From positions 17,579,764 through 17,643,763 of the forward strand of contig NC_088306.1 in NCBI RefSeq assembly GCF_032854445.1: a DNA stretch of 64,000 nt, in the 5' to 3' direction. The notes under the pieces are model-generated. The model saw only the letters and a list, made by a program, of their open reading frames with translations. It had not been told where the DNA came from and made no database searches. The position numbers and the translations under genes are program-made. The stretch comes from Liolophura sinensis (lineage: Eukaryota; Mollusca; Polyplacophora; Chitonida; Chitonidae). Positions 1 to 64,000 of the stretch are shown here, piece after piece (position 1 is the first letter of the stretch; the number at the start of each line of letters is the position of its first letter).

Positions 1-1757
1 ATAGGTGAACACACATCATTATACAGGTAATGCAATGATAGGTGGACAATACACATTATGCAGGTAATGTAATGATAGGTGAATGCACATCGTTATGCAA
101 GTGATGTAATGATAGGTGGACACACGTCGTTATGCAGGTGATGTAATGATAGGTGGACACACATCATTATACAGGTAATGTAATGATAGGTGAACACACA
201 TCATTATACAGGTGATGTAATGATAGGTGGACGCACATTGTTATGCAGGTAATGTAATGAGAGATGGACACACATCATTATGCAGGTAATGTAATGATAG
301 GTGGACACATATCATTATACAGGTAATGTAATGATAGGTGGACACACATCATTATACAGGCAATGTAATGATAGGTGAACATACATCATTACACAGGTAA
401 TGTAATGATAGATGGACACACATCATTACACAGGTAATGTAATGATAGATGGACACACATCATTACACAGGTAATGTAATGATAGGTGGACAAACATCAT
501 TATACAGGTAATGCAGTGATAGATGGACACACATCATTACACAGGTAGTGTAACGATAGGTGGACACACATCATTACACAGGTAGTGTAACAATAGGTGG
601 ACAATACACATTATTCAGGTAATGTAATGATAGGTGAATACACATCACTATGCAAGTGATGTAATGATAGGTGAATGCACATTGTTATGCAGGTAATGTA
701 ATGAGAGATGGACACACATCATTATGCAGGTAATGTAATGATAGGTGGACACATATCATTATACAGGTAATGTAATGATAGGTGAACATACATCATTACA
801 CAGGTAATGTAATGATAGATGGACACACATCATTACACAGGTAATGTAATGATAGATGGACACACATCATTACACAGGTAATGTAATGATAGGTGGACAA
901 ACATCATTACACAGGTAATGTAATGATAGGTGGACAAACATCATTATACAGGTAATGCAGTGATAGATGGACACACATCATTACACAGGTAGTGTAACGA
1001 TAGGTGGACACACATCGTTACACAAGTAGTGTAACAATAGGTGGACAATACACATTATTCAGGTAATGTAATGATAGGTGAATGCACATCACTATGCAAG
1101 TGATGTAATGATAGGTGGACACACATCGTTATGCAAGTGATGTAATGATAGGTGAACACACATCGTTATGCAGGTGATGTAATGATAGGTGGACACACAT
1201 CATTATACAGGTAATGTAATGATAGGTGAACAAACATCATTATACAGGTAATGTAATGAGAGGTGGACACACATCATCATGCAGGTAATGTAATGATAGG
1301 TGGACACACATCATTATACAGGTAATGTAATGATAGGTGGACACACATCATTATACAGGCAATGTAATGATAGGTGAACATACATCATTACACAGGTAAT
1401 GTAATGATAGATGGACACACATCATTACACAGGTAATGTAATGATAGATGGACACACATCATTACACAGGTAATGTAATGATAGGTGGACAAACATCATT
1501 ACACAGGTAGTGTAACAATAGGTGGACACACATCATTACACGGGTAGTGTAACAATAGGTGGACACACATCGTTATGCAGGTGATGTTATGATAGGTGGA
1601 CACACATCCGTATACAGGTGATGTAATGAGAGATGGACACACATCGTTATGCAGGTAATGTAATGATAGGTGAACACACGTCATTATGCAGGTAATGTAA
1701 TGATAGATGGACACACATCATTATACAGGTAATGTAATGATAGGTGTACACACATAT
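1..1757 (+). repeat. 37-bp minisatellite containing an ATG3 5' splice site (copy 1)
   Basis: About 47 units of GTGGACACACATCATTATAC + AG|GTAATGTAATGATAG. Read in frame the first part is VDTHHYT followed by a CAG|GTAATG donor. The same segment in vertebrate ATG3 is WVDTYHNT, located exactly where the missing upstream exon should end. Its phase also fits: ACA G joins AT TCC of the exon at 1846. The array runs off the left edge of the window. Many unit variants occur (TTATACAG, TTACACAG, TTATGCAG), and longer multi-unit blocks repeat. Confidence 0.95.
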
Positions 1758-1845
1758 ACATATATAATGGGTTTATCAGAAGAGATTACTGATCAAATTT
1801 CAGCGAATTTGCATACATGTTCTAGTAATTGTGATATTCTTGCAG

Positions 1846-1901
1846 ATTCCACGACAACATCAGTACAAGAATCCATAGCAGAGATGACACTAGATTCAAA
1901 A
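1846..1901 (+). CDS. ATG3: ATG3 copy 1 exon (flexible region, [17 protein letters not shown])
   Basis: The acceptor is TTCTTGCAG and the donor AAA|GTAAGT. The exon enters in phase 1 (two bases complete an Asp codon) and leaves in phase 0. It corresponds to the segment just after the WVDTYHNTG stretch of vertebrate ATG3. The exon before it is outside the window, but its 3' end appears to be preserved in the units of the array at 1-1757. Confidence 0.88.
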
Positions 1902-4900
1902 GTAAGTGAGTGATTGTGAAGTTATGTTTTATTGGCATTTGGCCATTTGTTTTACAATATCATGGTGCTGTTGACTACATTATTGGTTAAATGCGATGAA
2001 ATATTTAACAAGTATGGTCAGACTTGTCAGATTGAGTTCATACATTGTAACATGTACACATAACTTTGTTTTAATGTTAACATTAGAGATGGTTGCACAT
2101 TCAACCCCAAAATTTTGGAGAAGCTTAATGAGTAATGTTGTGTAGAAGCTCTGTGTTTCATATGTACATGGCTTTCTTGTTGTCTTTGGTAACTCATTGA
2201 CTGTAAGAGTTCAGTGGCTATGATAATACATATAGTATGCTGTCCTCTCTGAAAACTCACGTGTCTGTTAATATGTGTAGTGTGTTATACCTGCAGTGTG
2301 TTATACTCTGTTGGAGCCTCCTCCATCTGCAGTTCATACAGGAGACCAGTGGCTGTGTTAATATGTGTAGTGTGTTATACTCTGTAAGGGCCTGCTCCAG
2401 CTGTGGTTCGTACAGGAGCCCAGTGGCTGTGTTAATGTGTGTAGTGTGTTATACTCTGTAGGAGACTGCTCCAGCTGTGGTTCTTACAGGAGCCCAGTGG
2501 CTGTGTTAATATGTATAGTCTGTTATACTCTATAGGAGTCTGCTCCATCTGCAGTTCGTGCAGGAGCCCAGTTTCTGTGTTAATATGTGCAGTATGTTAT
2601 ACTCTGTAGGGGCCTACTTCATCTGCCATTCGTGCAGGAGCCCAGTTTCTGTGTTAATATGTGCAGTATGTTATACTGTGTAGGGGCCTACTTCATCTGC
2701 CATTCGTGCAGGAACCCAGTGACTGTGTTCATATGTGTAGTGTGTTATACGTGCAGTGTGTTATACTCTGCAGGGGCCTGCTCCATATGCGGTTTGTGCA
2801 GGAGCCCAGTGTCTGTGTTAATATGTGCACTGTGTTATAGTCTGTATGAGCCTGCTCCAGCTACGGTCCTTACAGGAGCCCCGTGTCTATGTTAACATGT
2901 GTGGTGTGTTGTACTCTGTAGGAGCCTGCTCCAGCTGCCGGTCCTGCAGGAGCGCAGGAGGATGATGAAGATGATGATGAGGAAGCTGAGGACATGGAGG
3001 CGTTTGAGGAGAGTGGCATGTTAGAGGAAGAGGACAATGTAAGTTGTTGTGGAAACGCCTCTGAACAAATGATGTCAGACACACATTTATCAATGTTTAT
3101 AATAGATAACCATTATCACAGCCTCACATCAGTTGTCTCGTGAGAATATGCAAACCTGTTTTTTTTTATTATGTGAAATGGCTCTGCCTGTGGATCGATC
3201 TTGGATGTGCAATCACTGATTTATATCTCCGTGCTGTTAGGAACCATGGCTTTTTCTGGTTTATGTGGCTTAAGCGTTGTTTTTGCTAGAGCAGGTTGAC
3301 CCCTTGACCTTTGAGGTCATAGGTTTTAGCCCTGCCCCATTGTTGTTATTTCAAGTCACAAGGTTTGTATACCTGGCAAGGTGATGTGGTTTCCACCACC
3401 CATAAATCTGTAAATTAAATATTCTTGATAACACCTTTAAACTCAATTAAAATGAATAAACATTTAGTTTACTTTAATAAAATTTTGTAAAACAATTCTT
3501 TGTTTTCCTCGCAACTATTTTTCATACATGACAAATCAGGAAATTGACTATTGCAGGCAACAGTAGATATCAAGAAGACTGGGGGTGCAGATTCAGAAGG
3601 AGCTTGTGCGTCAGCGTCAGATAGTGGGATTATCCAAACACGGACATATGATCTGAATATTACTTACGATAAATATTACCAGACCCCACGACTCTGGCTG
3701 TATGGCTATGATGAGGTAAGATCACTGAAGAACTAGTAAGTATGCAGTCTGTAAAATACATGTATGTTAAAAAATGGTTTGCTGTATGTATCTAGAACTT
3801 GTACAGTGTGTATACGCTAAATGACCATATATTTTGTCCATTTTTTTCTGATTCTGAGAGTTCTACCAATTTTAGAAAGGTGTTTTGAGTTTGCTTCGAA
3901 CGTGGAATGGTATTCTGCTGGAAAATTGTAAGTATCAGTACCAAAAATAACATTTTTTGACAGTGGGGAACTCGGAAGACTTCTTCCCACCTGTGTCAGG
4001 ACGAATTCAAAGCTGTGAACTCATGCGTTCTTTTATTACATCACAATTATCGATGTATGTGTACTCATGAAACATATATCAAGTACACCACATGCACTGC
4101 AACGTCACAGAAGGCAACGATGCGTTCTGCTGTCATATGGACCTTAGTTTGTCCTCCTATATCCCTCGTATATTTACTTCTAAAAATGCACTTTTGTGGG
4201 CGAAATTTTAGATCATTTAGGTTATATGGAGTTGGTCAGTCCAGATGCTTGTCTTTCTTCATTTGCCAGGATACACCATGTTGTTGGGTGAATCCAGCTG
4301 CTAAATCTGACCCCCATATTATAAGCGAAAATTTCTTGGGTTTGGTGTTAAACAAGAGTAAAATAAACACATTAATCATATGTTTAGACTGTATGTTAAG
4401 AAACATGTTTTATTGGCTATGTTGATAAAATTACATATGAATATGCCATTTGATTTCACATGCAGAATGTAAATACTGTAAATGAATTAAAATTTTGTCC
4501 TAAAATGTTATGAAATATTCCATTGATACCAAAATGTAATTTTTTTTCAGTGGGATGTAATTCTACTTTCCAAACAAACTTCAAAACGTCTATCGCCACA
4601 ATATGGCTGAAATATTGCCGATGTGGCATTAAGCCATAATCATTCATTCATTCAAAACGTCTAAGATCAATAGAATTCTAAAAATCAGGGAAAAGCGATG
4701 TAGTCATGAACAAATTTTAGGTCATTTGCAGTATTAGAATGAAGTTGTTGTACATTTTTATCTGTGACACTTTTTGTAATCCGGCAGAACCGAAAGCCTT
4801 TGACAGTTGTACAGATGTTTGAAGATTTTAGTCAGGACCATGCCAAGAAGACTGTAACAATGGAGGCACATCCCCACTTACCGGGGCCACCCATAGCATC

Positions 4901-6997
4901 AGTTCATCCCTGCAAGTAAGGACTTCACAATATAGCTCTGAAGGGTTTATTTGATTGATGTTTTTTACGCCGTACTCAAGAATATTTCACTTACATGATG
5001 GGGGCCAGCATTATGGTGGGAGGAAAGCGGGAAGAGCTCAGGAGGAACCCTCAACCATCCGCAGGTTGCTGGCAGACCTTCCAACTTAAGGCCGGAGAGG
5101 AAGCCAGCATGAGCAAAACTAGAACTCACAGCAAGTGTTAAAGGTTTGAATGAAAGAAGGCAAAGGTGATTCTTATAGTACTATATATGAGATGATAAGA
5201 TGATTCTTATAGTACTCTCCAAAGAGTGTCTTGTTTGTCTGGTGTTTGTTACAGACATGCTGATGTGGTTTGCAAAGAGTGTCTTGTTTGTTTGATGTTT
5301 GTTACAGACATGCTGATGTGGTTGGCAAAGAGGGTCTTGTTTGTCTGATGTTTGTTGTGGACATGCTGATGTGGTTTGCAAAGAGTGTCTTGTTTGTCTG
5401 GTGTTGGTTGCAGATATGCTGGTGTGGTTTGCAAAGAGTGTTTGTTGCGGACATGCTGATGTGGTTTGCAAAGAATGTCTTGTTTGTGTGGTGTTTGTTG
5501 CAGACATGTTGGTGTGGTTTGCAAAGAGTGTCTTGTTTGTCTGATGTTTGTTTCAGACATGCTGATGTAGTTTGCAAAGAGTGTCTTGTTTGTGTGGTGT
5601 TTGTTGCAGACATGCTGATGTGGTTTGCAAAGAGTGTCTTGTTTGTCTGATGTTTGTTACAGACATGCTCGTATGGTTTGCACAGTGTGTTGTTTGTCTG
5701 ATGTTTGTTGCAGACATGCTTATGTGGTTTGCAAAGAGTGTCTTGTTTGTCTGATGTCTGTTACAGACATGCTGATGTGGTTTGCAAAGAGTGTCTTGTT
5801 TGTTTGATGTTTGTTGCAGACATGCTGATGTCATGAAGAAGATCATAGAGACTGTAGCAGAGGGAGGAGGAGAGCTGGGTGTTCACATGTATCCTTTGCC
5901 TCTGCTGAAATAATGTAACTTCATACATTAATAGTCTTAAAACTGGTTCCTGGTTTTCACCCTTAAGGGAAAAGACCTCTAAAAATCGAAGTAGGCATCA
6001 CTGAATAGACCACTTAAAGCTATGCATAAATATGCTTTAATGTATTTTCTTATATTTTTGTGAAGAGAGTTAAAGGCGTTCAAACAGTTGAATTCTAAGG
6101 TAGGCTTTATAAACCATACTATCAGAGTTTACTCAGACGTCACAATAACTTTTTTCAATTCTAATCACAAAACTCAATGTTGGCATAACTCTTTTTACCC
6201 ATGAGTAAAAGGTTACTGTAAAGATTTCCCCAAAATTCCTTCCTTCTGGTGAACATCTGGAAACATGGTGAGGTGATGTCAGAGTTCCTAGATACAGGCA
6301 GTATGACTCATAAAGCCCTTTCCTTTTGCCTTTCAATACTCTTTTACTTTAAGTCACACAGGATGTGGGTTCAATCCTGTTCTTGGGCAGAGAATTTTCA
6401 AATTTCTCTGTTTTTTGTTGTTTTCGGGTCTTGGGTTGCATTGAATTCTTGAAGGTGCTGTCATTTGAGGTCTTGCATGAAGCTTATTGGAGATCAGTTG
6501 CATTTCAACAATATTTTTATTTATTTATTTTATTGGTGTTTAACTCCATGTTCAAGAATATTTCACTTATTTGACAGCAACCAGCTGGCTCATACAATTA
6601 AAATGCTGGCGTCCTACAACTGCCAAGCTTTAGACTCATTGAGGTCATGTTTATTAATCCAGATGCTTCCGTTATGGCTGCGTCTCAAAGTCCCGAGGTT
6701 TATCAGGTATCAGGTAAAGGGTGATAGGTTACCATACTCTAGCTTCCCCCATTAATCTGACCTCTGTCATATAAGTAATAAAATCCTGAGCACATGGCTA
6801 ATCAGGGGGTCAAAGAAATAAGTATTTAATATAAAAAGTACTGGTTTACCTGGAAATATTATGTTATAATGACCAGCATTATTGCAGTGAACTTTCCTTG
6901 ACGCCATTTCTTCAGGTACCTGATGATATTCCTCAAGTTTGTGCAAGCCGTCATTCCAACAATAGAGTATGATTACACGCGGCATTTTACCATGTGA
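1846..6997 (+). CDS. ATG3: ATG3 autophagy E2-like enzyme, 3' six exons (copy 1, partial gene)
   Basis: ATG3 is the E2-like enzyme that carries ATG8/LC3/GABARAP on a cysteine thioester and transfers it to phosphatidylethanolamine on the phagophore. Six exons join in phase: 1846-1901, 2922-3038, 3557-3715, 4788-4915, 5820-5888 and 6916-6997 (611 nt, about 202 residues plus stop). Visible ATG3 hallmarks are the acidic flexible region ending EAFEESGML, the block [19 protein letters not shown], the active-site stretch SVHPC (the E2-like HPC cysteine), [19 protein letters not shown], and the C-terminus YDYTRHFTM followed by TGA. All introns are GT-AG. The N-terminal exons, which carry the membrane-sensing helix, lie left of the window. 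Introns hold SINE pieces and three minisatellites, each spanning a splice junction. Assignment to ATG3 is very secure from known family sequence; exon edges follow phase and splice consensus. Confidence 0.96.
2268..2921 (+). repeat. 75-bp minisatellite containing the 3' splice site of the ATG3 acidic exon (copy 1)
   Basis: Roughly nine units. Each contains TACTCTGTAG|GAGCCTGCTC followed by CAGCTGTGGTTCGTACAGGA and GCCCAG, which is the acceptor and about 35 exon bases of 2922-3038 with a few changes, then intron sequence. The array ends exactly at the real exon. Confidence 0.95.
2922..3038 (+). CDS. ATG3: ATG3 copy 1 acidic-loop exon
   Basis: It encodes 39 residues: a short Ala/Pro-rich start ([12 protein letters not shown]), an Asp/Glu run, then [17 protein letters not shown], matching the acidic flexible region of ATG3 that binds the E1 ATG7. 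The acceptor CTCTGTAG|GAGCCT is chosen because it alone keeps phase 0. The nearby CCTGCAG|GAGCG would break the frame. The 75-bp array directly upstream repeats this same acceptor and about 35 bases of this exon. Confidence 0.9.
3557..3715 (+). CDS. ATG3: ATG3 copy 1 exon with [17 protein letters not shown]
   Basis: Fifty-three whole codons, phase 0 to 0. The acceptor is CTATTGCAG and the donor GAG|GTAAGA. It encodes the core E2-fold segment [20 protein letters not shown] plus YGYDE, which is almost invariant in animal ATG3. Confidence 0.95.
3860..4290. repeat. Dispersed repeat also seen at 55990-56150
   Basis: Shared words: GAGTTCT.CCAAT.TTAGAAA, TTTGAGTTT, AGTATCAGTACCAAAA versus AGTTTCAGCACCAAAA, CTAAAAATGCACTTTTG versus CTAAAATGCACATTTTA, GCGAAATTTTAG. 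Block 2 has it at about 15435-15860. The 136-codon open frames over it (4015-4425 and 15589-15999) are not recognised as genes. Confidence 0.55.
4585..4655 (-). mobile_element. Short SINE tail with target-site duplication (ATG3 intron, copy 1)
   Basis: Sequence GCCACAATATGGCTGAAATA through CATTCATTCATTC is flanked on both sides by TTCAAAACGTCTA. The same tail in the opposite orientation occurs at 33833-33900. The second block has it at about 16165-16235. Confidence 0.75.
4788..4915 (+). CDS. ATG3: ATG3 copy 1 active-site exon (HPC)
   Basis: It encodes [20 protein letters not shown], then [23 protein letters not shown]. The cysteine of HPC is the thioester-forming residue of the family and is encoded by the last whole codon before the donor TGCAA|GTAAGG (phase 2 exit). 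The following intron ends in the 53-bp array. Confidence 0.95.
4945..5137 (-). mobile_element. tRNA-derived SINE (family 1) in ATG3 intron, copy 1
   Basis: Reverse-oriented element with TTTATTTGATTG tail, CGTACTCAAGAATATTTCAC, then AACCATCCGCAGGTTGCTGG and GAAGCCAGCATGAG. The tRNA-like head is truncated. Confidence 0.85.
5212..5819 (+). repeat. 53-bp minisatellite containing the 3' splice site of the ATG3 HADVMKK exon (copy 1)
   Basis: About eleven units of ACATGCTGATGTGGTTTGCA, AAGAGTGTCTTGTTTGTCTG, ATGTTTGTTGCAG. Each unit ends in TTTGTT(G/A)CAG and starts with ACATGCTGATGT, the first 12 bases of the exon at 5820. The last unit merges into the true exon. Units are 53 bp, so frame rotates each unit and creates long but meaningless open frames. 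Confidence 0.96.
5820..5888 (+). CDS. ATG3: ATG3 copy 1 exon [22 protein letters not shown]
   Basis: It enters in phase 2 (A completes the Lys codon after HPC) and leaves in phase 2. The acceptor TTTGTTGCAG|ACATGCTGATG is the last of about a dozen near-identical copies in the tandem array upstream. The donor CACAT|GTATCC is weak apart from GT but is required by phase and by homology. Confidence 0.93.
6515..6590 (-). mobile_element. SINE family 1, tail fragment (copy 1)
   Basis: TTTATTTATTTATTTTATTG then CATGTTCAAGAATATTTCAC; only the 3' end of the element is present, in an ATG3 intron. Confidence 0.7.
6916..6997 (+). CDS. ATG3: ATG3 copy 1 terminal exon
   Basis: The acceptor is TTTCTTCAG. 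It encodes [20 protein letters not shown] then TRHFTM and TGA. The FTM end is the conserved C-terminus of ATG3. A possible AATAAA lies at 7836-7841, but it is not kept in the second copy, so the polyadenylation site is not settled. Confidence 0.95.
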
Positions 6998-7349
6998 CCT
7001 ACCTGTTGTTTGTCTAACCTTAGGGTGAGGGGTTAAGGATAATGTACATTGTGTCATGTAAATTGCAAATATATGATTATATAACATGTACAGTGACTTG
7101 AAGTATAGGCTATTTAAAAATATGTATTGGATACTCTGTTAGAAAATATGTCAGAGCTGTTAACGTTCAATACCTTTAATTCGATAAGTGTTATCAGTAA
7201 CACCGAGACATCTTGTGAAGGACTACTTTTAATCGTGATTTAATCATTGAAATTTGTGCAAAGGTAAATGTATGGAAGCTGAAATGGAAATCTGCAAATG
7301 CCCCTCATCAAAATGACTGAATAGCAATTTAGGGATTCTTTTGTCACTG

Positions 7350-7643
7350 AAGGTAAAAACAGTCCTCCTGTATCATGTGACTGGTGAAAAATATTAGGAC
7401 TTTGGTGATATCAATTTACCAATCACTTGTCTCACAGTAGCCCAGAAGCACAAACGACACTTCTTTCTTGTAGAAACTTTTCAATTTCACAAACGTTCAG
7501 CTGCTAAGTTTTCTTCTTTGTTTGTCTACTCTGAATAACTATCTGTGAAACTTTTTTCAGATGTCCATATTATAATATATGTGATCCTGTATGAGATGCC
7601 TTGCAGGTCACATAATACAGTATGACTCTTTTTACCTTTAGCT
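7350..7643. mobile_element. MITE with ~30-bp terminal inverted repeats (copy 1)
   Basis: Left end AGGTAAAAACAGTCCTCCTG + TATCATGTGAC pairs with the right end, whose reverse complement reads AGGTAAAAAGAGTCATACTG + TATTATGTGAC. No coding capacity. Confidence 0.8.
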
Positions 7644-8007
7644 AAAAAAGAGTTTGAACTCGAAACTCTCCTATTATCTGGACACATGATCATATTTTCC
7701 AGAAATATCAGCACAGTATGGAATATCCTCTACTTCCATTTGAATAGTATAATTAAACTAAGGTTTTTATGTATAGCGATATGTAAAGGCAAAAACATCA
7801 TAAATTGACACCTAGGAGAAAAAAAAAAGAAAAAGAATAAAACTCCAGCAACTAACTAATCACACTCCATAAAAAAATGTTCATGTATGTTCCTGTCTTT
7901 ATCTGATTGTTATGTGTTGATTAAAAGGTAGGGTACTAGGTAAAAGTCCTGAGATAAGTTTGTGGATGAGTGATTATGTTCCCATTGATTACTCCAAAAG
8001 CTCTTGA

Positions 8008-8188
8008 AGCCTAAACGGCCGAAGGGGTTAGCACACCCCAGGAGCCTCTAACCAATGCAGTCGCTGTGAGTTCATCCAGCTTATTCTGTCTCCCTGACTC
8101 AGGCCATTTCCCCCGCGCTCTGCTCGGTTTTCTCCCACCACAGTGCTGACAACGGTCATATAAGTGAAATATTCTTGAGTAAAGCTCT
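8008..8188 (+). mobile_element. SINE family 1, internally deleted (copy 1)
   Basis: Head GGCCGAAGGGGTTAGCAC, GGAGCCTCTAACCAATGCAG, B-box-like GTGAGTTCATCCAGC, end ATAAGTGAAATATTCTTGAG. The middle is shorter than in full copies. Confidence 0.8.
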
Positions 8189-8703
8189 CTACATACAGTG
8201 GAAGTAATTCCTGCCCTCACCAAGAAACTACATATTCTATTATAGGCTTGTTTTTGAGCTAACATTTCACCATAGGTTACATTGCTCCTGTGTAATTGAA
8301 TTAATAGTGTCATATCCTCAAATGTATGCAAATAAATTTACCATTTACATGCAAAAGTAGTGTTTTCATTTAAAGGTACAATAGAGAAAGTAGTTTAATT
8401 AAGGTAATATAATCAAACCTACAATTATTTGTTGTTCTTTGCAAGTTACAAGAGATTATCTTTGGGCTACATTTAGACATAAAAAGAATGTGTTCATTTT
8501 TAACGACTTGAGGGTCATTATAGAAACATTTTTCCACTTTCTTTGTGAATTAGCATATCATGATTTCTTAAATCTGGAGAACATTAAGAAATTATCACCT
8601 TGTCAAGTTGGCGTACAGTATTTTGGGTATATTGTTGGTGAGTCGGATTTTTTTGTGGTGGTCATTGACTAGGTAGAAAGGTTTCAAGTGTGATTATGTA
8701 CAT

Positions 8704-8906
8704 ACTGTAATTCTTCAACCTTTTCGCATGTTTGCAAGATGCTTACTCAAGCACATTCTGATAAAATTATACTTTTTGTGAAGCCCTGATATTGGTCAGT
8801 CTAACCAGTGTAGTTTTTACTTCATAATCAAATTCTAAGTTTGTATGAATTGCACTGAAAGGAACTCTTTCATATGCGAAAAAGTTGAAGAATTTGAGTA
8901 CAGTAA
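8704..8906. mobile_element. MITE with TTCTTCAACCTTTTCGC ends (copy 1)
   Basis: The left end ACTGTAATTCTTCAACCTTT + TCGCATG is inverted at the right end (GCGAAAAAGTTGAAGAATTT + GAGTACAGT). Confidence 0.82.
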
Positions 8907-9169
8907 CTAGTAGGTGTAAATTCTTGTAATACTTCCAGTTGATCTTTCTGTAATGGCTTGTATAATGCTTTGATCATTTTAATGTTGATTGTTAAGAGAA
9001 TTATTTTATAAAACCCCTTGTCATGCTGCCTCAAGAAAAATGTAATAAACATTTTTAGCGGTTCCAGGACCAATGTTATCTTTAAATCTCCATTGCAATT
9101 TTGTACTGATAACTAATGTATTCTGCTTTTGCCCATCCAAACAAATGCTCAAGTCTAGGCAGACCAAAA

Positions 9170-10215
9170 TGTTGTCAGACCCAAGTCCAGTCAGGCTCAA
9201 GTCCAGTCACAGGCAATCAAGTCAGAAGTTTTGCCTGGTATTTACTGTAGCCAATTGGCCCTACACATATAAGGTTATGGCCACTTCAAGTCAGAAGTTT
9301 TGTCTGGTACTTAGCCAATTTGTCCAAGACAATAAGGTTGTGGCCACTTCAAGTCAGAAGGATTGTCTGGTACTTAGCTTATCCGTCCAAGACAATAAGG
9401 TTGTGGCCACTTCAAGTCAGAAGGATTGTGTGGTACTTAGCCAATCCATCTAAGACAATAAGGTTGTGGCCACTTGGTCAGAAATATTGTCTGGTATTTA
9501 CAGTAGCAAATCCATCGTAGACAAATAATGTCATGGCCACTTGAAGTCAGGAGGTTTGTCTGGTACTTAGCCAATCCACCTTAGACAAATAAGGTTGTGG
9601 CCACTTGGTCAGAAATGTTGTCTGGCATTTACAGTAGCCAATCCACCTTAGACAAAGAAGGTTGTGGCCACTGCAAATCAGGAGGTTTGTCTCGTACTTA
9701 GCCATTTCACCTTAGACAAAGAAGGTTGTGGCCACTGCAAGTCAGGAGGTTTGTCTGGTTCTTAGCCAATCCACCTTAGATAAATAAGGTTGTGGCCACT
9801 TCAAGTCAGAAGGTTTGTCTCGTACTCGGCCAATCAGCTCTAGACAAAGAAGGTTGTGGCCATTACAAGTCAGGAGATTTGTCTGGTACTTGGCCAATCC
9901 ACCTTAAACAAAGAAGGTTGTGGCCATTGCAAGTCAGGAGGTTTGTCTGGTACTTGGCCAATCCACCTTAGACAAAGAAGGTTGTGGCCATTGCAAATCA
10001 GGAGGTTTGTCTGCTTCTTAGCCAATCCACCTTAGACAAGTAAGGTTGTGGCCATTGCAAGTCAGGAGGGTTATCTGGTACTTAGCCATTTCACCTTAAA
10101 CAAAGAATGTTGTGGCCATTGCAAGTCAGGAGATTTGTCTGGTACTTAGCCAATCCACCTTAGACAAAGAAGGTTGTGGCCACTTAAAGTCAGGAGGTTT
10201 GTCAGGTATTTAGCC
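9170..10215 (+). repeat. ~64-bp minisatellite downstream of ATG3 (copy 1)
   Basis: Units contain AAGGTTGTGGCCACTTCAAG, TCAGGAGGTTTGTCTGGTAC, TTAGCCAATCCACCTTAGAC. About 16 units. The first units are shorter and differ more (AAGTCCAGTCAGGCTC). It lies about 2 kb downstream of the ATG3 stop; no exon seen in it. Confidence 0.92.
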
Positions 10216-10298
10216 ATTTCTGCTGTGTGGAAATGGTCTGGCTTCTCTGGATACTGTTGAATTTCCTCCTCCCATAAACCAGGATTATAACTAAAATA

Positions 10299-10551
10299 GA
10301 CGAGGTGGTAAGCAGGCCAACGTGGCGCAATGACCAGGAACCTCTTACCGATGTGGTTGCTATGAGTTCAAGTCCAGCTCATGCTGGCTTCCTCCCGGCC
10401 ATACGGTGGAAGGTCTGCAAGCAAACTGCAGATGGTCGTAGGTTTTCCCTGGGCTCTGCTCGGTTTCCTCCCACCACAATGCTGGGCGCCGTCATATAAG
10501 TGAAATATTCTTGAGTACAGCATAAATGCCCAATCAAATAAATAAATAAAG
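10299..10551 (+). mobile_element. SINE family 1, near full length (copy 1)
   Basis: Contains CGTGGCGCAATGACCAGGAA, B box GAGTTCAAGTCCAGC, CATAAGTGAAATATTCTTGA, then the AAATAAATAAATAAA tail. The head with the A box is degraded. Confidence 0.87.
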
Positions 10552-10554
10552 ATA

Positions 10555-11587
10555 AACTGAAATATTCTTGTACATGGGAACACCTATGGAATAACTAAAG
10601 TCTTGAGTAATTATTGCTTGAATTTATCAGGGGGCGTAGGAAGCAATTTCAAAGTGGGGGGGGGGGGGGGGTGGTCAAGTGTCCCAGCAAAAAAGGCGAG
10701 GGTCCAGGGGCCACCAAGGCCCCAGAAGCTCTGAAGGAGCTGGAGACGATTTGCCGTATCTTAGATATGCCAATTCAGGTGTTGTTGACTATTTAAGCCT
10801 GCCTGAAAAAAATTGAAATAGACGCTTAGCTCGACATTGGTGGTAAACTTGCCGGCCTATTCGTGCTGGCTTGTTTTCGATTGAAATCAATGTCATTCAC
10901 ATGTATACATACACTTTTTGATCAGGCCTTTGGCTCAGAAAAAAGGCGTGCGTCTGATTTAGGGGAATTGTCAGAAACAAGCCAAAGTCTTACAACAGTT
11001 ACAACAGTTACGTATCTTTCCTTCGCTGATGCATGCTGCAATCCGTCCAAAGCGAAATGATAAACGATAATGAAATAAATAACTAAACACCGATGAGTAC
11101 ATATATTGTACAAATTATTCTGCTTTTTGGGCTGAATAGAACTTCAACCTCATCGCATTTTAACACAGTCACTAAATTAGAAAAAATAAGATTGTATTTG
11201 GAGAAAAATGAGTCCACTTTTTTGTCAATTACATTGTAGATGATTTGCCCTTCCATGGTAGAATTATGTAAATATGTGGGCCCAAGGATGGAAAAAACAT
11301 GTAGGCCCTATACTAATGGTAAAATAGCCACTGTTTATTATAAAATATATCTTTATTAAATAAAACATGTATATGTGTCATAACCACTAAACATTGCTTC
11401 TGAGATGAAAATCTTAACATGCATCAAAAATGCACATGTAGTAAATTTACAAAATGGAATTGCTGTAAAATATGTATTTAAAATATACAATACAAATATT
11501 TTACAAAAATATTGAGTAAACATTTGCAAAATTATTTTGATACATGGAATATTTTCCTGAAAACAAAAAAAATGTGTTTAATTTAAT
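10555..11587. other. Non-coding, A/T-rich, with a G-run repeat
   Basis: No gene recognised. Near 10610-10730 a repeat-like piece has GGGGGCGTAGGAAGCAATTT and a long G run. Its block 2 equivalent is about 24045-25027. The rest is AT-rich unique sequence. Confidence 0.6.
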
Positions 11588-12214
11588 TGAGCAGAATGCT
11601 GCTATGTCAGCATACTTGAGCATGTTGCTATGTCAGCATACATGGGCATGTTGCTATGTCAGCATTCTTGAGCATGTTGCAATGTCAGCATACTTGAGCA
11701 TGTTGCCATGTCAGCATAGATGAGGCATGTTGCTATGTCAGCAATTCTTGAGCATGTTGCTTGGTCAGCATACTTGAGCATGTTGCTATGTCAGCATATA
11801 TGAGCATGTTGCTATGTCAGCATACATGGGCATGTTGCTATGTCAGCATACTTATGCATGGGCATGTTGCTATGTCAGCATACTTAAGCATGTTGCTATG
11901 TCAGCATACATGGACATGCTGCTATGTCAGCATGCTTGAGCATGTTGCCATGCTATGTCAGCATACTTGAGCATGTTGCATATGTCAGCATATATGAGCA
12001 TGTTGCCCATGTCAGCATACTTGAGCATGTTGCCATGTAAGCATACATGAGCATGTTGCCATGTCAGCATACATGGGCATGTTGCAATGTCAGCATACTT
12101 AAGCATGTTGCTATGTCAGCATACATGGCGCATGTCGCTATGTCAGCATACTTAAGCATGTTGCTATGTCAGCATACATGGGCATGTTGCTATGTCAGCA
12201 TACATGGCATGTTG
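11588..12214 (+). repeat. 26-bp minisatellite (copy 1, ends at assembly gap)
   Basis: Unit GCATGTTGCTATGTCAGCAT ACTTGA with ACTTGA/ACATGG/ATATGA variants, about 24 units, cut by the run of N. Confidence 0.95.
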
Positions 12215-12414
12215 NNNNNNNNNNNNNNNNNNNNNNNNNNNNNNNNNNNNNNNNNNNNNNNNNNNNNNNNNNNNNNNNNNNNNNNNNNNNNNNNNNNNNN
12301 NNNNNNNNNNNNNNNNNNNNNNNNNNNNNNNNNNNNNNNNNNNNNNNNNNNNNNNNNNNNNNNNNNNNNNNNNNNNNNNNNNNNNNNNNNNNNNNNNNNN
12401 NNNNNNNNNNNNNN
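12215..12414. other. Assembly gap, 200 N
   Basis: Exactly 200 N between the 26-bp array and the 37-bp array. The round number suggests a placeholder of unknown true size. It separates the two copies of the ATG3 block. Confidence 0.99.
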
Positions 12415-13308
12415 ACACATCATTACACAGGTAATGCAATGATAGATGGACACACATCATTACACAGGTAATGTAATGATAGGTGGACAAACATCATTAT
12501 ACAGGTAATGCAGTGATAGGTGGACACACATCATTACACAGGTATTGTATCGATAAGTGGACACACATCATTACACAGGTAGTGTAACAATAGGTGGACA
12601 ATACACATTATGCAGGTAATATAATGATAGGTGAATGCACATCACTATGCAAGTGATGTAATGATAGGTGGACACACATCGTTATGCAAGTGATGTAATG
12701 ATAGGTGGACACACATCGTTATGCAGGTGATGTAATGATAGGTGGACACGCATCATTATACAGGTAATGTAATGATAGGTGAACACACATCATTATACAG
12801 GTGATGTAATGATAGGTGGACGCACATCATTATGCAGGTAATGTGATGATAGGTGGACACACATCATTATACGGGTAATGTAATGATAGGTGGACACACA
12901 TCATTATACAGGCAATGTAATGATAGGTGAACATACATCATTACACAGGTAATGTAATGATAGATGGACACACATCATTACACAGGTAATGTAATGATAG
13001 ATGGACACACATCATTACACAGGTAATGTAATGATGGTGGACAAACATCATTACACAGGTAGTGTAACAATAGGTGGACACACATCGTTACACAGGTAAT
13101 GTAACAATAGGTGGACACACATCGTTATGCAGGTGATGTAATGATAGGTGGACACACATCCGTATACAGGTGATGTAATGATAGATGGACACACATCGTC
13201 ATGCAGGTAATGTAATGATAGGTGAACACACGTCATTATGCAGGTAATGTAATGATAGATGGACACACATCATTATACAGGTAATGTAATGATAGGTGGA
13301 CACACATA
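12415..13308 (+). repeat. 37-bp minisatellite (copy 2 of the 1-1757 array)
   Basis: Same unit and orientation as 1-1757, starting directly at the end of the N gap. About 24 units are visible; the left part is lost in the gap. Confidence 0.95.
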
Positions 13309-13406
13309 TACATATATAATGGGTTTATCAGAAGAGATTGCTGATCAAATTTCAGTGAATTTGCATACATGTTTGTATTGTGATAGTAATTGTGATATTC
13401 TTGCAG

Positions 13407-13462
13407 ATTCCACGACAACATCAGTACAAGAATCCATAGCGGAGATGACACTAGATTCAAAA
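13407..13462 (+). CDS. ATG3: ATG3 copy 2 exon (flexible region)
   Basis: It has the same length and protein as 1846-1901. The intron just upstream differs by a short insertion near 13370-13385 (TTGTATTGTGATAG), outside the exon. Confidence 0.88.
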
Positions 13463-16400
13463 GTAAGTGAGTGATTGTGAAGTTATGTTTTATTGGCATT
13501 TGGCCATTTGTTTTACAATATCATGGTGCTGTTGACTACATTATTGGTTAAATGTGATGAAATATTTAACAAGTATGGTCAGACTTGTCAGATTGAGTTC
13601 ATACATTGTAACATTTACACATAACTTTGTTTTAATGTTAAGATTAGAGATGGTTGCACATTCAACCCCAAAATGATAATACATATAGCATGCTGTCCTC
13701 TCTGAAAACTCAGTGTCTGTTAATATGTGTAGTGTGTTATACCTGCAGTGTGTTATACTCTGTTGGAGCCTGCTCCATCTGCAGTTCATACAGGAGACCA
13801 GTGGCTGTGTTAATATGTGTAGTGTGTTATACTCTGTAAGGGCCTGCTCCAGCTGTGGTTCGTACAGGAGCCCAGTGGCTGTGTTAATGTGTGTAGTGTG
13901 TTATACTCTGTAGGAGACTGCTCCAGCTGTGGTTCTTACAGGAGACCAGTGGCTGTGTTAATATATGTAGTGTGTTATACTCTGTAAGGGCCTGCTCCAG
14001 CTGTGGTTTGTACAGGAGCCCAGTGGCTGTGTTAATATGTGTAGTGTGTTATACTCTGTAGGAGACTGCTCCTTCTGTGGTTCTTACAGGAGCCCAGTGG
14101 CTGTGTTAATATGTGAAGTGTGTTATACTCTGTAGGAGCCTGCTCCATCTGTGGTTCGTGCAGGAGCCCAGTGGCTGTGTTAATATGTATAGTCTGTTAT
14201 ACTCTATAGGAGTCTGCTCCATCTGCTGTTCGTGCAGGAGCCCAGTTTCTGTGTTAATATGTGCAGTATGTTATACTCTGTAGGGGCCTACTTCATCTGC
14301 CATTCGTGCAGGAACCCAGTGGCTGTGTTCATATGTGTAGTGTGTTATACTCTGCAGGGGCCTGCTCCATATGCGGTTTGTGCAGGAGCCCAGTGTCTGT
14401 GTTAATATGTGCACTGTGTTATAGTCTGTATGAGCCTGCTCCAGCTACGGTCCTTGCAGGAGCCTCGTGTCTATGTTAACATGTGTGGTGTGTTGTACTC
14501 TGTAGGAGCCTGCTCCAGCTGCCGGTCCTGCAGGAGTGCAGGAGGATGATGAAGACGATGATGAGGAAGCTGAGGACATGGAGGCGTTTGAGGAGAGTGG
14601 CATGTTAGAGGAAGAGGACAATGTAAGTTGTTGTGGAAATGCCTCTGAACAAATGACGTCAATCAATGTTTATAATAGATAACCATTATCACAGCCTCAC
14701 ATCAGTTGTCTCGTGAGAATATGCAAACCTGTTTTGTTTTTTTTATTTGAAATTGTTCTGCCTGTGGATCGATCTTGGATGTGCAATCACTGATTTATAT
14801 CTCTGTGCTATTAGGAACCATGGCTTTTTCTGGTTTATGTGGCTTAAGCTTTGTTTTTGCTAGAGCAGGTTGACCCCTTGACCTTTGAGGTCATAGATTT
14901 TAGCCCTGCCCCATTGTTGTTATTTCAAGTCACAAGGTTTGTATACCTGGCAAGGTGATGTGGTTTCCACCACCCATAAATCTGTAAATTAAATATTCTT
15001 GATTACACCTTTAAACTCCAATCAAATGAATAAACATTTAGTTTACTTTAATAAAATTTTGTAAAATAATTCTTTGTTTTCCTCGCAACTATTTTTCATA
15101 AATGACAATTCAGGCAATTGACTATTGCAGGCAACAGTAGATATCAAGAAGACTGGGGGTGCAGATTCAGAAGGAGCTTGTGCGTCAGCGTCAGATAGTG
15201 GGATTATCCAAACACGGACATATGATCTGAATATTACTTATGATAAATATTACCAGACCCCACGACTCTGGCTGTATGGCTATGATGAGGTAAGATCACT
15301 GAAGAACTAGTAAGTATGCAGTCTGTAAAATACATGTATGTTAAAAAATGGTTTGCTGTATGTGTCTAGAACTTGTACAGTGTGTATACGCTAAATGACC
15401 ATATATTTTGTCGATTTTTTTCTGATTCTGAGAGTTCTACCAATTTTAGAAAGGTGTTTTGAGTTTGCTTCGAACGTGAAATGGTATTCTGCTGGAAAAT
15501 TGTAAGTATCAGTACCAAAAATAACATTTTGTGACAGTGGGGAACTCGGAAGACTTCTTCCCACCTGTATCAGGACGAATTCAAAGCTGTGAACTCATGC
15601 GTTCTTTTATTACATCACAATTATCGATGTATGTGTACTCGTGAAACATATATCAAGTACACCACATGCACTGCAACGTCACAGAAGGCAACGATGCGTT
15701 CTGCTGTCATATGGACCTTAGTTTGTCCTCCTATATCCCTCGTATATTTACTTCTAAAAATGCACTTTTGTGGGCGAAATTTTAGATCATGTAGGGTATA
15801 TGGAGTTGGTCAGTCCAGATGTTTGTCTTTCTTCATTTGCCAGGATACACCAGGTTGTTGGGTGAATCCAGCTGCTAAATCTGACCCCCATATTATAAGC
15901 GAAAATTTCTTGGGTTTGGTGTTAAACAAGAGTAAAATAAACACATTAATCATATGTTTAGACTGTATGTTAAGAAACATGTTTTATTGGCTATGTTGAT
16001 AAAATTACATATGAATATGCCATTTGATTTCACATGCAGAATGTAAATACTGTAAATGAATTAAAATTTTGTCCTAAATGTTATGAAATATTCCATTGAT
16101 ACCAAAATGTAATTTTTTTTCAGTGGGATATAATTCTACTTTCCAAACAAACTTCAAAACGTCTATCGCCACGATATGGCTGAAATATTGCCGATGTGGC
16201 ATTAAGCCATAATCATTCATTCATTCAAAACGTCTAAGATCAATAGAATTCTAAAAATCAGGGAAAAGCGATGTAGTCATGAACAAATTTTAGGTCATTT
16301 GCAGTATTAGAATGAAGTTGTTGTACATTTTTATCTGTGACACTTTTTGTAATCCGGCAGAACCGAAAGCCTTTGACAGTTGTACAGATGTTTGAAGATT

Positions 16401-18721
16401 TTAGTCAGGACCATGCCAAGAAGACTGTAACAATGGAGGCACATCCCCACTTACCGGGGCCACCCATAGCATCAGTTCATCCCTGCAAGTAAGGACTTCA
16501 CAATATACATGTAGCTCTGAAGGTTTGATTTATTTATTTGATTGATGTTTTTTACGCCGTACTCAAGAATATTTCACTTACATGATGGGGGCCAGCATTA
16601 TGGTGGGAGGAAAGCGGGAAGAGCTCAGGGGGAACCCTCAACCATCCGCAGGTTGCTGGCAGACCTTCCAACTTACGGCCGGAGAGGAAGCCAGCATGAG
16701 GAAAACTAGAACTCACAGCAAGTGTTAAAGGCTTGAATGAAAGAAGGCAAAGGTGATTCTTATAGTACTATATATGAGATGATAAGATGATTCTTATAGT
16801 ACTCTCCAAGAGACATGCTGATGTGGTTTGCAAAGAGTGTCTTGTTTGTTTGATGTTTGTTACAGACATGCTTATGTGGTTGGCAAAGAGTGTCTTGTTT
16901 GTCTGATGTTTGTTGCGGACATGCTGATGTGGTTTGCAAAGAGTGTCTTGTTTGTCTGGTGTTGGTTGCAGATATGCTGGTGTGGTTTGCAAAGAGTGTT
17001 TGTTGCGGACATGCTGATGTGGTTTGCAAAGAGTGTCTTGTTTGTCTGGTGTTTGTTGCAGACATGTTGGTGTGGTTTGCAAAGAGTGTCTTGTTTGTCT
17101 GATGTTTGTTTCAGACATGCTGATGTAGTTTGCAAAGAGTGTCTTGTTTGTGTGGTGTTTGTTGCAGACATGCTGATGTGGTTTGCAAAGAGTGTCTTGT
17201 TTGTCTGATGTTTGTTACAGACATGCTGATATGGTTTGCACAGTGTGTTGTTTGTCTGATGTTTGTTGCAGACATGCTGATGTGGTTTGCAAAGAGTGTC
17301 TTGTTTGTCTGATGTCTGTTACAGACATGCTGATGTGGTTTGCAAAGAGTGTCTTGTTTGTTTGATGTTTGTTGCAGACAGGCTGATGTGGTTTGCAAAG
17401 AGTGTCTTGTTTGTTTGATGTTTGTTGCAGACATGCTGATGTCATGAAGAAGATCATAGAGACTGTAGCAGAGGGAGGAGGAGAGCTGGGTGTTCACATG
17501 TATCCTTTGCCTCTGCTGAAATAATGTAACTTCATACATTAATAGTCTTAAAACTGGTTCCTGGTTTTCACCCTTAAGGGAAAAGACCTCTAAAAATCGA
17601 AGTAGGCATCACTGAATAGACCACTTAAAGCTATGCATAAATATGCTTTAATGTATTTTCTTATATTTTTGTGAAGAGAGTTAAAGGCGTTCAAACAGTT
17701 GAATTCTAAGGTAGGCTTTATAGACCATACTATCAGAGTTTACTCAGACGTCACAATAATTTTTTTCAATTCTAATCACAAAACTCAATGTTGGCATAAC
17801 TCTTTTTACCCATGAGTAAAAGGTTACTGTAAAGATTTCCCTAAAATTCCTTCCTTCTGGTGAACATCTGGAAAAATGGTGAGGTGATGTCAGAGTTCCT
17901 AGATACAGTCAGTATGACTCATGAAGCCCACCATAGTATTCAAATATCTGAATGCCTTTCAATACTCTTAAAAAATTCTGAAAAAATAAATGAAAATATT
18001 CTCACGCATAGTTTTCAATTGTCTGTGTGCTGAACCATACTTCATATTTTAGCTTTCTTTTACTTTAAGTCACACAGGATGTGGGTTCAATCCTGTTCTT
18101 GGGCAGAGAATTTTCAAATTTATCTGTTTATTGTTGTTTCCGGGTCTTGGGTGGCATTGAATTCTCGAAGGTGCTGTCATTTGAGATCTTGCATGAAGCT
18201 TATTGGAGATCAGTTGCATTTCAACAATATTTTAATTTATTTATGTATTTATTTTATTGGTATTTAACTCCATGTTCAAGAATATTTCACTTATTTGATA
18301 GCAACCAGCTGGCTCATACGATTAAAATGCTGGCGTCCTACAACTGCCAAGCTTTAGACTCATTGAGGTCATGTTTATTAATCCAGATGCTTCCGTTATG
18401 GCTGCGTCTCTAAGTCCCGAGGTTTATCAGGTATCAGGTAAAGGGTGATAGGTTACCATACTCTAGCTTCCCCCATTAATCTGACCTCTGTCATATAAGT
18501 AATAAAATCCTGAGCACATGGCTAATCAGGGGGTCAAAGAAATAAGTATTTAATATAAAAAGTACTGGTTTACCTGGAAATATTATGTTATAATGACCAG
18601 CATTATTGCAGTGAACTTTCCTTGACGCCATTTCTTCAGGTACCTGATGATATTCCTCAAGTTTGTGCAAGCCGTCATTCCAACAATAGAGTATGATTAC
18701 ACGCGGCATTTTACCATGTGA
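13407..18721 (+). CDS. ATG3: ATG3, 3' six exons (copy 2: probable second haplotype or tandem duplicate)
   Basis: The same six exons recur in the same order and phase: 13407-13462, 14506-14622, 15131-15289, 16361-16488, 17431-17499 and 18640-18721. Every splice site and the reading frame are intact. The only amino-acid change I noticed is Ala to Val in the Ala/Pro-rich start of the acidic exon (PAGAQ to PAGVQ). The first five exons of the gene are not present between the copies unless they fall in the 200-N gap. That favours an allelic (haplotig) duplication in the assembly over a functional second gene, but a real duplication is not excluded. Confidence 0.93.
13722..14505 (+). repeat. 75-bp minisatellite containing a 3' splice site (copy 2)
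   Basis: Same array in the second block, about one to two units longer than copy 1, so unit number differs between the copies. Confidence 0.95.
14506..14622 (+). CDS. ATG3: ATG3 copy 2 acidic-loop exon
   Basis: Thirty-nine codons, phase 0 to 0, acceptor CTCTGTAG. It differs from copy 1 by one missense change (GCG to GTG, Ala to Val) and a synonymous GAT/GAC. Confidence 0.9.
15131..15289 (+). CDS. ATG3: ATG3 copy 2 exon with [17 protein letters not shown]
   Basis: The protein is identical to the copy 1 exon. One synonymous difference is visible (TAC/TAT in the TYDK segment). Confidence 0.95.
16160..16235 (-). mobile_element. Short SINE tail with target-site duplication (ATG3 intron, copy 2)
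   Basis: Same insertion as 4585-4655 with the same flanking AAAACGTCT repeats. Confidence 0.75.
16361..16488 (+). CDS. ATG3: ATG3 copy 2 active-site exon (HPC)
   Basis: The sequence matches copy 1 throughout, including the HPC cysteine codon and the donor GTAAGG. Confidence 0.95.
16525..16724 (-). mobile_element. tRNA-derived SINE (family 1) in ATG3 intron, copy 2
   Basis: Same insertion as 4945-5137, with a slightly longer TTTATTTATTTG tail. Confidence 0.85.
16806..17430 (+). repeat. 53-bp minisatellite containing a 3' splice site (copy 2)
   Basis: Same array as 5212-5819 with a slightly different number and order of variant units, ending at the exon at 17431. Confidence 0.96.
17431..17499 (+). 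CDS. ATG3: ATG3 copy 2 exon [22 protein letters not shown]
   Basis: Identical to copy 1, preceded by the second copy of the 53-bp splice-acceptor array. Confidence 0.93.
18232..18310 (-). mobile_element. SINE family 1, tail fragment (copy 2)
   Basis: Equivalent of 6515-6590 in the second block. Confidence 0.7.
18640..18721 (+). CDS. ATG3: ATG3 copy 2 terminal exon
   Basis: Identical to the copy 1 terminal exon, ending TRHFTM and TGA. Confidence 0.95.
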
Positions 18722-19073
18722 CCTACCTGTTGTTTGTCTAACCTTAGGGTGAGGGGTTAAGGATAATGTACATTGTGTCATGTAAATTGCAAATATATGA
18801 TTATATAACATGTACAGTGACTTGAAGTATAGGCTATTTAAAAATATGTATTGGATACTCTGTTAGAAAATATGTCAGAGCTGTTAACGTTCAATACCTT
18901 TAATTCGATAAGTGTTATCAGTAACACCGAGACATCTTGTGAAGGACTACTTTTAATCGTGATTTAATCAGTGAAATTTGTGCAAAGGTAAATGTATGGA
19001 AGCTGAAATGGAAATCTGCAAATGCCCCTCATCAAAATGACTGAATAGCAATTTAGGGATTCTTTTGTCACTG

Positions 19074-19367
19074 AAGGTAAAAACAGTCCTCCTGTATCAT
19101 GTGACTGGTGAAAAATATTAGGACTTTGGTGATATCAATTTACCAATCACTTGTCTCACAGTAGCCCAGAAGCACAAACGACACCTCTTTCTTGTAGAAA
19201 CTTTTCAATTTCACAAACGTTCAGCTGCTAAGTTTTCTTCTTTGTTTGTCTACTCTGAATAACTATCTGTGAAACTTTTTTCAGATGTCCATATTATAAT
19301 AAATGTGATCCTGTATGAGATGCCTTGCAGGTCACATAATACAGTATGACTCTTTTTACCTTTAGCT
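19074..19367. mobile_element. MITE with ~30-bp terminal inverted repeats (copy 2)
   Basis: Equivalent of 7350-7643 in the second ATG3 block. Confidence 0.8.
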
Positions 19368-19777
19368 AAAAAAGAGTTTGAACTCGAAACTCTCCTATTA
19401 TCTGGACACAGCTTAACACATTTCCGTATTCATATACATTTATATGATCATATTTTCCAGAAATGTCAGCACAATATGGAATATCCTCTACTCCCATTTG
19501 AATAGTATAATTAAACTAAGGTTTTTATGTATAGCCATATGTAAAGGCAAAAACATCATAAATTGACACTTAGGAGAAAAAAGAAAAAGAAAAAAACTCC
19601 AGCAACTAACTAATCACACTCCATAAAAAAATGTTCATGTATGTTCCTGTCTTTATCTGATTGTTATGTGTTGATTAAAAGGTAGGGTACTAAACTGAAG
19701 GATCCACTTGCAAAAGTCCTGAGATAAGTTTGTGGATGAGTGATTATGTTCCCATTGATTACTCCAAAAGCTCTTGA

Positions 19778-19951
19778 AGCCTAAACGGCCGAAGGGGTTA
19801 GCACACCCCAGGAGCCTCTAACCAATGCAGTCGCTGTGAGTTCGTCCAGCTTATTGTGTCTCGCTGACTCAGACCGTTTCGCTCTGCTCGGTTTTCTCCC
19901 ACCACAGTGCTGGCCACGGTCATATAAGTGAAATATTCTTGAGTAAAGCTC
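19778..19951 (+). mobile_element. SINE family 1, internally deleted (copy 2)
   Basis: Equivalent of 8008-8188, with a further small deletion around 19865-19885. Confidence 0.8.
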
Positions 19952-20464
19952 TCTACACACAGTGGAAGTAATTCCTGCCCTCACCAAGAAACTACATATT
20001 CTATTATAGGCTTGTTTTTGAGCTAACATTTCACCATTGGTTACATTGCTCCTGTCTAATTGAATTAATAGTGTCATATCCTCAAATGTGTGCAAATAAA
20101 TATACCATTTACATGCAAAAGTAGTGTTTTCATTTAAAGGTACAATAGAGAAAGTAGTTTCATTAAGGTAATATAATCAAACCTACAATTATTTGTTGTT
20201 CTTTGCAAGATACAAGAGATTATATTTGGGCTACATTTAGACATAACAAGAATGTGTTCATTTTTAACGACTTGAGGGTCATTATAGAAACATTTTTCCA
20301 CTTTCTTTGTGAATTAGCATATCATGATTTCTTAAATCTGGAGAACATTAAGAAATTATCACCTTGTCAAGTTGGCGTACAGTATTTTGGGTATATTGTT
20401 GGTGAGTTGGATTTTTTTGTGGTGGTCATTGACTGGGTAGAAAGGTTTCAAATGTGATTATGTA

Positions 20465-20672
20465 CATACTGTAATTCTTCAACCTTTTCGCATGTTTGCA
20501 AGATGCTTACTCAAGCTCATTCTGATAAAATTATACTTTTTGTGAAGCCCTGATATTGGTCAGTCTAACCAGTGTAGTTTTGACTTCATAATCAAATTCT
20601 AAGTTTGTATGAATTGCACTGAAAGGTACTCTTTCATATGCGAAAAAGTTGAAGAATTTGAGTACAGTAACT
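20465..20672. mobile_element. MITE with TTCTTCAACCTTTTCGC ends (copy 2)
   Basis: Equivalent of 8704-8906 in the second block. Confidence 0.82.
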
Positions 20673-20949
20673 AGTAGGTGTAAATTCTTGTAATACTTCC
20701 AGTTGATCTTTCTGTAATGGCTTGTATAATGCTTTGATCATTTTAATGTTGATTGTTAAGAGAATTATTTTATAAAACCCCTTGTCATGCTGCCTCAAGA
20801 AAAATGTAATAAACATTTTTAGCGGTTTCAGGACCAATGTTATCTTTAAATCTGCATTGCAATTTTGTACTCATAACTAATGTATTCTGCTTTTGCCCAT
20901 CCAAACAAATGCTCAAGTCTAGGCAGACCAAAATGTTGTCAGACCCAAG

Positions 20950-21520
20950 TCCAGTCAGGCTCAAGTCCAGTCACGGGCAATCAAGTCAGAAGTTTTGCCT
21001 GGTATTTACTGTAGCCAACTGGCCCTACACATATAAGGTTATGGCCACTTCAAGTCAGAAGTTTTGTCTGGTACTTAGCCAATTTGTCCAAGACAGTAAG
21101 GTTGTGGCCACTTCAAGTCAGAAGGATTGTCTGGTACTTAGCTTATCCGTCCAAGACAATAAGGCTGTGTCCACTTCAAGTCAGAAGGATTGTGTGGTAC
21201 TTAGCCAATCCATCTAAGACAATAAGGTTGTGGCCACTTCAAGTCAGAAGGATTGTCTTGTACTTAGCCAATCCGTCCAATAAGGTTGTGGCCACTTGGT
21301 CAGAAATATTGTCTGGTATTTACAGTAGCAAATCCATCGTAGACAAATAATGTCATGGCCACTTGAAGTCAGGAGGTTGGTCTGGTACTTAGCCAATCTG
21401 CCTTAGACAAATAAGGTTGTTGCCACTTAGTTAGAAATGTTGTCTGTTATTTACAGTAGCCAGTCCACCTTAGATAAAGAAGGTTGTGGCCACTTCAAGT
21501 CAGGAGGTTTGTCTGGTTCT
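20950..21520 (+). repeat. ~64-bp minisatellite downstream of ATG3 (copy 2, left part)
   Basis: Same array as 9170-10215, interrupted at about 21521 by a reverse-transcriptase element. Confidence 0.92.
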
Positions 21521-23187
21521 TGTCAACCCTACTTACGGGAGTGTTACAAGAAGTAAAGTCATTTTGGAATAAGTATTGTTGTGCCATAACAAAAAATTCA
21601 GGTGTCAACTGCATGTGAATTCTTAACAACTCCAAACGTCTTACAGAAGAACTTGATGCTCATATGCATATACCGTACAAAGACGTATCCACATGGGATT
21701 TCTCTACTCTCTATACTACGATTCCTCACAAAGATCTTATTGAAAGAATATCGTCGTTAATTGTCTCGGTATTTACTAAAACAGGTCACCGTTACATTAA
21801 CGTCAGAAGCAATAAGGCTTTCTTTAGTTCTACTCTTTATAAAGGTTACCACTCATGGGATGTTACATTATTTATTGAATTACTTGAATTTCTCATTAAT
21901 AACATCTATGTGAAATTCGGGAGATACCATTTACCAACAGTGCATAGGTATTTCAGTGGGTACCAATTGTGCGCCTCTTTTGGCAGACCTATACCTGTTT
22001 TCATATGAATACGACTATATGCAGAAATTACTTAAAAGTAATATCTTTAAAGCTCGATCTTTTTCATTTACCAAGCGGTATATTGATGATCTACAGGCGT
22101 TAAATAATCCCCATATTGCTGAAGTGGTGAAGGAAATCTATCCGCCTTCATTGGATCTAAAGGAGACAACAGATAGTCCTGATGGTACATCTTATTTGGA
22201 TCTATATCTGTACAAAGATGGACAAGGTCTCCTTTCACGCCACCTTACGACCAAAGAGATAATTTCAATTTTGATATTGTAAATTATCCTTATTTAGACA
22301 GCAATATACCAAAGGGGTTCTGCATATGGCGTATACATATCTCGCCTTGTAGCATTTGTCCAGATCTTGCGTTAATTGTGATGACTTTAATCTGCGTCAC
22401 AAGTTGCTAGTTCAAAGACTAGTGTGTCAAGGATACTCCATCAAACGCCTTCATTCTATGTTTCTCAATTTTCCAATGAATACAACACTCTCGTTGGCAT
22501 GTTTGGACAGAGTGTTCAGAATCTCTCGCGATCTGCATTGTGATCAACCACATAGATGGCGCTGTTATCCCTGTGTACATATCTATCATGTACATGGTAT
22601 TTAACAACATAGATGGCGCTGGTTGCCCAGTGTAACCGTCTATCTTGTATGTCATGTGTAACATCATAGATGGCGCCTCTTGTGGCATGAGATCTTTACA
22701 TATTAACGCGAAAGACGTAATCGTCCGTTACTTTTGAATCATAATCTGATCGGTTAGGGTCTGTAACGCTCGTCATTTTCAAACTGTATCTAATACCGGC
22801 TTAACCTGGGGCTAGGGGCCGTAAAGGTAGCCATGCTAATAACATCAGCATGATGCCTTTATGAACAGTTACAATGAAAGCGCGACTGAGATACTTGTTT
22901 AGCTGTTATTTGATATGGAACTCATTCACAGACTACGAATTTGAACTTTGATATGGAATTCATGCCTGAAATATTCATTGTCTGCCAGGCATCATTGAAA
23001 ACTGATGACTGCTTCTCTCTTGTGTGTTCCCGGCTTTATTTCTTGTTTGTATAATTTCTTACATACCTTTGTCTTCAGGAGTTAGTGTTAAACGTTGTTG
23101 TGGAAATGGATCTTGCGATTATCGACTTGGAACGCCTTTTATGGACTACGAATGGTATAGGAATGTCGGACTTGACGCTTATATTTA
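21521..23187 (+). mobile_element. Reverse-transcriptase element, broken by frameshifts, only in block 2
   Basis: Pieces of an RT domain: 21664-22008 has WDFSTLYTTIPHKDL; 21956-22282 has MGTNCAPLLADLYLFSYEYD, then FTKRYIDDLQAL (YIDD catalytic motif), KEIYPPSLDL and SYLDLYLY. Further homologous-looking sequence follows in other frames to about 22450. Frames change near 21960 and after 22245, so it is not intact. It interrupts the 64-bp array: the host sequence breaks after GGTTCTT at 21520 and resumes AGCGAATCCACC near 23185. The class is uncertain; it resembles RTs of Penelope-like or unclassified non-LTR elements. The 3' part has three ATAGATGGCGC repeats. Confidence 0.82.
22553..22685 (+). 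repeat. Three ~57-bp repeats with CATAGATGGCGC
   Basis: ACATAGATGGCGCTG near 22553 and 22607 and TCATAGATGGCGCCT near 22667, separated by related spacers with CTATC(A/T)TGTA. It probably belongs to the 3' end of the RT element. Confidence 0.75.
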
Positions 23188-23705
23188 TTAGCGAATCCAC
23201 CTCAGACAAGTAAGGTTGTGGCCACTGCAAGTCAGGAGGTTTGTCTGGTACTTAGCCATTTCACCTTAGACAAAGAAGGTTGTGGCCACTGCAAGTCAGA
23301 AGGTTTGTCTGGTGCTTAGCCAATCCACCTTAGACAAAGAAGGTTGTGGCCACTTCAATTCAGGAGGTGTGTCTGGTTCTTAGCCAATCTACCTTAGACA
23401 AGTAAGGTTGTGGCCACTGCAAGTCAGGAGGTTTGTCTGGTTCTTAGCCAATCCACCTTAAACGAAGAAGGTTGTGGCCACTGCAAGTCAGGAGGTTTGT
23501 CTGGTACTTAGCCAATCCACCTTAAACAAAGAAGGTTGTGGCCACTTGAAGTCAGGAGGTTTGTCTCGTACTCGGCCAATCCACTCTAGACAAAGAATGT
23601 TGTGGCCATTGCAAGTCAGGAGATTTGTCTGGTACTTAGCCAATCCACCTTAGACAAAGAAGGTTGTGGCCACTTCAAGTCAGGAGGTTTGTCAGGTATT
23701 TAGCC
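23188..23705 (+). repeat. ~64-bp minisatellite downstream of ATG3 (copy 2, right part)
   Basis: It resumes after the inserted element in the middle of a unit (GAATCCACCTCAGACAAGTA) and continues for about eight units. Confidence 0.92.
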
Positions 23706-23798
23706 ATTTCTACTGTGTGGAAATGGTCTGGCTTCTCTGGATACTGTTGAATTTCCTCCTCCCATAAACCAGGATTATAACTAAAATAGACGAGGTGG

Positions 23799-24041
23799 TA
23801 AGCAGGCCAACGTGGCGCAATGACCAGGAACCTCTTACCAATGCGGTTGCTGTGAGTTCAAGTCCAGCTCATGCTGGCTTCCTCCCCGGCCATACGGTGG
23901 AAGGTCTGCAAGCAAACTGCAGATGGTCGTAGGTTTTCCCTGGGCTCTGCTCGGTTTCCTCCCACCACAATGCTGGGCGCCGTCATATAAGTGAAATATT
24001 CTTGAGTACGGCATAAATGCCCAATCAAATAAATAAATAAA
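23799..24041 (+). mobile_element. SINE family 1, near full length (copy 2)
   Basis: Equivalent of 10299-10551 in the second block. Confidence 0.87.
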
Positions 24042-25027
24042 GATAACTGAAATATTCTTGTACATGGGAACACCTATGGAATAACTAAGTCTTGAGTAAT
24101 TATTGCTTGAATTTATCAGGGGCGTAGGAAGCAATTTCAAAGTGGGGGGGGGGGGGAGGGGGGAGGGGTCAAGAGTCCCAGCAAAAACGCAAGGGTCCAG
24201 GGGCCACCAAGGCCCCAGGAAGCTCTAAAGGAGCTGGAGACGATTTGCCGTATCTTAGATATGCCAATTCAGGTGTTGTTGACTATTTAAGCCAGCCTGA
24301 AAAAATTGAAATAGACGTTTAGCTCGACATTGGTGGTAAACTTGCTGGCCTATTCGTGCTGACTTGCTTTCGATTGAAATCAATGTCATTCACATGTATA
24401 CATACACTTTTTGATCAGGCCTTTGGCTCAGAAAAAAGGCGTGTGTCTGATTTATGGGAATTGTCGGAAACATGCCAAAGTCGGTGGTTACAACAGTTAC
24501 GTATCTTTCCTTCGCTGATGCATGCTGCAATCCGTCCAAAGTGAAATGATAAATGATAATGAAATAAATAACTAAACACCGATGAGTACATATATTGTAC
24601 AAATATATTAATTATTCTGCCTTTTGGGCTGAATAGAACTTCAACCTCATCGCATTTTAACACAGTCACTAAATTAGAAAAAAAAGATTGTATTTGGAGA
24701 TAAATGAGTCTACTTTTTTGTCAAATTACATTGTAGATGATTTGCCCTTCCATGGTAGAATTATGTAAATATGTGGGCCCAAGGATGGAAAAAACATGTA
24801 GGCCCTATACTAATGGTAAAATAGCCACTGGTTTATTATAAAATATATCTTTATTAATAAAACATCAAAAATGCACATGTAGTAAATTTACAAAATGGAA
24901 TTGCTGTAAAATATGTATTTAAAATATACAATACAAATATTTTACAAAAATATTGAGTAAACATTTGCAAAATTATTTTGATACATGGAATATTTTCCTG
25001 AAAACAAAAAAATTGTGTTTAATTTAA

Positions 25028-25676
25028 TTGAGCAGAATGCTGCTATGTCAGCATACTTGAGCATGTTGCTATGTCAGCATAGGTGGGCATGTTGCTATGT
25101 CAGCATACTTGAGCATGTTGCTATGTCAGCATACTTGAGCATGTTGCCATGTCAGCATAGATGAGCATGTTGCTATGTCAGCATACTTGAGCATGTTGCT
25201 ATGTCAGCATATATGAGCATGTTGCTATGTCAGCATACATGGGCATGTTGCTATGTCAGCATACTTAAGCATGGGCATGTTGTTATGTTAGCATACTTAA
25301 GCATGTTGCTATGTCAGCATACATGGACATGTTGCTATGTCAGCATGCTTGAGCATGTTGCCATTGCTATGTCAGCATACTTGAGCATGTTGCCATGTCA
25401 GCATACATGAGCATGTTGCCATGTCAGCATACTTGAGCATGTTGCCATGTAAGCATACATGAGCATGTTGCCATGTCAGCATACATGAGCATGTTGCCAT
25501 GTCAGCATATTTGAGTATGTTGCCATGTCAGCATACATGAGCATGTTGCTATGTCAGCATACTTGAGCATGTTGCCATGTCAGCATACATGAGCATGTTG
25601 CTATGCCAACATACATGAGCATGTTGTTATGTCAGCATACATGAGCATGTTGCTATGCCAACATACATGAGCATGT
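25028..25676 (+). repeat. 26-bp minisatellite (copy 2, complete)
   Basis: Same unit as 11588-12214, running into unique sequence at about 25677. It marks the right edge of the duplicated block. Confidence 0.95.
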
Positions 25677-26094
25677 ACATAAAGGAATACCTTTAATGTT
25701 TCTTTATATAATAATAAGTACATGTAGTATGTGTTTCACATGAGCTATACAATAAAAAGATCATTGTGAAGTGCTCTTGTACATTATGGAGTGGCACTGT
25801 ACTCATCTATGATATACTGGAAATATGCACCGGAAAAGACGCTGCTATACAGGTTTTCAACACAACACACACAACATTTCACCATAACCTAATAGTATTG
25901 TACTCCGTGCTCTGTACATTGTGCATTTATAGTGCTTGTGACAGTATAAAAAAGGCATCACCATAGTACATGAATGATGTACATGTGCCAGTGCTTGTAT
26001 ATATATATTTACAACTGTACAGGCATTGTACACTGCGCTCACCATGGACCCCATTCTGGCAGTTAACCACATGCGGACATTTCTACTCTGAGGA
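25677..26094. other. First unique sequence after the duplicated block
   Basis: No exon or repeat recognised; this is the junction from block 2 to single-copy sequence. Confidence 0.6.
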
Positions 26095-26560
26095 CTGCTG
26101 TACACAGTACTTCCAGTGGTATATAACAACTGTGAATACTGCTATACACAGTACTCCCAATGGTATATAACAACTGTAAATACTGCTGAACACTGTACTT
26201 CTCATGATATATACCAACTGTAAATACTGCTGAACACTGTACTTCTCATGATATATAACAACTGTAAATACTGCTACACACAATACTTCTCATGATATAT
26301 ACCAACTGTAAACACTGCTGAACAAAGTACTTCTCATGATATTTAACAACTGTAAATACTGCTGCACACAGTGCTTCCCATGGTATACTATAACTGAATG
26401 CTGTTGTACACAGTATTTCCAATGGTATATAATAACTGTGAATACTGCTGTACACAGTACTTCCCATGGTACATAATAGCTGTAAATAATGCTGTACACA
26501 GTACTTCCCATGGTGTATAACAAAGTAAACACTGCTGTGCATAAAGGTTAGTAACTGTAA
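26095..26560 (+). repeat. 44-bp minisatellite (intergenic)
   Basis: About 10 units of CTGTACACAGTACTTCCCAT + GGTATATAACAACTGTAAATACTG. Confidence 0.92.
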
Positions 26561-26579
26561 GTACCACAGTGCAAAATTA

Positions 26580-29312
26580 GTTTATACTGATCATAAACCC
26601 AGTCCATGTAAATACCACTGTACACAGTCCTCATCATCATGTCAGTCACTATACATACCACTGTAGACAGTTCTCATCATAATGGCAGTCACTATACATA
26701 CCACTGTAGACAGTTCTCATCATAATGTCAGTCCATGTAAATACCACTGTAGACAGTTCTCATCATAATGTCAGTCACTATACATACCACTGTACACAGT
26801 CCTCATCATCATGTCAGTCACTATACATACCACTGTAGACAGTTCTCATCATAATGTCAGTCCAGGTAAATACCACTGTAGACAGTTCTCATCATAATGT
26901 CAGTCCATGTAAATACCACTGTAGACAGTTCTCATCATAATGTCAGTCCAGGTAAATACCACTGTAGACAGTTCTCATCATAATGCCAGTCCATGTAAAT
27001 ACCACTGTAGACAGTTCTCATCATAATGTCAGTCCATGTAAATACCACTGTACACAGTTCTCATTATCATGTCAGTCACTATACATACCACTGTAGACAG
27101 TTCTCATCATAATACCAGTCCATGTAAATACCACTGTAGACAGTTCTCATCATAATGTCAGTCCATGTAAATACCACTGTAGACAGTTCTCATCATAATG
27201 TCAGTCCAGGTAAATACCACTGTAGACAGTTCTCATCATAATGGCAGTCCATGTAAATACCACTGTAGACAGTTCTCATCATAATGACAGTCCAGGTAAA
27301 TACCACTGTAGACAGTTCTCATCATAATGTCAGTCCAGGTAAATACCACTGTAGACAGTTCTCATCATAATGCCAGTCCATGTAAATACCACTGTAGACA
27401 GTTCTCATCATAATGTCAGTCCAGGTAAATACCACTGTAGACAGTTCTCATCATAATGTCAGTCCATGTAAATACCACTGTAGACAGTTCTCATCATAAT
27501 GGCAGTCCATGTAAATACCACTGTAGACAGTTCTCATCATAATGACAGTCCAGGTAAATACCACTGTAGACAGATCTCATCATAATGTCAGTCCAGGTAA
27601 ATACCACTGTAGACAGTTCTCATCATAATGCCAGTCCATGTAAATACCACTGTAGACAGTTCTCATCATAATGTCAGTCCAGGTAAATACCACTGTAGAC
27701 AGTTCTCATCATAATGCCAGTCCATGTAAATACCACTGTAGACAGTTCTCATCATAATGTCAGTCCAGGTAAATACCACTGTAGACAGTTCTCATCATAA
27801 TGCCAGTCCAGGTAAATACCACTGTAGACAGTTCTCATCATAATGCCAGTCCATGTAAATACCACTGTAGACAGTTCTCATCATAATGTCAGTCCAGGTA
27901 AATACCACTGTACACAGTTCTCATCATAATGCCAGTCCATGTAAATACCACTGTACACAGTCCTCATCATCATGTCAGTCACTATACATACCACTGTAGA
28001 CAGTTCTCACCATAATACCAGTCCATGTAAATACCACTGTAGACAGTTCTCATCATAATGTCAGTCCAGGTAAATACCACTGTAGACAGTTCTCATCATA
28101 ATGCCAGTCCATGTAAATACCACTGTACACAGTCCTCATCATCATGTCAGTCACTATACATACCACTGTAGACAGTTCTCATCATAATGCCAGTCCAGGT
28201 AAATACCACTGTAGACAGTTCTCATCATAATGTCAGTCCAGGTAAATACCACTGTAGACAGTTCTCATCATAATGCCAGTCCATGTAAATACCACTGTAG
28301 ACAGTTCTCATCATAATGTCAGTCCATGTAAATACCACTGTAGACAGTTCTCATCATAATGTCAGTCCAGGTAAATACCACTGTACACAGTCCTCATCAT
28401 CATGTCAGTCACTATACATACCACTTTAGACAGTTCTCATCATAATGCCAGTCCAGGTAAATACCACTGTAGACAGTTCTCATCATAATGCCAGTCCATG
28501 TAAATACCACTGTACACAGTCCTCATCATCATGTCAGTCACTATACATACCACTGTAGACAGTTCTCATCATAATGCCAGTCCATGTAAATACCACTGTA
28601 GACAGTTCTCATCATCATGTCAGTCACTATACATACCACTGTACACAGTCCTCATCATCATGTCAGTCCAGGTAAATACCACTGTAGACAGTTCTCATCA
28701 CAATGCCAGTCCATGTAAATACCACTGTAGACAGTTCTCATCATAATGTCAGTCCAGGTAAATACCACTGTAGACAGTTCTCATCATAATGCCAGTCCAT
28801 GTAAATACCACTGTAGACAGTTCTCATCATAATGTCAGTCCAGGTAAATACCACTGTAGACAGTTCTCATCATAATGTCAGTCCAGGTAAATACCACTGT
28901 AGACAGTTCTCATCATAATGCCAGTCCATGTAAATACCACTTTAGACAGTTCTCATCATAATGTCAGTCCAGGTAAATACCACTGTAGACAGTTCTCATC
29001 ATAATGCCAGTCCATGTAAATACCACTGTAGACAGTTCTCATCATAATGCCAGTCCATGTAAATACCACTTTAGACAGTTCTCATCATAATGTCAGTCCA
29101 GGTAAATACCACTGTAGACAGTTCTCATCATAATGCCAGTCCATGTAAATACCACTGTAAACAGTTCTCATCATAATGCCAGTCCATGTAAATACCACTG
29201 TAGACAGTTCTCATCATAATATCAGTCCATGTAAATATGACTGTAGACAGTTCTCATCATAATGACAGTCCAGGTAAATACCAATGTAGACAGTTCTCAC
29301 CATAATGCCAGT
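26580..29312 (+). repeat. 2.7-kb 43-bp minisatellite (intergenic)
   Basis: About 63 units of GTCCATGTAAATACCACTGT, AGACAGTTCTCATCATAATG, TCA. Main variants are CCATG/CCAGG and TGTCA/TGCCA; a second type is CACTATACATACCACTGTAC with CCTCATCATCATG. Types recur in ordered blocks. The word AATACCACTGTACACAG links it to the 44-bp array next door. Confidence 0.96.
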
Positions 29313-29619
29313 CACCATGAACATTATTATGGTGCTCTGTGTCACTTTTTCTACATGAACATTTTTTGCTTACTCAAGAAAGTACACAATGTCTATGACC
29401 TGTTCAAAAGATAAACAGTCCTCTGAGCAATGGATCTTATCTTATTAGAGGTGCTAGCTTCCAGGGTCTAGAGGGATTTCGGAGCCAAGCCTTTTCTGAT
29501 TCACTCCTCTGTGCCCAGGGCATTTTTTTTTCTCTGTGAACCATCGATACTGAATCCTTTTCTGTGACCAACAATAAGTTTTGCACCTGATTCGGTGAAA
29601 TACAAGGTGATGACCAAAT

Positions 29620-29969
29620 CTAAGATCTCAGATTGCTAATTCTTATCCAATGGTCAGGAGAGTCAGGTTTGGCCAGAGGCAACCTTAGTCTCATTTCGCT
29701 CCAGAAATTTTTGCGCTGCCTGGAGTGGGATTTAGCTTCAGTTGGCCACGTCAAAATCTTCAGGCCTCTGTACTTCTCCTTCAAGGCTCGAATGGTGACT
29801 GAGTCGGATTGATTTACATCCAAGAGTGCGATACAGAAAACGTTGTGCCTTATTTCTAGGGCTGAATTCACCAGTAAGTGCAGCTCCGGGTCCTCCAGGG
29901 CAATCTGCGTCATGACAAACACAACGCTGTAACTTGTCCGTATGATTTCCCCGCTCCCACCCAAGGTCA
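29620..29969 (-). CDS. Ig-TIR receptor exon 7 (rest of TIR domain and C-terminus)
   Basis: The acceptor is GTTACGCAG, entry phase 1. It encodes EIIRTSYSVVFVMTQIALED, the beta-strand FCIALLDV, LKILTW, and box 3 NFWSEMRLRLP, ending ISNLRS and TAG. The cytoplasmic tail after the TIR domain is short (about 18 residues). Confidence 0.9.
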
Positions 29970-32900
29970 CTGCGTAACAAAATAACAGTAATGCAAATAA
30001 CACAAAAGTCTGTCCATGACTAGAAGGTTACTCTTTTTTCCTGATTCTAATTCATTAACTGAATCTGATTGTTGCTCAGAGCCACAGTCAAGTTTTTCAC
30101 TTGGTGGTCAGATTTATTGGTGGAAGAAAACAATGTGCCTGGGGAAAACCAATGGCTTTTGGCACATTGATGACAAACATTTCCATAGCATTATTTGCTA
30201 TAATCATCAGATAAACATGTTTTAAACTTTGTGTGATGTCATTAATTTGTGGTAGATACATGTATGAGATGTGGAGGTGATGTCATTAATTTGTGGTACA
30301 TACATGTACGAGATGTGGAGGTGATGTCATTAATTTGTGGTAGATACATGTATGAGATGTGGAGGTGATGTCATTAATTTGTGGTAGACACATGTATGAG
30401 ATGTGGAGGTGATGTCATTAATTTGTGGTAGATACATGTATGAGATGTGGAGGTGATGTCATTAATTTGTGGTAGATACATGTATGAGATGTGGAGGTGA
30501 TGTCATTAATTTGTGGTAGATACATGTATGAGATGTGGAGGTGATGTCATTAATTTGTGGTAGATACATGTATGAGATGTGGAGGTGATGTCATTAATTT
30601 GTGGTAGACACATGTATGAGATGTGGAGGTGATGTCATTAATTTGTGGTAGATACATGTATGAGATGTGGAGGTGATGTCATTAATTTGTGGTAGATACA
30701 TGTATGAGATGTGGAGGTGATGTCATTAATTTGTGGTAGACACATGTATGAGATGTGGAGGTGATGTCATTAATTTGTGGTAGACACATGTATGAGATGT
30801 GGAGGTGATGTCATTAATTTGTGGTACATACATGTATGAGATGTGGAGGTGATGTCATTAATTTGTGGTAGATACATGTATGAGATGTGGAGGTGATGTC
30901 ATTAATTTGTGGTAGACACATGTATGAGATGTGGAGGTGATGTCATTAATTTGTGGTAGACACATGTATGAGATGTGGAGGTGATGTCATTAATTTGTGG
31001 TAGACACATGTATGAGATGTGGAGGTGATGTCATTAATTTGTGGTACATACATGTACGAGATGTGGAGGTGATGTCATTAATTTGTGGTAGATACATGTA
31101 TGAGATGTGGAGGTGATGTCATTAATTTGTGGTAGACACATGTATGAGATGTGGAGGTGATGTCATTAATTTGTGGTACATACATGTACGAGATGTGGAG
31201 GTGATGTCATTAATTTGTGGTACATACATGTATGAGATGTGGAGGTGATGTCATTAATTTGTGGTAGACACATGTATGAGATGTGGAGGTGATGTCATTA
31301 ATTGTGGTAGATACATGTATGGGATGTGGAGGTGATGTCATTAATTGTAGTACATACATGTATGAGATGCGGAGGTGATGTCATTAGGTGTGGTACATAC
31401 ATGTATGAGATGTGGAGGTGATGTCATTAATTTGTGGTAGATACATGTATGAGATGTGGAGGTGATGTCATTAGGTGTGGTACACACATGTATGAGATGT
31501 GGAGATGATGTCATTAATTTGTGGTAGATACATGTATGAGATGTGGAGGTGATGTCATTAATTGTGGTACATACATGTATGAGATGTGGAGGTGATGTCA
31601 TTAGGTGTGGTACATACACGTATGAGATGTGGAGGTGATGTCATTAGGTGTGGTACATACAAGATGTGGAGGTGATGTCATTAGGTGTGGTACATACATG
31701 TATGAGATGTGGAGGTGATGTCATTATTTGTGGTACATACATGTATGGGATGTGGAGGCGATGCCATTAGGTGTGGTACATACAAGATGTGGAGGCGATG
31801 TCATTAGGTGTTGTACATACAAGATGTCAAGGTGATTTCATTAGGTGTGGTACATACAAGATGTGAAGGTGACGTCATTAGGTGTGGTACATACATGTAT
31901 GAGATGTGGAGGTGATGTCATTAGGTGTGGTACATACAAAATGTGAAGGTGATGTCATTAGGTGTGGTACATACACATATGAGATGTGGAGGTGATGTCA
32001 TTAGGTGTGACACATACAAAATGTGAAGGTGAAGTCATTAGGTGTGGTACATACAAGATGTGGAGGTGATATGATTAGGTGTGATACATACATGTATGGG
32101 ATGTGGAGGTGATGTCATTAGGTGTGGTACATACAAGATGTGGAGGTGATGTCATTAGGTGTGGTACATACGAGAATCAGCGCTCAGGTCGTTTGGGATG
32201 TGGAAGTGATGTCATTAATTGTGGTACATACATGTATGAGATGTGGAGGTGATGTCATTAGGTGTGGTACATACATGTATGAGATGTGCAAGTGATGTCA
32301 TTAGGTGTGGTACATACAAGATGTGGATGTGATGTAATTAGGTGTGGTACATACAACATATGGAGGTGATATCATTAGGTGTGGTACATACATGTATGGG
32401 ATGTGGACGTGATGTCATTAGGTGTGGTACATACAAGATGTGGATGTGATGTAATTAGGTGTGGTACATACAACATATGGAGGTGATGTCATTAGGTGTG
32501 GTACATACGAGAGTCAGCGCTCAGGTCGTTAGGCGTGGCACAGGTGTAACCATGCCCAGTCAGCTTAGTCCTCAGTGTGTTTTCTGTGAACCTCACAGCA
32601 CTTGAGTCGCCATCCAGGCTGTGCCATATGGCGAGGTCAAAGGGCAAGTTGTCTGTGGACAGGATGAAAAAAAATGGCAAACATGATGTTCTGAGAGAAA
32701 CAAGCCATGCATTACTGGATTTCTGACACCGAGATAACAGAAGTGAAAACACGGCGAGACCTGGACTTGCAAAAGTATCAAACCCTAATGCTCTACCATG
32801 CTACTATTAAAAGCCAGGATGGAAACTGCTGGTTTGTTCCCAACCAGAACTGCCAATAGTAAACCGACCTTTGCTAGGTGTCCTGACAAATTTACAGCCG

Positions 32901-35900
32901 AGCAGCGAGAGCTGGATTTGAAATGTTTCAACATGCAACCTCATTGGCTCGTTAGTCGCAGTAAACCAGAGCTTTAATGACTTTAGCATGCCCCAATCGG
33001 CAATGGAACAAATAACCTTTAGCAAATGAACCAGCCATGCCCAACATTCATTTAAATACATGAGAGTTCTCCCCTGAATACATAAACGTCTCTACTCACT
33101 ATTCGTCATCAGGTGGTTGGCACAAAATGTGGATTTGACAAAGAAATGGATCTGTGGTCCAAACAATCGCCAGGCAATCACACATATCAGTATCAGTAGG
33201 AGAATGATGATCACCATGACAACGTACCAGTGTTCCTCCAGGACAAAGTTTGTCCCTCTTGCTAATAAGAAGAGAAAAACGAAAGAAAAAAAGAAGCAAA
33301 CTCAGATGATCTATATATCCAAAGTAATTATGCAAAATTTATACACAAATTAAGCCCAATTCTGAATTTGATCTGATGGGATACAAAACAAATCTGCCCA
33401 CAAAATATTATGAAAATTGAACAAAATATCTGAAAGAGATATTGCACAGAAACCAACAACCAATAAGAATCAAGGAAATCATTAAATATTTAAAACGTGT
33501 GGTGTTACGCCAAGTCATGAATTTTGTAATTTACCATAATAAAAAGCCAGCAATTCGGCATCAACGATTTACATGTGATAACACCCTTGCATTAATTATT
33601 GTGCTTTTCCACAACCTATTCGCGTATGAAATTGAAGTGCAACGGTCAGTGCAATTTACACACATTTTTCAGTTGATTTCGGAGACAAAGCTAGATTGGT
33701 TGGATTGGCTGGTTTAAGAGCCACACAAAAGTTTAATTTTATCAATCAACACAGAAAAATGCCTTCAGAATATGCTAATAAAACACCTGGCAAATGTGCG
33801 AAAAGGTTGAAGAATTAAAGTACAAGTATTTTGAATGAGTGAATGAATGATTATGGTTTAACGCCACATCGGCAATATTTCGGCCATATCGTGGTGACAT
33901 GTATTTTGAGATGTCACCCTTAACATGTATTGGAATATTGATTATCATTAATACATAAAAGAGGCTAAATAATGAATCTTGTATTTTACAGTAATTAACT
34001 TGCATCAATTACAGAATGTCCTACTTACGTTATTGTGCTTTATATATGTGTAACACATACTCAATACATGCAGTGCTTTTTGAGACAACTTTAAGTCAAA
34101 AATCAAATCAAATACATAAACAAATTTTGAGATAACAATGAACAGACCAGGATAATGAACATTAAAATTTATTACATACGGTTAATAATGTGCATTTAGA
34201 GTATGCAAATGATCAATGATTTTCCTAATTTGCATATTAGAAATAGGCAATATTAGGTCAGTAGAGTAAAAATACCACTTGTTTTGTTGAACTGGCATTG
34301 GATGACAAAGCTTGGGGTATAACAGAAGCTCCTGCAGTAACGGAGCTTAAAACAGCAATGCCAACCATTGTTTCAGCAATGCCAAGCATTGTCTCAGCAA
34401 TGCCAAGCCAGTGAACAAGGGCTGAAGAGATTTGCTAAAAGTTAACTTTGATTTCAACACATCCCACACCACAGTCTGACGGGACATTTGGACATAAAGA
34501 CAGACAGCAGCATTTACACACTTTCCGTTCAGTGTTATGGAGGAATCGATATTTATTGTTAGTTATATGAAGACATTCTTCTTGGAAAGTAAAATTTACA
34601 ATCAAAATATTAATATTGTTTGTAAATAAGCGAACAAATTTTATTTTGTGTTTTACAGGCTAGTCATCAGAAAAAATCCGTAAATGGAATAAAAATATTT
34701 TTTTTTAAATGAAAGGAAAAACGATTTATTTATATATTTCACATGATTTTCCTGTTTTTCAAGGCTTTCTGATCACAGGAACAACTGCTGGGACAGTCCA
34801 CATTTCACACAAATTAGCTGATTTTTCTGTCTAATTTTTTTTTGATGGCCTCACAGGATGTTGACAAAAGATTCACTCTACCTGTAAAGCAGAAACTTAC
34901 ACTGATGTGGCCTTAATGCATATAAGTAAAGTCTTCATTTGCTACAAATCTTCAACCTTTTCAACCACTACAAGCCCATTCTTCAGTGGAATTAATGCAA
35001 ACAACTATTATGAAAATGACACCAAAAATCATTTGTTTGTGTTGATAAATATGCAAGCTCCATAAAACTGTGCAGATTATTTCTCTAAAAACCACTGTTA
35101 TCTCAGAATGTTTCAAAATATAGGTGTGTAGTGGTGGTTGAAAAGGTTGAAGACTTAGGGTATCTATATCCTTTCAAATTAGTGAAGCACTTACCAGTTT
35201 CCTTCAGCTGTAAACTCCACGTGACTGTGGTAGAGGTTTGACCAGTGTCCAGTACGCATTCAAATGGCAGACCAAGGTCATCAGGCTGAATATTTGTAAT
35301 GGTCAGTCTGGAGGTGAGTGTTATATGTCCAAGGCTGGAATATATTGTAATTACTGACTAATTTATTTGATTGGAGTTTTACGCTGTAGTCAAGAATGTT
35401 TCACTTATATTACGGCAGCCAGCATTATGATGAGAGCAAGCTGGGCAGAGATCAGGAGAAACCCATGACCATTCGCAAGCTGCTGTCAGACCTTCCCACG
35501 TACAACCTAAGAGGAAGACAGCATGAGTCTTAGGAATCTGGGATTGGTGAGAGGCTCTTGGTTACATGTGAGATTTCATATACAAAAGAAAGTTCCACTT
35601 TTATGACAGCAGTCATTTTTATTGGTATAGCAACACGACATTGAATACTCCTGGAGAAATAAAGTGACTTCTGAATGTACCTGCACATGTAAAACAATCT
35701 GACTGAAAGACTGATTTAGGGTTGTTTACTGCCACACTCAACGTCTCAGTCAGTTTTATGGGTAAGCAAACATGGAGTGAAGAGTATAAACCGTCACTCC
35801 TGCCCTGTCCTCTGCTCTGAGTGATGAGGTTAAGTGCCTACCCAACTGAAGCAAATCACGATGTCCCCCCACCCTGTCCCCTTCTCTGAGTGATGAGGTT

Positions 35901-38900
35901 TAGTGTCAACCCAACTGATGCAAATCATTATGTCCCCTCTGCCCTGTCCCCTTCTCTGAGTGATGAGGTTTAGTGCCTACCCAACTGATGCAAATCATGA
36001 TGTCCCCTCTGCCCTGTCCCCCTCTCTGAGTGATGACATTCAGTGTCAACCCAACTGATGCAAATCATGATGTCCCCCAGCCCTGTCCCTCTCTCTGAGT
36101 GATGACATTCAGTGTCAACCCAGCTGATGCAAATCATGATGTCCCTCCACCCTGTCCCCTTCTCTGAGTGATGAGGTTTAGTGTGAACCCAACTGATGCA
36201 AATCATGATGTTCCCTTTGCCCTATTCCCCTCTCTGAGTGATGAGGTTTAGTGCCAACCCAGCTAATGCAAATCACGATGTCCCCCCACCCTGTACCCTT
36301 CTCTGAGTGATGAGGTTTAGTGTCAACCCAGCTGATGCAAATCATGATGTCCCCTCTGCCCTGTCCCCCCTCTGAGTGATGAGGTTTAGTGCCTACCCAG
36401 CTAATGCAAATCATGATGTCCCCTCTGCCCTGTCCCCCTCTCTGAGTGATGAGGTTTAGTGCCAACCCAACTGATGCAAATCATGATGTCCCCTCTGTCC
36501 TGTCCCCCTCTCTGAGTGATGACATTCAGTGTCAACCCAGCTGATGCAAATCTTGATGTCCCCCCACCCTGTCCCCTTCTCTGAGTGATGAGGTTTAGTG
36601 TCAACCCAACTGATGCAAATCATGATGTCCCCTCTGCCCTATTCCCCCTCTGAGTGATGAGGTTTAGTGCCAACCCAGCTAATGCAAATCACGATGTCCC
36701 CCCACCCTGTACCCTTCTCTGAGTGATGAGGTTTAGTGTCAACCCAGCTGATGCAAATCATGATGTCCCCTCTGCCCTGTCCCCCCTCTGAGTGATGAGG
36801 TTTAGTGCCTACCCAGCTAATGCAAATCATGATGTCCCCTCTGCCCTGTCCCCCTCTCTGAGTGATGAGGTTTAGTGCCAACCCAACTGATGCAAATCAT
36901 GATGTCCCCTCTGCCCTGTCCCCCTCTCTGAGTGATGAGGTTTAGTGCCATCCCAGCTGAAGCAAATCATGATGTCCCCTCTGCCCTGTCCCCCTCTCTG
37001 AGTGATGACGTTCAGTGTCAACCCAACTGATGCAAAACAAAATATCCACCCACCTCTCACCCTCACCTCCCTCTCTAAATATGACATCTTACTTGTGACT
37101 GTTGTGGACGCTGTATCTGCCTTGCTCCCCACCCATGAGTCTGACCCCACCCCTCCTCCAGTATGCTTCACGCTGGCGGGTCGTATTTGTCACACAGCCA
37201 AAGTCGCCCTCACACCAGTAAGTCACACTACTCCCGATATCAACAGACTGATTGGTTACCACTGAAACAGCTTCAGGCTTCTCTTTGGTCACACAACCTA
37301 TTGTCAAAGAAAAAAAAAACAGCCTGTGACTTTAATGAGTAGCTTAGTACATGACTTTGTGGTATACTAGGAACAATGATATTGAAGTTCTGTACTGAAA
37401 GAAGCGACCACTTATTAATCCCACCCAAGCCCTCCCCATTCCTCCCCGAAAGTGAAGACTCTGTTAAGGTCTTACATGTGGGTATAGGGTATGACCCAGC
37501 TGAGGACAGAGCTCTAGTCCCCTGTCCATACATACAACAGTGAGGACTTAATTTGTTCACGTCTTACGTGTAGGTATAGGATATGATACAGTTCAGGACA
37601 GAGATCTAGTCTCTAATTTATGCGCAACACAGTGAAGCTGTAGGTCAAGAAAGACGAACTCTAGCATCGTGAGTAAACCAGGGCCTGGTTGTTCAAATCT
37701 ATCTCAAGACTTAAAACCAGATTTGACTTTAAGGCAAGTGAGGAGTATTCTAATTGGTCTAATAAAATTGTGTGAGAGTATATTAAATATTAACTAAACC
37801 TGCTGCTGTTCCACCTGGTCTCTGTACAACTGTACTGGTTGCTGAGTTTTGTTAAAATCACAAATATATGATTTAGTATTGGTATTATCTACATTTTTAA
37901 ACAACCAGGCCCACAACTACAATGACATTGTTGTTCTGTGTAAATGGTCATATGTAACCAGTTTATTTGATCTTAAATGTTTACATAGTGGCGACTTACA
38001 CTTTCCATGGAATTATGGATTGCCATAAAAGCTAAATTAAGTCTTTAAAAATTCAGTGATGTTAATGGCAATTTACAGACATCTCAGTCTGGTCTAGAAA
38101 TAATAAATATTTCAGAAAATGATGCAAGGGAGCCATTATTTTAGTCCACTACTTTGCCTAAGTCACCATCAATTCAAACGACCCTCAAAAAAACGTCCTA
38201 ACTTTTAGGTTTTGTTGGGGTATTTATGTAATTTCCTTTGTCTTTCATTGTTCTCTCAATGTTAATTTCCTTAAAATACCTCTCTCTTTCATTAACCAGA
38301 ATATTTATTTATTTGACTGGTGTTTTACGTCGTACTCAAGAATATTTCACTTATATGACGGCAACCAGCAATATACGATGGGCCTCAGGAAACCGGGCAA
38401 AGCCCGGAGGAAACATATCACTATCCGCCAGCATGAGGTTATCCTAAACACAGCGTCCACATTGGTTGGAGACTCTCGGGTCATTGCACCGTACTGGCGT
38501 GCTAACCCCTTTGGCCATGGAGGTCCCAGAATGAAATAAGAAATCCCTTCCGAGTCCTGATAGGGTTGTGTTTTCCCCAATGAAGAATTTTTTAAGGATG
38601 GCCTTACTTACTGTAAAGGCTCACTGTCACCACATGGCTCACACTTTGACCCGTGGTTTCCTGCCTAGCAAAACATCTGTACTGGCCTGCGTCTTGAGTT
38701 AGGTAGGGATCCTTCAGACGGAGGGTTTGGTTCCTGGTATTAGGCAGAGGGAAGATGGAATAAGAACAAATGCACCAGGGGTATGATGTCCAGGGGTCCT
38801 CTGGTCCCTTCCTGAAGTACCAGGTTACTACATTCTGCTCTGAGGTACAACAGTGAAGGTCAAGGATGTGACCTGCACGACCTGTGACATTATCTTGTAA

Positions 38901-41412
38901 CCTTTGACCTCCAGGCGACCTTAGGCTTAGTGTATCTGGTCAAAAAAGTGAATAACTAACATTAATTTTAACAACAGTATAAAAAAAGGACTATTGGACT
39001 TGACTGTAACATACATTTGATTAAACACACATGTAAAAGTCATCCAAAAATTATCCCAAAGAAGTTGCACACGAAATCAGTAACTGCAAAGAATCTGTTT
39101 ACTTGACTTTATTTAATGTCATACTCAGGAGGTTTTCACCCATATATCAAAACATAGAAGCCAGTTTTATTGTTGCAGGAAACCTGGAATAAAGAGTGCC
39201 TGGAATGAGACACCAACCATTTGGTACGTTACTAGCGAACTCTCCCATTTGTCACATTCTTGGATGACAAATGGTCACCAGGAAACTTCATGTGAGAACA
39301 CACAACGTCACTGCCTATTCTCCTTACAGCACACATGCCGCTTTCTACCTTTTGCTTTACATCACTGCCATAATTTTGTACAGAAATCTTGAACAGTGCC
39401 AAGGTGGTCACAGTAAGGAGGCAGGAAGTGATGTGAGAAAACACAGACAATTCATCTCAACCTTTGTCTCTAACAGTCTCTTTATCTACAGTATGTACAA
39501 TACAATTCTAACCAAAACTGAAAACAACCTTTTTTTTTTGATGAATGCTGATTAAATAGTTCTGCAAGAGGACATATGTAGTGGTGGCAGTGATGTAAAG
39601 CAAAAGGTAGAGAGCGAAAAGTGCTTTGTAAGGAGTATGACCATTGCCGACCAATTGTCACCAGCACCCAGTGAATACACTGGCAGTAGGGGAATATAAA
39701 AAAATTCCTGAGAGTGGGCTTGAACCAAAGTCTCATGTGACAAAGGATTGGAAATCAAGCACCCAAACTACTCGTAGTTGGAGGCCTGCTCCATCTCACT
39801 AAATCTAATAATTCCACTGTTTAAATGCTCCACATTCATGTAAGCCTCTGCATATGTACCAATAAATTCAACATTTGTTTATATTCACAGTTAATGGACC
39901 AATAACTCAGGGGGGCCTCCATGGCTCAGCTGGTTAGCACAGCGTAATGACCCAGGAGCCTCTCACTAACTTGCCAATGGTCGTGGGTTTCTGCTGGGCT
40001 GTTCCCCGTTTCCTCCAATCATAATGCCGGCTGCCGCAGTATAGGTGAAATATTCTTGAGTATGGCGTAAATCAAATATATAAATAAATAAATCAATAAC
40101 TCAGGTTAACTCCATAGTCATGGCATGTAAGAGAAATCCCTGATATAGATGTACAGCACCCTTGTGAAACAGGTATGCCAAGTACTGGTCAGCACCGCCA
40201 TCACTGGATGGGAGTCACATTTAGCGCTTCGCTTCAATATGGGTGAGGTGTCACATCTGGTTTCTGCCATCAATGGCATACAATTTCTCGGTAGAGTGTC
40301 ACGTCTGGTTTCTAGTCGGTCTGGTTTAAGCATACAGTTAATGGGTGGAGTGTCACATCTGGTGTCTGGTCAATCCGGCATCAGTATACAGTTACTGAAA
40401 GGGTGCATGGCTGGTTTTTGTTTGACCTGGCATTAGTATATAGTGGCCGGGTGGGATGTCACGTCTGTTATTTGGTTGGCCTGACATCTGTCTCTAGTTA
40501 CTCAGTGGGGTATCATGTCTGGTGTCTGTCACCTACAATGTATATACAGTTACTGGATGGGTTGTCTTGTCTGGTTTCTGGCTGGCTTAGAATCAGTATA
40601 CTGTTACTAGGTGAGATGTCCAGTCTGGTGTCCGGTCGGCCTGGGATCGGCATACAGTTATTTAATGGGTGTCACATCTGGTGTCTGGTTGGCTCGATGT
40701 CAGTTTACACTTACTAGACTGGGTGTGATATCTGGTGTCTTGTCAGATTGGCCAGTTACTGGATAAAGAGTCACATCTGGTGACTCAGTGTCAGTACTAT
40801 AAAGTTACTGGGTCGGGTGTCATGTCTGATGTCTCATCGGAATGGCCCCAGCATACAGTTAGTGGGTAGGGAGTCACGTCTGGTGTCTGGTACACTCCGT
40901 GTCAGTACTACAGAGTTACTAGGTGGGGTGTCTGTCTGTGTCTGGTCAACAAGGCATCATTATATATAGTCATCGGCTGGTTTATAGTATGTCAACTGCA
41001 CTGTGTTCCAGTGACGCAGCACTATATATACACCAGCACTGATGCCTAACTACTACCAGGAATTGTCAAATGGATGAATACAGTTGTACAGCATTGGCAT
41101 CTGACGCTTTATTATTGGTGCACTACTGGTGCAACTGACACTTTTCCAGCAGGATTTGATAAGATTTCACCTCAGCGCATCATCCTCTGCAAGATCAATA
41201 GAACTCTTACACACATGAAATCCCAAACATAGTCCAGGACAAAAATTACACATCATTTAGAGTTGGTTATATTTACCATCCGTATTATTTGGACACTGGA
41301 CATCAGAAGAGAAGACATCAGTGTTTCTGGCAGAGATAACCAATACCAGAGAGCACATGAGAGCAGCAAGCTGGATCTTCACACCAGACAGGCACCGATT
41401 CTCACTCATCAT
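29620..41412 (-). CDS. IL-1-receptor-like Ig-TIR transmembrane receptor, complete seven-exon gene
   Basis: The predicted product is a single-pass cell-surface receptor of the IL-1R/SIGIRR type, probably in innate immune signalling. Exons in transcript order are 41412-41277, 38935-38612, 37297-37093, 35334-35195, 33261-33100, 32652-32509 and 29969-29620. They total 1461 nt, all phases agree, and they give 486 residues plus stop. Residues 1-29 form a signal peptide (hydrophobic LAALMCSLVLVISA). About 46-152 is an Ig-like domain with C...W...DAGQYRCFA, and about 154-268 a second Ig-like domain. The transmembrane helix is about 281-299 (YVVMVIIILLLILICVIAW). The TIR domain is about 325-468: box 1 is FDLAIWH and box 3 is NFWSEMRLRLP. 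Box 2 is degenerate (NDLSADS where RDxxPG is usual), so signalling ability is uncertain. The first of two adjacent ATGs was taken as start; a 5' UTR exon may lie further right. Family is clear, orthology is not. Confidence 0.9.
30232..32508 (-). repeat. 44-bp minisatellite containing the 5' splice site of Ig-TIR exon 6
   Basis: On the transcribed (minus) strand each unit carries GTATGTACCACACCTAATGA + CATCACCTCC, the same bases that follow the exon end GACTCTC| at 32509. Distal units (30232-31300) are uniform 44-mers; units close to the exon are shorter (about 37 bp) and more varied. A piece of the exon itself (22 bases) recurs inside the array at 32170-32191. Confidence 0.96.
32509..32652 (-). 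CDS. Ig-TIR receptor exon 6 (TIR box 1 to box 2)
   Basis: Phase 1 to 1. It encodes NNLPFDLAIWHSLDGDSSAV, a helix, and HGYTCATPNDLSADS. The donor GACTCTC|GTATGTACC lies inside the TIR box 2/BB-loop region and is the seed sequence of the 2.3-kb array that fills the next intron. Confidence 0.88.
33100..33261 (-). CDS. Ig-TIR receptor exon 5 (transmembrane)
   Basis: Phase 1 to 1. The acceptor after a long pyrimidine tract is CTTATTAG|CAAGAGGG. A closer AG would also keep frame (ETG instead of ETARG), so the first two residues are uncertain. It encodes EEHWYVV, a 19-residue hydrophobic helix, then the basic/aromatic juxtamembrane part RLFGPQIHFFVKS. The donor is AATA|GTGAGT. Confidence 0.87.
33598..33826. 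mobile_element. MITE of the 8704-8906 family, reverse orientation (Ig-TIR intron 5 side)
   Basis: It ends GTGCGAAAAGGTTGAAGAAT + TAAAGTAC and begins CACAACCTATTCGCGTATGA; internal words (ATATTCTGA, GATAAAATT) match in reverse. Confidence 0.75.
33833..33900 (+). mobile_element. Short SINE tail fragment
   Basis: GAATGAATGATTATGGTTTA then ACGCCACATCGGCAATATTT, related to 4585-4655 in opposite orientation; intron of the Ig-TIR gene. Confidence 0.65.
34944..35158. mobile_element. ~215-bp MITE with 24-bp near-perfect inverted ends (Ig-TIR intron 4)
   Basis: Left TCTTCAACCTTTTCAACCAC + TACA, right GTAGTGGTGGTTGAAAAGGT + TGAAGA. The terminal TCTTCAACCTTTTC is shared with the 8704-8906 family, but the interior differs. 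Confidence 0.8.
35195..35334 (-). CDS. Ig-TIR receptor exon 4 (end of Ig-like domain 2)
   Basis: Phase 2 to 1. It encodes HITLTSRLTITNIQPDDLGL and then PFECVLDTGQ, the typical L-x-I...D-x-G...F-x-C closing strands of an Ig fold. The acceptor is ATATTCCAG and the donor ACTG|GTAAGT. Confidence 0.87.
35361..35563 (-). mobile_element. SINE family 1 in Ig-TIR intron 4
   Basis: TTTATTTGATTGGAGTTTTA, AGAATGTTTCACTTATATTA, then the diverged body to GGTGAGAGGCTCTTGGTT. It lies about 30 bp upstream of the exon 35195-35334. Confidence 0.8.
35800..37035 (-). repeat. 70-bp minisatellite with an octamer motif in each unit (Ig-TIR intron 3)
   Basis: About 18 units of CTGATGCAAATCATGATGTC, CCCTCTGCCCTGTCCCCCTC, TCTGAGTGATGAGGTTTAGT, GCCAACCCAA on plus. 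Nearly every unit has ATGCAAAT. A six-unit block of about 416 bp is itself duplicated (starts near 36220 and 36636). Confidence 0.95.
37093..37297 (-). CDS. Ig-TIR receptor exon 3 (first part of Ig-like domain 2)
   Basis: Phase 1 to 2. The acceptor is TTTGACAATAG and the donor CACAA|GTAAGA. It encodes SVDIGSSVTYWCEGDFGCVT, then a Trp-containing strand (EAYWRRGG). The following intron carries the 70-bp array with octamer motifs. Confidence 0.85.
38301..38526 (-). mobile_element. SINE family 1 in Ig-TIR intron 2
   Basis: It runs from the TTTATTTATTTGACTGG tail to the tRNA-like head (GCTAACCCCTTTGGCCATGG on plus). The middle has a deletion. Confidence 0.83.
38612..38935 (-). CDS. Ig-TIR receptor exon 2 (Ig-like domain 1)
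   Basis: The acceptor is TTTGACCAG and the donor TACA|GTAAGT, phase 1 to 1. It encodes one Ig-like domain with first-strand Cys residues (LHCCTSEQ), core Trp (VVTWYF) and the canonical DAGQYRCFA end. One N-glycosylation sequon (DNVTG) and a second (RNQTL) are visible. Confidence 0.88.
39911..40094 (+). mobile_element. SINE family 1 with clear A box, internally deleted (Ig-TIR intron 1)
   Basis: Head GGCCTCCATGGCTCAGCTGG + TTAGCAC contains a pol III A box (TGGCTCAGCTGG). The B box region is deleted. The tail is AAATAAATAAATC. Confidence 0.85.
40140..40990 (+). repeat. Degenerate ~51-bp tandem repeat (Ig-TIR intron 1)
   Basis: Units have GGGTGTCACATCTGGTGTCT, GGTCGGCCTGGCATCAGTAT, ACAGTTACTG with many changes; about 16 units. 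Confidence 0.85.
41277..41412 (-). CDS. Ig-TIR receptor exon 1 (signal peptide)
   Basis: It starts MMSENRCLSG, then a hydrophobic segment ending VISARN, consistent with signal-peptide cleavage. It leaves in phase 1 at GATG|GTAAAT. It has 45 codons plus one base. Confidence 0.82.
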
Positions 41413-41537
41413 GCCAATTCCTAACTTGCAAACTACTGGGTTCCCTCAGTAGATTTCACCACTTCTTGAGTCACTATATTGTAATTATAAACAAAAAGTA
41501 TAGGGGTTACAGCCAGTGCAGCCAATATCAATGTAAA

Positions 41538-41789
41538 ATTTATTCATTTATTTATTTGATTGGTGTTTTATGTCGAATCAAAGAATATTTCACTTACGGT
41601 GGGAAGGAAACTAGGCAGAACCCAGGGGAAACCCACGACCATCCGCAGGTTGCTGAAAGACCTTCCCACGTAAGGCCAGAATGGAAGCCAGCATGAGCTG
41701 GACTTGAACTCACACTGACCGCATTAGTGAGAGGCTTCTGGGTCATTGCTCGGTGCTGCCAAGCTCACCACCTCTGCCACAGAGGCCCC
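41538..41789 (-). mobile_element. SINE family 1 just upstream of the Ig-TIR first exon
   Basis: Nearly full length: TTTATTTATTTGATTGGTGT tail to GCCACAGAGGCCCCT head; its tail end is about 125 bp upstream of the Ig-TIR start codon. Confidence 0.86.
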
Positions 41790-42374
41790 TAAAGGGGAAA
41801 CACACATTCACAAATTTCTTTCCTTTACGAGGACATTTCTTGAGTTTTCTCCTATCAACAATTAATATAACTTCGCAAATCAATAACAACACAAGCCATC
41901 TTGAGTATTAAACCATAGCTGGTTCAATTATTAAAGTATAGGTCTTATTATGAGGAATTACGCTTCCTGACTATACAACAGCCTTTCAAAATTTGGTTGT
42001 TTCAAACTTGTTACAAAAAGTAGCAATTTATTTTGGAAAATTCTTATTTTATTTATCTGTTCATTTCACAGCTTGACTAATTACATGTGTGTCTAGCAGC
42101 CTAGCACCCTAAGCACTGTAAAGGAATAACAAGACACACTGGGGAGTAGCCTATTGACATGATTACAATGTATATGTAATCAACTGTTGTCCGAAACTTT
42201 CAGAAGCATCATTCAGGGTAATTAAATTAAACATTCAGGTCTATTTTCAACAATTTCTGATATTTACTGGCCTCAACGTTTAATTATTGAATTAAAAAAT
42301 TCAGTTGGTCCATTCCACAAAGCAGTTTGCGGAAAGAAGTGGGCACATAAATTCACTCTAAGATAACAGCATAC

Positions 42375-42646
42375 ATTTATTTATTTATTTATTTGATTGG
42401 CGTTTTGCGCCGTGCTCAAGAATATTTCACTTATACAACGGCAACCAGCATTATGGTGGGAGGAAACCAGGCAGAGCCCGGGGGAAACCCACGACCATCC
42501 GTAGGTTGCTGGCAGATCTTCCCACTTACAGCCAGAGAGGAAGCCAACATGAGCTGGACTTGAACTCACAGCGACCGCATTGGCGAGAGACTCCTGGTTC
42601 ATTACGCTTCGCTAGCGTGCTAACCAACTGAGCCATGGAGGCCCCT
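42375..42646 (-). mobile_element. Full-length tRNA-derived SINE (family 1) with perfect 12-bp target-site duplication
   Basis: On the minus strand it starts GGGGCCTCCATGGCTCAGTT + GGTTAGCACGC (A box TGGCTCAGTTGG), has B box GAGTTCAAGTCC about 75 bases on, an unrelated body, and ends AAATAAATAAATAAATG. It is flanked by ATAACAGCATAC at 42363-42374 and 42647-42658. It is the best reference copy of the family in the window and probably a young insertion. Confidence 0.95.
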
Positions 42647-43737
42647 ATAACAGCATACGTAATTGATTTCTGGTGTATATTGAGGAGATCCTTTCAATAA
42701 CTCATACACATTTAAATCCATTTCCAAAATAAGTTATATGCAGAAAATCTGATCAAGTGTTCTTTTCTCTCTTCACAATCATGGTATACATCTGCGACAT
42801 ATGGGGTGCATCCAAAATGTGGATTGTAACTGAGGCCACACGCAAAAAACATGGTCTTTTGGACAACAAAAAGTTGCGCAAGCCTTGATGGAAACCTTTA
42901 GAGTTGAATTTTCTCATTCAACTGACACAGCAAATTTTTCTTTCTGTTCCAGCCCCATAATGACTGATGAAACCATTGCTAAATTTGTGAGTTCAAACTG
43001 GCTGCATGGTCATATCTTGTTACTGTAGAGCCAAATCCTAACCTTAAATCCTCCTTGCATAGTGGCCGGACGATCAGTGTATGATATGTACACCCTATTT
43101 GCCGACGATACGCTGTCTGCGAGCAAATCTACTGTCATCATCGGCATATCATTCAGCCATCATATGCGGATAATGGTCGGATCAAGCAGCACGACATTTT
43201 ACAACATTACCCTGTCGTTAACTCTTGTTTTAGTTTTGCCTTGCAAATTTATATTTACTTCCATGCAAAACTGTGATGGCTATGTGAAGGCCCTTTCAAA
43301 TCTAATAAACCGGCCTAGTTTTGTCTGAAAACCTTCTACAGGCCATAACCATTATGAAATTATGTAAATCTGTTCCAATGCCAGAGTGAAATTCTCAAAG
43401 CCAAGCTAGAATTGACACAGTTTTGCGCATGGGAGGTCACATCAGTATTTTCATCACAGAGCTGCAAGCACTGGGTACTGTATATATTGAAAATATATTG
43501 TTCTGTGGTGGGCTTTAGATCCTTGCCAGTCAAGTTTGAATTAGCAAAGTTTTGAAATCCATCATAGGTCTGTAAGGTCACAGCCATATTTCCTTCACAC
43601 AGATGTGATTTGATGTGTTTAGTAAAAACATGCAGCAGGCTCCCTCTGGTGCTTAATTCATCAAAAGCATTCGGATTCAGTCCTTCTACAACCGAATGAG
43701 TGTTGTGCTGGAAAATGGTCCACGTATCATCTGTGTA

Positions 43738-44035
43738 TGATGGCTGGATGATTACGTCACCATCCATGAATGGTCTATCACATCACCATCCATGAATGGT
43801 CGATCATGTCACCATACACGAATAGTTGATCACGTCATCATCCATGAATGGTCGATCACGTCACCATACATGAATGGTCGATCACGTCACCATACATGAA
43901 TGGTCGATCACGTCACCATACACGAATAGTTGATCACGTCACCATACATGAATAGTTGATCACGTCACCATCCATGAATAGTTGATCACGTCACCATACA
44001 CGAATGGTCGATCACGTCACCATCCATGAATTGTC
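43738..44035 (+). repeat. 26-bp minisatellite inside the foldback element
   Basis: About 11 units of CGATCACGTCACCATACATG + AATGGT with CATCCATG/CACGAATAG variants. Confidence 0.92.
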
Positions 44036-44039
44036 TGCT

Positions 44040-44069
44040 GACGGTCAGTGTGTCAAAACACTGACCGTC
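44040..44069. repeat. Perfect 12-bp hairpin
   Basis: GACGGTCAGTGT (44040-44051), six-base loop GTCAAA, ACACTGACCGTC (44058-44069). Confidence 0.95.
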
Positions 44070-44118
44070 CCCATATTTTAAGCAGAATTTAAGGTTAGGA
44101 TCTGGCTGTACTCTAGGT

Positions 44119-46934
44119 CGATTGCAATATTTTTTGGCCCATGGTTCCGCAATTTCAGTACACCCGACTTGCCATGATTGATAAAATTATTTTGATGAGC
44201 GATACGGAGATATTTCTGTGGATTACAACAGCATTTTGACTCGGGGGTAGATTTATAGCCCTTTACCTACAGGAGTAGGCCCTATTCTTTTCAATCCCCA
44301 ACAGAATTTGGCGTGTGCAGTTGTTTCAGAGTGGATTTAATGGTCCACTTCATCCTCAAAGTGCCTTGAGAAACTGGAGAAACCAAATATGAAAAAAAAA
44401 AGCGAAATATTCTTCCAGGGCTAATCTGTACAAAGACATACGATATATGGTAAAATGGTGTTGTTGTTGTTGTTCACTCTCTACCGTGTGGGTCGCTGTT
44501 ATGCATGCAATTTTCTCAATGCTCGCTCGGATTACAAATTCGCAGTCAACATCTATAACAGACGTACAAATTTGTGTTAACCTATATCTAGGTCAATGCA
44601 CCTCTTGTTGTTCACAAATCAGTTCTGGAAAAAGAAGTCAAGTACCGGTAGACAGCGAACCAATTTGGAAACGAAAGCGAAAGTACATCAGCATATGTTC
44701 ATGTAGTAATAGGCCTATCGTCGATACTACGAAGATTACTCAGATATCCTGCCTGTGAACGGAATTTCTGGACTCCCTAACATACCAACCTCCTTCGTCC
44801 GATCTTTTAAACCGGTCAAGTAGCTGTAACAGGCAGTATTCATCCGTCCACATCCTGTTGTACTGTGTCAGACGAGTCCACTACATAAATTAGGGGTGAG
44901 GCGAATAACGGAACAAATCGGCCTCCACATACAAATACCGATATATCACTGTACGTTTCCATTGTACGTGGGTATAAATGTACTTTATTTAAAACATAAG
45001 AAGTATCCGGTATCTCAGCCACCCATATCAAAGGCACCCATGTCGGCCTGTCTCTACTACCTCTCGTTTGTACAGTACAATCTACAGTTACCCTAGGAGT
45101 GAAAAAAAAACACAAACAAAAAAAAAACAAAAAAGAAACACACTACACAGGGACAAAGGAAAGCTTGCATGGGGGTTAATTATCAGCACGGGGCTATGTT
45201 TGTACATAAACATAATCCCATAGAGCTAGGGTAACAATACATCCATGCCAATATCGTCCTTTCTTGATGACAACTTCCTAGAATTCATGATTTCACAAGT
45301 AGGCCTACCCACACTCCATGTGCTTGTTTCTATTACCGGTACATCTCATGTGCATCCTACACATTATGACGCTGACTTGAACATCAGCTGGTTTACCAGG
45401 TTTAACTTTAATCTAATTAAATGTTCACTTTTGTACTTAGCCCAAAAATAGCAATTGCATGTATTTGTAGGCTATATTAACTATGAACTATTCATCTGCT
45501 TCTTTTATACTCTGACTGCATTGGCCGCTGAACATGGCTAAAATGTTAATTAAATATAAAATAAATAAAAATAAATAAAAAATCTTCACACACTGAAAAT
45601 AATTTTCTTCATCTGGGACAGTGGTTTGAATTTGGCATGTGGATTTGGCTCTGTAGTTCTATGTCCAAGTCCGGATGTGTTTTCATCCACTACAGCTCCT
45701 GATGACAGAGAGGAGGGGGTCATCAGGAGCTTTGATGGAGGAAAACCAAATAAAGAGGGCAGTAAATGCTTGAAGAAAATCCCTAGTTTTTTAAGGAATA
45801 TTACTGGCTTCCTTCTGATTTAGTATTTAAGCTATTATCATGTTAATGATTGCTTTCAACATGTCGCTTTCAGCATAACTTTTGTGACATCTTCATAGTG
45901 TCTCCTTACTGTGGTTCAAATGCTGCATCACTGAAAAACCATGCTGGAGACACCAAATCTGACACGACACCAAGGTCTATAGGTCTGAATTTAGTAACGG
46001 GAATTCATACGTCACTACGAATGTGACGCAAGCATCTCAAGACGCACTTGGGGATGTGATGGTTTAATAAAACTGTCATGGCCAGAATTTGAACCCATGT
46101 GCCTTTAATTCACACATTAATATATATGTAAATTGGCTGGTGTTTCATCTATACAGCTATTTCTGTAAGTCATGATTTAATGTACACACTGACAAAAACT
46201 ACAAATTAAATAATTAAATCAACAATAATACTCATTTCTAGATTTACAGCATTTTATTTTCATGCATCATACATGTATATTTAGATATACAGCACTCTTA
46301 TTCAGTTCTTGTATATCTATACAATCTCAGTACGATCACATACATGTATATCAGTCAGGTCACCAGACAATTGTTCCTCCTTTAACAGAAGATTGGTGAT
46401 ACATTTAGAACTTACCTTTTAAATTTACATGTAAATATCTAAAAGGATTCAGAATCAACACTGATTGGCTGACAGTGGCGATGGGAGATACTTGGTTAAA
46501 CCCTCTAAAATTCGTCACACTTCAATTCACAGGGAACAAATCTGCAGTACCTAAATAGCTAAGAAAGTAGCCAATCAGCATCAATTTTGCTTCCTTTTAA
46601 GGTAAAAACATGTTTTTTCACATGATATGAGTTTACATGTACATGCAGGTATTATTCCGTGATTTCTTTCAAACTGTTGCTATCATTCCTTGAATTTCTC
46701 ATCACATAGGAAAGCAATTTATCCAAACATTCAGCATATGGAGACAAAAACTCAACTTCTATATCTTCACCAAATTTATATTATACATAATAAGGTAAAT
46801 TGCACTAAGTCTTTCATAAAAAGAATTATTTCTTGGGTTAAAAAGTTTTATTTATCAGTGCACAAGCGTGACTGATTGTACATTATAGGCATGTCATCAG
46901 CTGGGGTCATCAGTTATGAGGGATGTGGTAAAAA
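44119..46934. other. Intergenic, no gene recognised
   Basis: Between the Ig-TIR start and GRTP1 end. Several short open frames (for example 44447-44758) have no recognisable domain. It contains A-rich runs near 45100 and 45550 and one possible old SINE. Confidence 0.6.
45860..46115 (-). mobile_element. Degenerate SINE-like region with B box
   Basis: On minus a good B box (GGGTTCAAATTCTGG) is followed by GTGACAT/GGAGACAC words seen in the second SINE family. No A box was found. Confidence 0.4.
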
Positions 46935-47343
46935 ATTAAAGGCAAAGAAAACACTAAAATGTAGTATATATCAGACGCATCTGGCCACTAAACGCTGTCC
47001 AGGAAAAATATTTGATTTATTTTTATAGAATGTTTACAACTGCACGAAATAGTTTTAAATCATCAGACTCTATGATGAACTGTAGTCTAAAGCATGCATT
47101 CATATATCTATATGTATATGCATTCTGAAGAATTAAATCTAGCAGTCTGCATGTGTTAAGTGGCAAAAACATGATGTCATGTCACTAGTCTCGGTATGGT
47201 CAGAAAAGCCCACTGCAGAGTCCAAGTTTTAAATGCATTTAACTGGGGTCCAAAAAATTTCCCCCAAAATGTGAACTTTGTGTTTTCTGGGCAGTCTTTC
47301 ATCTGGCACATACTTTACTTTAGTGTTTTCTTTGTCTTAAATA
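46935..47343. mobile_element. ~410-bp MITE with long inverted ends
   Basis: Left TTAAAGGCAAAGAAAACACT + AAAATGTAGTATAT; the right end in reverse reads TTAAGACAAAGAAAACACTA + AAGTAAAGTATGT. TTAA is present at both tips. Shares interior words with 56150-56680 (AACGCTGTCCA/AACACTGTCCA, TTGATTTATTTTTATAGA). Confidence 0.72.
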
Positions 47344-47384
47344 TCTGAACAAAATGTGGAGTCAGCCCTTGACACTGTATTTTT

Positions 47385-48285
47385 GACAGTGTCACTGGCC
47401 AGGCTGGGATTTTAGCAGTGACATTGGTCAGACTAGGATTTTAACAGTGTCATTGGTCAGGCTAGGATTTTAAGTGTCATTGGTCAGGCTAGGACTTTAA
47501 CAGTATCACTGGTCAGGCTAGGACTTCAACAGTGTCAATGGTCTGGCTAGGATTAACAGTGTCACTGATCAGGCTAGGATTTTAACACTGGCAATGATCA
47601 GGCTAGGATTAACAGTGACATTGGTCAGACTAGGGTTTTAACAGTGGCAATGGTCGGGCTAGGATTAACAGTGTCATTGGTCAGGCTAGGACTTTAGCAG
47701 TGACATTGGTCATGCTAGGATTTAAACAGTGTCATTGGTCATGCTAGGATTTTAACATTGTCATTGGTCAGGCCAGGATTTTATCAGTGTCAATGGTCAG
47801 GCTAGGATTTTAACAGTGTCATTCATCAGGCAAAGATTAACAGTGTCATTGGTCATGTTAGGACTTTAACAGTGTCAATGATCACGCTAGGATTAACTGT
47901 TTCATTGGTCAGGCTAGGGTTTTAAGTGATATTGGTCAGGCTAGGATTTTGACAGTGTCATTGGCCATGCTAAGACTTTAACAGTGTCATTGGTCAGGCT
48001 AGGACTTTAGCAGTGACAATGGTCAGTCTAGGATTTTAACAGTGTCATTGTTCAAGCTAGGATTTTAACAGTGTCATCGGTCAGGCTAGGACTTTAACAA
48101 TGTCATTGTTCTGGCTAGGACTTTAGCAGTGACATTGGTCAGGCTAGGATTATATCAGTGTCATTGTTCTGGCTAGGACTTTAGCAGTGACACTGGTAAG
48201 GCTAGGACTTTAGCAGTGACATTGGTCATACTAGGATTTTAACAGTGTCATTGGTCAGGCTAGATTTTTAACATTTGTCTTCTGA
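47385..48285 (+). repeat. 29-bp minisatellite (intergenic)
   Basis: About 31 units of TTGGTCAGGCTAGGATTTTA + ACAGTGTCA with indels. Confidence 0.92.
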
Positions 48286-48289
48286 CAAG

Positions 48290-50446
48290 GCCCTAAACAG
48301 CGAGTGAGAAAATCTTTTCCATCAAAATCGGCTGGATTTTTTTTTCAAACCTGATTCCCATAGGTAAAATGATTAGTTTTGGCCAACTTTATTTAAAATC
48401 AGCTGAAATCATCTGAAATTTCTCCGGCTTGAATAATTTACCTGTAAACTTGTCATCACTTTTAATAGTTGTGTTGATTAAAGGCTCTGTAAGCAAGTGT
48501 GGAAATTTCTCAATAATAGGTGGCATAAACTACATAAGCCAATACAACGCTAAATTTGCGCCCCATCCCACCCCACCCCCCACCACCTGAGCCCAAATTT
48601 GCTCCAAAAAGCCAAATGCATTTTTTTACAACATAAATAAAAGGTCCTAATATATTACTTGTGATGCTACAACTTACCTTTCTCCAGTATATCACACTAG
48701 ATTCCAAATTAACCTTAAAACACCTATCTAAGATGAACAGAACTGTCAGAATCAATGAGCCAAAATGAGTAACTTGGTCACAGCTATCAGTCCAAATGTA
48801 ACTGATAGTCATGTATGAGAATATTAGACAGACTGAATTTCATGGTGGATACATCTTAATATTATGAAGTTGATGCTCATATGTACGCAAAAAACTATTT
48901 CCACTTTACAGTCGAGGAATCATAAATCTTTAGATCGTCTGAATATACCAGTGCGCTGGAATGGTGTTATCAACACAAAATATATGTATACATGAAAATC
49001 AGACGGCACAATAAAACTACAATAACTTCCAAATAACAACAATGGTTAATACTGCTATTCTTAAGCATCTGCAATTATTGCACAATTGCCTTGCAAATTT
49101 AAAATCAAAATTTATAACAAACTACATGTAATCAACCAAATTCATAATTTGTTCACAATTTGAGACGGATTATTTCTTAACCTGGTTATCCATGTGGGTA
49201 TACCAAACTGCTGTGATATCAGCCCGGTTTATAGTGTACCCCAGTAACGAATATAAATATAGCTAAACACAAATGAAGTAAATGAACACAAATGGAAGTA
49301 TGCTGTCATACACTAAACATATCTTCATGTGTATAAACAAACTACATAACTGCTATTTAATCACAATACAAAAAAAAGGCAAATACACTAACGTAGTCAC
49401 ATACGAGGAATTCATGTTGAGATACATGAAGTTCTAAAACAGTTTTTCTCTGACACCTAATCCCAAACTTAATGTCGGGTTATTTGGAATTGACTTTGAG
49501 ATCAGAACCCATTGTCAGCTGAGAAGTTTCAATTATAGAATTGTTGAGTTATAAAACATGATATTACAAGCTCAAAAGGAAAATCGGTAATCGTAAATAT
49601 AAAAACACATTAGTGGAGTGAGGCACTGATGGCTACAGAGAAAGTCTGCATTAAGCAGCAAAATGTTATGAAAAAGCACCCACTGACATAGTATTAATAA
49701 ACACCTCTATGACTTGAGGATAGTCTTGGAAGCCTGTAATTATATGTACACCATATCGGAGTTAAAGAGCTACAGTATTTGACTCCAAAATTCACCCCCC
49801 CCCCCCTCAAAATTGTGTTTTCAGAGGTAAATAAAGGACATAAAATGTTATTTTCGGCACTAAAATTTACTCTCAAAAGTTTTGCAAACTGAGTAAATTA
49901 ATCATGGACAAAAGCTAAGATTAAATACAGTACTCGTATTCAGAATTATTAACATTGGAAATGTTCAAAGTACGTGTATACATTTGTCAACCCTAGAGAG
50001 CAAACACCCCAAATTTACATACCGTTACTGAACTTTGCTACCAGTTGCTGTTTTTGTATTCTGTAGTGATATGCACTATACAGACACAATGATAAGTCAA
50101 AAATACTGTGTGAGAGGCATATAGAATCCACACTGATTGGCTGAGAGTGAAGACTGGACATCAATGCTTAAAGGTATCCATGTAGTTTCATGTAGGTCAC
50201 ATTTGAGTGGGTTGAATATGTGCGCACCGATTAAATTTACATTATCTAAAATTTAGCCAAACCTACAGGATATAATTAGGATCTCCTTTTGAGATCCAGG
50301 AAGTCTGAATACAGTTAAAACTGACACAAGTTCTTTGCTTTCAGAATTGACCTTGATATCAGCATTTCTACATCTAACTCTATCAGAATATGAAACACTG
50401 TTAGAATGTATTATTTTTGGAGTCCTCATTGTATCATATAACTTGG
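48290..50446. other. Intergenic, no gene recognised
   Basis: AT-rich with C runs near 48550 and 49790. Part may be 3' UTR of the GRTP1-like gene, but nothing in the sequence fixes this. Confidence 0.55.
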
Positions 50447-50640
50447 ATTTATTTATTTATTTATTTATTTACTTGATTGGTGTTTTATGCCGTACTCAAG
50501 AATATTTCACTTATACATGTAATGGCAGCCAGCATTATGGTGGGTGGACACCGGGCAGAGCCGAGGGTAAATACAACCATCCGCAGGTAGCTGGCAGACC
50601 TTCCCACATACAGCTGGAGAGGAAGCCAGCATGAGCTGAC
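50447..50640 (-). mobile_element. SINE family 1, head-truncated
   Basis: TTTATTTATTTATTTATTTA tail, GTACTCAAGAATATTTCACT, body to GAAGCCAGCATGAGCTG; the tRNA-like head is missing. Confidence 0.85.
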
Positions 50641-50873
50641 ACAAGCAATATTGCAGGCAATAAGCATTGATTCTCCTTTCCACAATATCCCTATGGAAGG
50701 GAAAATGGTCTTTCAATGAAAAATTTGAGATCACAACCTAGAAATCACACCCAACAGTCAAGTGATTACTGAGCTATAGTTTTTGATAGCGAAAACAAAA
50801 CGGGTTAGAGGATCTTTGTGGTCTGTAGGACATACTACAGGTCTGTATGAAATACTTCAGGTTTGCAAATGTG

Positions 50874-51022
50874 ATTGAAACAACTGATATGTCAACAAAT
50901 GTATAATGTTCAATAAATCTTGCAGTTTACACACTGGAAACAGTGCTATTGAAACAACTGATATGTCAACAAATGTATAATGTTCAATAAATGTTGCAGT
51001 TTACACAATGGAAACAGTGCTG
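50874..51022 (+). repeat. Recent 73-bp tandem doublet
   Basis: ATTGAAACAACTGATATGTC through TGGAAACAGTGCT occurs twice head to tail with two substitutions. Confidence 0.93.
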
Positions 51023-51647
51023 ATAAATAAGGTATTGTACATGGAAACAACTCTGGTAAATTATGCTCATGGGACCGCGAGTAATAAGTATGTATAACTG
51101 TGGAAATTAGCTTTCTCCATTATCTGTAAATTTTCTTAAAACCAGCTTTGAATGAGCATAAGGTCATATCCTGGTTAACAATTCTGTAGATAGATAATGA
51201 ATGTATCAAAGGAAAGCAAACTGCATTGTAGATGTACCTATCTGAGTGATGTGGACTGGTGGATATGTGGACTGGTGGATATGTGGACAAAGTCATTATA
51301 AAGTAATAGTGTTGGATAACATCTCAATGAATGGAATTGAAACAAAAATACTGGATATGGATCATATTTCTAGATAAACATGTATAATAATAACAATTCT
51401 ATGTCTAAATAATTTATTAAATTGAAAAGAAAACAACAACAGGAAAAATAAAATAAAAATTTAAAAAAAAAAAAAACCTCAGCCAGAGAAAAAAAAAAAA
51501 TAATAAAAGGACTCACGGGACCAATGTTTGAGCACAGTGATAAGCATGCGTATTCTTATGTTGCTATTATAAACCCGGGTGGTGACTAGAGCATTTGTAA
51601 AACTTTGCCAGGCAATAAATTCTCACAGTTGTGTTCCCAGTTTATTC

Positions 51648-51740
51648 TCACTTTGCTTGACCTTTGACTTTTTCGAGACATTCTTTCCTGAAGCTGTCAA
51701 TACGACTCTGTGGAAATGACCCTGGTATCTGAAAAATTTT
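51648..51740 (-). CDS. GRTP1: GRTP1-like terminal exon
   Basis: The acceptor is TTGTTCCAG. It encodes KIFQIPGSFPQSRIDSFRKE and CLEKVKGQAK, then TGA. An AATAAA hexamer lies two bases after the stop (51646-51641 on the minus strand), but that would make an unusually short 3' UTR, so a later signal may be used. Confidence 0.88.
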   Translation of the reverse strand, partial: KIFQIPGSFPQSRIDSFRKECLEKVKGQAK

Positions 51741-54700
51741 CTGGAACAAAAAAAAAAGGGAAAATTTACCTTCATAGAGTTGAAATAACACTGACAAGCC
51801 ATGACTTATTCACCACATATAAACTTTTTAAATGACTGAATTACTTCGCGCCCCATGAGGATCACAAAACTATCTTAGACTTATGTCAGAATTTGTCTTA
51901 ACTTTAAAACAGTTTATTGGACTAAAATCATGACACACCTAAAGGATGTTTATTTCAATACTAAGTTTTGAAATAAACTTACTACAAATTAAGACTACAA
52001 ATTAAGACTAACTTACGTCTAAGACAGCTTTTTTATCCTGGGAACTGGAGGACAACATCAACCTCTTTAATTAAGAGCTCATTAAAAACAATAAGAATAT
52101 GATTTTTATTCCATTTAAGTCAAATTCCATTTGATCAAAAATCTTTTCTTCGTGGTGAATAAATTGATCTTAATTTATCGGTTCATTTCATACCATATTC
52201 AAGAATATTTCATGTTGATCTGTTTAACTGGGGTTTTAAGCCGTACTCAAGAATATTTCACTTATACGACGGAGGCTAGCATTATGGTGGGCATGGTGGG
52301 AGGAAAACAGGCAGAACCCATGACCATCTGCAGGTTGCTGACAGACCTTCTCACCTGCGGCTGGAGAGGAAGCCAGCATGGACTCCACTTGAACTCACAG
52401 CAACCACAGTGGCGAGAGGCTGCGGGGTCACTGTGCACAGTAATCACCTCAGCCACGGAGGCCACCTATTTCACTCTTAGGATGGTCTGACAACTGTCTT
52501 ATGGCTGGTGGGTGGTTTGTGGGAGTGAAGCCTGCAGAACTTGTAACATACATCACACAGCCTAGCAATCTCCGCAGTGAAACCAGCCTGATTCAAACAC
52601 ATGATTCTTAAAGAAAACAGTGTCGACCGGGCTTTTCCATCATTCATGCTGATCAGTATGTACTTATCTACACTTGGTCAATTACTACATGCTTCGGTCA
52701 TCATGACCAGCAGTCATTAGGGGTGTGCATGTGTACTGTGGCTTCTTGTGGAAGGGTGGATCCACGCTGCCATTGAAGAAGACACTATGAGGGCATGGCC
52801 ACCCTATGCTGACACCGGGACTATCAGTCCTGTTTCCTCACTCCAGCATTTCATTGCTGATCACCAAGCAAGGCAACAACGAGGATCAGTTTGTATACAG
52901 ACCTGCATAAATGTGTGGCAATGGAGAGTCGCAGGATCGGTCACAATCTCCTTGAACAGGTCCATGAGTTCAGAGAAGTTTTTGGAGGCCAGGATTCTCT
53001 CTTTGTTCAACATGATCAGCGCCACTGCCACACGGAATAAGATTTTTGATCCCTCAAAAAACAAGCAATCCCAGATCCTGAGTACTGTCTGAAATCAGAG
53101 ATAGACACCCTGTGTTGACAGTGCTTGTTTTTATGTCATACTTTGAAACAATTTTTCAGTCACATCACGATGAGGAATCATTACATGTGTGTATGTATAC
53201 TGTGGCAGGGCCAGTCCATGACACCACTAAAGTATCATGTCGAAGACACCAGATAAGACACCCCATCCAGTCACAATATACTGGCACTGGGCTAACCAGT
53301 TCTCTTTCCAGGCTCTAACCTATTAAAAACTTCTTTCAACAGGAGAGTTAAAACATCTCAGTGTGGAGGTATAACTAACCTCAGAAGACAGGTAAAAGAG
53401 ATGAAAATGACATCAGTGGGAGGCAAACCAGAGCTTAGAAAAGAGGTAAAGGTGACCTCAGCAGGGAGGTAAACTAACCTAAGAAGGCAGGTAAAGAAAT
53501 GAAAATGACCTCAGCGGGAGGCAAACCAGAGCTTAGTAGAGGTAAAGGTGACCTCATTAGGGAGGTAAAACTGACCTCAGAAGGCAGGTAAAAGAGATGA
53601 AAATGGCCTCAGTGGGCAGCAAACCAGAGCTCAGTAGAGAGGTAAAGTTGACCTCAGTAGGAAGGTAAAACCTAAGAAGGCAGGTAAAAGAGATGAAAAT
53701 GACTTCAGTGGGAGGCAAACCAGAGCTCAGTAGAGAGGTAAAGGTGACCTCAGTAGGGAGGTAAAACTGACCTCAGAAGACAGGTAAAAAAGATGAAAAT
53801 GACTTCATTGGGAGGCAAACCAGAGCCCAGAAGAGAGGTAAAGGTGACCTCAGTGGGGAGGTAAAACTGACCTCAGAAGACAGGTAAAAGAGATGAAAAT
53901 GACTTCAGTGGGAGGCAAACCAGAGCTCAGAAGAGAGGTAGTGACCTCAGTGGGGAGGTAAAATTCACTTTAGTGGGAAGATAAAACAGATCTTAATCGG
54001 CGCATGTAGGTAAAATGTATGTCACTCTGGAGGTAAAACTGACCTTGATAGGGAGGTAAATCTGACCTTAGTGGGAAGGTAAAACTGACCTCAGTGGGAA
54101 GATAAAACCGACCTCCACAGGGCAGTAAATCTGACCTCAGTGGAAAGGTAAAACCGATCACAACGGGTGGGTAAAATGTATGTCACTCTGGAAGTAAATC
54201 AGGCCTCAGAGGGGAGGTAAAACTGACCTTAATAGGGAGGTAAATCTGACCTTAGTGGGAAGGTAAAACTGACCTCAGTGGGAAGATAAAACTGACCTCC
54301 ACAGGGTAGTAAATCTGACCTCAGTGGAAAGGTAAAAACGATCACAATGGGTGGGTAAAATTTATGCCATTATGGAGGTAAATCAGGCCTCAGAGGGGAG
54401 GTAAAACCAGCCTCAGTAGGAAGGAAAAATGTACCTCAGTGGGGAGGTAAATCTGATCTCAGTGGGGAGGTAAACCTGGCCTCAGTAGGAAGGAAAAATG
54501 TGCCTCAGTGGGGAGGTAAATCTGACCTCAGTGTGGAGGTAAACCTGGCCTCAGTGGGGAGGTAAACCTGGCCTCAGTAAGAAAGTAAAACTGACTTCAC
54601 TGGGGAGATAAAATATAGCATCAACAGGGAGGTAAAACTTACCTCAGTAGGGAGCACATCGGCGTACAGGCAAATGAACCACTTCATGCCGACCAGCGTC

Positions 54701-57700
54701 CAGGACACACCCTGTGATTCCATATGAGCATATACGGCTGGCACCTTCCACCTGGGGATATACGAAACGTACAGTGTATTTATTTTATATTTCACTGTTC
54801 TTTAAGGCCATATTCATATTTTACTTTACATGTGCAATGGCTGTCAGTTTTAAGTGAGGAGGAAAACCACCAACCATTGGCAAGTTAATGATGAGCACTT
54901 CCACATGTGAGATACACATACTGATATGCACATATCTGATCTCCAAAGAAAATTAGACTGCGTCAATGCCCAAGTGAGTTTCATCAAGCACTAACTGACA
55001 CGAAGACTCCATAAACAATAAGAGCAAAGGATTCCACAAAATCCCAGTCCAAAGCCAGGTTTGAACCTGTACCTAGTGCGTGCAAGCAACTGAAAGTCAA
55101 CCACCTTAATTACTTGAACATAAATCATTCAATAGGTGTTCATGTAAACCATATGATTTAATTAGTGCGTTACACCTTGTTACTTTTCTGCCACAAAAAT
55201 ACTGGACTAAAATGGCAGAGGTAGAAAGGTAGATGGGTGGATGATTCAGATAGAGCCCAGAGGACACCAGGACACCACAATGGTACGTTAATAGTGATGT
55301 ACAAAATATTGTATGCCAAATGTACGATAAAAAATGTACGCCGCTTTGTGAAAGTGGTCCCTTAACCCTTGGACAGGTACATATACACCTCACAAATCTA
55401 AAGGCTGCAGCCAAACCACTCAGAATAGGGGAGTTTCAAGTTTGAACTTCTTTTATGCTAAAGGTAAAAAAAGTCCTACTGTACATGTAGCATTTGACCT
55501 ACCAAATATGTCAGGCTACTTTTCATTATATTTACTTAACTTGGGCATCTGAAGAAAGTTTAACAAAATTTATTCAGAACAGACAAACAATGAAGAAAAG
55601 TGAGGATGTGAACGTTTGTGGACTTAAAAAGCTTACAAGACAGTGAGATTGCTAAATTAATCAACAAAAGTTGCTTAACACTTCTGACAAGTCACACTGT
55701 ATATATTGGGGCTTTTTTATCTCTAAAGGTAAATGATTTAAACTCGAAACTTCCCTCTTGTAAGAAAGCGTATGACTTCAGTGGTCAAGTGCTCAAGACC
55801 AATACATCAGCGTAAATGCTATAAACACTGTACTCAAGAATAATTCACTTATGCGATGGCAGTCAGTTTAATGGATGGAGGAAACAACTCAAGAATTGGT
55901 CTTGAAAGGGTTTATCATCTCTGAACTACATGGTATATATACACATTACACAGTAACATTTCGCCTCACCAAACTGTACATTTTTTCAAATTCTATCTAG
56001 AGTTCTGTTAATCTTAGAAAAGTAATTTGAGTTTTGTTGAGAAGGTGAAAAAAACAATATCCTTACGGAAACATGGAAGTTTCAGCACCAAAAGTGACAC
56101 TGTAAGATTTATTTGCCTCTAAAATGCACATTTTAGGGGTGAAATTTTAGGTTATTCTGAAGGCACAGAAAACCCAAAAACAAAGTATTTGTCAGATGAA
56201 ATACCATTAAACACTGTCCAAGAAAATAGTTTGATTTATATTTTTAGAGTTTTTCTAACCAACTAAAATGCATTTAAAACATAGGATTCTATGGTGGTCT
56301 GTTGAGACCCAGAGGGTATCAGTGATGTCACATCAGTATTTTTGGCCTGGAATAGTTCATTTCAAGGTCCATTTGTTGAGAATAGTTTGTTTCAAGGTAA
56401 ATTTGTTGAATGCCTTCATATCTCTAAATGAAGATGAATTTCCAATGATGAAATATATCAATCTATGTGTATCAAGTGACAAAAAGCTGAAGTATCACAT
56501 CAACAGCCCCCAATGTGGTCAGAAAAGGCTACAGTAGAATCAAAAGTTTTAAATGCATTTTACTAGTTCAAAAAATATTCTAAAAAAAAATAAATCAAAC
56601 TATTTTCCTTGGCAATATTTAATGCTCTTTCATCTGTCATGTACTTCGTACCACTGTATTCTTTGCCTTTAATATCGTATACTAGCCTCCCTTGGTACGG
56701 ACTTACTTGACTAGCTTCCCCAAAACTTCCTGCTCTGCCTGTAACACCAGCATATCAGGGGCGTAGTAATCTGAAACATTTTAAGTATTTATTTGTTTAT
56801 TTATTACTGGTGTGTAAGGCCATACCAAAAAATATACCTTCTAAGCGTGGAGGAAACTGGGCAAGCATTCATAGTACAGGGCAATCAATGTAGTGTGACA
56901 TGTATCTCCAAATATAATTAACAATAATTAATTGTTGAAGTTTCTAAATAATATATAAAATGATTTTCAATGATTTTATATAATGGCAAACATGTAGTCT
57001 CTGATTAAACTTGACATCACCATCACAAACATGACGAATTACAAGTCTGTTACAAAAGCTCTAGTGCTGTGATGTTCACGGCATTTCCCAGAATCTTTCA
57101 TGCACTTTACCTTTGACAGATTTTTGTTTTTCATACACACTCACCAGGTAAGATATTATTAATAAGGGTATCCATGAGCCAGAAAACTTTCTCATCATCC
57201 CGGACTATAAGTAACAACATACCCGTGATGAAATTCAAACCCTGCAGGAAAAAGAGAGACAGAAAGACAGTTTTATTAGTATAACCCTAGATATCACTTT
57301 TATTATTACATTTTGATTTATTTATTTATTTGATTGGTGTTTTACTCTGTACTCAAGAATATTTCACTTATACGACGGCGGCCAGCATTACAGTGGGAGA
57401 AAACTGGGCACAGCCCGGGGAAACCCACGACCATCTGCAGGTTGCTGGTAAACCTTCTCACGTACAGCCGGAGAGGAAGCCAGCATGAGCTGGACTTGAA
57501 CTCACAGCGACCGCATTGGTGAGAGACTCCTGGGCTTGCTAGCGTGCTAACCGACTGAGCCACGGAGGCCTTATTACATTTTGCTACTTCACACCCAGAT
57601 GCCATGACATCAAAACGGAAACATTTTGTTTCAGTTTCAGTTTGGGCTCAGCTGGATGACGTCATAGTACAAGTTTAGTCAACTTTTTACACTCTTATGT

Positions 57701-60700
57701 CTCACAACAAGACATGATGTCATATGACGCGCAATGTATGACATCACATTGTACACACAAGCGTGCAAAGGCCTATAGTGAAAAACACTGTTCAAATACA
57801 CAAAATCATGATACTGTTAAAATATAAATAGCATTAAAATAAAATATTGCACAGTGGAAGCTGAATACTGTAAATATTTTTTGAGTGAAAGCTGGAAATG
57901 AAAACCCATCATTTCTACCATTCACTTGAAAAATACTTATGGTATTCAACCTTCATACTGTGCAATATCCATTATATATCTTGTGTTAATAACATCCGCA
58001 ATCACCATAATGATCTGTCAAGAAAATTTGAACAGCTTGGCAAGGATGAGAGCCTAAGGCACAACTCATCTTAATCTGACTGTTGTGTTGAGTCTGAAGT
58101 GCTCACGTATGTGAAATAACAACGTGACTCAACTATAGTGAGTGAGTGTGTGCTTGGTGTTTAACGCCGTACTTAACAATTTTTCAGTCATATGATGACG
58201 AAGGAATCCTTAGAGTGCATGTAATGTGCCTCCTTGTTGCAGGACGGATTTCCACTGCTCTTCACTGAGACGGCTTACCGTAGGCAAGTAAGCCGCCCCG
58301 CCCGAGCCATTATACTGACATGGGTCAACCAGTCGTTGTACTACCCCTCTCATGCTGAACACCAAGCGAGGAAGATACAACTTCCTCTTTTAAGGTCTTA
58401 GGTGTGACCTGACCCAAGACTGATCATGAATCTACAGCCCCCAAAGCAGACACTCTACCAACTGTGCTATCAGGACGGGTTGACTCAACTGGAGATGTAC
58501 TCAGTTGTTACGTATATGCCTGTCAATCTAAAAGTCACATGACAATCAGCGACTAGAGATAACTTTGTACAGCAAGTAGAGTTGAGTTCAGTCAGGTTTT
58601 AAGCTCTCGTGTGTCTGAAATCTCCTCTAGTCTTTACACGTATGCCTGTGAATCTAAAAGTTGCATGACCATCAACTTCATACGACAAGTAGAGTTGAGT
58701 TGAGCCGGCCATCAGGGACTAGAGCCAATTTCATACAAGTAGAGTTGAGTCAGGTTTTAAGTTCTCGTGTGTGCGAAATCTCCTCCAGTCATTATGTGTA
58801 TGCCTGTTAATCTAAAAGTCACGTGACAATCAGCAACTAGAGTCAACTTCATACGACAAGTAGAGTTGAGTCAGGTTTTAAGCTCTCGTGTGTGCGAAAT
58901 CTCCTCCAGTCATTATGTGTATGGTCTGTCAATCTAAAAGTCACGTGACAATCAGCAACTAGAGTCAACTTCATACGACAAGTAGAGTTGAGTCAGGTTT
59001 TAAGCTTTCGTGTGTGCGAAATCTGCTCCAGTCAATATGTGTATGCCTGTCAATCTAAAAGTCACGTGACAATCAACAACTAGAGTCAACTTCATACGAC
59101 AAGTAGAGTTGAGTCAGGTTTTAAGCTCTCGTGTGTGCGAAATCTCCTCCAGTCATTATGTGTATGGTCTGTCAATCTAAAAGTCACATGACAATCAGCA
59201 ACTTCATACGACAAGTAGAGTTGAGTCAGGTTTTAAGCTCTCGTGTGTGCGAAATCTCCTCCAGTCATTATGTGTATGCCTGTTAATCTAAAAGTCACGT
59301 GACAATCAGCAACTGGAGTCAACTTCATACGACAAGTAGAGTTGAGTCAGGTTTTAAGCTCTCGTGTGTGCGAAATCTCCTCCAGTCATTATGTGTATGG
59401 TCTGTCAATCTAAAAGTCACGTGACAATCAGCAACTGGAGTCAACTTCATACGACAAGTAGAGTTGAGTCAGGTTTTAAGTTCTCGTGTGTGCGAAATCT
59501 CCTCCAGTCATTATGTGTATGCCTGTTAATCTAAAAGTCACGTGACAATCAGCAACTAGAGTCAACTTCATACGACAAGTAGAGTTGAGTCAGGTTTTAA
59601 GCTCTCGTGTGCGCGAAATCTCCTCCAGTCATTATGTGTATGGTCTGTCAATCTAAAAGTCACGTGACAATCAGCAACTAGAGTCAACTTCATACGACAA
59701 GTAGAGTTGAGTCAGGTTTTAAGCTCTCGTGTGTGCGAAATCTCCTCCAGTCATTATGTGTATGGTCTGTCAATCTAAAAGTCATGTGACAATCAGCACC
59801 TAGAGTCAACTTCATACGACAAGTAGAGTTCAGATGAGTCGGGCATCAGCGGCTAGCGTCAACTTTGCACAACAAATAAAGTTGAGTCAGGTCATAAGCT
59901 CTCGAGTATGCCAAACTTTAATTCATACACAATTGCGTTCTAGAGGAGGAAATCAGTTTCAGTATGCAAAACCACTAAAGATTATTATCAAATGATCCAG
60001 AAGAATACTGAATCACTGGCTGCCAAAAAGGCCCTTGGAATAACAATGAAAGCATCCAAAACTCCATGTGCAAGGATGGGAAAGAATTCGGAAGCATAAT
60101 TGTTATTTACCATCTCCCTCAAATCAGTCATGTGGTTACTGTGAGTTCAAGTCCATCTCATGCTGGCTTCCTCTCCAGCCATACGTGGGGAGGTCTGCCA
60201 GCAATCTGCAGATGGCCGTGCATTTCCTCCCACCATAATTCTGGTTGCCGTGGCATAAGTGAAATATTCTTTAGTACCCCATAAAACACTAATCAAATCA
60301 ATAAATAAATCAAATGAGTCAGTACTGAGTATTGCTTTACACGTGGCAATCACAACTGGAAACTACCACCATACCTCTGTAGTCATGTAAACTTTTTTTA
60401 TTTCCCTGATGTTGAGTCAGGAATGTTTCATTCAGGTGAACGGTGGTCAGGTAAAAGAGTGTAGGACACATGCCTGTTCACCTGTGGATCTGCTCACCTG
60501 ACAATAACCTGTTCGTTGGTTTTTATGCGCCAGCGCAGTCAAAACCTTTCGTAACGGGTTTCTCAGTCCTGAGGGATCATCTGTCTCAGCAAAGTAGATG
60601 TTTTCAGGAAAAGTGCGATGAATATCTACAAGAGTTAACACATCAACAATACAAAATTGCACTAGCAAAGCAAACCATATGTTCCACAGGTGAGTTACAC

Positions 60701-63101
60701 AGGAGTCTGCACATCCAAAATTCAGCGCTCTGCCACCAAGGTGTTTCCATATGCAGTTTTAATAGTCCTTCCCCTTAAGGCTTAAGGGTGGAGAAAACAT
60801 AAAAATGACATGAACTTCAGATGAAAAAGTGCAAAAAGTTATCCGTAAATGTGGTCTTCAATATTTTTTCCAATTTTTCCATAAGGAGAAAAAAAAGACA
60901 CTTGAAAATAATTTTTGTATGGTGGGTATTTGGGACCATCTTTTGGTATTTATAGTCTTTGTTTAATAACGTCATAAAAGAGGATCTAACACAGGTTTAA
61001 TAAATATTTTTGCATTAGAATTTGTTCTTTTCAGCTAACAAATGTATTAAACCTCAATTTAGATCATATTTATATCTTAATACGCTCATAAATATTATCA
61101 TAATTTAGGTTAAATGCATATGTTTGGATATAAACAACAGATTTACATTCACATAAATTCATTAGACAAGCATCACATCCTTATTTAGAACATTATTATG
61201 CAACAACGATAAATAGTAAAAGTTGGTCCCAAATACCCACCATACAAAAATATTTTGAAATACACCTCCCCCCCCCACACCCCCCCCCCCCCCCCGTCTT
61301 TTTTTTTACCCTTAGCCTTTTGAAATACCCTGAAAAAAGCCCCAAAATATTAAAGATCATAGTAGCAAATAAGTTTTGACCCTCTTTCATCTGATTTTGG
61401 CATCATTTTTATGTTTTCTTCTCCTTTCTACTCACCCAGGTTGATAGTCTCCAGAAGTGCTGAGTCCTTAGCCTCTGACACCAGCCTAGGGTAGAGACCT
61501 GGGTTAGTCTGCCTCCTGTCCTCTGCCCCACTCACACACATCCATACCTGGGGATACAGAGATACACTCAGTATTATTGCACAGTCAAAGTCACACACAT
61601 CCATACCTGGGGATACAGAGAAACACTCAGTAATTTTGCACAGTCCCACTCACAGACAACCACATTTGGGCTGCACAGCCAAAGTCACACACATCCACAC
61701 CTGGGGATACAGAGATACACTCAGTAATTTTGCACAGTCCCACTCACAGACAACCACATCTGGGCTGCACAGCCAAAGTCACACACATCCACACCTGGGG
61801 ATACAGAGATATACTCAGTAATAATGCACAGCCCAAGTCACACACATCCACACCTGAGGATACAGAGATACACTCAGTAATACTGCACAGCCCAAGTCAC
61901 ACACATCCACACCTGGGGATACAGAGATACACTCAGTATTATTGCACAGCCCAAGTCACACACATCCACACCTGGGGATACAGAGATACACTCAGTATTA
62001 TTGCACAGCACAAGTCACACACATCCGCACCTGGGGATACAGAGATACACTCAGTATTATTGCACAGCCCAAGTCACACACATCCACACCTGGGGATACA
62101 GAGATACACTCAGTAATTTTGCACAGTCCCACTCAGGCAACCACATCTGGGCTGCATAGCCAAAGTCACGTGCATCCACACTTGGGGATACAGAGATACA
62201 CTCAGTATTATTGCACAGCCCAAGTCACACACATCCACACCTGGGGATACAGAGATACACTTAGTAATACTGCACAGTCCCACTCACAGACAAACGTGGG
62301 GATACAGAGATACACTCAGTAACACTGCACAGCCTTAGTCACACACATCCACACCTGGGGATACAGAGATACACTCAGTAATACTGCACAGTCCCACTCA
62401 CAGACAAAGAAACTTGGGGATACAGGGATACACTCAGTAATACTGCACAGTTGTGACAATTTACAATATTTAGACAGCAATATGAAATACATGCAGTTTT
62501 ATTATTCTAGCCAAGTTCTGTCAGAACTATTGTTGAACAAATCAAATGTCAACAATTAAAATTTTAACAGCGTTAGCATACAGTATTAAAGTGTGTTGAT
62601 CCACCAATAAGCTCAGCATAATGCAAAAGCATAGATACTCTGAAAAAACTGAGAAGTCACATATTTGTAGTTTCAATATTTGGACAAAATTTTATTTGTC
62701 ATCTTCATGATCCTGAAGATGACAATTAAAATTTTGTCGAAATATTGTAATGTCAAATATGCGACTTCTCAGTTTTTTCGAAGCATCTATGCTTTTGCAT
62801 TATGCTTAGCATATTAAATTGTGAAACTTTTGTACTTCACCTTAATACTTATATTATAATGTACTGAATGTAATATTATATAATCTGTATTTGCCACAAA
62901 AAATCCCCCCCCCCCTCCCCTCCTCAAAACACTGCTTAGATCTACAGAGCTCTTACACAATGAGCAACTTTGTCATGGATGAAATTTTAGGTAAAACTCA
63001 GTAAAAGTACATGTACCTAACCAAAATGTAGGTCTAACCACAAAGGAAACTTACAGAAGCTCTGTGCTCTGATGGAATGCCTTTCCGACAAAACCGCTTC
63101 A
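51648..63101 (-). CDS. GRTP1: GRTP1/TBC1D6-like TBC-domain Rab GTPase-activating protein, 3' eight exons (5' end outside window)
   Basis: TBC proteins stimulate GTP hydrolysis on Rab GTPases with an Arg and a Gln finger. Exons in transcript order are 63101-63055, 61547-61436, 60625-60498, 57241-57145, 56770-56707, 54751-54643, 53088-52903 and 51740-51648. They total 836 nt in one consistent frame, giving about 278 residues of the C-terminal part. Diagnostic segments are KRFCRKGIPSEHRA, VWMCVSGAEDRR, DIHRTFPENIYF (Arg finger in the IxxDxxRT motif), GYCQ (Gln finger), GLNFITGMLLL, VFWLMDTLI, WTLVGMKWFICLYADVLPTE and TVLRIWDCLFFEGSKILFRV. Together they match the GRTP1 branch rather than larger multi-domain TBC proteins. 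The first exon or exons lie right of the window. Both catalytic fingers are intact, so an active GAP is expected; which Rab it acts on is not shown. Confidence 0.92.
52190..52464 (-). mobile_element. SINE family 1 in GRTP1 last intron, with duplicated tail piece
   Basis: Main element about 52215-52464, ending with head GCCACGGAGGCC on plus. A second partial copy of ATTCAAGAATATTTCA sits just before it at 52195-52212. Confidence 0.83.
52730..52893. mobile_element. SINE-like fragment beside a GRTP1 donor
   Basis: CTGATCACCAAGCAAGGCAA resembles CTGAACACCAAGCGAGGAAG inside 58136-58484. It ends about ten bases from the GRTP1 exon end at 52903. Confidence 0.45.
52903..53088 (-). CDS. GRTP1: GRTP1-like exon TVLRIWDCLFFEGSKILFRV
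   Basis: Sixty-two whole codons, phase 0 to 0. It continues ALIMLNKERILASKNFSELM and ends LHCHTFMQ. The acceptor is CTGATTTCAG and the donor CAG|GTCTGT. SINE-like pieces flank it closely on both sides. Confidence 0.92.
53110..53325 (-). mobile_element. SINE second family, diverged copy
   Basis: TTTTTCAGTCACATCACGAT and GAGGAATCATTACATGTG resemble the tail half of 58136-58484. It lies about 20 bp upstream of the GRTP1 exon at 52903-53088. Confidence 0.55.
53345..54642 (-). repeat. 23-bp minisatellite containing the 5' splice site of GRTP1 exon 54643-54751
   Basis: On minus the unit is TCCCCACTGAGGTCAGTTTT + ACC, against the true junction TCCCTACTGAG|GTAAGTTTTACC. About 55 units. The exon-distal part (53360-53960) is organised as a ~100-bp four-unit higher-order repeat with an AAAAGAGATGAAAATGA insert. 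Confidence 0.94.
54643..54751 (-). CDS. GRTP1: GRTP1-like exon with MKWFICLYADVLPTE
   Basis: Phase 2 to 0. It encodes KVPAVYAHMESQGVSWTLVG then MKWFICLYADVLPTE. The donor CCCTACTGAG|GTAAGTTTT is the seed of the 23-bp array that fills the following intron. Confidence 0.91.
55459..55725. mobile_element. Same MITE family as 7350-7643, opposite orientation, diverged
   Basis: It shares AAGGTAAAAAAAGTCCTACT, and on the reverse strand CACAAACGTTCA, TTGTTTGTCT and TCTGAATAA, in the same order as 7350-7643. Confidence 0.65.
55990..56150. repeat. Dispersed repeat related to 3860-4290
   Basis: See the shared words listed for 3860-4290; the orientation is the same. Confidence 0.5.
56150..56680. mobile_element. 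Long-inverted-repeat MITE, same family as 46935-47343 (GRTP1 intron)
   Basis: Left GTCAGATGAAATACCATTAA, AGAAAATAGTTTGATTTATA; the right end in reverse has GACAGATGAAAGAGCATTAA, GGAAAATAGTTTGATTTATT. Arms exceed 70 bp. Confidence 0.72.
56707..56770 (-). CDS. GRTP1: GRTP1-like exon DYYAPDMLVLQAEQEVLGKL
   Basis: Phase 1 to 2; acceptor GTTTCAG and donor GTCAA|GTAAGT. It corresponds to the DYYxPxMLGLKxDQEVLGELV segment of the family. Confidence 0.88.
56788..56880 (-). mobile_element. SINE family 1, degenerate fragment
   Basis: TTTATTTATTACTGGTGT then AAGGCCATACC and GGAGGAAACTGGGCAAGC; weak match to the tail half. Confidence 0.55.
57145..57241 (-). CDS. GRTP1: GRTP1-like exon GLNFITGMLLLIVRDDEKVF
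   Basis: Phase 0 to 1; acceptor TTCCTGCAG and donor CCTG|GTGAGT. It continues WLMDTLINNILP, a conserved hydrophobic helix pair of the TBC fold. Confidence 0.9.
57315..57570 (-). mobile_element. Full-length SINE (family 1) with perfect 13-bp target-site duplication in GRTP1 intron
   Basis: Head GGCCTCCGTGGCTCAGTCGG + TTAGCACGC on minus, B box GAGTTCAAGTCC, tail with TTTATTTATTTATTTG on plus. It is flanked by TTATTACATTTTG at 57303-57315 and 57571-57583. It is a probable recent insertion. Confidence 0.95.
58136..58484 (-). mobile_element. tRNA-derived SINE, second family, near full length
   Basis: On the minus strand it starts CCGTCCTGATAGCACAGTTG + GTAGAG (A box TAGCACAGTTGG). A tRNA-like region and a long body follow, ending with TTTAACGCCGTAC reversed and a GTGAGTGAG-type tail. 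It differs from family 1 apart from the GCCGTACT-like tail end. It sits in the GRTP1 intron next to the 121-bp array. Confidence 0.78.
58500..59900 (+). repeat. ~121-bp minisatellite with a GTCACGTGAC palindrome (GRTP1 intron)
   Basis: About 11 units with AGTAGAGTTGAGTCAGGTTT, TAAGCTCTCGTGTGTGCGAA, ATCTCCTCCAGTCATTATGT. GTCACGTGAC is exact at 58818, 58940, 59061, 59294, 59416, 59537 and 59659; others have CACATG or CATGTG. ATGCCTGTTAAT and ATGGTCTGTCAAT variants partly alternate, a dimeric tendency. Confidence 0.95.
60126..60312 (+). mobile_element. SINE family 1, head-truncated (GRTP1 intron)
   Basis: It starts at the B box region GTGAGTTCAAGTCC, then TCATGCTGGCTTCCTCTCCA, ending ATCAAATCAATAAATAAATC. 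Confidence 0.84.
60498..60625 (-). CDS. GRTP1: GRTP1-like exon with Arg and Gln fingers
   Basis: Phase 1 to 0. It encodes DIHRTFPENIYFAETDDPSG, then RKVLTALAHKNQRTGYCQ. Both catalytic TBC residues, Arg of HRTF and Gln of GYCQ, sit in this exon. The acceptor is ACTCTTGTAG and the donor CAG|GTGAGC. Confidence 0.92.
60783..61425. mobile_element. ~640-bp foldback element in GRTP1 intron
   Basis: Outer arms GGAGAAAACATAAAAATGA / TCATTTTTATGTTTTCTTCTCC and inner arms TTTGTATGGTGGGTATTTGG + GACCA / TGGTCCCAAATACCCACCATACAAA (split for length). The right end lies about ten bases from the donor of exon 61436-61547. C-rich homopolymer runs occur near 61266-61295. Confidence 0.78.
61436..61547 (-). CDS. 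GRTP1: GRTP1-like exon VWMCVSGAEDRR
   Basis: Phase 0 to 1. The acceptor TGTATCCCCAG|GTATGGATG is repeated in every unit of the 59-bp array upstream (61548-62455). The donor is CTGG|GTGAGT, followed within about ten bases by a foldback element. Confidence 0.9.
61548..62455 (-). repeat. 59-bp minisatellite containing the 3' splice site of GRTP1 exon 61436-61547
   Basis: On minus each unit has CTGTATCCCCAG|GTGTGGAT + GTGTGTGACTTGGGCTG, against the true junction CTGTATCCCCAG|GTATGGAT + GTGTGTGAGTGGGGCAG. About 15 units including shortened ones; the last merges with the exon. Confidence 0.96.
62615..62806. mobile_element. 192-bp near-perfect palindrome (hairpin MITE)
   Basis: Left arm AGCATAATGCAAAAGCATAG, ACTGAGAAGTC, CAATATTTGGACAAAATTTT; the right arm is its reverse complement with about ten mismatches, ending CTATGCTTTTGCATTATGCT. 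The centre is CTTCATGATCCTGAAG. Confidence 0.92.
63055..63101 (-). CDS. GRTP1: GRTP1-like exon KRFCRKGIPSEHRAS
   Basis: Phase 1 entry, phase 0 exit; acceptor CTCCTTTCCAG and donor TCT|GTAAGT. It is the start of the TBC domain (xRKGIPxxxR). It is the most upstream exon seen in the window. Confidence 0.85.
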
Positions 63102-63711
63102 CTGGAAAGGAGAAATACATGAACAGTGCTTTTAAACCGATCTTCAATAAGGAGCAAACAGAACTAAAACTGGAACTTTCATGGAAATATTACGGAAGAA
63201 AGATTTCAGTCAGTTTCTGACTTTGTGAAATTGTGTTAAATGTTCCCTTTCTTATATAAGAAAATAAAGTTGTGAACATACATGTATGTATGTACGTGAT
63301 ATATGTAATAGGAAAAACTATTCCAGCGCATTAAAATTTGAACATTCAATATCATAAACTTTAACAGCATAATCATGAAATTTTAAATCCATGTCACAAT
63401 TATTAATGATCTAATGTACCGGTATGTGTAAACTGTCTTGTTGTAGAATACTATTCTTCTGACTTTAATCCCATAGTGGACCAGACACTAAACACTGCGT
63501 TAGTCAGAGGAAAAACAATTATCATTCATTACATAGTACAAATACATGTACAGACAGTCAAAAAATGTCAATATCATAGATAAGGGCAGATAAACATACA
63601 TGTGGGGTTTGTAACACAGTCAGGGGCTATGTGTATTATTAAAGAAAGCAAGTTATCAATCTGAGTTTAGCTGTCTCAGCTGGAGACAGCATTTTTTTCC
63701 ATTGAAAAACA
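63102..63711. other. GRTP1 intron sequence, no exon recognised
   Basis: AT-rich with ACATGTACATGTA-type words. The upstream GRTP1 exon was not found here. Confidence 0.55.
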
Positions 63712-63870
63712 TTATTGTAATTATTCAACCTTTTTGCAGGTTTATAAGATGTTTTTGCACGCATATTCTGAGGGCGTTATGTGTAGATTGATAAAATAAT
63801 ACCTTTTGGCAAAGCTCAGAAATTGGCCAATACAAACACTGTAGTTTTGTCTTCAAAAGCAGATTTAAAA
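63712..63870. mobile_element. MITE of the 8704-8906 family, one end only
   Basis: TTGTAATTATTCAACCTTTT, then GCATATTCTGAGGGC, GATTGATAAAATAATACCTT and TTGGCCAATACAAAC, collinear with 8704-8906. Confidence 0.7.
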
Positions 63871-63877
63871 AGTGCAA

Positions 63878-64000
63878 GAGCCTCTGTGACTGAGGGGGTT
63901 AGCACGTCAGCATGGTTCAATGAACCTGGAGCCTCTCACCAATGCCATCGACTTGAGTTCAAGACCAACTCATTTGGGCTTCCTCTCCGGCTGTATGTGG
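63878..64000 (+). mobile_element. SINE family 1, cut by the window edge
   Basis: Head GAGCCTCTGTGACTGAGGGG + GTTAGCAC, then GGAGCCTCTCACCAATGCCA and B box GAGTTCAAGACC; it continues right of the window. Confidence 0.82.

Follow-up and report, generated by a model that had tools for sequence, protein, structure and literature searches.

What places minisatellites across exon-intron junctions? The question is raised by a 64-kb stretch of the Liolophura sinensis genome, here called the window (C12:17579764-17643763; assembly of 609 Mb in 632 contigs). In this stretch the initial annotation described six tandem arrays, each built on the end of the adjacent exon and its splice site, with units of 37, 75, 53, 44, 23, and 59 bp. 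Tandem repeats were called over the window by TRF, which found all six, the second with a unit of 74 rather than 75 bp. Three of the arrays lie at 5' splice sites (donors) and three at 3' splice sites (acceptors), just as had been described. Their positions are collected in Table 1, together with arrays from other genes discussed below. The window also contains a short dispersed repeat with many occurrences (positions 4959 to 5141, 8011 to 8337, 42351 to 42563, and 57291 to 57488), which is found elsewhere as well.

Table 1. Arrays at or near splice junctions in the window and in sampled conserved genes of L. sinensis. Positions are those of the window unless marked as gene strand.
Gene	Unit (bp)	Position	Strand	Junction	Remarks	Basis
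ATG3 copy 1	37	1..1755	+	donor	~53 copies including stretch upstream of window	TRF, exon comparison, profile
ATG3 copy 1	74	2281..2957	+	acceptor	exon start 2922	TRF, exon comparison
ATG3 copy 1	53	5220..5831	+	acceptor	exon start 5820 (HADVMKK..)	TRF, exon comparison, PDB ATG3
ATG3 copy 2	37	12415..13307	+	donor	as copy 1; left side cut by 200-base N gap	TRF
ATG3 copy 2	74	13733..14536	+	acceptor	as copy 1	TRF
ATG3 copy 2	53	16811..17442	+	acceptor	as copy 1; exon start 17431	TRF
Presumed Ig-TIR receptor	44	30233..32547 (TRF 30233-32512)	-	donor	presumed exon end 32509, then gtatgt	TRF, open frame
GRTP1-like (TBC domain)	23	53357..54654	-	donor	exon end 54643	TRF, exon comparison
GRTP1-like	59	61525..62450	-	acceptor	exon start 61547	TRF, exon comparison, profile
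CCT5	109			donor		
CCT3	60 and 66			donors	two arrays	
CCT6	36			donor		
ACO1	164			donor		
MUT	86 and 32			donors	two arrays	
PYG	28			donor		
HSPA9	51			donor		
SDHA	70			acceptor		
CCT6 (L010)		gene strand 2389		near donor	array start	
CCT3 (L009)		gene strand 858		near donor	array start	
HSPA9 (L036)		gene strand 2021		near donor	array start	
CPS1 (L044-L047)		gene strand 31103		near donor	array start	

The donor units of the window combine an exon tail with the first bases of the intron. The 37-bp unit of ATG3 consists of 27 nt of exon tail (..GWVDTHHYAG) and 10 nt of intron bearing the 5' splice site. That array begins upstream of the window, at L003:3271, where its first 27 bases are ATG3 exon, and the exon ends at L003:3297. 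The 23-bp unit of the GRTP1-like gene consists of 12 nt of exon tail and 11 nt of intron bearing the 5' splice site. Acceptor units combine an intron end, including the 3' splice site, with an exon head: 38 and 36 nt in the 74-bp unit of ATG3, 41 and 12 nt in its 53-bp unit, and 36 and 23 nt in the 59-bp unit of the GRTP1-like gene.

The exon side of each junction was compared with the rest of its own array, with 300 shuffled exon ends as the control. For ATG3, 31 of 37 exon nt were identical in the 37-bp array and 29 of 35 in the 74-bp array, with no shuffle as good in either case, and all 12 junction-adjacent exon nt recurred in the 53-bp array (1 of 300 shuffles as good). For the GRTP1-like gene, 20 of 23 exon nt were identical in the 59-bp array (0 of 300), and all 12 junction-adjacent nt recurred in the 23-bp array; this last match was equaled by 13 of 300 shuffles and is short, but it is exact and abuts the junction. 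The presumed Ig-TIR gene gave 32 matches over 39 exon nt in a gapped comparison (0 of 300), and its array has a single decoy, that is, a copy away from the exon, that can be aligned to the diverged exon copy. Judged by exon identity and shuffles, five window arrays clearly carry the adjoining exon end with its splice site, as first described, and the case is weaker for the TIR array.

ATG3 exons matched Autophagy_act_C and ATG3 (human-type) in the PDB. The exon at the 37-bp junction gave no match when searched alone against the profile, but it continues the profile of its upstream neighbor, taking the match from 7.6e-9 for the upstream exon alone to 4.2e-16 for the two joined. Exons of the second gene matched the TBC domain, and inclusion of the exon at the 59-bp array raised the match from 28.7 to 35.1 bits; the name GRTP1 fits what we take to be the identity of this gene. 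For the third gene, the assignment as an Ig-TIR receptor did not hold up in the searches: neither of the two presumed TIR exons had a match in Pfam, NCBIfam, or PDB, and there was only a subthreshold Ig match, located elsewhere than those exons. The TIR junction is proposed from an open frame and a GT, making it the weakest of the six.

The ATG3 region (window 1 to 25700) is a tandem segmental duplication in which copy 2 starts at about 12415 and the two copies are 91 to 94% identical in their three longest blocks. Because of this duplication, the ATG3 arrays were counted once and copy 2 was left out. A 200-base N gap lies at 12215 to 12414, where the copies meet, and an assembly join is possible there. 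By TRF, the 74-bp array measures 804 bp in copy 2 versus 677 bp in copy 1, a comparison of two ATG3 duplicates in one individual.

The initial annotation knew of no named system of this type and attributed the pattern to a process in this lineage. The first statement was wrong and the second too restrictive, since amphioxus genes have the same structures, which were named mirages (PMC3087553, PMC3902484). In the portions of those papers available, Adh3 is cited as the gene of the original paper, PGBD5 and TnC are added as mirage genes (PMC3902484), and RT-PCR suggests regular splicing (PMC3087553). The shared features are a unit with an exon end and a splice site, occurrence at both 5' and 3' boundaries, gene-specific units, and the retention of AG or GT in many decoys; the unit lengths also overlap, at 10 to 160 bp in amphioxus, as far as described, and 23 to 164 bp in L. 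sinensis. On these structural features, we file the present arrays as mirages. The mollusc is thus a second phylum for a kind of array already named in amphioxus. The two cases differ in that the host here is a mollusc and not a chordate, and the arrays are known here from DNA alone, whereas RT-PCR is available there. Length instability among alleles and in the soma is a feature of the amphioxus mirages in the accounts available, while the counterpart here is just the two ATG3 duplicates of differing length. Compared with the amphioxus work as available, the present analysis adds a gene sample chosen regardless of arrays, a lean toward donors, and a check on how far the decoys have drifted.

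Among the reports found in the open-licence literature, mirages were described in amphioxus alone, and no report of junction-straddling arrays in molluscs was found. An intron of an abalone TSSK1-like gene has a polymorphic 27-bp minisatellite, the available text not stating whether it straddles a junction (PMC6905558). Repeats in introns are described for an earthworm metallothionein and for Conus, with no junction-straddling unit mentioned in the portions available (PMC12783039, PMC3862624). Human genes in segmental duplications have variable internal tandem repeats with an average unit of 30 bp (PMC2812944). These are likewise minisatellites at exon-intron boundaries, but the parts of that paper available concern primate paralogues of recent origin, where changes in repeat number alter gene structure and can create introns, whereas the genes described here are conserved.

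The sample consisted of genes elsewhere in the genome that were picked for conservation, regardless of arrays, with homology-based junctions. The window was the discovery set, and its arrays were excluded from the sample counts. Set 1 comprised eight CCT chaperonin genes, located with PF00118 and modelled against vertebrate CCT from PDB alignments with a spliced-alignment program. For set 2, E. coli homologues served to model ten genes, presumably GPI, SDHA, GLDC, ACO1, MUT, HSPA9, another HSP70, ATP5B, PYG, and HSP60, as we name them from homology. Set 3 comprised CPS1, CAD, and two HSP70 genes; the CPS1 and CAD models are less certain, at 43% identity to E. coli CarB. Arrays with a TRF score below 100, with a period below 10, or lying wholly within an exon were left out. 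One short doubtful segment-end exon was removed in each of CCT1, CCT3, and CCT8, the upstream donors being kept, and two short pieces of CCT7 were joined as one exon. A 27-bp SDHA exon and its preceding donor were left out of the count, as were both junctions of a CPS1 exon whose donor is GC; one such donor in CAD was retained. Among the loci from the DnaK search, four intron-bearing genes were used, leaving aside copies that lack introns and the weaker HSP70-like loci. ACO1 was picked before its repeat was noticed, the repeat being visible before the gene sequence was modelled, and the HSP60 arrays were listed along with those of the CCT genes, before HSP60 was modelled.

These searches also brought up other features. 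The CPS1-like gene on C4 (L044-L047 joined, gene strand 10654-21928) has, inside one modelled intron, a minisatellite whose 87-bp unit is repeated some 130 times over 11 kb. An HSP70 match at C1:28756500-28757417 lies within a 42745-aa "open frame" that is perhaps an N run read as open. Long intronless CCT-like open frames at C5:5566404-5568116 and C6:7942446-7943372 are perhaps retrocopies, and the hemocyanin C-terminal domain (PF14830), a molluscan family, has eight tandem matches on C8, in keeping with a mollusc genome.

In all, the sample held 22 genes, 438 junctions, and 54 arrays with a TRF score of at least 100. Ten of the 54 arrays, in 8 of the 22 genes, straddle a predicted junction, nine at 5' splice sites and one at a 3' splice site, and they include 19 to 97 exon nt. 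The pattern, as seen in these gene models, is not local to the window but recurs in the genome. Adding the window gives 12 donors, the weak TIR case included, versus 4 acceptors, so that both boundary types occur. Each pairing of the 16 units was scored against 60 shuffles, and 1 of the 120 beat the best shuffle by more than 4. The units are thus unrelated, and those of the window each match their own exon, which does not fit a mobile repeat or introner element; the initial annotation had likewise argued against one mobile repeat. In four further arrays with no counted exon sequence, the start lies 15 bp or less downstream of a donor (Table 1), and in two arrays, both in CPS1, the end lies 15 bp or less from an acceptor.

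Dense arrays and short introns would make some junction overlaps by chance alone, and the nulls disagree on whether this suffices. The null tried first, for the CCT genes only, placed whole present-day arrays at random; against the 4 straddling arrays observed, it expected 3.55 to 4.12 with exons avoided and 8.85 to 9.42 otherwise. Sliding whole arrays within their host introns (51 arrays) likewise expected 10.4, namely, 5.08 donors and 5.33 acceptors, versus the 10 observed. The outcome changes when arrays are collapsed and one unit is placed randomly in the gene, with intron or straddling positions allowed. This null expected 3.40 straddling arrays in the 22 genes (10 observed, P = 0.0013), 1.37 in the CCT set (4 observed, P = 0.037), and 1.63 in set 2 (6 observed, P = 0.0037). 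Sliding one unit within the host intron expected 2.09 for each end, or 4.18. We think that the one-unit nulls are the apt ones, because a unit must be copied from its own position, and an array that has no sequence in common with an exon cannot be shifted onto it. The whole-array view leaves no total excess, only an imbalance between donors and acceptors, and chance does not lead one to expect a 9:1 split. The assertion that the overlaps are hard to explain by chance therefore stands under the one-unit nulls and not under the whole-array nulls, and chance alone strikes us as an improbable account. Straddling units are also longer than those of intron-only arrays (median, 63 versus 36; P = 0.011), in agreement with what the one-unit model predicts. 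The idea that straddling arrays persist better, being cleaner or longer, received no support among the 10 straddling and 33 intron-only arrays (median match, 92 versus 89%, P = 0.84; length, P = 0.31).

The whole excess under random one-unit placement falls at donors, with 9 observed versus 1.70 expected (P = 2.5e-5), while acceptors numbered 1 versus 1.70. The lean toward donors (4:0) was noted in set 1 before set 2 was examined, and set 2 then gave 5 donors versus 0.81 expected (P = 0.0009) and 1 acceptor versus 0.81. With one unit sliding within the host intron, the nine donors had a P value of 0.00013. Donors could accordingly be real hot spots, at which something such as a stalled polymerase, an R-loop, or U1-bound nascent RNA, located at the 5' splice site or just downstream of it, promotes tandem duplication. 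The units themselves offer a hint in this direction: the nine sampled donor units include 5 to 89 intron nt, and six of them end just 5 to 13 nt into the intron, which may be a clue to the site of the first break, or chance. Against hot spots, the donor excess is borderline when whole arrays slide within their own introns (P = 0.056), and the donor-acceptor contrast taken alone is 9:1 (two-sided P = 0.02), or 12:4 with the window. The 11 arrays of set 3 include none that straddle a junction. Low-score repeats (TRF 40 to 99), regarded as possible young stages, yielded 0 of 53 straddling with at least 8 exon nt, a result that is uninformative, as just 0.34 straddlers (0.17 donors) were expected. 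Nor is the lean uniform, with three donors and three acceptors in the window. That 5' splice sites are favored over 3' splice sites is thus partly shown; that donors provoke duplication is possible rather than proven, and as an explanation of the arrays we regard hot spots as unlikely without being far-fetched. About equally unlikely is the broader proposal that animal minisatellites commonly originate at splice donors, with transcription or U1 binding at the 5' splice site provoking short tandem duplications that have one end just downstream, and with one process at work in two distant phyla, chordates (amphioxus) and molluscs.

What becomes of the splice sites in the other copies bears on a further explanation, that the repeated sites are functional, for example, in extra U1 binding or in the tuning of splicing. 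Many are intact: GT is kept in 78 of 96 decoys of the nine sampled donor arrays, in 50 of 52 decoys of the 37-bp ATG3 array, and in 29 of 37 of the 23-bp GRTP1-like array, and in the three acceptor arrays of the window AG is retained by 5 of 8, 9 of 11, and 10 of 13 decoys. These counts also mean that the splice site is not present in every unit, as had been asserted. Decoy sites are, however, kept no better than the rest of the unit, as identity to the exon-joined copy in the sampled donor arrays is 0.936 for positions +1 to +6, 0.940 for exon, and 0.932 for the remaining intron positions. For GT by itself the figure is 0.910 (188 bases), perhaps reflecting a mild loss of decoy GT, mainly through CCT6, the poorest with 11 of 22 intact. 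Decoys drift roughly like neutral DNA, with no clear sign of selective keeping or removal. Array length, moreover, differs between the ATG3 duplicates, and a function for the repeated sites appears very improbable. The ATG3 and GRTP1-like acceptor arrays have 6 to 11 intact AG sites, the last of which would have to be used, and a plain 5'-to-3' scan would not choose it, a point against the account that we prefer below. The 66-bp unit of CCT3 (L009, gene strand 7184-8038) is divisible by three in length, and one open frame runs through several of its copies (VPGGGATEMALAQVCRLVISLL..), so that splicing at the first decoy donors would make the protein longer and bring in no stop.

Our preferred account, which we hold to be probable as a whole, is that the arrays are mirages, minisatellites that arose when a short segment across an exon-intron junction was duplicated in tandem. 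The elements of this structure are shown by the gene models: the unit holds an exon end and a splice site, the exon-joined copy is predicted by homology to continue the protein, and the other copies fall within the modelled intron. A straddling duplication should be nearly harmless, as splicing would still use the copy adjoining the exon body and would remove the extra ones; under exon definition the shortest exon would win, so that the exon-joined copy would be chosen. The array would then grow and shrink by slippage or unequal exchange like other minisatellites; the arrays of the two ATG3 copies do differ in length. Decoy splice sites, as the identities above show, vary to much the same degree as the other parts of the unit. 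The same reasoning may account for the few acceptors. About 6 intron bases suffice to copy a 5' splice site whole, whereas a 3' splice site would need a pyrimidine tract and branch point too, and a partial copy would leave the old branch point beside the wrong AG, making harmless acceptor duplications fewer. The four acceptor units have 38, 41, 36, and 28 intron nt, which is long enough to hold a pyrimidine tract and possibly the branch point too. Such tolerance could explain the scarcity of acceptors but not the excess of donors under the one-unit null (9 versus 1.70).

Arrays of this structure could also be pictured as intermediates of intron gain through tandem duplication of an exon stretch bearing AG|GT, a route suggested for amphioxus globins (PMC3087553) and, in potato, reported for an RdRp gene (PMC4974935) in the portions of those papers available. 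The potato case is likewise a tandem duplication with splice-site potential, but there, as far as described, it made a new intron, and here the arrays lie at one end of an existing intron. All nine sampled donor arrays stop 178 to 2003 bp short of the acceptor, so no single unit supplied both ends of the intron, and these are not new introns. We find intron gain hardly credible for the present arrays and return to the straddling duplication as their probable beginning.

With many intact decoys beside the real site, the arrays pose the question of how the spliceosome chooses the right copy, and they may also mislead gene predictors. The donor bias, if upheld genome-wide, would suggest that the mutations arise through a process linked to transcription or splicing. 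The occurrence of mirages in 8 of 22 sampled conserved genes of L. sinensis suggests that they are a feature common to some distant animal genomes and offers a natural test bed.
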